A program made the position numbers and the translations under genes. Source: an uncultured Algimonas sp. (GTDB lineage Bacteria > Pseudomonadota > Alphaproteobacteria > Caulobacterales > Maricaulaceae). From it: a DNA stretch of 48,711 bases. Positions 1 to 48,711 of this stretch are shown one piece after another. The stretch lies in contig NZ_CANMJB010000011.1 in NCBI RefSeq assembly GCF_947498175.1, forward strand, positions 1-48,711. Reading direction: 5' to 3'. The notes under the pieces were generated by a model. That model was not told the origin of the DNA. It searched no databases and was given only the letters and a program-made list of their open reading frames with translations. Position 1 is the stretch's first letter; each line of letters opens with the position of its first letter.

Positions 1-220
1 ACGGGGCAGGGCCCGCGCCTCGTGTCGCCTTCGCGGCACAAACGCAACCCCGCCGTGGCCCCGATGCCCGGTCGCACATGGAGGCGTGCGCGATGATCGG
101 AGGCCAGAGATCGCTGACTATGCACGACGCACCCTGCACGACATCCGCCTCGGTCTCACACATCCCCACAGCCCTTTCACCCATCCCCGTTGGCTTTCAA
201 CTCGGACATCCCACCAGCCC

Positions 221-310
221 TCACCCCGGGCTCGACCCGGGGTCCATCACAGGACCGTTATGATAGCCGGAACGGTTGGGAGATGGATCCCGGATCAAGT
301 CCGGGATGAG
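221..310. repeat. REP-like palindromic repeat, copy 1
   Basis: Two hairpin-forming palindromes face each other: a CCCGGGCTCGACCCGGG-type arm near 226-243 and a ATCCCGGATCAAGTCCGGGAT-like arm near 284-309, joined by about 40 bp containing CCGGAACGGTT. The reverse complement of the whole unit matches the unit at 48638-48711 along its length, including the spacer, so this is a dispersed composite repeat and not a single terminator. No coding potential is convincing here. Confidence 0.7.
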
Positions 311-364
311 GGGAAGAGAAAGAGAGCGGAAGGAGAGGAAGGCGAGGAGAATGAACTGCTATCC

Positions 365-490
365 GATGGTCCCTCACGCCAGACTCGACGAGCCTGTGCC
401 CGGCTTGATCGGGTAGGGGTCATCGCCCAACCCTCACGGCCAGACGAGACGGCAGGAGATGGATCCCGGATCAAGCCCGGGATGAGGAGA
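365..490. repeat. REP-like palindromic repeat, copy 2 (diverged)
   Basis: The right half (about 455-490) repeats the GGATCCCGGATCAAGCCCGG arm of copy 1 almost exactly. The left half (about 388-405, around CCCGGCTTGATCGGG) is a decayed version of the other arm. It lies in the same orientation as copy 1 some 150 bp away. Between the copies is purine-rich GGAAGAGAAAGAG-type sequence with no recognisable gene, so the stretch 1-571 holds only repeats as far as I can see. Confidence 0.6.
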
Positions 491-571
491 AAGGAATGAA
501 GGAAAGAAATGGATTTCAGAGACAGAATAGCGCGGAACAGTCAAAGCATCACCGGCAACCGCGCGCCCCCA

Positions 572-1660
572 TCACCCCGATCGCCGGTTCACATGACCCA
601 TCTTGCGGCCTGGGCGGGCTTCGGTCTTGCCGTAGAGATGCAGGCGAGCAGACGGGTCGCGGGCGAGGGTGGGCCAGTCAGCGGCGTCCTCGCCGATCAG
701 GTTGGTCATCCGGACGGGCCAGGCGGGGCGGCAATCGCCGAGCGGCCAACCGGCAACGGCGCGGATATGCTGTTCGAACTGGTCGGTGCAGCCGGCGTCC
801 TGAGTCCAGTGGCCGCTATTGTGGACGCGCGGAGCGATTTCGTTGACGACCCAGCCTTCGGCGGTGTCGAACAGCTCGACCCCGATGACGCCGACATAGT
901 CGAGCGCGTCGGCGATGGTGCGGGCGATGTCGCCCGGCCGGCCGTCATCGCCCCCGTGAACGGACGGGGCGGCGGGTGCGGTGGACGTATGCAGAATGTG
1001 GTCGCGGTGGACGTTCTCGGTCAGCGGGTAGGCGCAGACCTCGCCGTCCTGGCCGCGGGCGCAGACGATGCTGGCTTCACGGGTGAAGTCGACGAAACCT
1101 TCGACGATCAGCGCATGTCCGCCGAGCGTTTCCCAGGCGGCCGCGATGTCGGCCGCGGTCCGGATCATGGCCTGCCCCTTGCCGTCATAGCCGCCGCGGC
1201 GCGTCTTCGCGACGCAAGGCAGGCCGATCTCGGCGACGGCGCGGCGCAAGGCGTCGATCGTCCCGGAAGCGTCGCGGAACGGGGCGACGGACACGCCGGG
1301 CAATTCCGACAGGAAGCGCTTCTCCAGCAGCCGGTCCTGCGCCGTGCGCAGCGCGGTCAGATTAGGGGCGACGGTCCGGCCCGCGCCGGCGATCTCGACC
1401 GCGCGGACGGGGATCGATTCCCATTCATAGGTGATCGCGTCGCAGGATGCGCCGAAACGGGCCAGCGCCGCGTCGTCGTCATAGGGCGCATGGATATGGC
1501 GGGTGGACACCTGTCCAGCCGGGTCTTCCGCGCCCGTTCCATAAGTCAGCGTGCGCAGGTCGAGTCGCGCGGCGGCGAGGGCGAGCATGCGGCCGAGTTG
1601 TCCGCCGCCGAGAATGCCGATCGTGGAGCCGGGAGACAGGGCAGCAAGCTGGTCGGTCAT
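572..1660 (-). CDS. purK: 5-(carboxyamino)imidazole ribonucleotide synthase PurK
   Basis: PurK is an ATP-grasp enzyme that carboxylates aminoimidazole ribonucleotide with ATP and bicarbonate in cytosolic de novo purine synthesis. The protein (362 aa, normal for the family) opens with the glycine-rich GILGGGQLGRMLA motif near residue 15, has the ATP-grasp segment CVAKTRRGGYDGKGQ, and near the C-terminus the NEIAPRVHNSGHWT and DQFEQHIRAV motifs typical of PurK. The longest open frame begins 39 codons earlier, but that extension overlaps purE. The ATG at 1660 sits one base after the purE stop and gives the expected N-terminus. It is the second gene of a purE-purK operon. Confidence 0.97.
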   Translation of the reverse strand: MTDQLAALSPGSTIGILGGGQLGRMLALAAARLDLRTLTYGTGAEDPAGQVSTRHIHAPYDDDAALARFGASCDAITYEWESIPVRAVEIAGAGRTVAPNLTALRTAQDRLLEKRFLSELPGVSVAPFRDASGTIDALRRAVAEIGLPCVAKTRRGGYDGKGQAMIRTAADIAAAWETLGGHALIVEGFVDFTREASIVCARGQDGEVCAYPLTENVHRDHILHTSTAPAAPSVHGGDDGRPGDIARTIADALDYVGVIGVELFDTAEGWVVNEIAPRVHNSGHWTQDAGCTDQFEQHIRAVAGWPLGDCRPAWPVRMTNLIGEDAADWPTLARDPSARLHLYGKTEARPGRKMGHVNRRSG

Positions 1661-1661
1661 G

Positions 1662-2159
1662 TCAGCCGCGCGGATCCGTGCCGACGCTTTCGGTCTGACG
1701 CGCCCGCCACGAATCGAGCCGCCCGGCCAACGCCGTGTCGGACGTGGCCAGGATAGCGGCGGCCAGCAGGCCCGCATTCTTCGCGCCCGCCTTGCCGATG
1801 GCCAGCGTGCCGACCGGCACGCCGCCCGGCATCTGCGCGATCGAGAGCAGGCTGTCCATACCGGACAGCGCCTTGGATTCGACCGGCACGCCCAGCACCG
1901 GCAGGCGGGTCATGGCGGCGCACATGCCGGGCAGGTGGGCCGCGCCGCCCGCGCCCGCGATCACGACCTTCACGCCGCGCCTTGCGGCGTTCTCGGCGAA
2001 ATCGTAGAGGCGCTGCGGCGTGCGATGGGCGGAAATGACGGTGGCTTCGAAAGCGATGCCCAACTCATCCAGCACCGTCGCGGCATGTTCCATGGTCGGC
2101 CAATCGCTGGTCGATCCCATGATGATGGCAATGGGTGCGCTGGGGGTCGGAACGGACAT
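1662..2159 (-). CDS. purE: N5-carboxyaminoimidazole ribonucleotide mutase PurE
   Basis: PurE moves the carboxyl group of N5-CAIR to C4, the step after PurK. The 165-aa protein has the family's [12 protein letters not shown] phosphate-binding start, VISAHRTP (catalytic histidine in SAHR), the glycine-rich [13 protein letters not shown] loop and the [19 protein letters not shown] segment. Its stop is separated from the purK start by one base, so the two are translationally coupled. The C-terminal 20 residues are a little longer than usual and unremarkable. Class I bacterial PurE is the clear assignment. Confidence 0.97.
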
Positions 2160-2322
2160 GGAGCGGCTTTCGCGTGGGACGCTGGAAAGCGCGCCATCAT
2201 AGCGATGGGCGGCGGGCGGTCAACGGGCGCGGAATGGAGCAAGGCGAAATCTTAGCGCGACGTTAACCGGCGCCGGGCGAGAGGGTCCTTCCGACCCCCA
2301 GTCCTGCAGGAGCGCACCAGAC

Positions 2323-2943
2323 TTGGCCGATCCGACCCGCATCAGCACGCTGTTGCAGACCGCCGCCGATCCGCTGCCGTCGCAGATCGGGGTGACGCAG
2401 GCGCAGCTGGCGGCGCGCAATCGGGACCTGTCCGAGGAGGTGACCCGGCTTCGCCTGCGCGTGCTGGAACTCGAAGCCGCCGCCGATCTGGATCCGATGC
2501 TGCCGATCTTCAACCGCCGCGCCTTCGTGCGCGAAGTGGAACGGGCGCAGTCCGTCATGGCGCGCTACGCCCTGATGTCGTCGATCATCTTCTTCGATCT
2601 GGACGACTTCAAGCAGGTCAACGACCGTTACGGCCACGGCATCGGCGACCGGTTGCTGGAGGGGGTGGCGGACTGCCTGAGCGCCGGGGTGCGCCAATGC
2701 GACATGGTGGCCCGGCTGGGCGGCGACGAATTCGGAGTGCTCCTGTTCAAGTCCGACATGGAGATCGCCAAGGCCAAGGCCGCGTCGTTGGCCTGCCGCC
2801 TCGGCGATCTGGCGATCGCCCATCCGGACGGGGATGTCGGCATCGGAGCGAGCTGGGGCGTCGCGCCCTGCGATCCGGACGAGCCGGCCGCCCGGATCCT
2901 GGAACGCGCCGACCGCGCCATGTATCTGGACAAGCGATCCTAG
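2323..2943 (+). CDS. GGDEF diguanylate cyclase, cytosolic
   Basis: Predicted to make cyclic di-GMP from two GTP. The 206-aa protein has a short N-terminal region with a probable coiled coil (residues about 27-55, AQLAARNRDLSEEVTRLRLR) and one GGDEF domain. The active-site GGDEF is at residues 133-137, and FFDLDDFKQVND supplies the metal-binding aspartates. An RxxD inhibitory site (RQCD, 124-127) lies exactly five residues before GGDEF, so product inhibition is expected. There is no membrane segment or EAL domain. The start is a TTG at 2323, supported by an AGGAG motif about 10 bases upstream. Input signal is unknown; the coiled coil may serve dimerisation. Confidence 0.93.
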   Translation: MADPTRISTLLQTAADPLPSQIGVTQAQLAARNRDLSEEVTRLRLRVLELEAAADLDPMLPIFNRRAFVREVERAQSVMARYALMSSIIFFDLDDFKQVNDRYGHGIGDRLLEGVADCLSAGVRQCDMVARLGGDEFGVLLFKSDMEIAKAKAASLACRLGDLAIAHPDGDVGIGASWGVAPCDPDEPAARILERADRAMYLDKRS

Positions 2944-2998
2944 CCTGGAAACGGCCCCCGGCCGGAGGTCTCAGGCGTATCGGACGTCCCGGGACGCC

Positions 2999-3250
2999 TC
3001 AGGCGATGATATCGGGCGTGAGCTGGTTTTCGAGATAGGCGATCTGGTCCTTGATCGACAATTTGATCTTCTTCATCCGGCGGACCTTCAGCATGTCCGC
3101 CACGCCGGTTTCGATCAGGGCGCCGATCTCCTGGTCGATGCGGCGATGCTCCTGCTTCAGATGGTCGAGCAGGGCGCGGGTTTCGGACGCGGTCGCGCCG
3201 TCTTCGCCGTTCGGGATCGTGTCGCCGTCATTGTCTGGACCATCGTTCAT
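2999..3250 (-). CDS. DUF465 (YdcH-like) small protein
   Basis: An 83-aa cytosolic protein with the DUF465 pattern: a helical hairpin with LLDHLKQEHRRIDQEI, then RRMKKIKLSIKDQIAYLE (the conserved L-K-x-x-K-L-x-I-K-D-x-I motif). The N-terminal 22 residues are acidic and probably disordered. Family members are common in alphaproteobacteria, often in pairs, and have no established function. It is divergent from a second DUF465 gene 70 bp away, so the two likely share a promoter region (3251-3320). Confidence 0.85.
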   Translation of the reverse strand: MNDGPDNDGDTIPNGEDGATASETRALLDHLKQEHRRIDQEIGALIETGVADMLKVRRMKKIKLSIKDQIAYLENQLTPDIIA

Positions 3251-3320
3251 GGAGCGTTTCTAGCGGCGGCGCCCGCTTTATGCTACGATGCATTTTCCAC
3301 ACCCACTAACGGAGGTCTTC

Positions 3321-3497
3321 ATGACGCTGTCGGCTCATCTGGAACAATTGCAATCCCGCCACGGGGATATCGACACCCAGATCAACCGAGAACTCCGAAG
3401 TCCGGCTCCGGATCACGTGAAGATCTCGCAACTCAAACGTCAGAAGTTGCAGATCAAGGACACCATCATGCAGATGGGTCCGAACGCCCGCGCCTGA
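3321..3497 (+). CDS. DUF465 (YdcH-like) small protein
   Basis: A 58-aa protein, essentially only the DUF465 helical hairpin: HLEQLQSRHGDIDTQI followed by KISQLKRQKLQIKDTIMQM. I chose the ATG at 3321 because CGGAGG lies 6-11 bases upstream; the open frame extends 11 codons further without support. It is a paralogue of the divergently transcribed gene on its left. Function unknown. Confidence 0.85.
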   Translation: MTLSAHLEQLQSRHGDIDTQINRELRSPAPDHVKISQLKRQKLQIKDTIMQMGPNARA

Positions 3498-3513
3498 TCG
3501 GCCTGCCCCAGAC

Positions 3514-3921
3514 TCAGCCCGTTTTGAACCGGCGCGCCTGAGCGGCGCGTCCGTGCCAGCGGCCGTTCCTTTTGCGGCCCGGCCGGCGCGTTGCGGGTTT
3601 GCGCCCGCGCGGTTTCTTGCCGCGCATGATCAACGAAGCGTCGTTGAGCGCCCAGAGGTCCGCGCGGTCCGCCAGCACGTCTTCGCCCAGATCGATCGCG
3701 GTCTGCAGGACGGGTAGCGGCGTATTGCGCCAGGCCGGCGGTTCGATCACCTTGCGCCACATCATGCCGAAGGCATTGTCGAGCAGAATGCGCGCGAAGC
3801 AGTGATCGAGATAGACCGGCCAGTCCTTGCGCCGCCGCGCCTGTGCCGGAAGGCGTTCCTGCACGAGTGTGCGCCAACGATCCCGCAATTCAGCCTCTTC
3901 GTCGTCGGTCTCGTCGAACAT
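3514..3921 (-). CDS. conserved hypothetical protein (alphaproteobacterial family)
   Basis: About 135 aa from the ATG at 3921 (MFDETDDEEAEL); the frame stays open to 4095 but the extra part has an odd composition. The core WPVYLDHCFARILLDNAFGMMW, then IEPPAWRNTPLPVLQTAI and LNDASLIMRGK, matches my memory of a widespread alphaproteobacterial family that is sometimes labelled GCN5-type acetyltransferase without good reason; no acetyl-CoA binding motif is visible. The C-terminus is a very basic tail of arginine, lysine and glycine (about 30 residues), suggesting nucleic-acid or polyanion binding. Function unknown. Confidence 0.7.
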   Translation of the reverse strand: MFDETDDEEAELRDRWRTLVQERLPAQARRRKDWPVYLDHCFARILLDNAFGMMWRKVIEPPAWRNTPLPVLQTAIDLGEDVLADRADLWALNDASLIMRGKKPRGRKPATRRPGRKRNGRWHGRAAQARRFKTG

Positions 3922-4098
3922 GAAATATATCACCGCTTCCTCCGGCCTCAACGCAGGCCGGTGTGAACCGTCAACGCGCCCCTTGTCCCGATCGTTTCCG
4001 TCCGCATCGACGCAGAGTCGATATGCGACTGATTTGGCAAGGATCTTTCGCAGTGCAACGCGGAAACTCGTCATGAGAAGACATAAACGTGACAAAAG

Positions 4099-4161
4099 CT
4101 GTCATATTTGTGTCATTGGATTGTTGACTTTTATGACTTTTAGCGTCACATAAGCTTCACA
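4099..4161 (+). promoter_or_regulatory. 11-bp phased Pho-box-like direct repeats
   Basis: CTGTCATATTTGTGTCAT at 4099-4116 has the 7-4-7 layout of a PhoB-binding Pho box. GCGTCACATAAGCTTCAC at 4143-4160 is a second, weaker pair. The GTCA/TTCA cores fall at 4101, 4112, 4145 and 4156, all separated by multiples of 11 bp. The array is 80-140 bp upstream of the TPR gene start at 4238 and directly behind the leftward gene. Binding by PhoB is inferred from pattern only. Confidence 0.4.
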
Positions 4162-4237
4162 GAAGTGCCGTGAAGCTCCGAAGCCGATAGGAGGCATGGC
4201 CATAGAAGAACATTCGGCCACGACTTCGGAGATCGAC

Positions 4238-4807
4238 ATGAAAACATATCTATTAGCGGCAGGACTGACACTGGCCACGGCGACAGGCGCCTACGCGCAA
4301 AGCGGTCAGTCCGCGACGGCGATGGCCGACGACCTGTCGGGCGTTCCCGCTACGATCAGCACGACTTTCAACGATTGCGTCGCGACGGAAAGCTCGTCGC
4401 GTGCGATCCGTGCCTGCTCGAAGCTCATCCGCGCCTCCGGCGCCAGCGAGGATGTCCGGGCACAGCTCTACACACGACGAGCGCTGCACAAGATGGCCTT
4501 GGGCCGTTTCGACAGCGCATCGGACGATTTCAGCCGGGCGGGCGATCTATCGGGCGACACGGGGCTGGCTTCGCTGGGGCAGGGCTTCGCGGCCATCGAC
4601 GACAACAATCTGTCGTCGGCCCGGGCCAGCTTCCGCGATGACAGCACGGAAGGCCGCACGGCCGTCCTGGCGGAATACGGTCTCGGCCTGACCTATCAGA
4701 TGGAAGGCAAGGACGCCGATGCACGCGCTGCCTATGAGCGCGCGCTTGCGATCAACCCCGAGTGGAGGGTTCCGTCCGAGCGTCTGGAAACGCTCGACCG
4801 GAACTGA
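4238..4807 (+). CDS. periplasmic TPR-repeat protein
   Basis: A 189-aa protein with a clean signal peptide (KTYLLAAGLTLATATGAYAQ, cleavage after AYA-Q about residue 20). It then has TPR-like helical repeats: RAIRACSKLIRA, QLYTRRALHKMALGRFDSASDDFSRA, and TYQMEGKDADARAAYERALAINP near residues 150-180. The Cys in FNDCVATES and the RACSKLI motif resemble the start of other alphaproteobacterial tetratricopeptide proteins. I chose ATG 4238 (CGGAGA five bases upstream) over ATG 4196, whose Shine-Dalgarno sequence is only one base away and which would bury the signal peptide. Likely a periplasmic scaffold protein; partner unknown. Confidence 0.85.
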   Translation: MKTYLLAAGLTLATATGAYAQSGQSATAMADDLSGVPATISTTFNDCVATESSSRAIRACSKLIRASGASEDVRAQLYTRRALHKMALGRFDSASDDFSRAGDLSGDTGLASLGQGFAAIDDNNLSSARASFRDDSTEGRTAVLAEYGLGLTYQMEGKDADARAAYERALAINPEWRVPSERLETLDRN

Positions 4808-4861
4808 TCCCGCTCCATCGTCCTGCCGCGCGCCATTCCGGCGTGTTCCACTCAATATGAT

Positions 4862-4890
4862 AAGCCCGCACGTCCCGGTGCGGGCTTTTT
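4862..4890 (+). terminator. rho-independent terminator
   Basis: AAGCCCGCAC / GTGCGGGCTT arms around a short loop, followed by a run of T, about 55 bp after the TPR gene stop. Confidence 0.9.
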
Positions 4891-5109
4891 GTATTGCCAC
4901 AAGGCAGATGGCCCGCCGCACAGGACCGGCGCCTAGGACCGTCGTCATCGAACCTTCACGAGCCTTTCACCAAAGCGACACGCATTCATAGACTCCGCGT
5001 CACAATTAAATGGTGATGGCACGGCCAGCCGCAGGTCGGGATTCCCGACCCAACACTGCCTAGGTTTGACCGGGATGCCGGACAAGACCTGCCCACCCGT
5101 GAGGACCTC

Positions 5110-7929
5110 ATGATGAATGCGACTTTGAAACTGGCTTTGATGGCCACAACGGCCGGCTTCGCGCTGGCGGCCTGCGGCGATGACAATTCGTCGTCACCCG
5201 GCACGACAGAGCCTGTCACGGTCATTGTGAACCCTCCGACGACGCCGCCGACCACACCGACCCCGCCAACGACCAATCCCGACGTGACGGTCGATCTGGT
5301 GCCGAACAACAACTGCCCGGCCGGCACGACCCTCGAAACGGTAACGCTGCCCGGCACGACCAGCTCCGCCGAAGCCTGCACCTTGAGCGGCAACATCACA
5401 TCCGACGTGACGCTGACGGCCGAAAACGGCTACATCCTCAAAGGCAAGGTTACGGTCGGAACGGATGCCAACGCATCTGCCAGCAGCAGCAGCAGCGCGG
5501 CTCAAGCGCCCGGACCGGGGTCTGTGACACTGACGATCCCGGCCGGGACGCGCCTCTCCGGCGCGGGCGGCCTCGACTATCTGGTCATCTCCCGCGGCTC
5601 GAAGATCGAAGCCGAAGGCACGGCCAGCCAGCCGATCATCATGACGGCGCTCCAGGACGTGCTCGGCACGGTCAATCCGAATGCGGAAGGGCTGTGGGGC
5701 GGTCTGGTCATCAACGGCTCGGCGCCGATCAACCGTTGCGGCGACGCCACGGCGACACCGGGCACGGCCGGCTGCGAACGCGACGGCGAAGGCGCATCGG
5801 GTCTTTATGGCGGCGGCAACGCCACCGACGATTCCGGCACGCTGAGCTATGTCCAGGTCAAATATGCTGGCAACCAGTTCACGGCCGACAACGAGCTGAA
5901 CGGCATCGCCTTCCAGGGCGTGGGCAGCGGCACGACCTGCAACCACATCCAGGTCCACAACAATGCCGATGACGGCGTCGAGTTCTTCGGCGGCACGGTC
6001 AGCTGCAACGCCGTCGTCCTGACCGGCAATGGCGATGACAGCCTCGACTGGACCAACGGCTGGACCGGCAACATCCAGCGCCTGCTGATCGTCCATTCCC
6101 GCGGGGCCGGCGACCAGGGCATCGAAGCGGACAGCAACAGCGCCAACAACGCCGCGACGCCTGCCGCCAACCCGACGATCTCCAACTTCACCATGGTCGG
6201 CCAAGACGGCGACATTGGCGGCCTGTTCCGCGAAGGCACGCAGGGCCGCATCGTCAACGGCATCATCGTGGACTTCCCGGATGCCGGCATCGACGTCGAC
6301 AACGACGTGACGCTCGCCAACCTCCAGTCGGGAGCCCTGTCTTTCAAGTCGATCTTCCTGGACAACCCGGACAACATCCAGTCCGGCGACGACGGCGAGA
6401 CGGTCAATACCGAAGCCATCATCACTGGCAGCGACAATGTCGTCGAAGGTCTGGACACGCTTCAAAACCGCTTCTTCCCCGGCCCGAACGAACAGGCCGT
6501 TCCGGCCGACGACGTCAGCGCCGTTCCGGGATTCGAAGCGCTTAACTATATCGGGGCCTTCTCGCCGACCGAGACACCCGAAAGCAACTGGGCTGCGGGC
6601 TGGACCTTCGGCTTGTTCGATGCGGCCGCTCCGACCTGCCCGACCGGTACGACACCGGCAAACACGACCATCGACGGCACGGAAGTCTGCCGCCTGTCCG
6701 GCACGCTCAGCGCCGACGTGCGTCTGAACAACAACTTCCTCTACCAGGTCACCGGCCAGGTCTTTGTCGGCACCGATCTGGGCACCGCCGCGACGGCGGA
6801 CGAAACACCGGTCACCTTGCGCATCGATGCAGGTGTCACGCTCTACGCCGACACGGGACGCGACAGCATCGTCGTGCCGCGCGGCAACAAGATCGAAGCT
6901 GTCGGAACGGCGCTAAACCCAATCGTCATGACATCCGAGTCCGACGTGAACGGCCAAGCCAATGCGGCCACGGACCGCGGCGAAGGCATCTCGCTGATCC
7001 TCAACGGCCGGGCGCCGATCAATCGCTGCGCCGACGCAACCGCGACGCCGGGTGCGGCCGGGTGCGAACGCGACGGCGAAGGCGCATCGGGTCTTTATGG
7101 CGGCGGCACGGCCGACGACAATTCCGGCATTCTGCGCTATGTGCGCGTCCAGTATGCGGGGTTCCGCTTCACGCCGGACAATGAGCTGAACGGCATCGCG
7201 CTGCAGGGCGTCGGCAACGGCACCGAGATCGACTACGTCCAGGTCCACAACAATGCCGATGACGGAATTGAGTTCTTCGGCGGCACGGCCAACGCCAAAC
7301 ACCTGGTGCTGACCGGTAATGGCGACGACAGTCTCGACTGGACCAACGGTTGGACCGGCAACGTCCAATACGTCATCATCGACCAAGCCGCCGATGCTGG
7401 CGACCAAGGGTTCGAGGGCGACAGCAACAGCGCCGTCAACGCCGCCATTCCGCGGGCCGATCCGACATTCGCCAACCTGACCCTGGTCGGCGAAAGCTCG
7501 ACCGATATCGGCATGCTGCTGCGTGAAGGCACCGCGACCGACATCTATAATGCGGTCGTGACGGGCTTTGGCGAAGCCGGCGTCGATATCGACGGCCCCG
7601 AGTCGGAAGCCCAAGGCACAGGCGGCGGCATCACCTTCAGCTCCTCGCTGATTGCGGGCAACAACCCCGATCTGGCGGATGCGACCGCAGGGTCACCCGA
7701 ACAGGTGGCGACAGCCGGCCGCAACAACGTCGTCGGCGGAACCGCTCCGACCTATAGCACTGTGGGCGACTACACGCCCGATGCCACGGTCAATGCCGTG
7801 ACGGCGACCAATGTCAGCACGGTCGATGCCTTCTTCGACGACGCCGCCTATGTCGGCGCGGTCGAGAACGCCGACGACGATTGGTACAAAGGTTGGACGC
7901 TACTCGTCGATCAATCCGCGACGCCCTAG
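5110..7929 (+). CDS. duplicated right-handed beta-helix lipoprotein
   Basis: A 939-aa predicted lipoprotein: signal peptide with lipobox LAAC and acylated Cys22, then a Pro/Thr-rich linker (about residues 35-60). After this come two similar halves of about 440 residues. Each half starts with a CP-x-GTT motif and a CRLSG/CTLSG segment, and then has APINRC(G/A)DATATPG, GCERDGEGASGLYGGG, VHNNADDG(V/I)EFFGGT, LTGNGDDSLDWTNGWTGN, and ends with a W-x-x-GWT motif. Asn/Asp-rich turns and parallel-beta spacing suggest a beta-helix. It is likely surface or periplasm-exposed, possibly carbohydrate or anion binding. The downstream TonB receptor suggests it feeds or scaffolds that receptor. Related single-unit proteins occur next to TonB receptors in Bacteroidetes and Caulobacterales; no enzymatic motif is visible. 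Confidence 0.85.
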   Translation: MMNATLKLALMATTAGFALAACGDDNSSSPGTTEPVTVIVNPPTTPPTTPTPPTTNPDVTVDLVPNNNCPAGTTLETVTLPGTTSSAEACTLSGNITSDVTLTAENGYILKGKVTVGTDANASASSSSSAAQAPGPGSVTLTIPAGTRLSGAGGLDYLVISRGSKIEAEGTASQPIIMTALQDVLGTVNPNAEGLWGGLVINGSAPINRCGDATATPGTAGCERDGEGASGLYGGGNATDDSGTLSYVQVKYAGNQFTADNELNGIAFQGVGSGTTCNHIQVHNNADDGVEFFGGTVSCNAVVLTGNGDDSLDWTNGWTGNIQRLLIVHSRGAGDQGIEADSNSANNAATPAANPTISNFTMVGQDGDIGGLFREGTQGRIVNGIIVDFPDAGIDVDNDVTLANLQSGALSFKSIFLDNPDNIQSGDDGETVNTEAIITGSDNVVEGLDTLQNRFFPGPNEQAVPADDVSAVPGFEALNYIGAFSPTETPESNWAAGWTFGLFDAAAPTCPTGTTPANTTIDGTEVCRLSGTLSADVRLNNNFLYQVTGQVFVGTDLGTAATADETPVTLRIDAGVTLYADTGRDSIVVPRGNKIEAVGTALNPIVMTSESDVNGQANAATDRGEGISLILNGRAPINRCADATATPGAAGCERDGEGASGLYGGGTADDNSGILRYVRVQYAGFRFTPDNELNGIALQGVGNGTEIDYVQVHNNADDGIEFFGGTANAKHLVLTGNGDDSLDWTNGWTGNVQYVIIDQAADAGDQGFEGDSNSAVNAAIPRADPTFANLTLVGESSTDIGMLLREGTATDIYNAVVTGFGEAGVDIDGPESEAQGTGGGITFSSSLIAGNNPDLADATAGSPEQVATAGRNNVVGGTAPTYSTVGDYTPDATVNAVTATNVSTVDAFFDDAAYVGAVENADDDWYKGWTLLVDQSATP

Positions 7930-7976
7930 AACCCAACCCGACACGCTTCCGCCCGGGCCCGTACGCCCGGGCGTCG

Positions 7977-8011
7977 GCCGGCAGACTCGGGGAACGAGGT
8001 GCCGGCTTTTT
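7977..8011 (+). terminator. terminator/attenuator between lipoprotein and TonB receptor genes
   Basis: GCCGGCA / TGCCGGC arms (7977-7983 and 8000-8006) with an inner CTCG/CGAG extension, followed directly by TTTTT. A second GC hairpin (7950-7973, CGCCCGGG/CCCGGGCG) precedes it. It ends 30 bp before the receptor's likely GTG start, leaving little space for a separate promoter. It therefore probably acts as a partial terminator that lowers receptor expression relative to the lipoprotein. Confidence 0.75.
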
Positions 8012-8040
8012 GTCTTACAGATTTCCAGGATGACCCCATC

Positions 8041-10677
8041 GTGACCCAGACCTTGTTCAGAACCTTGCTGCTCGGCACCGCTCTCGCCACGCCGCTGACG
8101 GCGTTCGCCCAGCAAACCACATCCAGCCCCACGGGGCCGAGTATCGCTCAGACCCCCACATCTGACGAAAATCTGGACGAGGTCATTGCGGTCGGCACGT
8201 TCATTCCTAACGAAAAGCAGATCACCTCGGAAATCACCTCCGTGCTGGACGAGGATGTCTTCGCCCAAATCGGCGCCGGTGACATCGCCTCCGCGCTTAC
8301 CCGCGTCACGGGTCTGTCGCTCGCCCAGGGCAAGTTCGTGATCGTCCGCGGCCTGAACGAGCGCTACTCCAATGCGACGCTCAACGGCTCGCCGCTGCCG
8401 TCGCCGGAACCGCTGCGCCGGGTCGCGCCGCTCGATCTCTTCCCGACGTCTATCCTGTCCGACGTCGTCGTCCAGAAGACGGCCAGCCCAGAATTCTCCG
8501 GCGAATTCGGCGGCGGGGCGATCAATCTGCGCACGCGCGGCCTTCCGTCGGAAGATTTTCTCGAAGTCTCGATTTCAGGTTCCGCCAATTCGGAAACGAC
8601 GCTGCGCCGCGGGTTCAATGTCGAAGGATCCGATACGGACTGGATCGGCTTCGACGACGGTCTGCGCGACCTGCCGCCCCTGAACGAACTCGGTGAACCG
8701 ACGCAGAACTTCGATACGTTCGACACGCTGATCGTGCGGTCGAATACGGACGTGCCGTTCAATGGCGGTGCGCGCCTGTCGGGCGGCAAGGTCTTCGATC
8801 TGGATAGCGGCCCGTCGATCGGCGTTCTCGCCACGATCGGCTACGACAATAGCTGGCAGACGCGCCGCGGCCAGGACAATACCACGACGCTGGACGGCGA
8901 CGGCATCCGCCTGCAGAACGACAAGGATCTGGTCGGGACGGAAAACGCGATCTCGCTGAACGGCCTTCTGTCGGTCGGTGCGGAGATCGACGAGGACAAT
9001 ACGGTCACGCTGGTCGGCTTCGCCACGCGCCAATCCTCGTCCGAAGTGCGCGTGCTGCAGGGTTTCGACAATGACGACAACGAATTCCAGCGTACGGATT
9101 TCACCGAATGGTTCGAGCGCGAAGTCTATATGGGACAGCTGCTCGGCGAACATTTCATCTCCGCGCTGGACGATGCGGAACTGAACTGGCGGGCTTCCTA
9201 TGCCGTCGCCGGCCGCGACGCTCCCTATGAGCGCTTCGTGCGCTACAATGAAGAAGGTCCGCTCGATGACCGCTTCATCGGCATCGATACGGGCCGCCTC
9301 GGCGTGTCCAACCAGGTCCAGTTCTCTGAGCTGGACGACACGTCGCTCGATCTGGGCGTGGATTTCGTCTATCCGGCCGTCTTCGGCGACCGCGAAATCG
9401 ACCTGAAGATCGGCGGGGCCTATCTGGACAAGTCGCGCGACAGCGAACAGGTCATCTTCCGCTACGAACAGGGCGACCGCGTCATCCCGCAGGAGTTTTC
9501 ACGCTTCCGCATCGACCGCCTGTTCTCGGATGCCTTGTTCGAAAACGGGTTCACCAAGATCGACCGCCTCGCCGCCAGCGCCGGTTTCCCGGACCGGGCC
9601 GAATCGACTCTGGAGACGATCGCGGGTTATGTCGGTTTCGACACCAACGTCACCGACACACTCCAGGTCGCGGGCGGCGTACGTTATGAAGACTCCGAGC
9701 AGACGACCGCCATCGGCAGTATCCTAGACGACACATCGAGCCAGTTCGATCCGCTGGAAGAGAGCTTCTGGCTGCCTTCCATGACGGCGACCTATACGTT
9801 CCTGGACAATTGGCAGCTGCGTCTGGCGGCGTCCAAGACTATCAATCGTCCGCAGTTTCGCGAACTGACCCCGTCCCTGTTCATCAACACCGACACGAAC
9901 GACCAGTTCATCGGCAACCCGTTCCTGCAAAATTCCGAAAGCACCAATCTGGATGCCCGGCTGGAATACTATTTCGCGGCGAACCAGTTCTTCACCGTCG
10001 GCTTCTTCTACAAGGACCTGACGAATCCGATCGAAGAAATCCTCATCAGCGTGGGCGAAGTCGATACGACCAGCTTCATCAATGCGCCGGCGGCCGAGGT
10101 CTATGGCATCGAACTGGAGTTCGAGAAGAAATTCGGCATCCCGTCCGATTTCGGTTTCCTGAGCGACCTGATCGGCGGACAGGATTTCGTCGTCCGCTCC
10201 AACTACACCTATTCCGACAGCTCGGTCACTGCGGAAGGCCAGTTGCCGATCATCCCGGCGGTGATCAATCCGGACGGGTTCGACCCGCGCTTCATCGCGG
10301 CCGAGGGCCTCTACTCGGACGGCCGCAAGCTGCAGGGCCAATCCGACCACCTGGCCAACCTGCAATTGGGTATCGAGAACTACGAAGCCGGTTGGGATGC
10401 GTTCTTGCTGCTGAACTATACCAGCGAACGGATCCGCGCCGTGGAACAGCTCGAAGCCGGGTTGCCTGCCATCAACGAGCAATTGCCGATCAGCCTCGAC
10501 TTCGTGGTCAATGTGCCGTTCGAGCTGCGCGGCGGCGATTACGAGTTCGGTTTCAAGATTCAGAACATCCTGGACGAGAAATACGAGGCCACGCAGACGC
10601 GCGGCCCGACGACGCTGGTCATCGACGATTACGAGATCGGCACGACCTTCTCCGCCAGCTTGAAGCGCCGTTTCTAG
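8041..10677 (+). CDS. TonB-dependent outer-membrane receptor
   Basis: An 878-aa protein from GTG 8041, which gives a clean signal peptide (TLFRTLLLGTALATPLTAFAQQ); the open frame starting at 7999 would begin inside the terminator. The plug domain follows: DIASALTRVTGLSLAQGKFVIVRGLNERYSNATLNG-type region near residues 80-125, LFPTSILSDVVVQKTASPEFSGEFGGG near 140-165. The rest is an aromatic-rich beta barrel ending in TFSASLKRRF with a terminal Phe, as required for BAM insertion. Plug features resemble receptors that work with surface lipoproteins rather than classical siderophore receptors. It is probably expressed with the beta-helix lipoprotein upstream. Substrate unknown. Confidence 0.9.
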   Translation: MTQTLFRTLLLGTALATPLTAFAQQTTSSPTGPSIAQTPTSDENLDEVIAVGTFIPNEKQITSEITSVLDEDVFAQIGAGDIASALTRVTGLSLAQGKFVIVRGLNERYSNATLNGSPLPSPEPLRRVAPLDLFPTSILSDVVVQKTASPEFSGEFGGGAINLRTRGLPSEDFLEVSISGSANSETTLRRGFNVEGSDTDWIGFDDGLRDLPPLNELGEPTQNFDTFDTLIVRSNTDVPFNGGARLSGGKVFDLDSGPSIGVLATIGYDNSWQTRRGQDNTTTLDGDGIRLQNDKDLVGTENAISLNGLLSVGAEIDEDNTVTLVGFATRQSSSEVRVLQGFDNDDNEFQRTDFTEWFEREVYMGQLLGEHFISALDDAELNWRASYAVAGRDAPYERFVRYNEEGPLDDRFIGIDTGRLGVSNQVQFSELDDTSLDLGVDFVYPAVFGDREIDLKIGGAYLDKSRDSEQVIFRYEQGDRVIPQEFSRFRIDRLFSDALFENGFTKIDRLAASAGFPDRAESTLETIAGYVGFDTNVTDTLQVAGGVRYEDSEQTTAIGSILDDTSSQFDPLEESFWLPSMTATYTFLDNWQLRLAASKTINRPQFRELTPSLFINTDTNDQFIGNPFLQNSESTNLDARLEYYFAANQFFTVGFFYKDLTNPIEEILISVGEVDTTSFINAPAAEVYGIELEFEKKFGIPSDFGFLSDLIGGQDFVVRSNYTYSDSSVTAEGQLPIIPAVINPDGFDPRFIAAEGLYSDGRKLQGQSDHLANLQLGIENYEAGWDAFLLLNYTSERIRAVEQLEAGLPAINEQLPISLDFVVNVPFELRGGDYEFGFKIQNILDEKYEATQTRGPTTLVIDDYEIGTTFSASLKRRF

Positions 10678-10702
10678 GCGGTATGAATCATGCCGAGTGC
10701 AG

Positions 10703-10728
10703 AGCCCACCCTGTCAGGAGGGCTTTTT
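10703..10728 (+). terminator. rho-independent terminator
   Basis: AGCCC/GGGCT arms with an inner CC/GG pairing, followed by TTTTT, 26 bp after the receptor stop and just before the convergent dioxygenase gene. Confidence 0.75.
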
Positions 10729-10759
10729 ACCGGGGTGAGGTAAGGTCACAGCGCTGCGC

Positions 10760-11431
10760 CTAGGACAGCAGACGCTTCAGATTGGCGATGACCTTGCCGA
10801 GAACGAGCATCGGATCGGACTGATCGGCATGGGACTGCGACAGGGTCGCGCGAAGGTTTTCGAGGTCGAACAGGACCTCCCTGTGTTCACCGTGCTTCTG
10901 ACGGCTTTCGATCCATCCCACGGCCGCCAGTCGGACACCGGATCCGATATCGTCCACCTGGTGCAGGGATGTCGACGGATAGAGCAGCAACGATCCGGCC
11001 GGGCATTTGAACGACCGCCGTTCGCCGGGCAGGTCGAGGGTCAGCGTGCCGCCGTCATAATCGTCGGGGTCGCTGAGAAACAGAGTGTAGGACAGATCGG
11101 TTCGCATCGCCGCCGCCTCGCGACCCATGACGGCATTGTCGTGATGCAACCCGTAGCCGCCGCCCGCTTCGGTCCGGCTGAGCAGGAGCGGGGAGAAGCG
11201 GGCGGGTTGGGCGGCGGCGTTCAGGACCGGATGGGACTGGATGCATGCGAAGAGCCGGTCGCGCAATCGGGAGCCGCTGCGCGTGGTCAGATCGGCCTGG
11301 GCGTTGCGTTTGACCTGGCTGGCCGTGCGACCCGCCGTGCGGGTTCCGTCCTGCCACCTGATATCGCGCAGGTCATGGCGGACAGCCGCGAGCTGATCGC
11401 CATCCAGAACCGAGTCGATGACGAGAATCAT
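10760..11431 (-). CDS. PKHD-type Fe(II)/2-oxoglutarate dioxygenase (PiuC/YbiX family)
   Basis: A 223-aa cytosolic protein. The metal site is H96-x-D98 (GLHHDNA) with distal H157 (STSLHQVD), and R167 is placed to bind 2-oxoglutarate. The N-terminal MILVIDSVLDGDQLAAVRHDL and the GDGTRTAGRTA-like segment (here WQDGTRTAG) are typical of PiuC/YbiX. ATG 11431 is chosen over an extension of 16 residues. Family members usually sit beside TonB receptors for iron chelates and are often iron-regulated. Here the gene is convergent with the TonB receptor and divergent from the lipoprotein gene at 11508. The substrate is not known for the family. Confidence 0.9.
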   Translation of the reverse strand: MILVIDSVLDGDQLAAVRHDLRDIRWQDGTRTAGRTASQVKRNAQADLTTRSGSRLRDRLFACIQSHPVLNAAAQPARFSPLLLSRTEAGGGYGLHHDNAVMGREAAAMRTDLSYTLFLSDPDDYDGGTLTLDLPGERRSFKCPAGSLLLYPSTSLHQVDDIGSGVRLAAVGWIESRQKHGEHREVLFDLENLRATLSQSHADQSDPMLVLGKVIANLKRLLS

Positions 11432-11507
11432 CCGTCTTCGGACTTGCGAGCGATTTGCATATAGGTCATGGGGCCTCATAGCGTTTCACAGTCGAACAAG
11501 GCAAATC

Positions 11508-12371
11508 ATGTCAATCCAACAGAAAAGCTGGACCAAACTCGGACTTGCAACCGCGCTGGCCGCCGGACTGGCCGGCACGGCGTGTTCGCCCGGAACGGAT
11601 AACGAGACCCCAGCCTCTGCCGAGGCACCGGCAGCCACCCCTGACGTCACCGATCCGGACGTTGCCGCTTCGGGGTCATCGGCGGCACAGGTCGGAGATC
11701 CGGGCGAGGGCGGCGAGGGTGAGGGCGGTGTGTCCATAGCGCAGGCCGGGACCGATCCAGTGGTTTTCCGTTCCGCGCTCGCCATCACGGAAGCGCATTT
11801 CCTCGCCGGGCGCGATGCTTATGCAGCGGGCTTCACGGACGCGGCGGGCGAAATGTTCGCCCATCCCGTGTCCGAGGTTCTGGCCGACATGGAAGGCGTG
11901 CTGCGCGAACGCGGCGTGGAGGATTTTACGGACCTATTGCTGGACGCGTCCGATGCGGCTTACCGGGGCGCGCCCCAAGCCGACATCGATCGCCATGTCG
12001 ATGGGGTTATCGCTGCCTTGCGGACGGCCGCCGACAAAGCGCCTGACAACGGCATGGATGCGGGCGCCGTCGCCGCCCGTGTCACCGCCGATCAAATCGA
12101 CCGCGCCGCCGACATGTACGGCGTGGCGCAGCGAAGCGACGCTTACGAGCCCTATCTGGACGGCTATGGCTTCTACAAGGCGGCGTTGGCCGTCATGACC
12201 GACAACCGGACGCGGATCGAAGCTTCGGACGCCGATGCGGTGTCCGACCTAGAGGCCGCCCTGACTGCCTTGGGCCGCGCCTACCCGACTGCGACCCGGC
12301 CGGAAACACTGGACGAAAATGCCGCGCAGCTGGCCGCGCTCGCCTCCCGCGCGATGTTGAGCCTGGGATAG
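11508..12371 (+). CDS. helical lipoprotein of unknown function
   Basis: A 287-aa predicted exported protein. The signal segment LGLATALAAGLAGTAC places a candidate lipidated Cys at residue 26, but the -3 position is Gly, so the lipobox is weak. An Ala/Pro/Glu/Gly-rich linker follows to about residue 85. The rest is mostly alpha helical, with EAHFLAGRDAYAAG, EMFAHPVSEVLADM and YEPYLDGYGFYKAALAVM. Two histidines (in EAHF and AHPVSE) could bind metal, and the pattern faintly recalls imelysin-like iron proteins, but I cannot assign it. Start ATG 11508. If the island is removed, it would be the next gene beyond tRNA-Leu from the lipoprotein cluster at 43342. Confidence 0.75.
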   Translation: MSIQQKSWTKLGLATALAAGLAGTACSPGTDNETPASAEAPAATPDVTDPDVAASGSSAAQVGDPGEGGEGEGGVSIAQAGTDPVVFRSALAITEAHFLAGRDAYAAGFTDAAGEMFAHPVSEVLADMEGVLRERGVEDFTDLLLDASDAAYRGAPQADIDRHVDGVIAALRTAADKAPDNGMDAGAVAARVTADQIDRAADMYGVAQRSDAYEPYLDGYGFYKAALAVMTDNRTRIEASDADAVSDLEAALTALGRAYPTATRPETLDENAAQLAALASRAMLSLG

Positions 12372-12408
12372 AGACGCTGGCAGAAATCGGTCGGAGGCCG
12401 ACGAAAGC

Positions 12409-12929
12409 CTAAGACAGCACAGTCATTCCGTTGGCTTCGGCAGGGCCGGGAAGCCCGGTTCGGAATGAGGATGGTGCGGCCGAGATCCCGCGCGCGGCGA
12501 GCTGACCCAGACCGACCTTGTTGGACTTGGCGAGCGCGTCACGAATAACGGCAAACCCTTCCTCGGCCACCTTGCCGTCACCGGGCGTCACAAAATACGG
12601 CTTCTCGAAAAAACGCGGGTCGATTTCGCAATGATCGACGAACTGTACCGGGTCGATCGTTTCCTTGGATTCCAACTTGAGAACGTCGAGCTCGTCCTTT
12701 TCGAGCAGCATATATTTGCCGTCATCGACTTCGTAGCCCTTGACGATATCGTCGCTCTTGACCTCGCCAACCCCGGGCGCCGTTTTTGATACTTGATGCG
12801 TTTTCCGCTCTCGCGATGGATCTGGTTCAGCCTGATCGTCTCGGCATGGTCAACGGCCGTGTAAAGCTCGATGCCGATGGTCACGAGGCTGAGTCGCAAA
12901 TGACCTTTCCAATAAGCGCGTGCAGGCAT
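12409..12929 (-). pseudogene. ku: Ku DNA-end-binding protein, frameshifted and truncated
   Basis: Bacterial Ku binds double-strand ends for non-homologous end joining. The first part (MPARAYWKGHLRLSLVTIGIE... to KRIKYQK, about 48 residues) is a good Ku N-terminus. The frame then breaks at an A5 run (T5 on the plus strand, 12783-12787) where one base is missing. The next frame resumes with TAPGVGEVKSDDIVKGYEVD and runs through DPRFFEKPYFVTP to KVGLGQLAARG. After that the Ku sequence stops, about 120 residues short of normal length, and the remaining codons are read from across the att repeat. No ligD is present in the window. It is divergent from katE, a common neighbour of ku. Confidence 0.88.
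12471..12485. repeat. att direct repeat, distal copy
   Basis: ATGGTGCGGCCGAGA, identical to 43051-43065. Flanking bases on both sides differ from the right copy, so the identity is limited to these 15 bp. It represents a duplicated tRNA-Leu 3' end left at the far end of the island. Confidence 0.8.
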
Positions 12930-13180
12930 GAGGCGTTTCCAAAGTTCAATCTCTTGTCACGCCAAGGCCAACATAGAGCAAAACCTTACAGTGGATTTGA
13001 AGAAGTCCATTGTTCCTATTTTCGGGTCCAACCTTCCGATTCGATAAATGAAGCACTGGTGACCAAGATGCTCAGGCCACCGCGTCGGCGTGTGGAACAA
13101 GCCATATCTACGGACGTTGCAATATTACGCATTAAAACTTTCACGACATGACTCGGATTGTGATGCGCGGTAGCGATCAC

Positions 13181-15238
13181 ATGAAAAAGACGACTCAACT
13201 GCCTGATCTCGATGCGGGCGGCGCGCCGCACCAGACGACCGAGGATGGCTACGACACGCTCACGACGAAGAACGGCACGCCCGTCTCCGACAGTCAGAAC
13301 CATCTGAAGGCGGGGCCGCGCGGCCCAATGCTGATGGACGATTTCGCCTTCCGCGAGAAGATGTTCCATTTCGATCACGAGCGTATTCCTGAACGCGTTG
13401 TGCATGCGCGCGGCTACGGCATGAAAGGCTATTTCGAACTGACCGACAGCCTGTCGGACCTCACGGACGCCAAGATATTGAGCGAGATCGGCAAGAAGAC
13501 GGAAGCCTTCATGCGCATCTCAACCGTTGCGGGCAACAAGGGGTCGCCGGACCTGGCCCGCGACGTGCGCGGTTTCGCCGTCAAGATGTATACGGACGAA
13601 GGCAATTGGGACTTGGTCGGCAACAATATCCCGGTCTTCTTTATCCAGGACGCGATCAAGTTCCCCGACCTGATCCACGCCGCCAAGCCCGAACCGCATA
13701 GCGGCTTTCCGCAGGCGCAGACCGCCCACGACAATTTCTGGGACTTCATCTCTCTGTCGCCCGAAGCCATGCATATGGTCATGTGGATCATGTCGGACCG
13801 GGCCATCCCGCGCTCGCTGCGCTTCATGGAAGGGTTCGGGGTCCACACCTTCCGCCTGATCAAGGACGGCAAGTCGACCTTCGTGAAATTCCACTGGAAG
13901 CCGAAATACGGGATGCAGTCGGTGATGTGGAACGAGGCCGTCAAGATCAACGGCGCCGATCCCGACTACCATCGGCGTGACATCTTCAATTCGATCGACA
14001 AGGGCGATTTCCCCGAATGGGAACTCGGGGTCCAGATCTTCGATCAGGATTTCGCGGACAATTTCGAATTCGACGTGCTGGATGCGACGAAGCTCATCCC
14101 CGAGGAGGTCGTTCCGGTCCGGATCATCGGACGGCTCGTGCTGGACAAGAATGTCGACAATTTCTTCGCCGAAACCGAACAGGTCGCCTTCTGCACCTCC
14201 AACGTCCCGCCCGGCATCGGTTTCTCGAACGACCCGCTGCTGCAGGGCCGCAATTTCTCCTACCTGGACACGCAGCTCAAGCGGTTGGGCGGTCCAAACT
14301 TCCAGCACATTCCCGTCAACCGTCCGCGCTGTCCCATGCACAATTTCCAGCAGGACGGTCACATGGCGATGGAGAATCCGACGACCCGCGCCAATTACGA
14401 ACCCAATAGCTGGGGCCCCGACGAGGGTGGTCCGCGCGAGAATCCCAAGGCCGGCTATAAGTTCTACGAACAGCCGCTCGAAGGGCCCGCGCTCAAGATA
14501 CGCCCTGAGAGTTTCGCCGACCATTACAGCCAGGCGCGCCAATTCTACATCAGCCAGACCAAGGTCGAGCAGATGCACATGCAGGACGCGCTCTGCTTCG
14601 AGCTCAGCAAGGTCGGGAAGGTCGCCATCCGCGAACTGATGGTCGCCCATCTGCACAACATCGACGACGGTTTGGCCAAGGCGGTCGCCCAGGGACTGGG
14701 CATGAAACTGCCGAAGCCCGCCAAGACTGCGGCCGAGACGAAGATGGACATCGCGCCGTCCGACGCGCTCAGCATGCTGAAGAACCCGCCGAAAAGTTTC
14801 GCTAGCCGGACGCTCGGCATCCTGGTGGCGGACGAGTCCGACGCAGGCCGCGTCAAGGGCTTGCAGGCTGCGATGAAAAAGCTCGGCGCGAATGTCGCTG
14901 TCATCGCGCCAACCGTCGGCGGGGTCGATCTTGACGACGGGACGCATCTGCCCGCGGACGAGCAGGTCGGCGGCGGGCCTTCTGTCCTGTACGACGCGGT
15001 CGCCGTGATCGTGTCAAAGGCGGGCGGCAAGACGCTCGCCGCTATGCCCGCGGCTAAGGATTTCGTCTCCGACGCCCACGCCCACAAGAAGTTCGTGGCC
15101 CATGACGACGGGGCCATGTTGCTGTTCGAGGCGGCTGGTCTGGGCGAGATGATGACAACAGGCTATTTCGGGGTCGACGCCTTAGTCAACGGTTTCGCCG
15201 ACGCGCTGCCGGCGCTCAGATGCTGGGACCGGGGCTGA
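13181..15238 (+). CDS. katE: large-subunit (clade 2) catalase
   Basis: A heme catalase degrading hydrogen peroxide. It has 685 aa from ATG 13181; an ATG at 13163 is also possible, and neither has a clear Shine-Dalgarno sequence. Visible motifs are [18 protein letters not shown] (catalytic His in VHARG), the catalytic Asn in [12 protein letters not shown], and the proximal heme Tyr in RNFSYLDTQ. The extra C-terminal domain of about 150 residues, beginning at [14 protein letters not shown], is the flavodoxin/GATase-like fold found in HPII-type catalases. It is intact, at the left end of the island, divergent from the broken ku, and meets the desaturase gene tail to tail with only 6 bp between. 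Confidence 0.96.
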
Positions 15239-15244
15239 AACTGA

Positions 15245-16246
15245 TTAAGCGCATGCGCGGAAGCTGACCATCCGTTTGCGACGCTCACACCAGAGCGCGA
15301 GACTGACGCTGGAAAAGCTCTCGCGGAGCGTCAGACGCCCGATCGTCTTGAGTTCCGGATGCGCCTTCAGAATGCGCGGAAGGTGGTAGAAGGGAATGCG
15401 TGCGGACAGGTGATGCACGTGATGCACGCCGATATGACCGGTGACCCACATCGCCCACCCGGGCAGCGCGTAGTAGGAACTGCCGCGCAGGGCGGCTTCC
15501 TTGCGGTCCCATTCGCCCGTTCGCGACCAATGGGTGTCGTCGAACTGGTGCTGGACATAGAACATCCAGACGCCGATCGAGGCACCGACTAGGATGGTCG
15601 GAACTTGGATGATGAGGAAGACTTTCCACCCGACAGCCCAGATCATCACGCCGTAAACCAAGGCGATTCCAACGTTCGTCAGCAGCGCGCTCGCCCATTC
15701 GGACCGGCTCAATTTACCGGATCCGAGGGGAAGGCGGTTGTACAGGAAGAAAACGTAGGGCGGGCCGATGCCGAACATCACGACGGGGTGGCGATACAAA
15801 CGATACTTCAGACGCGTCCATCGGCTCGCCGTGCGGTATTCCTTGACCGTCATCGTGATGATGTCGTCGCCGATCCCGCGCCGATCCAGATTGCCCGAAC
15901 CGGCATGATGGAGCGCGTGTCCGCGTTTCCAGTGGTCATAGGGCGTGAGGGTGATCAGGCTGAGGAATCGGCCGACCCAGTCATTCGTCCGGCGACCGCT
16001 GAACATGGATTGGTGTCCGCAGTCATGCTGGATGATGAAAAGACGCACGACCAGCGCCCCCGCAGGCAGGAATCCAACGATCGCCCAATATTGCCCGGCC
16101 TGCAACAGGCCCCAGAGAGCAGCCCAAAGCGCCAGGAACGGCCCGAGCGTGATCAACAATTCCAATAAGGCGCGCCGATCATCGGCCGTGCGATAGGGGG
16201 CGAGGCGTTTGTACCAAGTTTGAGCAGGGATGTTCATGAAGGTCAT
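15245..16246 (-). CDS. membrane fatty acid desaturase
   Basis: A 333-aa integral membrane di-iron desaturase that introduces double bonds into acyl chains. The three histidine boxes are present: HDCGH (about residue 74), HALHH (about 110) and HHVHH (about 275), with QHQFDDTHW between the later ones. Four to six hydrophobic segments are visible (e.g. LLITLGPFLALWAALWGLL, VGIALVYGVMIWAVGW). It resembles delta-12/omega-6 type bacterial desaturases; regiospecificity cannot be decided. Start is ATG 16246 or ATG 16237 (MNIPAQTW). It is convergent with katE. Electron donor genes are not adjacent. Confidence 0.9.
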   Translation of the reverse strand: MTFMNIPAQTWYKRLAPYRTADDRRALLELLITLGPFLALWAALWGLLQAGQYWAIVGFLPAGALVVRLFIIQHDCGHQSMFSGRRTNDWVGRFLSLITLTPYDHWKRGHALHHAGSGNLDRRGIGDDIITMTVKEYRTASRWTRLKYRLYRHPVVMFGIGPPYVFFLYNRLPLGSGKLSRSEWASALLTNVGIALVYGVMIWAVGWKVFLIIQVPTILVGASIGVWMFYVQHQFDDTHWSRTGEWDRKEAALRGSSYYALPGWAMWVTGHIGVHHVHHLSARIPFYHLPRILKAHPELKTIGRLTLRESFSSVSLALWCERRKRMVSFRACA

Positions 16247-16452
16247 GCTTCAGGGTCTCGGCATAGCGCTAGATCGCAGATGGTCCGGAGTGGTGCGCGG
16301 CGTCAACCGTCCAATCCAGCTGCCAGACTCATACATGCCGAATAATATGACAAAGATTAAAGGATTTGGTCCATGGACTGCTACGACATTCTCTTCAACA
16401 TTGCGTGTGGGTAAAGGTAAGGCGTATATGCCTTTGACAAAGCCAACGCTAT
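16247..16452. other. AT-rich intergenic region
   Basis: No gene seen. It holds the desaturase promoter region and an imperfect palindrome AAGGCGTATATGCCTT at about 16419-16434. Confidence 0.5.
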
Positions 16453-16640
16453 TTAACGGTTAGCTTCCAACCTGTCTCGTGGCAGAGCAGCCACTACATT
16501 TGCCGTCGCAAATCCAGCACTTAGTCCACTCGTTGAGACCCATTGCGCTACTGCTTGTGCCCCCACAGCGCTTTCCATCAATTGTCTCAGCGCATTCGTC
16601 TTTAGGCCGCTGTCTTTCTGGGCAATAAGTGCTCCGGCTG
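16453..16640 (-). pseudogene. C-terminal fragment of an unrecognised protein
   Basis: A minus-strand frame without a credible start reads AGALIAQKDSGLKTNALRQ, then MESAVGAQAVAQWVSTSGL and SAGFATANVVAALPRDRLEA before TAA at 16453. The composition looks like a real helical protein tail, and it is cut off where the coupling-protein fragment begins on the other strand near 16629. This suggests a recombination scar. I cannot name the family. Confidence 0.35.
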
Positions 16641-17279
16641 TTCGTGGAACAGGTCCTCGCGGCCTAGCTGCAGAACGAACCCGGACCGGACGAACCGCAT
16701 AAGGTGCTCGTGCTTCTGGACGAGTTCGAGTCGCTCGGGACCATGCTGAGCGTCGTGGATAATCTTCCCTTCGTGCGATTCTTCAATCTCCGGATCGTCA
16801 ACAACATCCAGGGACTGACGCAGCTGGACCTCCGCCACGGCCAGGCGGGGCGCGAGAAGATCCTGCAATCGTCGGCGCATCAGATCTTCTTCGCGCTCAA
16901 CGACAGGATGACGACCGAATATGTGTCCTACCGGCTCGGCCGCAAGACGATCAAGCAGACCTCTCGCTCTGTCGGATCCATGGGCGTGACGCGCAACCAT
17001 TCTGAAATGGGTCGCGACCTCATGCTGGCCCAGGAAGTCGCGGTGCTGTCCACCGATGAGCAAATCACTCTCGTGGAGAGTTATCGACCGGACCGGGCGA
17101 AGAAAATCCGCTTTTATCAGGACCGCGCCATCAAGGGACAGGCTCGGAAGCCGACCCCTCAAATCCAGGCTCTCGTTCCAGTCCGACATAATAGCCCAGA
17201 GTTCAAGACACAGACCGTTCCCGACGATGTTCTGAACGAGATCTCCGACCTCGCCCGCGAACTGGAAGACCTACTCTAG
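16629..17279 (+). pseudogene. type IV secretion coupling protein (TraG/VirD4), C-terminal fragment
   Basis: VirD4/TraG proteins are inner-membrane ATPases that deliver DNA to conjugation machinery. Only the C-terminal part remains: LVLLDEFESLG is the Walker B region, NIQGLTQLDL carries the Gln-rich motor motif, and IFFALNDRMTTEYVS and EVAVLSTDEQITLVES are family segments. The Walker A half is missing. Reading the same frame upstream gives LRLFVEQVLAA, a TAG stop (16665-16667), then LQNEPGPDEPHK, so the frame is also interrupted. The longest uninterrupted frame starts at GTG 16704 (191 aa). It overlaps the zeta-toxin gene tail to tail by 4 bp. Confidence 0.82.
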
Positions 17280-18511
17280 CTAGAATGACATGAAGAATAG
17301 TTGCGAGCCTTTGTCTTCCCGACGCCTTTGGCGTTGTAGACTTGAGTTGTAGCTCTCACGATCGACCGCACAATGTCGGCCTTGCTCGCGTCGGGCCGAG
17401 TTTGCACGTCGATCGAGGTCAAGCCATGCACCTTGAGGGCATCGATCATCTTCGGCGCCAGCTTCAAGGATTTCAGAAGCGCGTCGGCCCGGGCTTTCGA
17501 CAATGTGTCCTGCACGCTCAAAGCGGCCTTGCCTTCGGCCTCGAACGCTTTTCGGGCAACCCCTATGCTGGCTGTCAGAACGTCCTTGGCCTCGGCCAAG
17601 GACATTTGGGTCGAGATGGCACCGGCGCGCTTGACCACGGCCTTGCGACTGTGGGGATAATCGATCTTCACGTCGCGCTCCAAGGGCGGAACCTTGTCCA
17701 TGAGAGACTTGAAGTGGGCGTAGAGTCGGCCGTCATCCGTCTGCTGCAATACATGCATGGCGGACTCGGCGATGATCGGCCCGGTGAAGGAGCGACGGCC
17801 GCGCGGGATCAAGACCTTCGCCTTCGGCGAAACCTGTTCGCGCGCAATCTGGCTCAGGTTTTCATAGGAGGCAGCCGCGTCGTTCAATCGTGCGGGCGTA
17901 AACGCCCACAAATCCTCCTTGTATAGATTTCGCGCCCATTTCGGAATAGTCTTGGAAACGCGGATGGCCTGACCATCGTGGAACCGGGCGATCATCCGGG
18001 GCGCGCGGCCATAGGTCGAGTTGTCATAGACAAAGGCGTCGTCGGCTTCACGCACCGCTTCCCGGATCAAGGGCTTGTTGCGATGATACCGGGCTCGGGC
18101 CTTGTCCTCAGGGACGTCGTGTCCGCCGTCCTTGACCCGTTGCTTGACGCGCGCGACCGACAGATCTTCGCTCCGGATCTCGACATGATAGAGGACGACC
18201 CGAAAGCCCCGCTCCTTTGCGTCGATGACCAGCTGGTTCTTGCTTTTATGCGAGAACACGGTCTCCGTGACGAAGCTCTTGCCGTCTCGCAGATGTTCAT
18301 ACTGGCGCTCACGCACAATTTGTGCGGCCTTATAAGCGCCCTGGACCGTCTGATCCTTAAGCTCGGCGCGCTGGAGAACGTCGGCATTGAGAAAGGGTGC
18401 ATTGGTCCGCGGTGCAATGCGCGTCTTGTAGAGGGTCGATTTTCCGGCACCGTTCGGTCCGGCGATCAAATAGAGCGTCGGTCGCTTCTCAAGGCTGTCG
18501 TCCTGGGCCAC
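17276..18511 (-). CDS. zeta-type toxin
   Basis: Zeta toxins phosphorylate UDP-N-acetyl sugars and so block cell-wall synthesis. This 411-aa protein has a Walker A GPNGAGKST at residues 18-26, FLNADVLQ (substrate-site Asp in the usual place), KSFVTETVFSH with the conserved T-E-T, and RVKDGGHDVPEDKARARYHR resembling the zeta arginine region. After about residue 200 comes a second region of about 200 residues, mostly helical, with no known catalytic motif. Long zeta proteins like this occur in conjugative elements. Start is GTG 18511 with GGGAG eight bases upstream. It follows the ParD-like gene by 21 bp in the same orientation. Confidence 0.88.
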   Translation of the reverse strand: MAQDDSLEKRPTLYLIAGPNGAGKSTLYKTRIAPRTNAPFLNADVLQRAELKDQTVQGAYKAAQIVRERQYEHLRDGKSFVTETVFSHKSKNQLVIDAKERGFRVVLYHVEIRSEDLSVARVKQRVKDGGHDVPEDKARARYHRNKPLIREAVREADDAFVYDNSTYGRAPRMIARFHDGQAIRVSKTIPKWARNLYKEDLWAFTPARLNDAAASYENLSQIAREQVSPKAKVLIPRGRRSFTGPIIAESAMHVLQQTDDGRLYAHFKSLMDKVPPLERDVKIDYPHSRKAVVKRAGAISTQMSLAEAKDVLTASIGVARKAFEAEGKAALSVQDTLSKARADALLKSLKLAPKMIDALKVHGLTSIDVQTRPDASKADIVRSIVRATTQVYNAKGVGKTKARNYSSCHSS

Positions 18512-18532
18512 CGAAACTGCTCCCGGTTTCCG

Positions 18533-18922
18533 CTATTCAGCCGGTGCGGGTGCGCTCGTATCGGGCCGTGTGGGCTCGTTATCGCCATAGACCAGGGCGC
18601 CGGCCTCATCCATCCCAACGCCGACGCCGCGCTTGCGCATGTCCGCGAAAAAGGCCTCTTCTTCCGAGGAAGGGATTTCCATCGCCTCCAGGAACTCCTC
18701 GTGATAGACGGCTTGTTCCCGACCCGACAGATCATCGACGGACAGCTCGGCGCGAAGCGCCCGCTTCACGCGGCTATAGTCGAAATCGGGAGATCGGAGG
18801 ATCAAGCGTCCGATCTGAGCCCAATGCTCGATCTGACCGGAAACGGAGCGGCTTTCGACCGCCGCGTCCAGGCGGGCGGCTTCGACAAGATCGGATGAGA
18901 CGCGGACGGCTTGCTGTGACAT
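18533..18922 (-). CDS. ParD-like antitoxin
   Basis: A 129-aa protein starting at ATG 18922. The N-terminal QAVRVSSDLVEAARLDAAVESRSVSGQIEHWAQIGRLI matches the ParD-like antitoxin family (ribbon-helix-helix style DNA-binding start). The C-terminal half is acidic and ends in Pro/Ala, suiting an unfolded toxin-neutralising tail. It precedes the zeta toxin gene, as expected for an autoregulated antitoxin. It is not the classical epsilon antitoxin. Confidence 0.82.
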   Translation of the reverse strand: MSQQAVRVSSDLVEAARLDAAVESRSVSGQIEHWAQIGRLILRSPDFDYSRVKRALRAELSVDDLSGREQAVYHEEFLEAMEIPSSEEEAFFADMRKRGVGVGMDEAGALVYGDNEPTRPDTSAPAPAE

Positions 18923-19147
18923 AAAAAGGATATAACATGTATGTTGCAAAATGCAACATTTACGTTGGACATGGATCCTGTTGCTTATGAAACATAAAGC
19001 TCGCGGATTGAGATCAGTTTTACAGCCTGACTACGCGATATCCTGCAACATAATAAGCCTGGGTTTTCTACAGGCGATCCAAAATTCTTAAAACTGTTGC
19101 AACAGGTTTAGTCTTCACACAACTGTATGTTGATCGCGACCAAATGA

Positions 19148-19591
19148 TCAGTCCGATGATCGGTTTTTGACCTTATTTTCATGGGATTCATCGCTAAGCG
19201 TACGTGCAAAGAGCAGGAGCTGACGCCGGACGTTTATGCTTTTTATACCGTTCAAAGCTTCGACAAAATCAAAACCGTCTCGAGTGTTGATGAAATCCTG
19301 GAGCATGTTGTCGTTTGGTTGAACCGATTGGCCTTCTCGCTGTGGTAACAGTCCTTCAAAAAACCATTGTAGCGGTACCTCTAAAGCCTCTGCGAATGAC
19401 CAAAGACGGGACGCGCCAATACGGTTCTTTCCCTTCTCGTACTTCTGAATTTGCTGGAATGTAACGCCTACGGCATCGCCAAGCGCAGATTGCGACATAC
19501 CGAGCTGCAAGCGCCTGAGTCTCAGTCTTGTGCCAACATGTAGATCAACCGCATTGGCATTACGGGGTTTGCTTTGATGAGGCTTCTTCAT
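19148..19591 (-). CDS. XRE-family (Cro/CI-type) regulator
   Basis: A 147-aa DNA-binding protein. The helix-turn-helix is at residues about 20-75: GTRLRLRRLQLGMSQSALGD followed by GVTFQQIQKYEKGKNRIGAS. The C-terminal half is a typical short alphaproteobacterial XRE tail (MLQDFINTRDGFDFVEALNGI), similar to regulators found in many alphaproteobacterial genomes. It is divergent from luxR and could control the quorum-sensing group or the island; no target is evident. Confidence 0.9.
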   Translation of the reverse strand: MKKPHQSKPRNANAVDLHVGTRLRLRRLQLGMSQSALGDAVGVTFQQIQKYEKGKNRIGASRLWSFAEALEVPLQWFFEGLLPQREGQSVQPNDNMLQDFINTRDGFDFVEALNGIKSINVRRQLLLFARTLSDESHENKVKNRSSD

Positions 19592-19763
19592 AAACGCACA
19601 ACTCTACCTTTAGTTATACATACCTTCGCTCGCCTGATACCCTCTATAAAGTTTCCATACAACGGCTTAGGATTATGACTTTGTTGTCAGATGGACGGCT
19701 GTTTGGCCAACCGGACTAGAACAAGTACAGCTCCGCCAACCCTGATAAATGATGTCCTTTGTT

Positions 19764-19776
19764 GTGCAATTTGCAC
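19764..19776. promoter_or_regulatory. inverted repeat upstream of luxR
   Basis: GTGCAATTTGCAC has perfect 6-bp arms around one base. It lies 70 bp before the luxR start and 170 bp before the divergent XRE start, so it could be an operator for either regulator. Not a canonical 20-bp lux box. Confidence 0.35.
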
Positions 19777-19845
19777 TCCCAGGAGGATTGCAGTTGCTCT
19801 ACACTCATAGACAGGTTGTGCTGAGGCCAGCATGGGGGCGGCTTT

Positions 19846-20583
19846 ATGACAAAATTCGAAAAGGATTTAGCGAGGCCGCTTTTCGACTTCATCCGATCAT
19901 CTCATAAAGCCGAGACACTTGATGACCTGAACATCCAGTTCTCGAGCGTTGTTAGTGACTACGGTTTTGATACCTTTCTATGCACCGATTTGCGAGGCAG
20001 CACGGGAAACGGACGTCCTGTAGAACTGTTCGGAAGGTGGAACCGGCGATGGGAGGCCCGGTATTTCAGCCGGCAATACTTCCGCTTCGATGCCTGCCTT
20101 GAATTTTTAAAACATTCGAATTCGGCGTTCTCATGGAGTGATGTGCTCGCAACTGGCACTGTTACGTCTATTGGACGTAGGATTCTCGACGAGGCGAGCG
20201 AGTACAAAGCTCGTGAGGGTGTACTCGTCCCTATAAGATCGCTCGATCGGCAACTCAGCGTCGTGAGTCTTATGGGTGACACGGTCGAATTGTCCGACGA
20301 CGGGTTGGCAGCAATCGAAGTCGCCTCAATCTATTTTTGCGAAGCCGGGCGACGACTTCAACACAGACAATCAGGCACAAAGACGCATGCTCTGACTAAA
20401 CGCCAGATCGAAATCATCAAATGGTTAGCGGAAGGCAAGCGTTACGGCGATATTGCAACTATTCTTAATATCAGTGTGAAAACGGTTCATCGCCATATGG
20501 ATGACGCTCGAACCCGCATGAACCTTGTCACGCGTGATCAGTTGGTCCTGGAAGCCTTCCGGAAAGGTCTCATCGAAGTGTAG
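19846..20583 (+). CDS. luxR: LuxR-family quorum-sensing regulator
   Basis: A 245-aa transcription factor with an N-terminal autoinducer-binding domain and a C-terminal GerE-type helix-turn-helix (residues about 178-240, LTKRQIEIIKWLAEGKRYGDI). AHL-contact residues of the LuxR/TraR family are kept: W69-x3-Y73, D82 and W97 correspond to TraR W57, Y61, D70 and W85. It therefore should respond to an acyl-homoserine lactone. It is 73 bp upstream of and parallel to luxI. The spacer has two small hairpins (TTGGGG/CCCCAA; CCCAG/CTGGG), the second overlapping the luxI Shine-Dalgarno region. Confidence 0.94.
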   Translation: MTKFEKDLARPLFDFIRSSHKAETLDDLNIQFSSVVSDYGFDTFLCTDLRGSTGNGRPVELFGRWNRRWEARYFSRQYFRFDACLEFLKHSNSAFSWSDVLATGTVTSIGRRILDEASEYKAREGVLVPIRSLDRQLSVVSLMGDTVELSDDGLAAIEVASIYFCEAGRRLQHRQSGTKTHALTKRQIEIIKWLAEGKRYGDIATILNISVKTVHRHMDDARTRMNLVTRDQLVLEAFRKGLIEV

Positions 20584-20656
20584 TTTGGGGAAAAACCCCC
20601 AATGACAAGTCTCCGCCTAAAACCCCAGATGGTCTCATCACTGGGAGGAGACCAAA

Positions 20657-21457
20657 ATGAAGGTACATATTGTCAACACGACGAACATAGCGCTCTACGG
20701 TCCGCAGCTCGATCAGATGCATCGCCAGCGTAAGGCCATGTTCGTAGACAGGTTGGGCTGGACCGAGCTCGATCAGGGCGGGGACTACGAAGTTGATGAA
20801 TTCGATAACGAGTTTGCGCACTATCTACTTCTGATCGATGACGTCGGACAGGTACTCGCCTCCTGCCGCGTATCGCCGACAAATCAGGCGAATGTTTCCT
20901 GCGACAAGCTTGCGGAATTCTTCGATGGCGTTCCGCCACGTGAGGAAAAGGTTTGGGAGGTATCTCGCTGGATTCCAGCTCCGGGCGTCGATGGCCTGAA
21001 CGAAATTTGCAGCAGCATGATGATGCTCAGCCTGTTTGAGTTTGGCTTGTCACGCAAACTCGACGGGATGATTTCTTGCGTTGGCCGCATCGTGACGCGA
21101 GCCATAGCGAGAGCCGGTTTACCTCTAAGCTCAATCAGCCCGCCTATCCGATTTGCACAAGGTGTGGCTTTTGGGATTCAGTTCGAAACAAGCGTAGAGA
21201 ACATAACAAGATTACGCCGCAGCTTCCGGATTTTCAAACCCATCACGATCGAACTTTCCAAAGCCCTAGATAGTAATTTGGCGCTCGAGGGAATGCACAG
21301 CTCGATCATTGATAGCGTTCTGGCGATCTGCGATCTGGATATTCTTTCTGAGATACTCAGCGATGTTCACTCCCGACTCGTGTTGAACATGAGGCCCACA
21401 CTCGATGACATCCGAGATCATATGTCGGACGTGATGAAGGGAGGGCAGTTCCAATGA
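20657..21457 (+). CDS. luxI: acyl-homoserine-lactone synthase with C-terminal extension
   Basis: LuxI enzymes join S-adenosylmethionine and an acyl carrier to make an AHL signal. The family's invariant residues are present: R25, F29, W35, D47, D50, R71, and the E-x-x-R pair in VWEVSRW. The AHL domain ends near residue 200. About 60 further residues, helical and containing ALEGMHSSIIDSVLAICDLDIL and MRPTLDDIRDHMSDVM, have no counterpart in typical LuxI proteins of about 190-220 aa. GGGAGGAG-type ribosome binding site lies upstream of ATG 20657. The stop overlaps the next gene's start (ATGA). Confidence 0.94.
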   Translation: MKVHIVNTTNIALYGPQLDQMHRQRKAMFVDRLGWTELDQGGDYEVDEFDNEFAHYLLLIDDVGQVLASCRVSPTNQANVSCDKLAEFFDGVPPREEKVWEVSRWIPAPGVDGLNEICSSMMMLSLFEFGLSRKLDGMISCVGRIVTRAIARAGLPLSSISPPIRFAQGVAFGIQFETSVENITRLRRSFRIFKPITIELSKALDSNLALEGMHSSIIDSVLAICDLDILSEILSDVHSRLVLNMRPTLDDIRDHMSDVMKGGQFQ

Positions 21458-22338
21458 ACACCTTGAACTCATATACTCCTTATAGTCTTGCGTCCGAGGT
21501 TACCGAATCGCTGATGAGAGACGGCGCTGTTGTCATTGAAGAATTGTTCGATGCTGGTCAGGTGATTGGTGAATTGGCCGGCTACTTCGAAGCGACTCCG
21601 ACATCTCAGGGCTTTTTCTACGGCAGCAGCACGAAGAGATTTGGGGCGCTCATGCGTAAATCGCAAACGATCGAACGGTTATGCACGCATCCGGTCTTGG
21701 TCAATGCGGCAACGGCTGCGCTTGGACAACATTGCACCAGTATCCAACTCAATCTGACACAAGCTATCGAGATCTTGCCAGACGAGAAGCCACAATTCCT
21801 GCATAGGGATGACGAGCTTTTTCCCTTCGAGAAAGACTTTGTCACGATGGTAAATGTCATGCTCGCTTTGGATGATTTCACGCCAGAGAATGGGGGCACA
21901 CGCTATGTAAAAGGCTCGCATAAATGGTCTCGCGACAGGGAACCAGAACGATCCGATATCGAGCATGTCAGTATGAAGGCAGGCTCGTGTCTCATCTATC
22001 TCGGAAATTTGCTCCACGCCGGCGGAGGAAATACAACGCAGAAAAGCCGCCGGGGAGCCATCCTGGGATACAATCTAGGTTGGTTGCGGCAGACTGAGAA
22101 TTTCATGCTGTCGGTGCCTTGGGACAAGGCTCGTCACTATTCGGACGAGCTCAAGCGATTGATGGGCTATCAAATACATCGGCCCAATGTTGGCTGGGTC
22201 GAGGGTATGGATCCGCTAGATTGGATCGAAAAGGGACGTCCTGAGACGAGCAGTGCCATCGACGCACTAACCGATGAGCTCAATGTGTTAGCCCAGCTCG
22301 CACAAATAGAGCCAGAAAGATTCTCAGCTTATTTGTAA
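21454..22338 (+). CDS. phytanoyl-CoA dioxygenase (PhyH) family enzyme, coupled to luxI
   Basis: A 294-aa Fe(II)/2-oxoglutarate oxygenase. The iron ligands are H117-x-D119 (FLHRDDELF) and H188 (LLHAGGGNT), with R199 to bind 2-oxoglutarate; GGTRYVKGSHKW is the typical PhyH segment. The start overlaps the luxI stop by 4 bp, so the two are translationally coupled. The plausible role is hydroxylation of the AHL acyl chain or its precursor, or oxidation of another product induced by quorum sensing. phyH-like genes beside luxI have, to my recollection, been noted in sphingomonads; the chemistry is unproven as far as I know. Confidence 0.88.
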   Translation: MNTLNSYTPYSLASEVTESLMRDGAVVIEELFDAGQVIGELAGYFEATPTSQGFFYGSSTKRFGALMRKSQTIERLCTHPVLVNAATAALGQHCTSIQLNLTQAIEILPDEKPQFLHRDDELFPFEKDFVTMVNVMLALDDFTPENGGTRYVKGSHKWSRDREPERSDIEHVSMKAGSCLIYLGNLLHAGGGNTTQKSRRGAILGYNLGWLRQTENFMLSVPWDKARHYSDELKRLMGYQIHRPNVGWVEGMDPLDWIEKGRPETSSAIDALTDELNVLAQLAQIEPERFSAYL

Positions 22339-22637
22339 ATTGAGGGCTAGCGCCGCAGATCTTACGAAGTTTGCGGCACAATGCCGTTCGACCTACGGCA
22401 AGTGTATTTACGCTTCTCCGACTGTCCGAAAACGTTTGTTTGACGGACACAGGCGGAAGCCGTCCGAGAACACCCTTTGAGTTGATTTTCCGGACACGTT
22501 GATTTCCGGGTAGTTTGATGGACACACTACGAAGCCCCTACTGTTGTACGTAAGAGGAAGGACTTACGTTACAATTTCAAATCAATTGCGGTTGGGCGTG
22601 TCTCAAGCCTTGAAGTAAATAAATCAATCACGGCCCT
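22339..22637. other. intergenic region between convergent genes
   Basis: No gene seen. It contains repeated GACGGACACA / GATGGACACA-like and CCGGACAC words (about 22441-22530), possibly a degraded mobile-element end, but I cannot identify one. Confidence 0.4.
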
Positions 22638-24980
22638 TCACATAGTAAATCGCAATCTAGCACCGATAATCCTCGGAGTTCCTCGAAGCTCGGCGACATA
22701 ACCGAATTCCGCAAGGTCGGTCACGTTCGTTACGAAGTCCTCGTCAAACACGTTTCGGGCGAACAAGCCCAAGGTAAATGCGCTCTCCTTCGGTGTGAAA
22801 TCGACACGAACATCCGCAGTTTCGTAAGCGTCGAGTGTGAGAAGCTCGGAATTACTCGGATCTGTGAACTGTTCCGCGAAAAATGAAACCTCACCCGCGA
22901 AGACCAGATCGCCTCCCCGCGTCCTCAGCCTGTAGTTCGCCCCCACGGACCCCGAGACGTCCGCGGCGAACGGAAGCTCATTTCCGGAAAAGTCCTCCGA
23001 CCCGACGAGCGGATCCGTGACGAAATCCAACAGCTCCGTGTCCAGGAGGCTGATGCCGGCGCTGAAAACCAGATCGGGCGTGGGGCGCCATCGGGCTTCG
23101 ATCTCCCCGCCCGAGATGGTGGCGTCCGAGGCGTTGTCGAGAAGCTGCTGCGGCACACCGCTGATGTTTACCAGGCGGAAGACCTGAAGGTCGTTGTAGT
23201 CATAATGGAACACGGAAGCGTTGAGCCGCAGCGACCCGGACAGATCGGCTTTTACCCCGGCTTCGAAGGCGTCCAACGTCTCCTCCTCGAAGGGCAGAAG
23301 CTGTTCGACAAATTGCACGGAACCGCCATTGAATCCTCCGCTTTTGAAGCCGCGGCTATAGCTGGCGAAAACCAACGCACCGGGCCTGATCTCGTAGGAC
23401 AAGGCGGCGCGGCCGGAGAGGTTGGAGGCGGACACCGTGTCTTCGAAATCAACCAACGGTATGGTGACGGCTTCATCGAAAGATGACTGATAATCAAAAA
23501 TCCGGTCTTCCTCCGTGTAGCGCAGGCCGCCCGTCAAGGTGAGCCGGTCGCTCAATTGGTAATCGACCTGCCCGAACAGGGCCCAGCTTTCCGTTTCTTG
23601 CTCATACCCATATTGGCTACGAAAAGCGGGCAGGCCGAGAATAGCGTTTTCTGGCAGCAGAAGAAATCCGCTCGGCAGGCCGAAGCCGCCGAGATTGACG
23701 GCGCGTTCGTACAGGCCGACATCGGGGTTGAACCCGCCAGGCAAAAAGATCCCCTCAAGACCGAGTTCGGCCCGCCGTGCGCTGATGCCATCCCTGGCAT
23801 CCGAAAACACGTCAAAGGCTCCGGCGAAATCCAGATTTTCGTTGTAGTAGAACGCGCCGCCGACTGCGGAGTAGCGGTCAGCCTCGTAGTTGGCGCGCAG
23901 TTCCATCGTATATTGGCGCGAGGTCGTGTCGTAATCGCTGTGGAGCAACGTATTAGGGCTGTAGTCCGTATCCTCGTCAAAACTCTGCCGCTCGGCGTAT
24001 TGGACAGAGCCGATGGCGTTGAAGCTGAGCGCGTCGCTCGCTTGCCATTCAAAGTTGAGCGTGGCTCCAGCCGCATCGACTCGGTCGTCATCGACGGAGT
24101 TGTAGTTCCCGGCGAACGCGTCACCGTCCGTGTCCGCATATTCCAGCGCGTCGCGGCCGACCCCGTCGCCGAAGTCGAGTAACCCGATATGTTGGTAGAT
24201 GGCCTGGTCCCCCCGGCTCCGGCCTCCTTGGAGACTAAATGTGGCCGATAGTTTGTCCGACAGATCTGCCTCCGAGACCCAACGCGCGGCGATCTGGTCG
24301 ATCGCGCCCACTTCGTCTCCGGAGAGGCGGTTGTCCGTCAAACCGTCGCGCTTGCGGTATTGGGCCGACACGCGGTTTCGCACACGCTCTCCAATAGGGA
24401 TATCGACCCCGCCTTCGACGAGGACGCTGTCATAGCTGCCATACTCTGCTCTTCCGCTTGCGGAGACGACATCGCCGGGCATGCGGCTGTAAATATTGAT
24501 GGCCCCGCCCGTCGTGTTCCGGCCGTACAGCGTACCTTGAGGACCCCGGAGCACCTCAACCCGGTCCAGGTCAAAGAACTGGAAAAGTTGAGCTGTCGGA
24601 GAGCCAATTACGACTTCGTCCAAATAGACGCCGACGCCGGAGTTCAGATTGGCGTTGAAATCATTGGTGCCGACGCCTCTGAGGAAGATCTGAGGATTGG
24701 AAGCGGCGAACTCGGTCTTGATCGCCAGGCCCGGCGTAAGACGGGCAAGGTCTTCGACGTTAGCCACCCCCCTCTCTTTTAAGGCGTCGCCGCTTATCGC
24801 AGTAATTGAGGACGGTACGTCTTGGACGTTCTGCGCCCGTCTTTGTGCCGTCACGATGATGACGTCGAGCAAGCCGGCGTCCTCATTTGAATTCTGGGCG
24901 AATGCTGGCACCGGAGCAAAGACCGATGCAGTTGCGATAAGAGCAACCGTGGACTCTAGATGCAGCTTTGACGAAAACAT
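22638..24980 (-). CDS. TonB-dependent receptor of the catabolic operon
   Basis: A 780-aa outer-membrane receptor. Signal peptide ends at VPAFAQN (about residue 29). A TonB box-like DVIIVTAQRR follows at residues about 39-48, then plug motifs NVQDVPSSITAISGDAL, IFLRGVGTNDFN, and DRVEVLRGPQGTLYGRNTTGGAINI. The barrel ends in IIGARLRFTM; the last residue is Met, slightly unusual versus Phe. This type is common in sphingomonads and Caulobacterales for uptake of plant or aromatic-type molecules. GGGAGG precedes ATG 24980. It is 229 bp downstream of the ALDH gene and probably serves uptake of the compound degraded by the neighbouring enzymes. Confidence 0.92.
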   Translation of the reverse strand: MFSSKLHLESTVALIATASVFAPVPAFAQNSNEDAGLLDVIIVTAQRRAQNVQDVPSSITAISGDALKERGVANVEDLARLTPGLAIKTEFAASNPQIFLRGVGTNDFNANLNSGVGVYLDEVVIGSPTAQLFQFFDLDRVEVLRGPQGTLYGRNTTGGAINIYSRMPGDVVSASGRAEYGSYDSVLVEGGVDIPIGERVRNRVSAQYRKRDGLTDNRLSGDEVGAIDQIAARWVSEADLSDKLSATFSLQGGRSRGDQAIYQHIGLLDFGDGVGRDALEYADTDGDAFAGNYNSVDDDRVDAAGATLNFEWQASDALSFNAIGSVQYAERQSFDEDTDYSPNTLLHSDYDTTSRQYTMELRANYEADRYSAVGGAFYYNENLDFAGAFDVFSDARDGISARRAELGLEGIFLPGGFNPDVGLYERAVNLGGFGLPSGFLLLPENAILGLPAFRSQYGYEQETESWALFGQVDYQLSDRLTLTGGLRYTEEDRIFDYQSSFDEAVTIPLVDFEDTVSASNLSGRAALSYEIRPGALVFASYSRGFKSGGFNGGSVQFVEQLLPFEEETLDAFEAGVKADLSGSLRLNASVFHYDYNDLQVFRLVNISGVPQQLLDNASDATISGGEIEARWRPTPDLVFSAGISLLDTELLDFVTDPLVGSEDFSGNELPFAADVSGSVGANYRLRTRGGDLVFAGEVSFFAEQFTDPSNSELLTLDAYETADVRVDFTPKESAFTLGLFARNVFDEDFVTNVTDLAEFGYVAELRGTPRIIGARLRFTM

Positions 24981-25209
24981 TGTGACCTCCCTGGCTTTCG
25001 AAGGAGGCCGGTTGTTATCTGCCTTAGCCTCACTTCAGAGACCCTGTAACAGTTTAATAAACGCGTAAAGTAAATTATCGCCGAGGTTGCTCCATCTTGC
25101 TAGGCGGCGTATGATATTTTGGGAAAATTGCGCCGATACACTCACCCGTAGATAGGCATGACCATGATGCAACGAAGCCGCAGCAGGATGCGAACGCATA
25201 CCAGTGAGA

Positions 25210-26610
25210 TCACCACCGCGACTTGATCATTTTAGAAAGCTTGGGGCTGTAGGGGGGTCTGGCGATCTTCAAGAGATCCCAGCTTCGAATCTGCCTGAAT
25301 TCGGATTGCGCGTGGGAGAACTCGTCGAACCCCGCCCGTCCGTGATAGGCTCCATAGCCGGACTGACCTGCACCACCGAAGGGTAGATTTTCCTGCGAAA
25401 AGTGCAGAAGACAATCATCCATGCAAACCCCGCCCGACAGTGTTCTTGACATCAGCCTGTCGCGCCGTTCGCGGTCGGGCATGAAAGGATAGATGGCAAG
25501 GGGCCAGCGCTCGCGACCGATGTCATTTACAACGTCGTCAAGGGAATCAAAGCGTAGAATTGGCAGGATGGGCCCGAATATCTCCTCCTGCATGATGGAA
25601 CTATCCGCCGTTAAATCGGTGACCAAGGCCGGCATTAAGCGAGTCTCGGACTTGCGTCGGCCCGCCGGCCAAATGACGGTGGCACCGTCTCCCTCCGCCG
25701 CTTTTATAAGGTCTTCCAAACGCGACAGGTGCCTCGGGTGTATAATGCCGGTATAGTCGGACGCATCGCCATCGGCGGGATACATTTGGGAGATCACGTC
25801 GCACAGTGCGGATACGAACGCGTCTTCCTGCGGCTGGGCCACCCAAACGTGATTGGGGGCAAGACAGACCTGCCCCGCATTCAGCAGCTTTCCCGTCGCG
25901 ATGCGTTTCGCGGCAAGTTCTAGGTTTGCGCCACGGTCGACGATCGCCGGGCAGCGCCCGCCGAGCTCCAGCGTCAACGGCGTGAGGTTTTCAGCGGCCG
26001 CTTTCATTACTTTCCGCCCTATGGCGCCCCCGCCCGTGTAAATCAGGTGGTCGAACGGCAGCGACGAGAAGTCCGCAGCGATGTCGGCGCCCCCGGTGAC
26101 ACAGGCGACTTCGTCTGGATCGAACACGGCACGAACGACCGTATTGATCAAAGAAGAGGTGTTCGGGCAGAGTTCCGAAGGTTTGATCATGGCCCGGTTG
26201 CCCGCCGCCAACACCCCGGCCAAGGGCCCGAAGGTCAAATTGACCGGAAAATTCCAAGGCGACATTATTCCGACGACACCTTTGGGGCGCAGAACGACGC
26301 GTGCTTTCGCACCGAGCAGCCCAAGCGGCGCTTCGACACGCCGCGCTTGTGGCTTCATCCAGCGCTCCACAAGCTTGGCGGCATGTTTCAGGGCATGAAT
26401 CGAGGGCGCGAGGTCCGCGATGAGGGTGACTTCCGCGGCCCGGCCGTTGAAGTCTTCGGCGAGCGCGTCGACAAAGTCTGCCTCGTGAGTTTTCAAGGCA
26501 GAAGCCGCCCGCAACAAGCGGTCCCGCCTGACGCGGGCAGACGGGTCGGGCGAAGCTGCCTGTTGCTGTTTCTGCGCCTCTAAATGCGCCGTCATCCAAT
26601 CACGATCCAC
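25210..26610 (-). CDS. aldehyde dehydrogenase, coniferyl-aldehyde-dehydrogenase type
   Basis: A 466-aa NAD(P)-dependent aldehyde dehydrogenase of the class 3/CalB group. GVVGIMSPWNFPVNLTFGPL and AGNRAMIKPSE form the cofactor site, ENLTPLTLELGGRCPAIV carries the catalytic Glu, and NAGQVCLAPNHV the catalytic Cys. The QENLPFGGAGQSGYGAYHG motif is near the C-terminus. GTG 26610 is preferred (GGGAG seven bases upstream), overlapping the transporter gene by 11 bp; ATG 26595 is an alternative. In this operon it would oxidise the aldehyde made by the amine oxidase to an acid. Confidence 0.93.
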   Translation of the reverse strand: MDRDWMTAHLEAQKQQQAASPDPSARVRRDRLLRAASALKTHEADFVDALAEDFNGRAAEVTLIADLAPSIHALKHAAKLVERWMKPQARRVEAPLGLLGAKARVVLRPKGVVGIMSPWNFPVNLTFGPLAGVLAAGNRAMIKPSELCPNTSSLINTVVRAVFDPDEVACVTGGADIAADFSSLPFDHLIYTGGGAIGRKVMKAAAENLTPLTLELGGRCPAIVDRGANLELAAKRIATGKLLNAGQVCLAPNHVWVAQPQEDAFVSALCDVISQMYPADGDASDYTGIIHPRHLSRLEDLIKAAEGDGATVIWPAGRRKSETRLMPALVTDLTADSSIMQEEIFGPILPILRFDSLDDVVNDIGRERWPLAIYPFMPDRERRDRLMSRTLSGGVCMDDCLLHFSQENLPFGGAGQSGYGAYHGRAGFDEFSHAQSEFRQIRSWDLLKIARPPYSPKLSKMIKSRW

Positions 26611-27763
26611 GGTGATCTCCCTTGATATCCGGCCCGAATCCTGCCCGCATCGTCAGAAGGGCGAGCCATGCGAAGCCGAAACCGATTGGCATGGCCGCGA
26701 CATGGAGCGCTTCGTCAGGCGGCCCGACCTCCAAACGCCACCCGACCAAGCCCGCCCCCAAGGCGCCACCCACGCCGATCATGGCGAGCGCGAGCGGCAC
26801 AAGCGAGGCCGAACCGCCAAAATGCCCCAAACGGGCGGTTCCGACGGCCAAGCCGAAATTCCAGCCGAACGACAGCAAGGCCAAGCCGAACAGCGCAAGC
26901 TCAGGCACGGCCATCATAAAGCAACCCGCGACCGCGGCGGCCCCCACGAGGGCGACGGATAGCGGAAGGATGCGGATAATCTGTGGAACGGTGGCGGCCA
27001 AGGATCCCAGCATGGCGAACACCAGCGACAGGATCGTCCAGGACACGAAACTGCTTTCCGACATAGCGTTTTCGAAGGTCACGAGAAACGTCCAGATACC
27101 AACAATCCCGGTCAGGAACGTCGCTATGGCCGACATCACCAAAGCGGCTGAGAGCTTGTCTCGCCATGGGATTGACGGCGTGGCAACGGTAACGCCCGGA
27201 TATACGACCGCCTTCACGCAGAACAGGCTCAGGCCAATCATGGCCGTGTGGGCCATGACCAACCCCGATACATGAACGGTCAATGAGAGCGGGCTTTCAA
27301 GAAAAGCGTTGGCGATCAGAGCGGCCAGCATCTGCGCGGCGAAAAGAAGGCCGACTGCCCGTGCCCCGTCGCCTGTCAGGCTGACGATTCTGAACAGCCC
27401 CCCGACGACCATGGCGCAACCGAATCCTGGCAGGGCGAAGAGGGGCGCGGCGGCCATCGGATCGAGGGCGGCATAGAGCGGCGCGAGCAGGGCCATCAGC
27501 AGCAGCCCGACAACCAAGGCTAAGCGCTGGATCGCGAACCGGAACATTGCTGCCACGATCCCCAACCCGAAACCAAGGCTGATCCAAGCGGAGTGATAGG
27601 CGATCTGTTTCGGGGAGAGTCCGAAGACCATGCGGAGTATGTTGGTCGTTTGCGGAGCGATGTTGAACAACAGTCCGGCGGTTGCGCTGATGACGCAGAG
27701 CGCTGCCATCGACGGCCGAGCGGTAAAGGCGGGCAGAGGCGGCGATGCGACGTCCGCTTTCAT
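26600..27763 (-). CDS. MFS-like 12-TM transporter
   Basis: A 387-aa polytopic membrane protein with about 12 hydrophobic segments (e.g. MAALCVISATAGLLFNIAP, LVVGLLLMALLAPLYAAL, FGLALLSFGWNFGLAVGTA). It has no standard MFS signature that I can point to but the layout of two six-helix halves fits. It lies between the amine oxidase (25 bp upstream) and ALDH (overlap), so it probably moves the guanidino or amine substrate, or a product, across the inner membrane. Confidence 0.75.
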   Translation of the reverse strand: MKADVASPPLPAFTARPSMAALCVISATAGLLFNIAPQTTNILRMVFGLSPKQIAYHSAWISLGFGLGIVAAMFRFAIQRLALVVGLLLMALLAPLYAALDPMAAAPLFALPGFGCAMVVGGLFRIVSLTGDGARAVGLLFAAQMLAALIANAFLESPLSLTVHVSGLVMAHTAMIGLSLFCVKAVVYPGVTVATPSIPWRDKLSAALVMSAIATFLTGIVGIWTFLVTFENAMSESSFVSWTILSLVFAMLGSLAATVPQIIRILPLSVALVGAAAVAGCFMMAVPELALFGLALLSFGWNFGLAVGTARLGHFGGSASLVPLALAMIGVGGALGAGLVGWRLEVGPPDEALHVAAMPIGFGFAWLALLTMRAGFGPDIKGDHRGS

Positions 27764-27788
27764 CCGCCGGAGAGTCCGATTGATCCGA

Positions 27789-29165
27789 TTAATGTTTCAG
27801 GAATTCCGCGACGTCCATGGCAGCAGCCTCTCCTGAACGGATCGCACCGTCGATATAGCCGGACCAGACCGGAGACGTCTCTGTGCCGGCCCAAAAGACG
27901 CGGCCGTGCGGGCGTCGCAGGGATGCGCCGTATTTTGTCATGGCCCCAGGCGGCATGTAGGCCCCGTAACATCCGCCCGAGAACGTTTCCTCGCACCAGT
28001 TCCGCTCGATGAAATCCACCGGCTCGGCCGCTTTGTCTCCAAAGGCGGCGACAAGGGTTCGCAAGACTTCGTCTCGGCGCGCTTCGGGCGTGCGGTCTTT
28101 CCAATCCACGGCCGCCTTGGCGTCGAAAAAGGCGCTAAGGAGCCCGACCGATGCGCCGGGAGGCGTCACGTCGAAGACGGGCGCGACGTCGTTGCGGTCG
28201 TCCACCAGCGATCCGTTCAGTCCTTGCTCACGCCAGAATGGCGTCTCGTAGGCGATCCAGACCTTGATGCAGGCCCCCATGACCTGGCGCTTGAGAAGCT
28301 CCTCGCGTGCGGCGGGCAATGGCGGATCAAACCGCATGAGATTGACGAGGGGAGGGGGCGCGGTCATGATGACAGCCGCGGCGGAATAGACGTCCGCCTC
28401 GGAGGTTTCCACCCTGACACCTGTCTCTGACTGCGTGATCGCGCTAACTTCGGCACCGAACACGATCTCCGAGCGAAGCCGATCCGCGAGTTTGACGGCG
28501 AGCTGATGAAGACCGCCGACATACAGATGATTTTGCGCCCCACCCGGGCCGGCTTGCACCAGGACTTCAAGTCCGCCGGCCGATGTCAGGTAGAACAGGA
28601 AAAACAGCATGGAGAGATCTTCCGGCTCGCAGCAGAAGACGCTCCTAACGATGAAAAACACCAGGGTCCGGACATTCCGGTCTCCGATGTTGCGGTCCGC
28701 CCATGACGCGACCGTGTGCCGGTCCAGCCTTTCGGCGAGAGCGCTCTCCCATGGAGATCCGGGGTCGATCTCGCTTCCTATTTTCTCTAGCTTCGCGATC
28801 AGAAGGCCGAGCTTGACCTTGGACACCAAGCCGATCTCGTTTTCCAGAGACTCGCCTTCGACCTCGACGCGCCTGTTCTTGACCCGGCCGACGCTGCGCC
28901 CTTGGAGAAAGGTCGGGTAGGTCTTCGCCCCCAACGTTTCCCCCAAGCTAGATAGCGCGGTCTGCGTCGGCCCGACCCACATGCCGCCCAGATCGACCGT
29001 CAGCCCCGCGATCTCCCCGCTTTCCGTTCGGCCGCCGACGCGGTCCCGCGCCTCTAGCACTTTGACGCGGAACCCTTCCGCCTCGAGTTTGGCGGCGGCG
29101 CACAATCCCGCGAAGCCCGCACCGACGACAATGCAGTCAACCGCGCCATGGGTGGATTGCGCCAT
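27789..29165 (-). CDS. flavin monoamine oxidase with predicted covalent FAD
   Basis: A 458-aa FAD amine oxidase related to monoamine oxidase and putrescine oxidase; it oxidises an amine to an aldehyde with release of ammonia and hydrogen peroxide. The dinucleotide site is VVGAGFAGLCAA (residues 13-24) with LEARDRVGGRT. FSGGCYGAYMPPG holds Cys399 at the place of the flavin-linked Cys of eukaryotic MAO; K301 in GACIKVWIAYE corresponds to the MAO active-site Lys. The C-terminus has GTETSPVWSGYIDGAIRSGE. ATG 29165 is preceded by GGGAGG; the open frame continues 54 codons further without support. The nearby katE could remove peroxide, which is inference. Confidence 0.92.
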   Translation of the reverse strand: MAQSTHGAVDCIVVGAGFAGLCAAAKLEAEGFRVKVLEARDRVGGRTESGEIAGLTVDLGGMWVGPTQTALSSLGETLGAKTYPTFLQGRSVGRVKNRRVEVEGESLENEIGLVSKVKLGLLIAKLEKIGSEIDPGSPWESALAERLDRHTVASWADRNIGDRNVRTLVFFIVRSVFCCEPEDLSMLFFLFYLTSAGGLEVLVQAGPGGAQNHLYVGGLHQLAVKLADRLRSEIVFGAEVSAITQSETGVRVETSEADVYSAAAVIMTAPPPLVNLMRFDPPLPAAREELLKRQVMGACIKVWIAYETPFWREQGLNGSLVDDRNDVAPVFDVTPPGASVGLLSAFFDAKAAVDWKDRTPEARRDEVLRTLVAAFGDKAAEPVDFIERNWCEETFSGGCYGAYMPPGAMTKYGASLRRPHGRVFWAGTETSPVWSGYIDGAIRSGEAAAMDVAEFLKH

Positions 29166-29175
29166 TCTGCCCTCC

Positions 29176-29955
29176 CTATTCGGGAACGTCGCAGGGGTAG
29201 AAAGTCTGCTTGAAAGCCACGGCATGCAGATCGATGTCGGAAAATGCCACGGTCGAAAGACCGCTTGTCTGGGCCATGCCCTGACAGGCCGGATTATAGA
29301 TGACGCCTCGCCCTTCGAAGGGCTCATTCAGGTCGTTGACACCCGTACGGTTGGAGGACGCCACGTAACAGCCTGAGGACACGGACGCCATGCGCATAGC
29401 CGTGTCGAAGAAATCCTTCATCAGCGGCGGCATGGCGCGCGGGACCACGATCAATTGCGCCCCGTTCCGGCCGTAATGGCGAGCGTGCTCGTTGAACATG
29501 ACGTCCGTGCAGATCAACATTCCGACTTTGACGCCGCCCACATCGATGACGGGAAATTTCCGTTCGCCCGGCACGTACCATTGCTGCTCCCAATAACCGA
29601 GCGAGTTGGGAACGTGCTGTTTCGTGTAGAAGTTCTCTACGCCCTGTCCTTCCCGCCAGACAAACCCCGCGTTCACGCGCTTGCCGTCCTGCATCATCAG
29701 GCGGCTGCCGATGACATTGCGCGCACCAAAGTCCGCCAGAGCGTCTATCGCCGCGTCATGGTCGGCGACGGATTGATCGAAATCCTCCTGATCAAACGTA
29801 TCTGAAGACGGAAGCCAGCGCCCGAAGGGAAGTTCGTTGAGCACAAGCAAGTCGGTTTCGGTGCGCTTGACCTGCTCGCAGGCGAGCGCCCATTCCTGTG
29901 CGCCCACACGAAAGACTGCGGGAAACTCCCCAACGGTTACTCTAAAGAACTGCAT
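29176..29955 (-). CDS. nitrilase-superfamily amidase (N-carbamoyl-amine type)
   Basis: A 259-aa carbon-nitrogen hydrolase. The Glu-Lys-Cys triad is E41 (LNELPFG), K112 (FYTKQHVPN) and C149 (GMLICTDVMF). The segment KQHVPNSLGYWEQQWYVPGE is reminiscent of N-carbamoylputrescine amidase (KxHIP...GYxExxYFxPG). It would release ammonia and carbon dioxide from a carbamoyl-amine formed by the neighbouring deiminase. Start ATG 29955 has AGGA upstream. It lies 36 bp downstream of the deiminase and 10 bp upstream of the amine oxidase gene. Confidence 0.88.
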   Translation of the reverse strand: MQFFRVTVGEFPAVFRVGAQEWALACEQVKRTETDLLVLNELPFGRWLPSSDTFDQEDFDQSVADHDAAIDALADFGARNVIGSRLMMQDGKRVNAGFVWREGQGVENFYTKQHVPNSLGYWEQQWYVPGERKFPVIDVGGVKVGMLICTDVMFNEHARHYGRNGAQLIVVPRAMPPLMKDFFDTAMRMASVSSGCYVASSNRTGVNDLNEPFEGRGVIYNPACQGMAQTSGLSTVAFSDIDLHAVAFKQTFYPCDVPE

Positions 29956-29991
29956 GATCGATCCTGCCTTGAGGCTTCGTGACGAATTGGC

Positions 29992-30867
29992 TTAGCGACG
30001 CACGATGGGAAATGTTGTGCAGCGGAAGGATCCCGGAAGCGCGATCACTTCGGAATAGTCCAGGAGGATGGGCTCCAAACCTTTTTTGGCGATCTCGTCG
30101 GCCAATCGTCCGCCAGGCGCCAGCATGACGACCTTGCCGCCACCGATCGCCAGCGTATTGATTTCCATGCCGCCCGCCTCGTCTTGCGTCGCATCGATCA
30201 ATTCGAAGCGGCTAGAGAGCCACTTGAGATCGTCCTCGCCGAAGGAATCGCGCTGAATGATGGCTACGCCTTCCGCGACGATGTTGAACAACGTGTCTGT
30301 GTGGATTACGCCACGATGCGTGAATTCGAGTGTCCTGACCGGCATGTCGATTCCATGGTCGCTCAAGATCTCCTCGACATTGGCGATCCCCTCACGGTCA
30401 GTTTCTTCCCCTAGTCCGATGATCAGAGTGTCGCGGTCGACCATGACGTCGCCACCCTCGATGCAGCCGCGCGTGACGCGGGCGACCGTCTCGATCTGCT
30501 CCAGAACAGGATCGAGACCCTCCAACTCGCGCCGGCGGTATGGGCGCCGGGGGCGGTCGACGATGGTGACGGAGCCGACCGTGAAGCCGACGTCGCGTGT
30601 GTAATGCTGCGCGACACCCGATCCCAACGGCTTCGCCCACAACACGTCGCCGCCATTGTTCTCGATCACTTTGGCGAGCGCCTGCTGCTGCCGGTGGACC
30701 AAGGCTTGGTCGTAGGGGCGCTGCGGGTGGCGCACGGCTTGATGCATGGCCGCCTCGTCGATGAGATCAGGCGGGATATTGGTGGCATCGAAATCAACGG
30801 CATTGGCCAGGCACATGACTACCTTTTCGAGGTGACCATACTCGTTGTTGACCGAGGGCTTTATCAT
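29992..30867 (-). CDS. amidinotransferase-fold deiminase (arginine deiminase/DDAH-like)
   Basis: A 291-aa guanidine-modifying hydrolase. Catalytic elements are IEGGDVM (E137/D140), THRGVIHTDTLFN (H189) and GSFRCTTFPIVR (C283); QHYTRDVGF binds the guanidinium end in relatives. It differs from canonical agmatine deiminase (no GGGNIHCITQ). A likely reaction is conversion of a guanidine to a ureido group with release of ammonia or a methylamine. ATG 30867 is chosen because the longer frame (TTG 30921) begins inside the -35/-10 promoter. First gene of the catabolic operon. Confidence 0.87.
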   Translation of the reverse strand: MIKPSVNNEYGHLEKVVMCLANAVDFDATNIPPDLIDEAAMHQAVRHPQRPYDQALVHRQQQALAKVIENNGGDVLWAKPLGSGVAQHYTRDVGFTVGSVTIVDRPRRPYRRRELEGLDPVLEQIETVARVTRGCIEGGDVMVDRDTLIIGLGEETDREGIANVEEILSDHGIDMPVRTLEFTHRGVIHTDTLFNIVAEGVAIIQRDSFGEDDLKWLSSRFELIDATQDEAGGMEINTLAIGGGKVVMLAPGGRLADEIAKKGLEPILLDYSEVIALPGSFRCTTFPIVRR

Positions 30868-30901
30868 TGTATCCGTTGATCCAAATGCAGTGTTTTCAGG
30901 T

Positions 30902-30929
30902 TTTATATACGCGTTACCCAAATTGTCAA
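30902..30929 (-). promoter_or_regulatory. sigma70-type promoter of the catabolic operon
   Basis: Minus strand: TTGACA (30924-30929), 16-bp spacer, TATAAA (30902-30907), 35 bp before ATG 30867. It lies in the 93-bp gap shared with tetR, so the TetR protein is well placed to repress it. Confidence 0.75.
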
Positions 30930-30960
30930 CCCGCCTGATGGTGCTGTTTGTGAGTCACAC

Positions 30961-31602
30961 ATGACGGAAAAAAAGACTGTCGGGCGTCCGGCTAAATCCT
31001 TGGAGGAGGCAACGGAAATCCGCCGCCAAATTATCGAGGCGGCCAAATCGCTTTTCGCTGAAGAAGGTTTTGACAATGTATCGATGCGAAAGATAGCTGT
31101 CAGAGCCGGATGTTCGGCGAGACGCCCTTACCTATATTTTTCCGGCAAGCAGCAAATAGTCAGGTATGTTTGGGAAGATTTTTTTGTAGAGCTGTTCGAT
31201 TTATGTGAAGAAGCGGTTTCGGCGGAGGCCTCTCCAATTGGTCGCTTACGAGCTTTCGCACAATGCTACGGCAACTATTGGTTTAGTCACCCGGAACGCT
31301 TCGAATTGGTGTACATGGTCAAAGATCAGGTGACCGACTCTGATGACGTGCTTTACGTCGACGGCTCCTCAGCCGTCGGGCGATATGTCATCGCCGAGGA
31401 CTTGATTGCGTCCTGCATGCAATCTGGCGAATTCAGAGAGGGCGACCCCCAGTTCGCTTCGCAACTCTTATTTGCCAACATCCATGGAATACTGTCGTTA
31501 CTCATAAACGTTTCGGAGTTTAAATGGGCTCCTTTCGATGACCTCCTTAGATCCTCTATCGAAATGTTTATTTTTTCACATACACACCAGTCCCAACACT
31601 GA
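30961..31602 (+). CDS. TetR-family regulator
   Basis: A 213-aa regulator. The helix-turn-helix spans about residues 22-68: EIRRQIIEAAKSLFAEEGFD, then VSMRKIAVRAGCSARRPYLYF. The ligand domain has several Trp/Tyr/Phe residues (CYGNYWFSHPERFELVYMV). It is divergent from the deiminase gene and probably senses its substrate. AT-richer than the backbone genes. Nothing else is transcribed with it on the right. Confidence 0.92.
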   Translation: MTEKKTVGRPAKSLEEATEIRRQIIEAAKSLFAEEGFDNVSMRKIAVRAGCSARRPYLYFSGKQQIVRYVWEDFFVELFDLCEEAVSAEASPIGRLRAFAQCYGNYWFSHPERFELVYMVKDQVTDSDDVLYVDGSSAVGRYVIAEDLIASCMQSGEFREGDPQFASQLLFANIHGILSLLINVSEFKWAPFDDLLRSSIEMFIFSHTHQSQH

Positions 31603-32164
31603 TCTGCTCCCATCATGTCGTCCACCTCTGAGCTAGAGGTTGGCGGCTTTGAAGTGCTTGGTTTCGGTAGTCTAGTCGAAGCGTTGAACCGAATTACGTG
31701 TCTTCTGCGGAGCGGCCTTTCAACCCTTGTCCATTAGCTGATCGTATGTCTTTATGACTGCCAGAGCAAAGAAGTGCCCAGCCGATCAACCTTAAAAGTC
31801 TTACCGTGACAGAAGCCGACGACGAAGCCTTTGTACGGCGACTCTACAATGCGTTGAGCTTTGGTGGTACCGGACGCTGACTGACCTCCTGCCCATTGAC
31901 TTCGAGGGGAGACTAGCCGCTGTCCTCCCCAAGAGCTTGAGCAGACTTACGCGGGTCGCAATGCCGTTTTAGGCGAATTTTCGCATCAAACTGCGTTAGC
32001 GGTAACATGTGCCCATAAGGCGTGGCGCTGGCGTCGGCATTGAGTTTATCTATCCGCAAGGGGAAGGTCTATCGTTACACTTTCTCTTTGGAGCAGATGA
32101 TCGAACCTTTTGCCAATCGGGGATTCCGCATTATGCTCACTTGCAGGTCGTTCTTGGAAAGCCG
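31603..32164. other. gene-free region, no feature recognised
   Basis: About 560 bp between the tetR stop and the tail of a TonB-receptor operon. All frames are broken by stops and I could not match any translated stretch to a known transposase or gene. It may be a decayed insertion at the joint between two island modules. Confidence 0.5.
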
Positions 32165-34312
32165 TTAAAACTGATCTGAAATTGTTAGCTTTACGAAAGC
32201 GCCGCGCTGTCGGTCTTGAAATTCGGAACCTGTCAGCGCTCCGGCACGGGTCGGCTCGAAAAACAGCCGCTCTCTAGGAAGATTCCGCCCGCCAATATTT
32301 CGGACTTCAAGCTGAGACTTGACGCCAAAGAAGCGCGTGGTCTCGATAAAGGCCGTCCAACCGGAACTCGGTGATCCTGCATCGATCTCGTCCACGAAGA
32401 AGAAGGCGATGTCGTAAGGAGCTTCATAACCCACACCCCAGGCGACCTTTAAGTTTGTCAGGTCTTGGCGGAAATCGATCTTGATGAGCGGGTCGCGAAG
32501 CTCGGTGATATTGCGCGTCATCCCCGTTAGCGGGTCATCGAATGAGGAATTGCGAAGGGTCACGTCCGCTTCCAGCAATCCGCCGGGAATAAAGCGTGTC
32601 AGCGGCAGACTGGCATTGGCCTCGATACCGTAGACTTGCGCCGATCCGGCATTGGCGACGCCAAAGGCCCCGGACGGAAGAATAACCTGTTCCAGCACGT
32701 CTTCGCGCCATTCGTGGAATGCACCGATGTTCAAGGCCGCACCCGATTTGGCGCGCACATCCGCTGTCAGGCTCGCACGCGTTGTCTGGTCGGGGCCAAG
32801 CTTGGGATTGCCGCCCAGCAAGCGGTCATCCTCTGCGTTTGCGGAGGCGGCGAAATCGTTGAAATCCAGTTGCCCGACACTCCGGCGTATGGCTGCGCGA
32901 AGCTGAAATTGATCGGAGAATTTTTGGGTCACGGCGAGCGACGGCTTGACGAATGTAAAGCTGCCGTCACCTTCTGCGTCACCGCCAATGGTGATGTCGG
33001 ATGTTTCGACCGCCATGCCCGCTTCGACTGTCCATTTGGGAGAAGCCACCCAAGTCAGATTGGCAAACGCCTCGCCGCGAAACTCCTCAATCGTGACATC
33101 AGAGGCCGGGAGGTCGATTGGGGTGATGACCCCGCTGTCCTCGAACTGAAAAGCGATCTCGGAGTCCAGTCGGTTATAAGCAAGCTCGACGCCAACCTCT
33201 GGACGGAGCTTGCCATCCAGCTTGCCATAGGTCCCGCGCGTCAGAAGTTCGACCGGGAAGCGGGAGGCCTCAAACCGGCTGATTGATGTCGGCGAACCGA
33301 TGGGTTCTTCGACAGTGTTCAAAGAGCTGACCTCACTATCGCGAAACGAGCCCAGACCCAGCACTTTCACGAACCAATCGTCGCGCACGGTCTTTGTCCA
33401 GTCCGCGCTGAGCTCGCCCTCCCAGAATTCGGAGTCGAACCGAATATCCGTGCGCCGGTCAGGCGCGCCGTTTGGCAAACGAGCGATAAACCCGTCCCGT
33501 CCCGTTTCTCGATAAAACCGACTATTGCCGAACCTCGCATTCAGCGTGAGCGACCCACCCCCGAGCAAGCGTTTTGCCTCTGTCGCAATGAATGCGTCGC
33601 GCAAGGTCGATGGCAGGGTTTCTTTCTCGAACAGAACCAGCTCACCATCAGCGTCGAACGTCCGGCGGTCGAATTTCGTAAACGGAAACTGCTCCCAGAA
33701 AGCGTTGAGCTTGGTCGTCGTCGTCCACGCGCCGAGAGGAGCTGTGATGGACACCTCGCCACGTGGATAAACCAGACCGTCCGAGTTGCGTTCCAGCTCG
33801 GCCGACCAGGTTCCCGCAATGATGTCGGGCTTGCGCACCACATTGGCGACAATGCTTTGTCCGGCCGTTTCGCCAGCACGCTGCGCCCCACGTGTGATCT
33901 CGATCCGCTCGACTGCGTCAGCGGGAATGCGCATCAGGAAGTCCTCCAGCCCGCCTGCCTTAATAGTCGGGCGCTCTTGGTCGACCAGCACATTGCCCGC
34001 CCCGCCCGCAAAGCCCCGCACATCGCTGCCGCCCTGAATGCCGAAGCCCGGCACGCGTTGAAGCAGTTCGAGAGCTGTCTGAGGGAAAAACTTATTGAAA
34101 AAACTACGAGGGTATATTTCGGTATTGCTGGGAGCTTCCGCAATCGTGGAAATGTCTGCCGGGTCGACCTGGGCAAGAATGGGGGAGGCCAAAAACAAGG
34201 TTAGCACCATTGGCAGCGCGAATCCTATGGCGCGCTTTCTGCTGGAAAATCTACACTGTCCCAAAATAGGCAAATCGGTCACGAGAGACGCAACTCTGTA
34301 AAAAGATGACAT
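32165..34312 (-). CDS. TonB-dependent receptor, last gene of the ABC operon
   Basis: A 715-aa outer-membrane protein. Hydrophobic signal segment ALPMVLTLFLASPILAQ at residues about 32-48; a downstream start at an internal Met is possible. The plug has TALELLQRVPGFGIQGGSD, VRGFAGGAGNVLVDQERP and DAVERIEITRGAQRAGETAG, a layout without the usual siderophore-receptor motifs. The barrel ends in FVKLTISDQF with the terminal Phe. It follows the ATPase gene by 22 bp, as the sixth gene of the operon. Confidence 0.9.
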   Translation of the reverse strand: MSSFYRVASLVTDLPILGQCRFSSRKRAIGFALPMVLTLFLASPILAQVDPADISTIAEAPSNTEIYPRSFFNKFFPQTALELLQRVPGFGIQGGSDVRGFAGGAGNVLVDQERPTIKAGGLEDFLMRIPADAVERIEITRGAQRAGETAGQSIVANVVRKPDIIAGTWSAELERNSDGLVYPRGEVSITAPLGAWTTTTKLNAFWEQFPFTKFDRRTFDADGELVLFEKETLPSTLRDAFIATEAKRLLGGGSLTLNARFGNSRFYRETGRDGFIARLPNGAPDRRTDIRFDSEFWEGELSADWTKTVRDDWFVKVLGLGSFRDSEVSSLNTVEEPIGSPTSISRFEASRFPVELLTRGTYGKLDGKLRPEVGVELAYNRLDSEIAFQFEDSGVITPIDLPASDVTIEEFRGEAFANLTWVASPKWTVEAGMAVETSDITIGGDAEGDGSFTFVKPSLAVTQKFSDQFQLRAAIRRSVGQLDFNDFAASANAEDDRLLGGNPKLGPDQTTRASLTADVRAKSGAALNIGAFHEWREDVLEQVILPSGAFGVANAGSAQVYGIEANASLPLTRFIPGGLLEADVTLRNSSFDDPLTGMTRNITELRDPLIKIDFRQDLTNLKVAWGVGYEAPYDIAFFFVDEIDAGSPSSGWTAFIETTRFFGVKSQLEVRNIGGRNLPRERLFFEPTRAGALTGSEFQDRQRGAFVKLTISDQF

Positions 34313-34334
34313 ACAAAGATTGCCAGATACGAGC

Positions 34335-35069
34335 TCATATCTTCATTCCAGACGAAGCTTGATGTACCCGGCCTCGCGCAACTGACAGATAGAGCGACTC
34401 TAACTCGCGCGCCGACAGTTCCTTCGCAGCCCGTTCATCCTGCAGAATGCCGGAATGCATGATGCCGATCCGGTCTGCGATATCCAAGGCGCGGAAGAGG
34501 TCGTGCGTGGCCATCAAAACAGCCACACCCTGTCCGCTGACGCGCTTGAGGGACTCGCTGAACTCGTAGGAGGCGGCGGGATCCAGGCCGCTGGTTGGTT
34601 CATCAAGCAGGAGGGCTTTCGCCTGTTTGGCCAAGGCTATGGCGATCCCGACCTTCTGGCGCATGCCTTTGGAGTAGCCGACGACTTTCCGACCGAAGGC
34701 CTCTTCCTGCAGTCCGGCTTGCGTCAAAAATCTCTTTAGCACGTCATGGTCGTAGGACTGTCCGCCAAGCCGAGCGAAATAATCGAGATTTTCTAAACCG
34801 GAAAACCAGCCATACAGGTTGACCTGCTCAGGAATGTAAGCCAGCGCGCGTCGGGCCGCGACCGGGTTCTCCTGAACGTTTATACCCGCAACACTGGTGC
34901 GCCCACCGGCGAGATCGACAAAACCTAGAAACGCGTTGATCGTGGTCGTCTTGCCCGCGCCATTGGGTCCGAGCAGCGCGTAGATTTCGCCCTCTGCAAT
35001 ATCGAGGTCCAGACCGCCCAGTGCGGTATGAGACCCATATGTGACGGTCAGTGTCTCGGCTTTAAGCAT
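34335..35069 (-). CDS. ABC transporter ATP-binding protein
   Basis: A 244-aa ATPase: Walker A GPNGAGKTT (about residues 34-42), signature-like YSKGMRQKV, Walker B LLLDEPTSGLD, and switch His in MATHDLF. It matches NosF/CcmA-type ATPases that pair with ABC-2 permeases. It lies 15 bp downstream of the second permease gene. Transported substrate unknown. Confidence 0.95.
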   Translation of the reverse strand: MLKAETLTVTYGSHTALGGLDLDIAEGEIYALLGPNGAGKTTTINAFLGFVDLAGGRTSVAGINVQENPVAARRALAYIPEQVNLYGWFSGLENLDYFARLGGQSYDHDVLKRFLTQAGLQEEAFGRKVVGYSKGMRQKVGIAIALAKQAKALLLDEPTSGLDPAASYEFSESLKRVSGQGVAVLMATHDLFRALDIADRIGIMHSGILQDERAAKELSARELESLYLSVARGRVHQASSGMKI

Positions 35070-35084
35070 TGGTTTTATCCCTGA

Positions 35085-36515
35085 TCATGGCTCAACCCGT
35101 TTCAGCGACCACCAAGCCCACGCGAAGGCAACGGCGAAAGCCAGAGCCAGAGCGGCGAGCCGCTCGACCAGTCTTCGCATCCGGTCGATCTTGTCCTCCG
35201 CCGGCGCGATATAGATCGGCGCGGAGGCGTAATCCGCCGCCGTCAAGGGTCGCATCGACGCGAGCTTGTCGTCGAAATGGTCGCGCCACTGCCTCTGATA
35301 ATCGTCGACCGATCTCAGAAAGCTCTGGCGACGTTCCGGCGTCCCGCCCGATAGATCGTCGCCCAGCAGCTTCATGGCCAGCGACGGGCTGACCACGGAG
35401 GCTCTGCGCAGTGTTTCGGACTGTCGGACGCGGGCAGCTTCACGCTCTTGCGCCAGAGGCGCGAAAGCTGCGTCGAAGGCCAGGATGCGCGGGTAAAGTT
35501 CTCGGACCCAATATTCCTCATACTCATTGCCTTGTCGAACGGGCCGATTATCCGGCTGGGCATCGTAATAGGCCTGACTGACCGCGTCGCGCCGTCGGTT
35601 AAGGTCGTTCTGGATTTCGCGCATTTCCAAGATGCCCTGCAATCGGTCGGGTGGTGGAGCGGTCCGGTTAAGAATGATGCTGATCGCTACCGGGGCGAGC
35701 AAAGACGTTCCGACCCACACCGTCAACAGAACGAGACCCGCCGTCGCTGCATTCTTCGCGCGGGCATTTATACCGGCCGATAGGCAGATCCAGAACCCGA
35801 TGATCAGGCCAAGACCTAAAAGAAGAACGGCCAGTCCGGGCAAGGCCGTCCCCAAACGATCCGGCTCGTTATAGAGCGTGCCAAGCAGCAATATTGTGGC
35901 AACAATTCCAAAGACCGCCGCGAAGCGAACCAGAAGCCGCTGGACGATAATTGTCCTCAACCCGCCCGCTTGCGCGGCGAGAAGGGCGGAGCCGCGATGC
36001 TCCCGGTCTCTTGCCATGACATCGTAACTCAAAAGTAGAACGAAAAGCGGGACCAGCCAGCTTATGATGAAAACAGAGTCGAACGGTCCGTCCAGACGGT
36101 TTTCGGGGTTGTCGAGCGCGGGATCCGTATTCCCGTATCGGGTATTTATGCCGATCCTCTGCAGGTCGGGTGTGGGTCTTTGTTCGGCAGCGGAAAGGAA
36201 GCCGAGTTCCGAACGCACCGGAATTAGAACACGTGCGGCACCCCTAAATAGTACTGTACTGTGCGCGTTTCTGACGCTGCCGAGTTCCGCTTCCGTGATA
36301 AGGCCCGCTTCGAAGTCTGCGGCAGTTTTCTCATAGGTCGCATATCGTTCGATGTCGTCGGCGAGCGCTGCCGCAACAGCCCTATCCGATTGGACCACGC
36401 GGTGACTGCCGTTGTAGACGGCAAACGCGCTCAGCACGGTCAGCACGATCAAAAGCGGTAAAGTCGCAGGCGCTTTGAGAAAAAGCCGCCACTCCTGTTG
36501 TAATCGCCCGTTCAT
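35085..36515 (-). CDS. ABC-2 type permease, DUF3526 family (second)
   Basis: A 476-aa membrane protein starting at ATG 36515, whose ATGA overlaps the stop of the upstream permease gene. One N-terminal membrane helix (LPLLIVLTVLSAFAVYN) is followed by a periplasmic loop of about 90 residues. Then come helices such as FIISWLVPLFVLLLSYDVMA with the DREHRGSALLAAQAGG motif, a large periplasmic loop of about 180 residues, and a last helix near the C-terminus. This layout is typical of DUF3526 proteins. It probably forms a heterodimer with the preceding paralogue. The longer frame to 36686 overlaps that gene and is unlikely. Confidence 0.88.
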   Translation of the reverse strand: MNGRLQQEWRLFLKAPATLPLLIVLTVLSAFAVYNGSHRVVQSDRAVAAALADDIERYATYEKTAADFEAGLITEAELGSVRNAHSTVLFRGAARVLIPVRSELGFLSAAEQRPTPDLQRIGINTRYGNTDPALDNPENRLDGPFDSVFIISWLVPLFVLLLSYDVMARDREHRGSALLAAQAGGLRTIIVQRLLVRFAAVFGIVATILLLGTLYNEPDRLGTALPGLAVLLLGLGLIIGFWICLSAGINARAKNAATAGLVLLTVWVGTSLLAPVAISIILNRTAPPPDRLQGILEMREIQNDLNRRRDAVSQAYYDAQPDNRPVRQGNEYEEYWVRELYPRILAFDAAFAPLAQEREAARVRQSETLRRASVVSPSLAMKLLGDDLSGGTPERRQSFLRSVDDYQRQWRDHFDDKLASMRPLTAADYASAPIYIAPAEDKIDRMRRLVERLAALALAFAVAFAWAWWSLKRVEP

Positions 36516-37930
36516 GGTCGCAATCGCCGTGTTACAAAGGCCAGAGCGGCCCATGAGGCCGCGAGCCAGAGCAAGAGTACCATCAGGAACCCAGTCTGCT
36601 GTCTGATGGCCCAAAAAGCGCTCGGATTGTGATATTGGAAGGGCTCGACCTTTGCCCAGTCGGCGTTCTGACCATCCATTTCCCAACGTTCGCCTGTGAC
36701 CCGCTGCTGGAGCAGATCGTTCATCTGATAGCCAAACTCGCGTCGATAGCGTTCCGCCGCTGTCAGAAAATCCTGGTAATGCGCCCAGTCCATCGCGGCC
36801 ATGCCTTGCGAGACACTCCGCGCGGCAACGAAAGGCGAAATCGACGAAACACCCAGGCGAATGGCCTGTTGCCGGCCGTAGACCTCCTGCAAACGAGCAA
36901 ACTCCCGATCGTCGACTTCGGTAGACCAGGCGTCCAGATGCTTCATGCGGATACCGGAATATCCCGTTTCGAGTGCGTCCAGCGTTTCGACGCCGTATTC
37001 TTCAAGCGTGGTCACGCGAAGGGCTTCGAACTGCTGCATATAGCCGCCGCGTTTGTCGAACCCTGCGTCGAACACGTCTCCGACAGCGGCATTATACTCC
37101 GCCAGGCTCGGCGTCGGTGCAAAGTGCGACGACAGGGTCGAAGCCAGGCGCGGGGCCAGAATGAAACCGGAAATCCACAGACCCAGCGCCAGCAACAGCG
37201 CCGCTCTAGACGTGCGAACTAGGGCCGAGACTGTCAATCCCACGATGAGAGCGATCAGAATGAGCAGCCCGTTTGTGCTTAACATCAGAACCGCTCGCAC
37301 ACCGACGTCCGATCGCGTGTCTGCAGGGGCTATGAGGAGAAATCCAACCATAGCAATCACAGCGGCCGGGACGATCGGCACAGCCAGGATGGAGGCGAGG
37401 CCTGCAATCTTTCCGCCGATCCAGACGCCCGGACGAACGCCTTGGGACAAGGCCTGTCGCAACGTCCCTTTTTCACGTTCGCCGACGATGGCCAACGACC
37501 CGATCACCAAGGCCAATAGACTTCCCAGCATCTGGACAGCGGCCGCCCCGCTGACAACGCCGAGACCGGTATTGAGCGTCTGATCGTCTTCGGACGGAAT
37601 GTTGGTGAAGGCCGGACGCTCATGGGCTTCCAACCAAAGCGTCTGTCCCACGAACGGTCGCAGGCCGGGTTCGAACAATGCGAGGCTTAGTTCCGGTTTG
37701 ACGACATAGTTGCCAAAATGCGCCGCATGATGGGGGTGGCGTTCGCCTTGCGTCAGCCACTGCGCACGAGCTTCCGAGGTGAACGCGTGATGCTGACGCT
37801 GCGCCTCGGCATGTTGCACCCATCCCGACACGATGGCGGATACCAGCAGCGCAAAAAAGGCGAGGCTGGCGATCGTCAGGCGGCCGTCGCGAAATTGATG
37901 CTGGAATTCGTGTCGGGCGATTTCAAACAT
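36512..37930 (-). CDS. ABC-2 type permease, DUF3526 family (first)
   Basis: A 472-aa paralogue of the next gene: N-terminal helix LTIASLAFFALLVSAIVSGW, loop of about 90 residues, helices from AVQMLGSLLALVIGSLAIV with GEREKGTLRQALSQGVRPG. A large periplasmic loop (about residues 265-430) follows, and then the last helix TGFLMVLLLWLAASWAAL. It starts 8 bp after the upstream TonB receptor stop. Together with the ATPase it makes a complete exporter-like or NosDFY-like ABC unit. Confidence 0.88.
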   Translation of the reverse strand: MFEIARHEFQHQFRDGRLTIASLAFFALLVSAIVSGWVQHAEAQRQHHAFTSEARAQWLTQGERHPHHAAHFGNYVVKPELSLALFEPGLRPFVGQTLWLEAHERPAFTNIPSEDDQTLNTGLGVVSGAAAVQMLGSLLALVIGSLAIVGEREKGTLRQALSQGVRPGVWIGGKIAGLASILAVPIVPAAVIAMVGFLLIAPADTRSDVGVRAVLMLSTNGLLILIALIVGLTVSALVRTSRAALLLALGLWISGFILAPRLASTLSSHFAPTPSLAEYNAAVGDVFDAGFDKRGGYMQQFEALRVTTLEEYGVETLDALETGYSGIRMKHLDAWSTEVDDREFARLQEVYGRQQAIRLGVSSISPFVAARSVSQGMAAMDWAHYQDFLTAAERYRREFGYQMNDLLQQRVTGERWEMDGQNADWAKVEPFQYHNPSAFWAIRQQTGFLMVLLLWLAASWAALAFVTRRLRP

Positions 37931-37938
37931 GGCGCACG

Positions 37939-40035
37939 CTAAAAGTCATAGGCCAAGCGGAGCGAGACGCTGCGCGGTTCCTGCGGCAGGATGGATGTGC
38001 TAGTCAGATCGTAGATCTTCTTGTCCGTCAGGTTTCGGATATTTAACTGTACCGAGACCTTGTCGAACGGGTAGCTCAGCATCGCATCAAACCGCGTGTA
38101 GGCGGGCAGGGTCCAGTCCGCATTTGGCAGAGCCGCCTGTCGGTCGCCGACGTAGAACGCACCGGCCCCAACGGACAGGTTTTCTGCGAACCCGGCCTGC
38201 ACCGTATACTTCCCCCAAAGACTGGCCGTAAAATCCGCAGCCCCCGGCAGTCTGGAGCCAACCGCGAACCGGTTGTCTTCCGTGACCTCCGCATCGATGT
38301 AGGAGGTAGCGAAAGTCAGGTCGAGACCTTCGAACGGGGAGCCGCTGACATCGAATTCGACACCTTGGCTGCGCTGCTCGCCTGTCTGGACGCGGAAGAG
38401 AGGATTGTCGGGATCGAGTGTCGAAACGTTCTGCTTGGTAATGTAATAGACGGCGAATGTCGCAAACAGACGGCCATCCAGCCAGGATCGCTTCACGCCG
38501 ACTTCCAATTGCTGTCCCTGTTCGGGCACCAGCTGTTCGCCCTCAGCCGTGACGCCACTTGTGATGGGCAGGAAGGATTCCCCGTAACTTACATACCAGC
38601 TTGTGGCCTCATCCGGCTGATAGACAACACCGCCTTGCGGACTGAATGCATTGTCGTTGCCCTCGCGAGTCAACGTGTTCGTTAATATGTTGAAGTTCGT
38701 GTTGTCGACCGAGTCGTACCTGCCGCCCAGCAGCAGTTTTACCTTATCCCCGATGGAGATCAGGTTCTGCGCGTAGAGCCCGTAGGCTTCGCTGGAAATT
38801 CTGTCCGCAAACAGGGGAAACCCGGCTCCGGCTTGCGCGCCGTAAACGGGATTGAAGAGGTCGATCGGCGCTAAAGGCCGAAACTCGAACGCATATGATT
38901 GTTCGACGTCATAATATTCAAGCCCGACAACAAGCTGGTGTTCTAGAACTCCGGTCGTGAACTCGCCCGCAATGTCGTTTTGCAGCACGAAGGTCTTGGA
39001 TTCTTCTTCGGTGTCAAAAGCGCTCCGGTCCGCCGTCAGCCTGTCCGCCGACAAGCGAAAAGCCGAACGAAGCTTATAATCGCCGTCGGTTTTTGCGTAG
39101 CCGGTCGTCTGTCTGAAACGCCAGTCATCGTTGAATCTGTGCTCTAGAACGGACGCCACATAGGTCGAGTCAACATCGTTGATGCCATCCGGTTCGCCTA
39201 GAAAACGACTGACGGGCAGCTGGAATATGATGGGGTCACGGGGAAGGCCCAGATCCCACGTATATTCGCTCTTTTTGTGTTCGAGCTCGACAATCCAGTC
39301 CGTGTCCTGACCCAGCCGGAAGGAGGCGACTGGCGCAATAAAAAAACTGTTACTTTCGACTTGGTCCCGGAAGCTGCCCGCATCTTCGATGGCGGCGTTC
39401 AACCGGTACCCAACATTATCGTCAAGCGGCCCGCCGAGATCGAGTTCGCCGCGATAGAAATCGTCACTACCTACGGTCAGCACACCTCTGGCGAGTCGCG
39501 CTTCAGTCGGTTTCTTCGTGATCGTATTCGTAATTCCACCTGGCGAAACAGCTCCGTACAGAACCGATCCTGGTCCTTTCAAAACCTCAAAGCGCTCCAC
39601 ATTGGCTGCGTCGCGCAGTGTATAGAAGCCGAAATCCCGAACGCCGTTCCGCAGCGTCAGGAAGCTGGCGTCGAACCCGCGAAGATAGGCCCCGAAGTTC
39701 TGTACGCCTCCATAGCCGAGCTTGCGTTGCGCACCCGGCACCGTGTCCAGCGCTGCGCCAAGATAGTTGATCCCCCGGTCCTCAATAAGTTGGGCAGGAA
39801 CAACCGAAACCGTCAGGGGGATATCTTTCAGCAACGCCTGCACCCGGGTTCCTGTCAGCGCATCGACGGCCTTGTAATTGTCGATCCGGCGTCCCGTCAC
39901 AAGAATTGTATCTTCGAAGACTTTTTCCGGCGTGACATCGACGGGATCGTCTGCGGTCTGGGCGGACGCGGATAGCGGAAAAGCCAGGAGGCTCGCCCCT
40001 GCAAGCAGCAGGGCGGATTGGGTCATTGGACGCAC
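37939..40035 (-). CDS. TonB-dependent siderophore-type receptor
   Basis: A 698-aa outer-membrane receptor. Signal peptide ends at SASAQT. TonB-box-like DTILVTGRR, then plug motifs DIPLTVSVVPAQLIEDRG, YLRGFDASFLTLRNGVRD and RFEVLKGPGSVLYGAVSPGG are those of TonB-dependent siderophore receptors (FhuA/FpvA group). The barrel ends in SVSLRLAYDF. GTG 40035 has AGGGGA five bases upstream and is preferred to ATG 40026. It is the first large gene of the operon, after the DUF2946-like gene. Siderophore, copper-chelate or peptide uptake are possible. Confidence 0.92.
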   Translation of the reverse strand: MRPMTQSALLLAGASLLAFPLSASAQTADDPVDVTPEKVFEDTILVTGRRIDNYKAVDALTGTRVQALLKDIPLTVSVVPAQLIEDRGINYLGAALDTVPGAQRKLGYGGVQNFGAYLRGFDASFLTLRNGVRDFGFYTLRDAANVERFEVLKGPGSVLYGAVSPGGITNTITKKPTEARLARGVLTVGSDDFYRGELDLGGPLDDNVGYRLNAAIEDAGSFRDQVESNSFFIAPVASFRLGQDTDWIVELEHKKSEYTWDLGLPRDPIIFQLPVSRFLGEPDGINDVDSTYVASVLEHRFNDDWRFRQTTGYAKTDGDYKLRSAFRLSADRLTADRSAFDTEEESKTFVLQNDIAGEFTTGVLEHQLVVGLEYYDVEQSYAFEFRPLAPIDLFNPVYGAQAGAGFPLFADRISSEAYGLYAQNLISIGDKVKLLLGGRYDSVDNTNFNILTNTLTREGNDNAFSPQGGVVYQPDEATSWYVSYGESFLPITSGVTAEGEQLVPEQGQQLEVGVKRSWLDGRLFATFAVYYITKQNVSTLDPDNPLFRVQTGEQRSQGVEFDVSGSPFEGLDLTFATSYIDAEVTEDNRFAVGSRLPGAADFTASLWGKYTVQAGFAENLSVGAGAFYVGDRQAALPNADWTLPAYTRFDAMLSYPFDKVSVQLNIRNLTDKKIYDLTSTSILPQEPRSVSLRLAYDF

Positions 40036-40146
40036 ACGGGTCCCCTTATGTTCAATAGCAAAATATCACGCAGCCTTCGTGCGATGCACGAGGGTGGATC
40101 GGTCATCGGACGCGGCGTTAAAGCCGTTCCGGGTCGTCAGTGATGG

Positions 40147-40485
40147 CTAATGAGGTGGGGCGCGGGCTGCGTTCGGCCGAACGTCCGGTAATGGTGGCGG
40201 ACTGTACCAAGTTTCGATGAGACCGAATTCCGGCGAACTTTGAGTTGCGGTCGCGTACCGCGCCTCGTCCATGAAAATCGGAGTGTCGGTTGGCTCCAGC
40301 TGTACTGGTAACACGTCTTGTTCGTCGGGCGCTGCAACAACGCAGACTTTGCAGGTCTCCGCAGGTTCATGATCCGCATCTTCATGGACGTGACTTCCGG
40401 CAAGAGCTTGGCCGTAAAACAAGATTGAAACGAAGAGTACGCAAAGCGCACGCATCATAAATCCCGATTTACCGAACGCTCCCAT
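40147..40485 (-). CDS. small secreted His/Cys protein, DUF2946-like
   Basis: A 112-aa protein from ATG 40485 (GTG 40491 and ATG 40458 are alternatives; none has a strong ribosome site). A signal segment RALCVLFVSILFYGQALAGS is followed by HVHEDADHEPAETCKVCVVA, a His-rich plus CxxC cluster that could bind a metal. The C-terminus is Pro-rich. The H-x-H...C-x-x-C layout matches my memory of DUF2946 proteins beside copper-related TonB receptors. It is 111 bp upstream of the receptor gene and probably in the same operon. Confidence 0.65.
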   Translation of the reverse strand: MGAFGKSGFMMRALCVLFVSILFYGQALAGSHVHEDADHEPAETCKVCVVAAPDEQDVLPVQLEPTDTPIFMDEARYATATQSSPEFGLIETWYSPPPLPDVRPNAARAPPH

Positions 40486-40510
40486 ATCCACTTTTATCGC
40501 TATAATGTAA

Positions 40511-40532
40511 CAATCTCAAGAGAGAAAGATTG
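40511..40532. promoter_or_regulatory. inverted repeat upstream of the DUF2946/TonB/ABC operon
   Basis: CAATCT and AGATTG arms separated by 10 bp, about 25 bp before the first gene's start. Possible operator for a metal or siderophore regulator; not a recognisable Fur box. Confidence 0.3.
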
Positions 40533-41357
40533 GTTTGCGGACCACTCCTTATCGCTCTGGATAGAGATTGCTGCTCGACATTGACTATCAGTCTGCGGGA
40601 GAACTCAACAAAGCGCTTAAGCAAAAATGAAGCAACCTATCTGTGCCTTTGATCTATTGTTCGTAAGCCGGTCGTCACACGGACGAGCGAGGTGAAGTGC
40701 CGCCGGTTGGCCATTGTCATGCTGACACATCTCATTAGACCCGTACGCATTGTTTCTCAGTGAAGGTGAGTCAAACGTTACAGCGGATGTCACTATCAGA
40801 AGCGGGCAAAGGGCGCTGGCGTCGTGGACAAAACATGATGCGTATAAAGACTATTTTAAGCGCACGATCTCTGTCGTCCTATCCCTTTCACAGTGTTGAA
40901 GAAGCTGATGCATTTCGGATGTAATCTGTACGGGTTAGTTTGGGAGGCGTCCGTCTAGATATAGTATGCAAATCTCGGGCGAAAACTCTCTGTCGAAATC
41001 AAACTTTGCCGAAGACGGCTAGCATAGACAAGAATGATAGCGTTCTGGCTAATTTACACAAACATCGACGTATAATGTTGCGAGAGAGTATCTCTGCGAA
41101 CAACTGTTAGGGAAATTCATACTAAGCTAATGGCCGGCTTTGAGGTTGTGTCTACAGTTGAGCTGATCACCGGTTAAATAGCATGCGAAAGATTGGTACA
41201 CATTTGGCTGACTTCAAGTCCACATGCCAATGGATGTTTATTGAAACTGCGTGCATGTTGCCTCTTCCCTAGTTCGTCTCTGCTTATCCTTGCATGCAGT
41301 TGAAACCCACCGCGATCTTGATGGAAGGTTTAACCAGAACCCGGTACTACGATCTGG
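40533..41357. other. AT-rich gene-free region
   Basis: About 825 bp without a credible gene on either strand, between the transport operon and the integrase end of the island. No tRNA, transposase or repeat recognised. Confidence 0.5.
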
Positions 41358-41528
41358 ATGCGCAATATTCCTGCAGAAATCATCAAAGACCTTGAGACGC
41401 TAGCTTGGATTATAGAACTACACAGTGCGGATGCTTGGCCCCTGTTTGAGAGATTAGAGACTGAGTTGGAGACGATGCGGTCCAGACAGTCTCGTCTAAA
41501 TTCCATACTGAAACAGTCACGGAAGTAG
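41358..41528 (+). CDS. small hypothetical protein beside the integrase
   Basis: A 56-aa frame: MRNIPAEIIKDLETLAWIIE at the start, then a LFERLETELETMRSRQSRL helix. The amphipathic helical pattern, with an acidic and a basic stretch, looks like real protein, and similar short proteins (L-x-x-LAxII-x-HG...LFERLExEL) are, as I recall, common in alphaproteobacteria. It ends 17 bp from the convergent integrase. No clear Shine-Dalgarno sequence. Function unknown. Confidence 0.55.
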   Translation: MRNIPAEIIKDLETLAWIIELHSADAWPLFERLETELETMRSRQSRLNSILKQSRK

Positions 41529-41544
41529 TGCAGCGATCTCGGAA

Positions 41545-42919
41545 TTACTCCGGAAACGGATATGATGTCAGAAGGCCATCTGGTATCGGATGCACGATCT
41601 TAAGCAGCTCGTCTCGTCGGTAAACCAATGAGCCACCGTCTCCATACTCTGGTCGAGGGTTACGATGGCCCATGAGCGTGCAACGAAGCCCGTAGTCTAG
41701 CCCGGCCTCGAGCATTCGTTTTTCGAAGCTGTGCCGAAAGCTGTAAATGCGGTGCTGGTCCGACGGGATAAGCTCGCGCGACTTGAACGCTTTTAAGAGC
41801 GATTGGGACAGGAGGTATCCGCGATCCCTGTAATGCGGGAAGCCGTCCGAAGACCGCTTCATCGCTTCGAACGCGATGCCGACCAAGGGAATCTCGCGCA
41901 CGGATGCGGCCGACTTGAGCTGCCGAGCCTTGGTTGATCGAATCCGAATGTAGGGAACATCGTCGTCCAGCCGTATGTTTTCGGAAAGTAGGTTCGCAAT
42001 CTCGTTTGGGCGACACCAGGTCTCGATTAACACGTAACAAAGCAGAGCTGCCTCTCGGTTCAGGCCTTCCAACACACTCGGTTGGAGAATGCGCGTTCGA
42101 ACGAAATCATCGGTGAAGGGTTTGATCGTCTTCAACTTCGGGGCGGCAAAGCGAAGATTGCGAAACGGGTTCTCGCGGCTCTCTTGTCCGATGTGTTCGA
42201 AGTATCGGCGGTAGAGCTTTCTGAGATTGCCAAGGTCGCGATTGCCGCTGTTGCCGCTGACAGGCTTTTGCCTATCGTTCGGATGGATGCGGTCAGCCCA
42301 ATGGCGATAGACTTTGCGCGCATGGTCGCGGTCGATGTCCGTCATGGACAGGTCGCCATTCAGCTTGATGAAGTTGGCGACGGCGCGTCGTTTGACTTTT
42401 GTGTAGGTCTTCAACTGCTCGGGCGATTTTCCGCCCTGCTCATCCAAAGCGATTTCGCCCAGATAGAGGTTCAAGGCCTGCGTGATCGTGACATCGTTCG
42501 GCGTCACAAGACCGAGGAGCGCATCCGCGTCCTGAAGCTTCTCTCTCGTGGGCTTCGCAGTGACAGACCCCAACGTGTCCAAACGCCGGAGAATTTGCTC
42601 GAGCGTGGCTTGCTCGGCAAGCTGGGAAGCTGGCGTGTAGGTAAAACCCAATGCTAGAGCGCTGTTGAGTGTCCCACAAAACAGCATGGGAGCTAGCACT
42701 TCCTGAACAAGCGTGAGTGATCTCGTTCCAACGTTGGTCGTCCGCGGCGGCGCAAATGTCGCGTCTTTGGCGGGCAACGCTTCGGCTGTCTGTGTCGAGA
42801 GAGCGGTAGATGATGTCTGGACCGTCAGCTTGCCGCACCGACTTAGGCACGCGTCTCACATAATGCCAGATTTCACCGCGTTGACGCAGATACTGATTGG
42901 GACGCTGGATCGATTTCAC
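41545..42919 (-). pseudogene. tyrosine recombinase (phage-type integrase), frameshifted
   Basis: Site-specific recombinase expected to have inserted the island. The N-terminus (KSIQRPNQYLRQRGEIWHYV, the DUF6538-type start) is read from ATG 42919. The frame must shift near 42657-42664 to continue with ALALGFTYTPASQLAEQATL. A lost GC dinucleotide in a GCGC context would restore WDTQQRALALGFTY. The catalytic domain is otherwise complete: R in ETWCRPNEIANLL, H-x-x-R in YSFRHSFEKRM, LMGHRNPRPEYGDG and a candidate nucleophile Tyr just after (VYRR). As written the second frame alone (41545-42777) lacks the DNA-binding N-terminus. Confidence 0.85.
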
Positions 42920-43050
42920 AAACCTACTCCTGTGAGCCTTTTGTAAGGCAAGAAGTTAGGCAAAGCTCTCAAGAAGCCGGGACGCACCGGGAAAACCAAG
43001 GGCTTTCCTTAAGCAAATCAGAGGCTTAACGCATTGAAAACGCTCTGAAA

Positions 43051-43065
43051 ATGGTGCGGCCGAGA
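43051..43065. repeat. att direct repeat, tRNA copy
   Basis: ATGGTGCGGCCGAGA, covering one base beyond the tRNA plus CCA and part of the acceptor stem. Identical to 12471-12485. Confidence 0.8.
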
Positions 43066-43138
43066 AGACTCGAACTTCCACGGGTTTTACCCCACAGCGA
43101 CCTCAACGCTGCGCGTCTACCAATTCCGCCACGGCCGC
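43052..43138 (-). tRNA. tRNA-Leu (anticodon GAG), CCA encoded
   Basis: The minus strand folds as a class II tRNA. The acceptor arm is GCGGCCG pairing with CGGCCGC, and the D-arm is GCGGAATTGGTAGACGC. The anticodon arm is CAGCG-TTGAGGT-CGCTG (anticodon GAG), followed by a long variable arm TGGGGTAAAACCCGT and a GTTCGAGTC T-loop. It ends in ACCA. It is intact after island insertion. Confidence 0.96.
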
Positions 43139-43341
43139 ACGCCAGTCAGCAGGCCGCGCCTATAGGATTGCGGCAGGCAGTCTGGCAAGCGGCTTTTGCT
43201 CAAGAATTGCGGGATCGGCAGCCATCGATACGGATGTGACGAAGCGCGAGGCGGCACGGCGGATTGTCGCGGCGCGAAACCGCCGAGGCCCTGCAGCCGT
43301 TCCGGCTGGATACGATCTGATCGTTTCCGAAAGACCCTGCC

Positions 43342-43827
43342 ATGACACCCTATCTGCCTCATCTCCGGACTTCGTTTCTGCTGCCCGTCGCTTTCGCTCT
43401 GATCGCCTGCGAACCCGTCACGCGCACCTCGCCCTTGCCTGTGGATGGGGCGGACGAGACGATCAGTGCCGCCGACCTCGGCGAGCTGGAGCCCGCTCTG
43501 ATGGTGGAGCGCCTGGTCAGCGATCTGGACGGCATGGTCGTGGAGTTCGGCAAGATCGACGACCGTGCCCACCTGGACAGCACGCTTATGCGGTTGGAGG
43601 CGGTCGGGACCGATTACCGCACCATCGCCCTGCGGCTGGACCGCGAGCTCGCCGCTGGCAATGAGGCAGCCTTGGCCGCGATCCGGGCCAACCGGTCGGA
43701 ACTGGCCGCCGCTCGCGCCGATATGGACCAAGCCATGGCGGCCCTGATCCGGACCTATCCCAACAAGGCCCGCGACATTCGCGAGACGTTCGACAAGTTC
43801 GATTTCGGTTTCCTGTCCGCGGACTGA
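43342..43827 (+). CDS. small helical lipoprotein 1 of 3
   Basis: A 161-aa predicted lipoprotein; lipobox LIAC with Cys23. The mature part is alpha helical: DLGELEPALMVERLVSDLDG, then MRLEAVGTDYRTIALRLDRE and an Ala-rich helix, ending in FDKFDFGFLSAD. It shares spacing and motifs with the two following genes and appears to be their paralogue. Function unknown. Confidence 0.8.
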   Translation: MTPYLPHLRTSFLLPVAFALIACEPVTRTSPLPVDGADETISAADLGELEPALMVERLVSDLDGMVVEFGKIDDRAHLDSTLMRLEAVGTDYRTIALRLDRELAAGNEAALAAIRANRSELAAARADMDQAMAALIRTYPNKARDIRETFDKFDFGFLSAD

Positions 43828-43844
43828 CCTTATCCCGCGGCTTT

Positions 43845-43894
43845 GTCCCATATGGGACCTATGAGCGGTGGATCGGATCGATAAAGGGCCCTTT
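43845..43894. promoter_or_regulatory. two perfect palindromes before lipoprotein 2
   Basis: GTCCCATATGGGAC (43845-43858) and AAAGGGCCCTTT (43883-43894), 20-70 bp before the start at 43915. They may be regulator sites or part of an mRNA leader. Confidence 0.35.
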
Positions 43895-43914
43895 GAAATG
43901 AAAGGGAAGACCCA

Positions 43915-44352
43915 ATGAAACGATTGATCCTGTGCGCTCTGGCCGCGGCGATGCTGGGCGGCACGCTCTCGTCCTGCGGCGGCGGTTCCAACGATGGAGA
44001 GGTGCTGTCCGCATCCAGCATCGGGTCGCTCGGACCGGCCGAACTGGCCGACAAGGCGATCGCCGATCTGCGAGCGGCGACGGCTCTGCTGTCCGGCATC
44101 GAAACGGTCGGCGCCGCCGAGGCCGCCATACCCGAATTCCAGACGCTGGGTGAGCAATATGCCCGCGTCAACGCCGCCATGCGCAACATGGACCGGACCG
44201 ACCAAGACGCGATGATGGCGGTGGCCGAACGCTCGCCGGTTCTGGCGCGGCAGCTCCAGGCCTTCATGTCGGAAGTCGACGCCATCCAGTCGCGCAACCA
44301 GGACGCGGCGCAAATCCTGCTGCCGCATCTGCGAACGTTCAGCGGACGCTAG
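43915..44352 (+). CDS. small helical lipoprotein 2 of 3
   Basis: A 145-aa predicted lipoprotein: signal peptide MKRLILCALAAAMLGGTLSS, Cys21, then a Gly-rich stretch. LGPAELADKAIADLRAATAL and IPEFQTLGEQYARVNAAMRN align with [19 protein letters not shown] and [19 protein letters not shown] of the next gene. Helical, no catalytic residues seen. Start ATG 43915 with AAGGGAAGA upstream. Confidence 0.82.
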   Translation: MKRLILCALAAAMLGGTLSSCGGGSNDGEVLSASSIGSLGPAELADKAIADLRAATALLSGIETVGAAEAAIPEFQTLGEQYARVNAAMRNMDRTDQDAMMAVAERSPVLARQLQAFMSEVDAIQSRNQDAAQILLPHLRTFSGR

Positions 44353-44388
44353 GGGGACGCCCCCACGTTCCCCATGCAACCGCTGACA

Positions 44389-44425
44389 GGCGGGCCGGAC
44401 CGGGCTTGCGGTGGTCCGGCCCGCC
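44389..44425 (+). terminator. strong intergenic hairpin
   Basis: Perfect 13-bp arms GGCGGGCCGGACC / GGTCCGGCCCGCC around an 11-base loop between lipoprotein genes 2 and 3, with no T run. It may stabilise or partly terminate the upstream message rather than act as a classical terminator. Confidence 0.5.
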
Positions 44426-44441
44426 GCCTATGGGCCAAGCT

Positions 44442-44891
44442 ATGACACGCTCGACCCTGATGATCCTCACCGCTTTCCCGGCCGCTTTCCTCATGGCCTG
44501 CAGCGGCGGCGAGCCCCAGACCGAGACGAGCGCACCCGTCACGGCCGAAATCGCCGCCGACATGTCCTTGCCCGACATGGCCGACCGGGTGATCGCGGAC
44601 AGCCGGGAGCTGACGACGATGCTGGCCCGCGTGGACAGCGCGGAAGCGGCCGAAGCGGCCCGGCCCGAAGTCGAGGCGATGGTCGCCAATTACCGTGTCC
44701 TCATCGACCGGTTCGAAACGATGGGCGAGCCGAGCTTCTCCGACATGGCGGCGCTGGCCTCGCGCGGCGCGGCGCTGGCCGAAGCGCAGCAGGGCGTTTC
44801 CGCCGAAGTCCGCCGCATCTATAACGACCATCCCGAAGCGGCGGACATATTGCGCGACGCCCTCGACGATGCCGGCCGCGCCCAACCCTGA
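44442..44891 (+). CDS. small helical lipoprotein 3 of 3
   Basis: A 149-aa predicted lipoprotein, lipobox LMAC with Cys20. Mature protein helical with conserved [13 protein letters not shown] and a Tyr-containing ANYRVL motif shared with lipoprotein 2. ATG 44442 gives the signal peptide; the frame to 44406 adds residues that do not fit one. It ends 58 bp before lipB and may be transcribed with it. Confidence 0.82.
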
Positions 44892-44949
44892 CGCCTCCCA
44901 CCCTGACGCCGGGTCCGCCTGCGCGCCGGCCAGCGGCCGGGCGGCGCTG

Positions 44950-45612
44950 ATGTCGGATCGTGTCATCGACTGGACGGTCGCGCCGGGGCTCGTCCCCTAC
45001 GATCGGGCCCTGTCGCAGATGGAAGCGCGCGCCGCCACAGTGGCGCGCGGCGAGGCGGCGGAGCAGATCTGGCTGCTCGAGCATCCACCGCTCTATACGG
45101 CCGGGACGAGCGCGAATGCGGCCGATCTGGTCGACCCGGACCGGTTCCCGGTCTTCGAGGCCGGGCGGGGCGGGCAATATACCTATCACGGCCCCGGTCA
45201 GCGGGTCGCCTATCTTATGCTCGACCTGCGAGACCGGGGTCGCGACGTGCGCTGTTTCGTGTCCGGGGTGGAGCAGCTCGTGATCGACACGTTGGCGGAA
45301 TTCGGGGTGAGGGGGGAGCGGCGCGACGGACGGATCGGCGTCTGGGTCGAACGGCCGGACGGGCGAGCAGGCACGGTGGAAGAGAAGATCGCCGCGATCG
45401 GCATCCGCATCCGCCGCTGGGTCAGCTTTCACGGTCTGTCGATCAATGTGGCCCCGGACCTGTCCCATTTCGACGGCATCGTGCCGTGCGGAATCCGGGA
45501 TTACGGGGTCACGTCGCTGGCCGCGCTTGGCGTGGATGCGAGCATGGCGGACGTGGACGCCGCCCTGATGCGCCAGGCCGATCGCCTGTTCGGGCCCGTA
45601 CGCCCGACATGA
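44950..45612 (+). CDS. lipB: lipoyl(octanoyl) transferase LipB
   Basis: LipB transfers octanoate from acyl carrier protein to lipoyl domains, the first step of lipoate assembly on 2-oxoacid dehydrogenases. The 220-aa protein has [12 protein letters not shown], the RGG-x-x-T-x-HGPGQ motif ([13 protein letters not shown], residues 72-84), catalytic K146 ([11 protein letters not shown]) and catalytic Cys180 ([15 protein letters not shown]). ATG 44950 gives the normal N-terminus. Followed by a bidirectional terminator. Confidence 0.97.
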
Positions 45613-45613
45613 A

Positions 45614-45638
45614 AAAGCCCGCCGGACGGGCGGGCTTT
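45614..45638. terminator. bidirectional terminator between lipB and DUF805 gene
   Basis: AAAGCCCGCC / GGGCGGGCTTT arms with A and T tracts on either side, suited to both convergent genes. Confidence 0.85.
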
Positions 45639-45661
45639 AACACTCGTAATCCAGAGTGTCA

Positions 45662-46171
45662 TTAGGCTGGCGGGACGGGGCCATATTGATTGTCGCCCAG
45701 ATCTTGCTTGTTGAACATATTGATCAGATAGGCAACGATGACCGCGCCGATGATGGACGAAATCGCGCCCGGAATGGCTGCGGCCTGTAGTGCTTCGCCA
45801 GTCAATTCCATTGACGCTGTAACATCTTGGGATTGCTGCGCTTCCATAACACGCGCTTGAAGCTCGGGGTCCGGACCTAAACCAACTGCTTTCAGGATGA
45901 AATCCAGTGCCGTGCTGACACCGAGATAGAGCAAAATGTGGGTTAGAACCATCCAGCCGGTTTTTCCGGCATCGTGACTGCGCTTAATTCCGAGCATGAC
46001 AAAGCTAACAAGCAACACCAACAGAATACCAAGAATCACGAAGGTCATGGCAAAGGCGCCAGTCAGGCCTAACAGGCTGGCAAGAGCGGAAATGACTCCC
46101 AGTATCATGACGCCTTTGAAATAAGCGCTCGGTCCGATGCGGCCGCTCGGCGAAAATAGGAGATTACCCAT
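45662..46171 (-). CDS. DUF805-family membrane protein
   Basis: A 169-aa protein with four likely membrane helices. It starts with NLLFSPSGRIGPSAYFKG, the usual DUF805 opening (F...GR-x-x-x-x-Y), has GIKRSHDAGKTGW (the R-x-HD motif), and ends in NKQDLGDNQYGPVPPA, the family's common C-terminal N-x-YGP motif. Between is a polar loop of about 40 residues. Function unknown. AT-richer than its neighbours. Confidence 0.88.
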   Translation of the reverse strand: MGNLLFSPSGRIGPSAYFKGVMILGVISALASLLGLTGAFAMTFVILGILLVLLVSFVMLGIKRSHDAGKTGWMVLTHILLYLGVSTALDFILKAVGLGPDPELQARVMEAQQSQDVTASMELTGEALQAAAIPGAISSIIGAVIVAYLINMFNKQDLGDNQYGPVPPA

Positions 46172-46249
46172 GGATGAGTCCTTTCATATCGTTTCTCGAT
46201 AAAAATACTAACGTTTCCTGCGGCGTTTGCAAGGAAAATCGGAAAAAAG

Positions 46250-46771
46250 TCATCCTGGCGGCGGGCCGTATCGGTTCTCGTCCTGGTCGCCCGGAGTGAG
46301 GCCGACCCACAGCGTGAACGCGATCAACAGGGCGCTGATGCTCGTCGTTATGAGGGGGGCTGCCCCGGCCATTCTTGCCTCGTACCGCGCGTTGATGGCG
46401 CGGCGGATTTCCGGGTCGATCGTGGCCTTGCGCTCATATTGGGAATAGGCCTCGAAATATTCCGCGCCGCCATAAGCCAGCATGATCACGATCAGCACGA
46501 CGACGATCGCCGTCAGCAGCGTCACGATGGGCAGGACCGACCGCCCGAAATCCTTCAACCGCTTGCCGTAGATCGCGAACAGGCCGCAGAACAGCAGGGT
46601 CAGCCAGATCAGGAAGCCCCAGAAATAGACCGCGCCGCCCGCGTCGTGCTGGAACAAACCCCATTTGAAGACGCTGACGAGGGCGGCAAACGCGACCAGC
46701 GTGACCCAGAAGGTCCGGCGGCCGGTTCGGCCCATGGGCACGAACAGATGGTAGAGCGCGGTCTTGATCAT
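46250..46771 (-). CDS. DUF805-family membrane protein
   Basis: A 173-aa paralogue: LFVPMGRTGRRTFWVTLV at the start, YGKRLKDFGRSV (family R-x-x-DFG motif), four helices and the terminal DENRYGPPPG. ATG 46771 is chosen; the frame extends much further without support. It is the upstream neighbour of the other DUF805 gene on the same strand, separated by 78 bp. Confidence 0.88.
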   Translation of the reverse strand: MIKTALYHLFVPMGRTGRRTFWVTLVAFAALVSVFKWGLFQHDAGGAVYFWGFLIWLTLLFCGLFAIYGKRLKDFGRSVLPIVTLLTAIVVVLIVIMLAYGGAEYFEAYSQYERKATIDPEIRRAINARYEARMAGAAPLITTSISALLIAFTLWVGLTPGDQDENRYGPPPG

Positions 46772-46933
46772 GGCCGCGCCTCTAGCGAAGGGAAGACGGC
46801 GGCGCCACCGTCCTGCCGCGCCCCGGCTCCGCGTCCTGACGCCGCGCCGCGCTTGACGCCGCGCGCCGCAATGTCCAAGCCCGCGCTTCCGGTGCGGTCC
46901 ATGCCCGGTCGCGCTTTCACCCCGGAGATGTCC

Positions 46934-47230
46934 ATGCGTTCTGTCATCAACATGCTCGCCGCGATCAGCGCGCTCGTCGCCGCGGCGCTGAGCGTCAATC
47001 TGGTCGTCGGCTTCGCGACAGGCGCCTATGACGGACGTGTCGGGCTTTCCACGGCCGACATGCAGCTGATCGCCCTGATCGCCGCCGTGCTCGCCGTCGC
47101 GCTGGGTTTCGTCGGACGGATCCAGGACCGCCGCCGGATGCGGCCGACCTCCAGATTGTCCAATTTTTCCATCGCGGCCGGACTGCTCTTCGGTCTGCTC
47201 GTGCTCGCCCTGCCTTTCGTGTTCGGCTGA
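46934..47230 (+). CDS. small membrane protein
   Basis: A 98-aa protein with three hydrophobic helices ([37 protein letters not shown], and [18 protein letters not shown]) and a basic loop. CGGAG lies seven bases before ATG 46934. Unrecognised; 46 bp upstream of nadA. Confidence 0.7.
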
Positions 47231-47276
47231 CACGACCTATATCGTCGGCAACGACCACCGCGAACGAAGGCCATCC

Positions 47277-48449
47277 ATGGGCAAGGAACTCCTCAATTGG
47301 GAAGACGGCAATTGGATCGGGCAGACGCTCGAAGTGCCGAACGGCGTCTGCGCCGTGCCGGGCAACGACATTGACGGCTTTCCGAAGGATCTGCCCTATA
47401 CGGACGAAGTCAAGGCCGCGACAGATCACCTTTACGCCCAGGTCAGCGATTTCATTCCCGCCTTCGAATGGCCGGCCTATGCCCCGCTGGTCCATGCGAT
47501 CAACATCTTGAAAAAGCAGAAGAACGCCGTCGTCCTGGCTCACAACTACATGACGCCGGACATCTTTGCGCTGGTCGGCGACTATGTCGGGGACTCGCTC
47601 GGTCTGGCGATCGAGGCCACGAAGACCGACGCCGACATGATCATCCAGGGCGGCGTCCATTTCATGGCGGAGACGTCCAAGATCCTCTGTCCCGACAAGC
47701 GCGTCTTCATCCCCTCCATGCGCGCGGGCTGCAGCCTCGCCAGTTCGATCACGGGCGCGGACGTCCGCCTCATCAAGCAACGCTATCCCGGCATCCCCAT
47801 CGTCACCTATGTCAACACCTCCGCCGACGTGAAGGCCGAAAGCGACATTTGCTGCACCAGCTCCAATGCCGTCGCCATCGTCGAACATATCGCGGCCCAA
47901 CACGGCGTCGACAAGGTCATCATGCTGCCGGACGAATTCCTGGCCAAGAACGTCGCCCGCCAGACCGGGATCGAGATCATCGCCTGGCACGGCCGCTGCG
48001 AGGTTCATGCCCGCTTCTCCGCCGAAGACGTGCGCGACATGCGCGCCGCCAATCCCGGAGTCGTCGTGCTGGCCCATCCCGAATGCCCGCCCGAAGTCGT
48101 GGCGGAGAGCGACTTCACCGGCTCGACCAAGGCGATGAGCGACTATGTCGGCGATCACAGCCCGGCCAAGGTCATACTCCTCACGGAATGCTCCATGTCC
48201 GACAATGTCGCCATGGCCAACCCAGGCGTCGATTTCGTCCGCCCCTGCAATCTCTGCCCGCACATGAAGCGCATCACGCTGGAAAACCTCTATGAGTGCC
48301 TGCGCGACGAAACCAACGAAGTGCTGGTCCCCGAACCGATGCGCGCCCAGGCCTATGACGCGGTCATGCGCATGATCGAGGTCAGCTTCCCGAAGGAAAA
48401 GGGTTATTTCGATCCGGATAGTCCGATCAAGGATATCCAGGTCATCTAA
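47277..48449 (+). CDS. nadA: quinolinate synthase NadA
   Basis: NadA condenses iminoaspartate with dihydroxyacetone phosphate to make quinolinate in NAD synthesis, using a [4Fe-4S] cluster. The 390-aa protein has [13 protein letters not shown], the conserved [14 protein letters not shown], and cysteines in AGCSLA (C152), ICCTSSN (192/193) and CNLCPHM (324/327) as the likely cluster ligands; HPECPPEV is also conserved. A 60-70 residue N-terminal extension is seen compared with short NadA proteins, as in other alphaproteobacteria. nadB and nadC are not in the window. Confidence 0.97.
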
Positions 48450-48461
48450 ACGGGCCTCCCA

Positions 48462-48507
48462 CAGGTTTGCGTCCCCGCCCGACCCTAGCCCCTCAGGTTT
48501 GCGTCCC
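48462..48507. repeat. 14-bp direct repeat after nadA
   Basis: CAGGTTTGCGTCCC occurs at 48462-48475 and 48494-48507. A small hairpin GATTGCC-AAC-GGCAATC follows at 48523-48539. Significance unknown. Confidence 0.6.
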
Positions 48508-48637
48508 ACTATGCAGGTCTAAGATTGCCAACGGCAATCGTCGCAAACCTTGTCCGGCACGGACACGCGTCCCAAAGGACGCGAAGGGAACACCTCGTCG
48601 CAAGCCCAAACTGCGGCTTGTCAGCCATTTCCCCACC

Positions 48638-48711
48638 CCCTCATCCCGGGCTCGACCCGGGATCCATCTCCCCACCGTTCCGGCTGGCCTAGCCGTCCCG
48701 TGATGGACCCC
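48638..48711. repeat. REP-like palindromic repeat, copy 3 (cut by window end)
   Basis: Inverted relative to copy 1: ATCCCGGGCTCGACCCGGGAT arm, then CCATCTCC, CCGTTCCGGCT and GTGATGGACCCC, matching the reverse complement of 221-310 in order. The other arm lies beyond the window. Confidence 0.7.

Follow-up and report, generated by a model that had tools for sequence, protein, structure and literature searches.

A tRNA-Leu(GAG)-targeted genomic island with a split integrase gene in an uncultured Algimonas genome

The tRNA-associated islands of tyrosine recombinases have a core repeat that matches the 3′ end of the tRNA, accessory cargo, an integrase that adjoins the tRNA and reads away from it, and a content that varies at the same site among relatives. 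The dusA-associated genomic islands share a single integrase family and a single conserved target, and they carry various cargo between direct repeats, as set out in the available part of their description (PMC4482086). The locus described here is alike in each of these respects, with tRNA-Leu(GAG) instead of dusA as its target; a literature search found no paper joining a genomic island, tRNA-Leu, an integrase and Erythrobacter. The window, i.e., the whole stretch of DNA that was analyzed (48,711 nucleotides), is one entire contig of a 26-contig assembly from an uncultured Algimonas sp. The evidence supports the view that its 30.6-kb segment between positions 12471 and 43065 is a tRNA-targeted tyrosine-recombinase genomic island, of an ordinary kind.

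Boundaries, target tRNA and occupancy in relatives

The island was originally predicted from a 15-bp perfect direct repeat, ATGGTGCGGCCGAGA, and exact copies of this repeat are present in the same orientation at 12471–12485 (the far, or distal, copy of the attachment core) and at 43051–43065 (the near copy, within the tRNA 3′ end). Because ARAGORN sets tRNA-Leu(GAG) at 43052–43138 on the minus strand, 14 of the 15 repeat bases correspond to the 3′ end of this target gene, which remains intact; the predicted identity of repeat and tRNA end therefore holds for all but one base. Frequent occurrence of the 15-mer elsewhere had been named as evidence against an island, and its count in the 2,847,968-base genome is exactly two (a reversed control pattern gave zero matches). 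A chance repeat was rejected, given that ∼0.011 occurrences would be expected genome-wide from the base composition of the window.

The 14-bp core is present in 88 of 137 family genomes, and 11 of the 137 (this genome included) have at least two like-oriented copies on a single contig, with the tRNA copy among them in 10 of the 11. In 10 of 80 genomes, again including this one, there is an integrase homolog (intact or degraded) no farther than ∼550 bp from the 3′ end of tRNA-Leu(GAG). Inserts in relatives have the 14-bp core, likewise in a single orientation, at their boundaries and adjoin the same tRNA. Across the family, related elements repeatedly use tRNA-Leu(GAG) as their docking site. 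One relative, G015, has a different 33.4-kb insert between the same flanks, its far core copy located ∼120 bp from the ortholog of the TonB gene in the left flank of the window. In another, G007, the two flanks occur without an intervening island; the tRNA there is inverted relative to the window, and the genes of 10763–12368 are absent, as they also are between the same flanks in G015. An exact empty junction, reading from 12470 into 43066, was not found among the relative loci fetched, where both flanks were seen only in the G007 loci.

Conserved synteny across either boundary had likewise been named as counting against the island. In a test that excluded TonB, ABC and integrase genes, a left-flank gene and a cargo gene occurred together in none of 231 relative loci, and a right-flank gene accompanied a cargo homolog in one (L112, from G018), where the homolog is an HTH regulator ∼9 kb away, inside another island. 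The original prediction of an island at tRNA-Leu(GAG) is thus supported by the unique repeat, the inserts of relatives and the island-free G007. The compositional comparison proposed alongside it gave a mixed picture: GC is lower in all five island segments (0.53–0.60, vs. 0.65, 0.63 and 0.64 in flanking segments), whereas tetranucleotide profiles differ clearly in only two of the five. Against the right flank, these two segments show correlations of 0.69 (18.5–24.5 kb) and 0.74 (36.5–43.05 kb), compared with 0.81–0.84 in the other three island segments and 0.88 and 0.82 in the left-flank segments.

Cargo genes

Accessory genes do occur between the repeats, as had been anticipated, and Pfam places catalase, quorum-sensing, catabolic, uptake and toxin-antitoxin genes among them; the functions given below are all predicted from sequence. 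Neither relaxase or type IV secretion families nor phage structural genes were detected by Pfam among the chosen island ORFs, and PHROGs comparison of four island ORFs returned integrase and repressor families. PADLOC matches on ten proteins, considered as candidate defense genes, were taken as generic ATPase or HTH similarities.

The left third encodes a putative catalase of the long clade with a C-terminal domain (13148–15238, plus strand; PF00199, PF06628, PF18011), a fatty acid desaturase (15245–16246, minus; PF00487), a zeta-type toxin with a KfrB domain (17276–18511, minus; PF06414, PF18790) and a ParD-like antitoxin (18533–18949, minus; PF11903, E 2.4e-19). The left 19 kb was also considered as a single block present elsewhere, and this was rejected: 119 of 137 family genomes match it somewhere, but the long matches, among those listed, fall singly on catalase, desaturase or ku DNA.

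Adjacent to this region is a predicted quorum-sensing unit, in which genes for a LuxR-type receptor-regulator (19846–20583, plus; Pfam Autoind_bind and GerE), a predicted LuxI-type acyl-homoserine lactone (AHL) synthase (20657–21457, plus; PF00765) and a PhyH-family dioxygenase (21454–22338, plus; PF05721) occur in tandem, beside a gene for an HTH_3 regulator (19148–19591, minus; PF01381). Arg25, Phe29 and Trp35 of the LuxI protein fit the conserved residue triad described in the available part of PMC3704786. LuxI has matches in 102 of 398 order genomes, including this one, with the best full-length sequences from the others at 35–36%, and homologs were also found in two named loci, from Glycocaulis profundi and Bosea sp. 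Partial versions of the arrangement recur: a divergent HTH_3 homolog lies beside luxR-luxI in two genomes (G081 and G083), homologs of hth, luxR and luxI co-occur in the Bosea sp. locus (L233), and those of luxR, luxI and phyH co-occur in two further genomes (G271 and G289; loci L216 and L217).

The central cargo probably includes a guanidino/amine catabolic operon, the enzymes of which are assigned at the level of family. All of its genes lie on the minus strand, and the predicted products are a guanidine-modifying enzyme of the arginine deiminase/dimethylargininase type (29992–30921; PF02274), a carbon-nitrogen hydrolase (29176–29955; PF00795), a flavin amine oxidase (ORF 27789–29327, with a true start probably near 29.15 kb; PF01593), a membrane protein and probable transporter (26600–27763; 12 hydrophobic segments, no Pfam family) and an aldehyde dehydrogenase (25210–26610; PF00171). 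A TetR-family regulator gene is divergent from the operon (30961–31602, plus; PF00440). The guanidine-modifying enzyme matches NCBIfam dimethylargininase models below their cut-off and DDAH structures in the PDB at E 3e-6 and weaker; the hydrolase matches the N-carbamoylputrescine amidase model, among others, also below cut-off; and the best solved relatives of the oxidase are monoamine and putrescine oxidases. No equivalog cut-off was passed by the operon enzymes among the NCBIfam matches listed (the best 25 for two of the enzymes).

Homologs of the guanidine-modifying enzyme, the first enzyme of the operon, occur in 42 of the 398 order genomes, this one included, the others at 23–39% identity with no relative above 39%, and a pattern scan of the genome contigs found no close relatives. 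Conserved synteny of the operon was considered and rejected: seven amine-oxidase loci, namely the six closest (42–55% identity) and one from G133, are without homologs of the guanidine enzyme, nitrilase and aldehyde dehydrogenase. In five of these seven, the stretch retrieved also includes a TetR homolog. On plasmids, the amine oxidase has matches in 128 records, all below 60% identity.

Uptake genes lie on both sides. TonB-dependent receptor 1 is encoded at 22638–24980 (minus; PF00593, PF07715), and an uptake/ABC module identified by Pfam spans 32165–40035 on the minus strand, comprising TonB receptor 2, an ABC ATPase, two DUF3526 permeases and a siderophore-type TonB receptor 3, the last scoring above the NCBIfam TonB-siderophore cut-off.

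Integrase, far end and mobility of the island

The integrase that had been predicted beside the tRNA is there as a coding region (41545–42919, minus strand), but it is split over two frames, a feature not reported earlier. The catalytic part occupies 41545–42663, and in it R256, K288, R348, H371 and Y378 (numbered from the TTG ORF), which we take to be the candidate catalytic residues, are invariant across 16 of 16 aligned sequences. The N-terminal part, with a DUF6538 domain, lies in another frame at 42660–42919; its ORF (42440–42919) matches PF20172 (E 1.1e-10), and tblastn matches it to the N-termini of relatives at up to 72% identity. The break between the two falls near 42.65 kb, at a position where the frame is continuous in 14 of 14 relatives read, out of 19 loci, with three that contain stop codons among the loci omitted. 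The intact reading frame expected of an active island is therefore missing here, with sequencing error as a possible cause.

At the opposite end, a ku remnant (12486–12929, minus) retains the N-terminal part only, lies in two frames and is cut off at the core. Pfam Ku matches fall at 12412–12711 and 12588–12929, and the Ku frames of four relatives continue for more than 100 residues beyond the point where homology ends here, i.e., the core. An arm-like motif, which may represent an arm-type attachment site, is found 42–43 nt from the core (–42/–43) in 13 of 27 second copies from relatives, against a background rate of 0.15%; this count is descriptive, as the motif was noticed and counted on the same sequences, and the 27 leave out 11 further copies in multi-copy genomes. 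Among the other 14, seven show a second motif and seven show neither. The far core copy of the window has no arm-like motif at –42/–43, while at its near end the sequence TAAGCC, an arm-like motif, lies at +24, on the side of the island. A weak arm-like match at 19658–19669 (nhmmer E 6.3) has no adjoining core, and an internal boundary near 19.66 kb was rejected as lacking support. Both frame changes, in the integrase gene and in ku, could be sequencing errors in the draft assembly.

We consider it likely that this island entered at the family docking site and is now stranded, its integrase and far end having since decayed. A tyrosine-recombinase island would have inserted into the tRNA-Leu(GAG) 3′ end, with the 15-bp core left on either side; later, a frame break near 42.65 kb would have split the integrase gene, and the arm-like region would have been lost from the far attachment end, leaving the truncated ku fused to the core. 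The island would now be inherited as chromosome, with most cargo genes still open frames. The split integrase and the decayed far end are the reasons for regarding the island as most likely stranded, and mobility has probably been lost.

That the island is still mobile seems improbable to us, though such a reading would put the integrase frame change down to programmed frameshifting or to an error of sequencing, and would suppose that excision tolerates an unusual far end. In its favor, all five candidate catalytic residues persist and conservation of the N-terminal part is high as well, so that the break could be recent or not real; against this stand the single continuous frame in every relative read, the missing arm-like motif at the far end, and the broken ku as a separate sign of damage. 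Less probable still is a left boundary elsewhere, in which case the left repeat would have arisen by chance or be an unrelated relic of a tRNA. The far end is indeed unlike those of relatives, and the absence of the 10763–12368 genes from G007 and G015 would fit such a boundary, but a sequence expected so rarely by chance is correctly placed and oriented and of the right length, and beyond the left repeat there is no near-end arm of another island.

A composite origin has a better claim, although we rate it as tentative: the left third (ku, catalase, desaturase and zeta-ParD genes) would stem either from another element or from a plasmid-like source and would have been fused to the integrase-bearing island, replacing its original far end. 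The KfrB/zeta and ParD-like genes are presumably plasmid-type, the catalase has relatives on sphingomonad plasmids at 71–74% DNA identity (best 20 of 548 records), a ku fragment takes the place of a typical far end, and GC varies along the island. However, those best 20 records cover catalase alone, no plasmid record covers 80% of 12486–19600, and the island interior showed neither a second core nor a convincing arm site. For one plasmid catalase inspected, the gene table, which is incomplete, has no Ku gene in the vicinity. A composite origin is compatible with the stranded island that we prefer.

Significance and comparison with known systems

The locus offers a well-bounded example of an island going from mobile to fixed, in which decay affects the recombinase and one attachment end but spares the tRNA and the cargo. 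Additionally, the map of the tRNA-Leu(GAG) site, with its 14-bp core and positioned arm-like motif, should aid in delimiting other islands of the family, and the amine operon may encode a new catabolic pathway. A more speculative reading, which we think unlikely, is that the island brought self-contained, density-regulated scavenging, in the form of an AHL circuit and an adjacent operon for uptake and degradation of a guanidino compound under putative LuxR control, and that the host then locked it in place via loss of the integrase and attachment arm.

The pathway from agmatine via putrescine to GABA proceeds by guanidine hydrolysis, carbamoyl-amide hydrolysis, amine oxidation and aldehyde oxidation, an order of chemistry that the predicted operon matches. 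The two differ in their first enzyme, which belongs to the agmatine deiminase family (PF04371) in that pathway and to the arginine deiminase/dimethylargininase family (PF02274) in the operon. The quorum-sensing genes have the same three-gene order as the luxR-luxI-phyH units of Sphingomonadaceae, as presented in the available parts of PMC3704786 and PMC4288048; in Novosphingobium, phyH adjoins luxI in four of five pairs (PMC3704786, available part). Unlike the Sphingomonadaceae units, as far as those parts describe them, the unit here is part of a tRNA island and has an HTH_3 gene and an amine operon as neighbors. In the double-luxR topology given in the available part of PMC4288048, virB genes are located downstream, whereas the gene that follows here is convergent and encodes a TonB receptor. 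The points of interest are the decay and the combination of cargo, and the island departs from the usual tRNA-associated islands in its two-frame integrase and in a far end without the arm-like motif of its relatives.

Core repeat and the tRNA-Leu(GAG) site

The two copies of the 15-bp core (12471-12485 and 43051-43065) are identical and share one orientation, and 14 of the 15 bases of the right copy are supplied by the 3' end of tRNA-Leu(GAG), encoded on the minus strand at 43052-43138; this confirms the earlier observation that the repeat coincides with the tRNA 3' end. The window corresponds to an entire contig, one of 26 in a genome of 2.85 Mb, and across that genome the 15-mer occurs twice (0.011 expected by window base composition) and a reversed control pattern not at all, so that the repeat is not one found frequently elsewhere. 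The 14-bp core is present in 88 of 137 family genomes scanned, and in 11 of the 137 (own genome included) at least two copies lie on one contig in one orientation. These include a tRNA copy in ten of the 11 genomes; the exception is G102, where both copies lie away from the tRNA. Spacings involving a tRNA copy include 9.2 kb (G014), 9.9 kb (G018), 33.4 kb (G015), 37.5 kb (G152), 57.3 kb (G010), and 30.6 kb in the window. Of 80 genomes, 10 (the present one among them) have an integrase homologue, intact or degraded, no more than ∼550 bp from the tRNA 3' end. Because core-bounded inserts and integrases recur here in relatives, tRNA-Leu(GAG) is a recurrent docking site across the family. The unique repeat, the tRNA target, and the inserts at the same tRNA in relatives together uphold the identification of 12471-43065 as a genomic island. 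At loci L173, L175, L177, and L180 (genomes G148, G160, G164, and G153), the core was also observed two or three times in succession, an arrangement resembling tandem insertion at one tRNA.

Flanking genes and the predicted empty site

Of 34 tRNA-Leu(GAG) loci fetched from relatives, 31 contain the right-flank lipoate-ligase-type gene (44695-45609), which in all but one of them (30 of 31) is on the tRNA 5' side, matching the window; the exception is G007. In this genome, orthologues of 5110-7929 and of the TonB gene (7999-10677) stand immediately before tRNA-Leu(GAG), beyond which come lipoprotein, lipoate-ligase, DUF805, and nadA genes; G007 thus has both window flanks without the island. Genes of both flanks occur in only three of 231 relative loci, all from G007, and no locus of the 231 combines a left-flank gene with island cargo (TonB, ABC, and integrase genes excluded). 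In G015, the TonB orthologue likewise adjoins that of 5110-7929, and the far core copy lies ∼120 bp from the end of the TonB orthologue. Between the TonB gene and the far core, the window carries genes for a YbiX-like Fe2+-dependent dioxygenase and a predicted lipoprotein (10763-12368), which were not found between the same flanks in G007 or G015; the G015 homologues are elsewhere on the chromosome, at ∼1.557 Mb.

The tRNA 3' end faces the TonB gene in the window and in G015. In G007 (C31:25594-25680; L103/L117), tRNA-Leu(GAG) is reversed, with its 5' end toward the TonB gene, although the flanks are otherwise syntenic, and it is likewise reversed in G012:C284 (L132), a contig that starts inside the tRNA. 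Since G007 lacks the 10763-12368 genes and has the tRNA reversed, the exact empty junction was not seen in the relatives' loci. At a contig end in G005:C70 (L131), an integrase 67-68% identical to that of the window was observed near the gene homologous to the 939-aa gene of the left flank, on the other side of it.

Integrase and attachment ends

The integrase ORF (41545-42777) is similar to tyrosine recombinases (PHROG integrase, E 2.7e-26; Pfam PF00589 just below cut-off), and the candidate catalytic residues R256, K288, R348, H371, and Y378 are invariant in all 16 aligned sequences; the alignment used 15 of 19 relative loci, excluding L063 and the stop-codon loci L067, L068, and L075. As these last three carry stop codons, broken integrases are not rare among the relatives. 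The conserved N-terminal region lies outside the frame of the window ORF, in an overlapping ORF (42440-42919) with a DUF6538 domain (E 1.1e-10) and up to 72% identity to the relatives' integrase N-termini. The frame change is located near 42.65 kb, a point at which the frame is continuous in all 14 relatives read (of 19 loci; L059 runs off its contig). It could be a sequencing error; decay of the integrase is the reading that enters the best-supported history.

Far ends were compared across 27 second core copies in relatives (one of them, L201, a partial tRNA copy), leaving out 11 further copies in multi-copy genomes. A TAAGTCATTGTA-like sequence begins at a distance of 42 or 43 nt from the core: a strict pattern detects it in 12 of 14 ends chosen by hand, and a relaxed pattern in 13 of all 27, a descriptive count because the pattern was derived from the same ends, and this pattern fills a comparable slot at 0.15% of random positions. 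Another motif occurs in seven of the 27 copies and neither in seven. In L173, L175, L177, and L180, far ends of a second class were observed, in which a GAGGAAAC-like motif occupies position -21/-22 relative to the same core. At the window far end, neither motif was found, and an N-terminal ku fragment, in two frames, ends at the core; the Ku frames of relatives (four read) run >100 residues past that point. The window near end keeps a TAAGCC motif at +24, a type present at +22 to +24 in 13 of the relatives' 38 tRNA copies (a total that includes L201 and a copy truncated at a contig end). Beyond the far core, on its outer side, this motif was not found, so nothing points to another such island further left. 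On the minus strand, between the HTH_3 gene and luxR, a single arm-like match (19658-19669) with no core adjoining is probably due to chance.

In the best-supported history, site-specific recombination would have placed the island at the 3' end of the tRNA, after which the integrase and the far attachment end would have decayed. Because neither integrase nor arm would be working, excision is not expected and the element is probably stranded; its stability may be further raised by the zeta-ParD pair.

Cargo and known systems

From the left, the cargo comprises the ku remnant, a long catalase, a desaturase, a protein without family match, and a zeta toxin with a ParD-like antitoxin, followed by an HTH_3 regulator, LuxR, LuxI, and PhyH. 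An operon-like run on the minus strand then encodes a guanidine-modifying enzyme, a nitrilase-type hydrolase, an amine oxidase, a 12-segment membrane protein, an aldehyde dehydrogenase, and a TonB receptor. A TetR gene diverges from this run, and a TonB-ABC-DUF3526-TonB module follows. A small predicted protein without convincing family match (40137-40451) lies upstream of the siderophore-type TonB receptor. Among the matches listed (20 of 548), plasmid-borne DNA relatives of the catalase are mainly alphaproteobacterial, and an alphaproteobacterial host is accordingly likely. Most cargo genes are uninterrupted reading frames that match their families well, as would fit retention for function.

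The guanidine enzyme is isolated among order genomes: matches occur in 42 of 398, own included, the other 41 at ≤39% identity. None of seven amine-oxidase loci of relatives shares the amine operon; a TetR homologue lies in the fetched stretch of five. The predicted enzyme order suggests a route resembling that from agmatine to GABA; the candidate route differs in its first step, which in the island is of the ADI/dimethylargininase type.

Genomes G271 and G289 contain luxR, luxI, and phyH homologues together, and G081, G083, and a Bosea sp. contain hth, luxR, and luxI homologues together. What is added to the first reading is the family-wide docking site, the probably stranded element, and a cargo in which a rare, probable amine-catabolic operon accompanies a known quorum-sensing unit. 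As a tRNA genomic island, the system is of a well-known kind, and the luxR-luxI-phyH order is also already known: phyH is reported to adjoin luxI in four of five Novosphingobium pairs (PMC3704786), and the topology luxR-luxR-luxI-phyH-X-virB has been described (PMC4288048).
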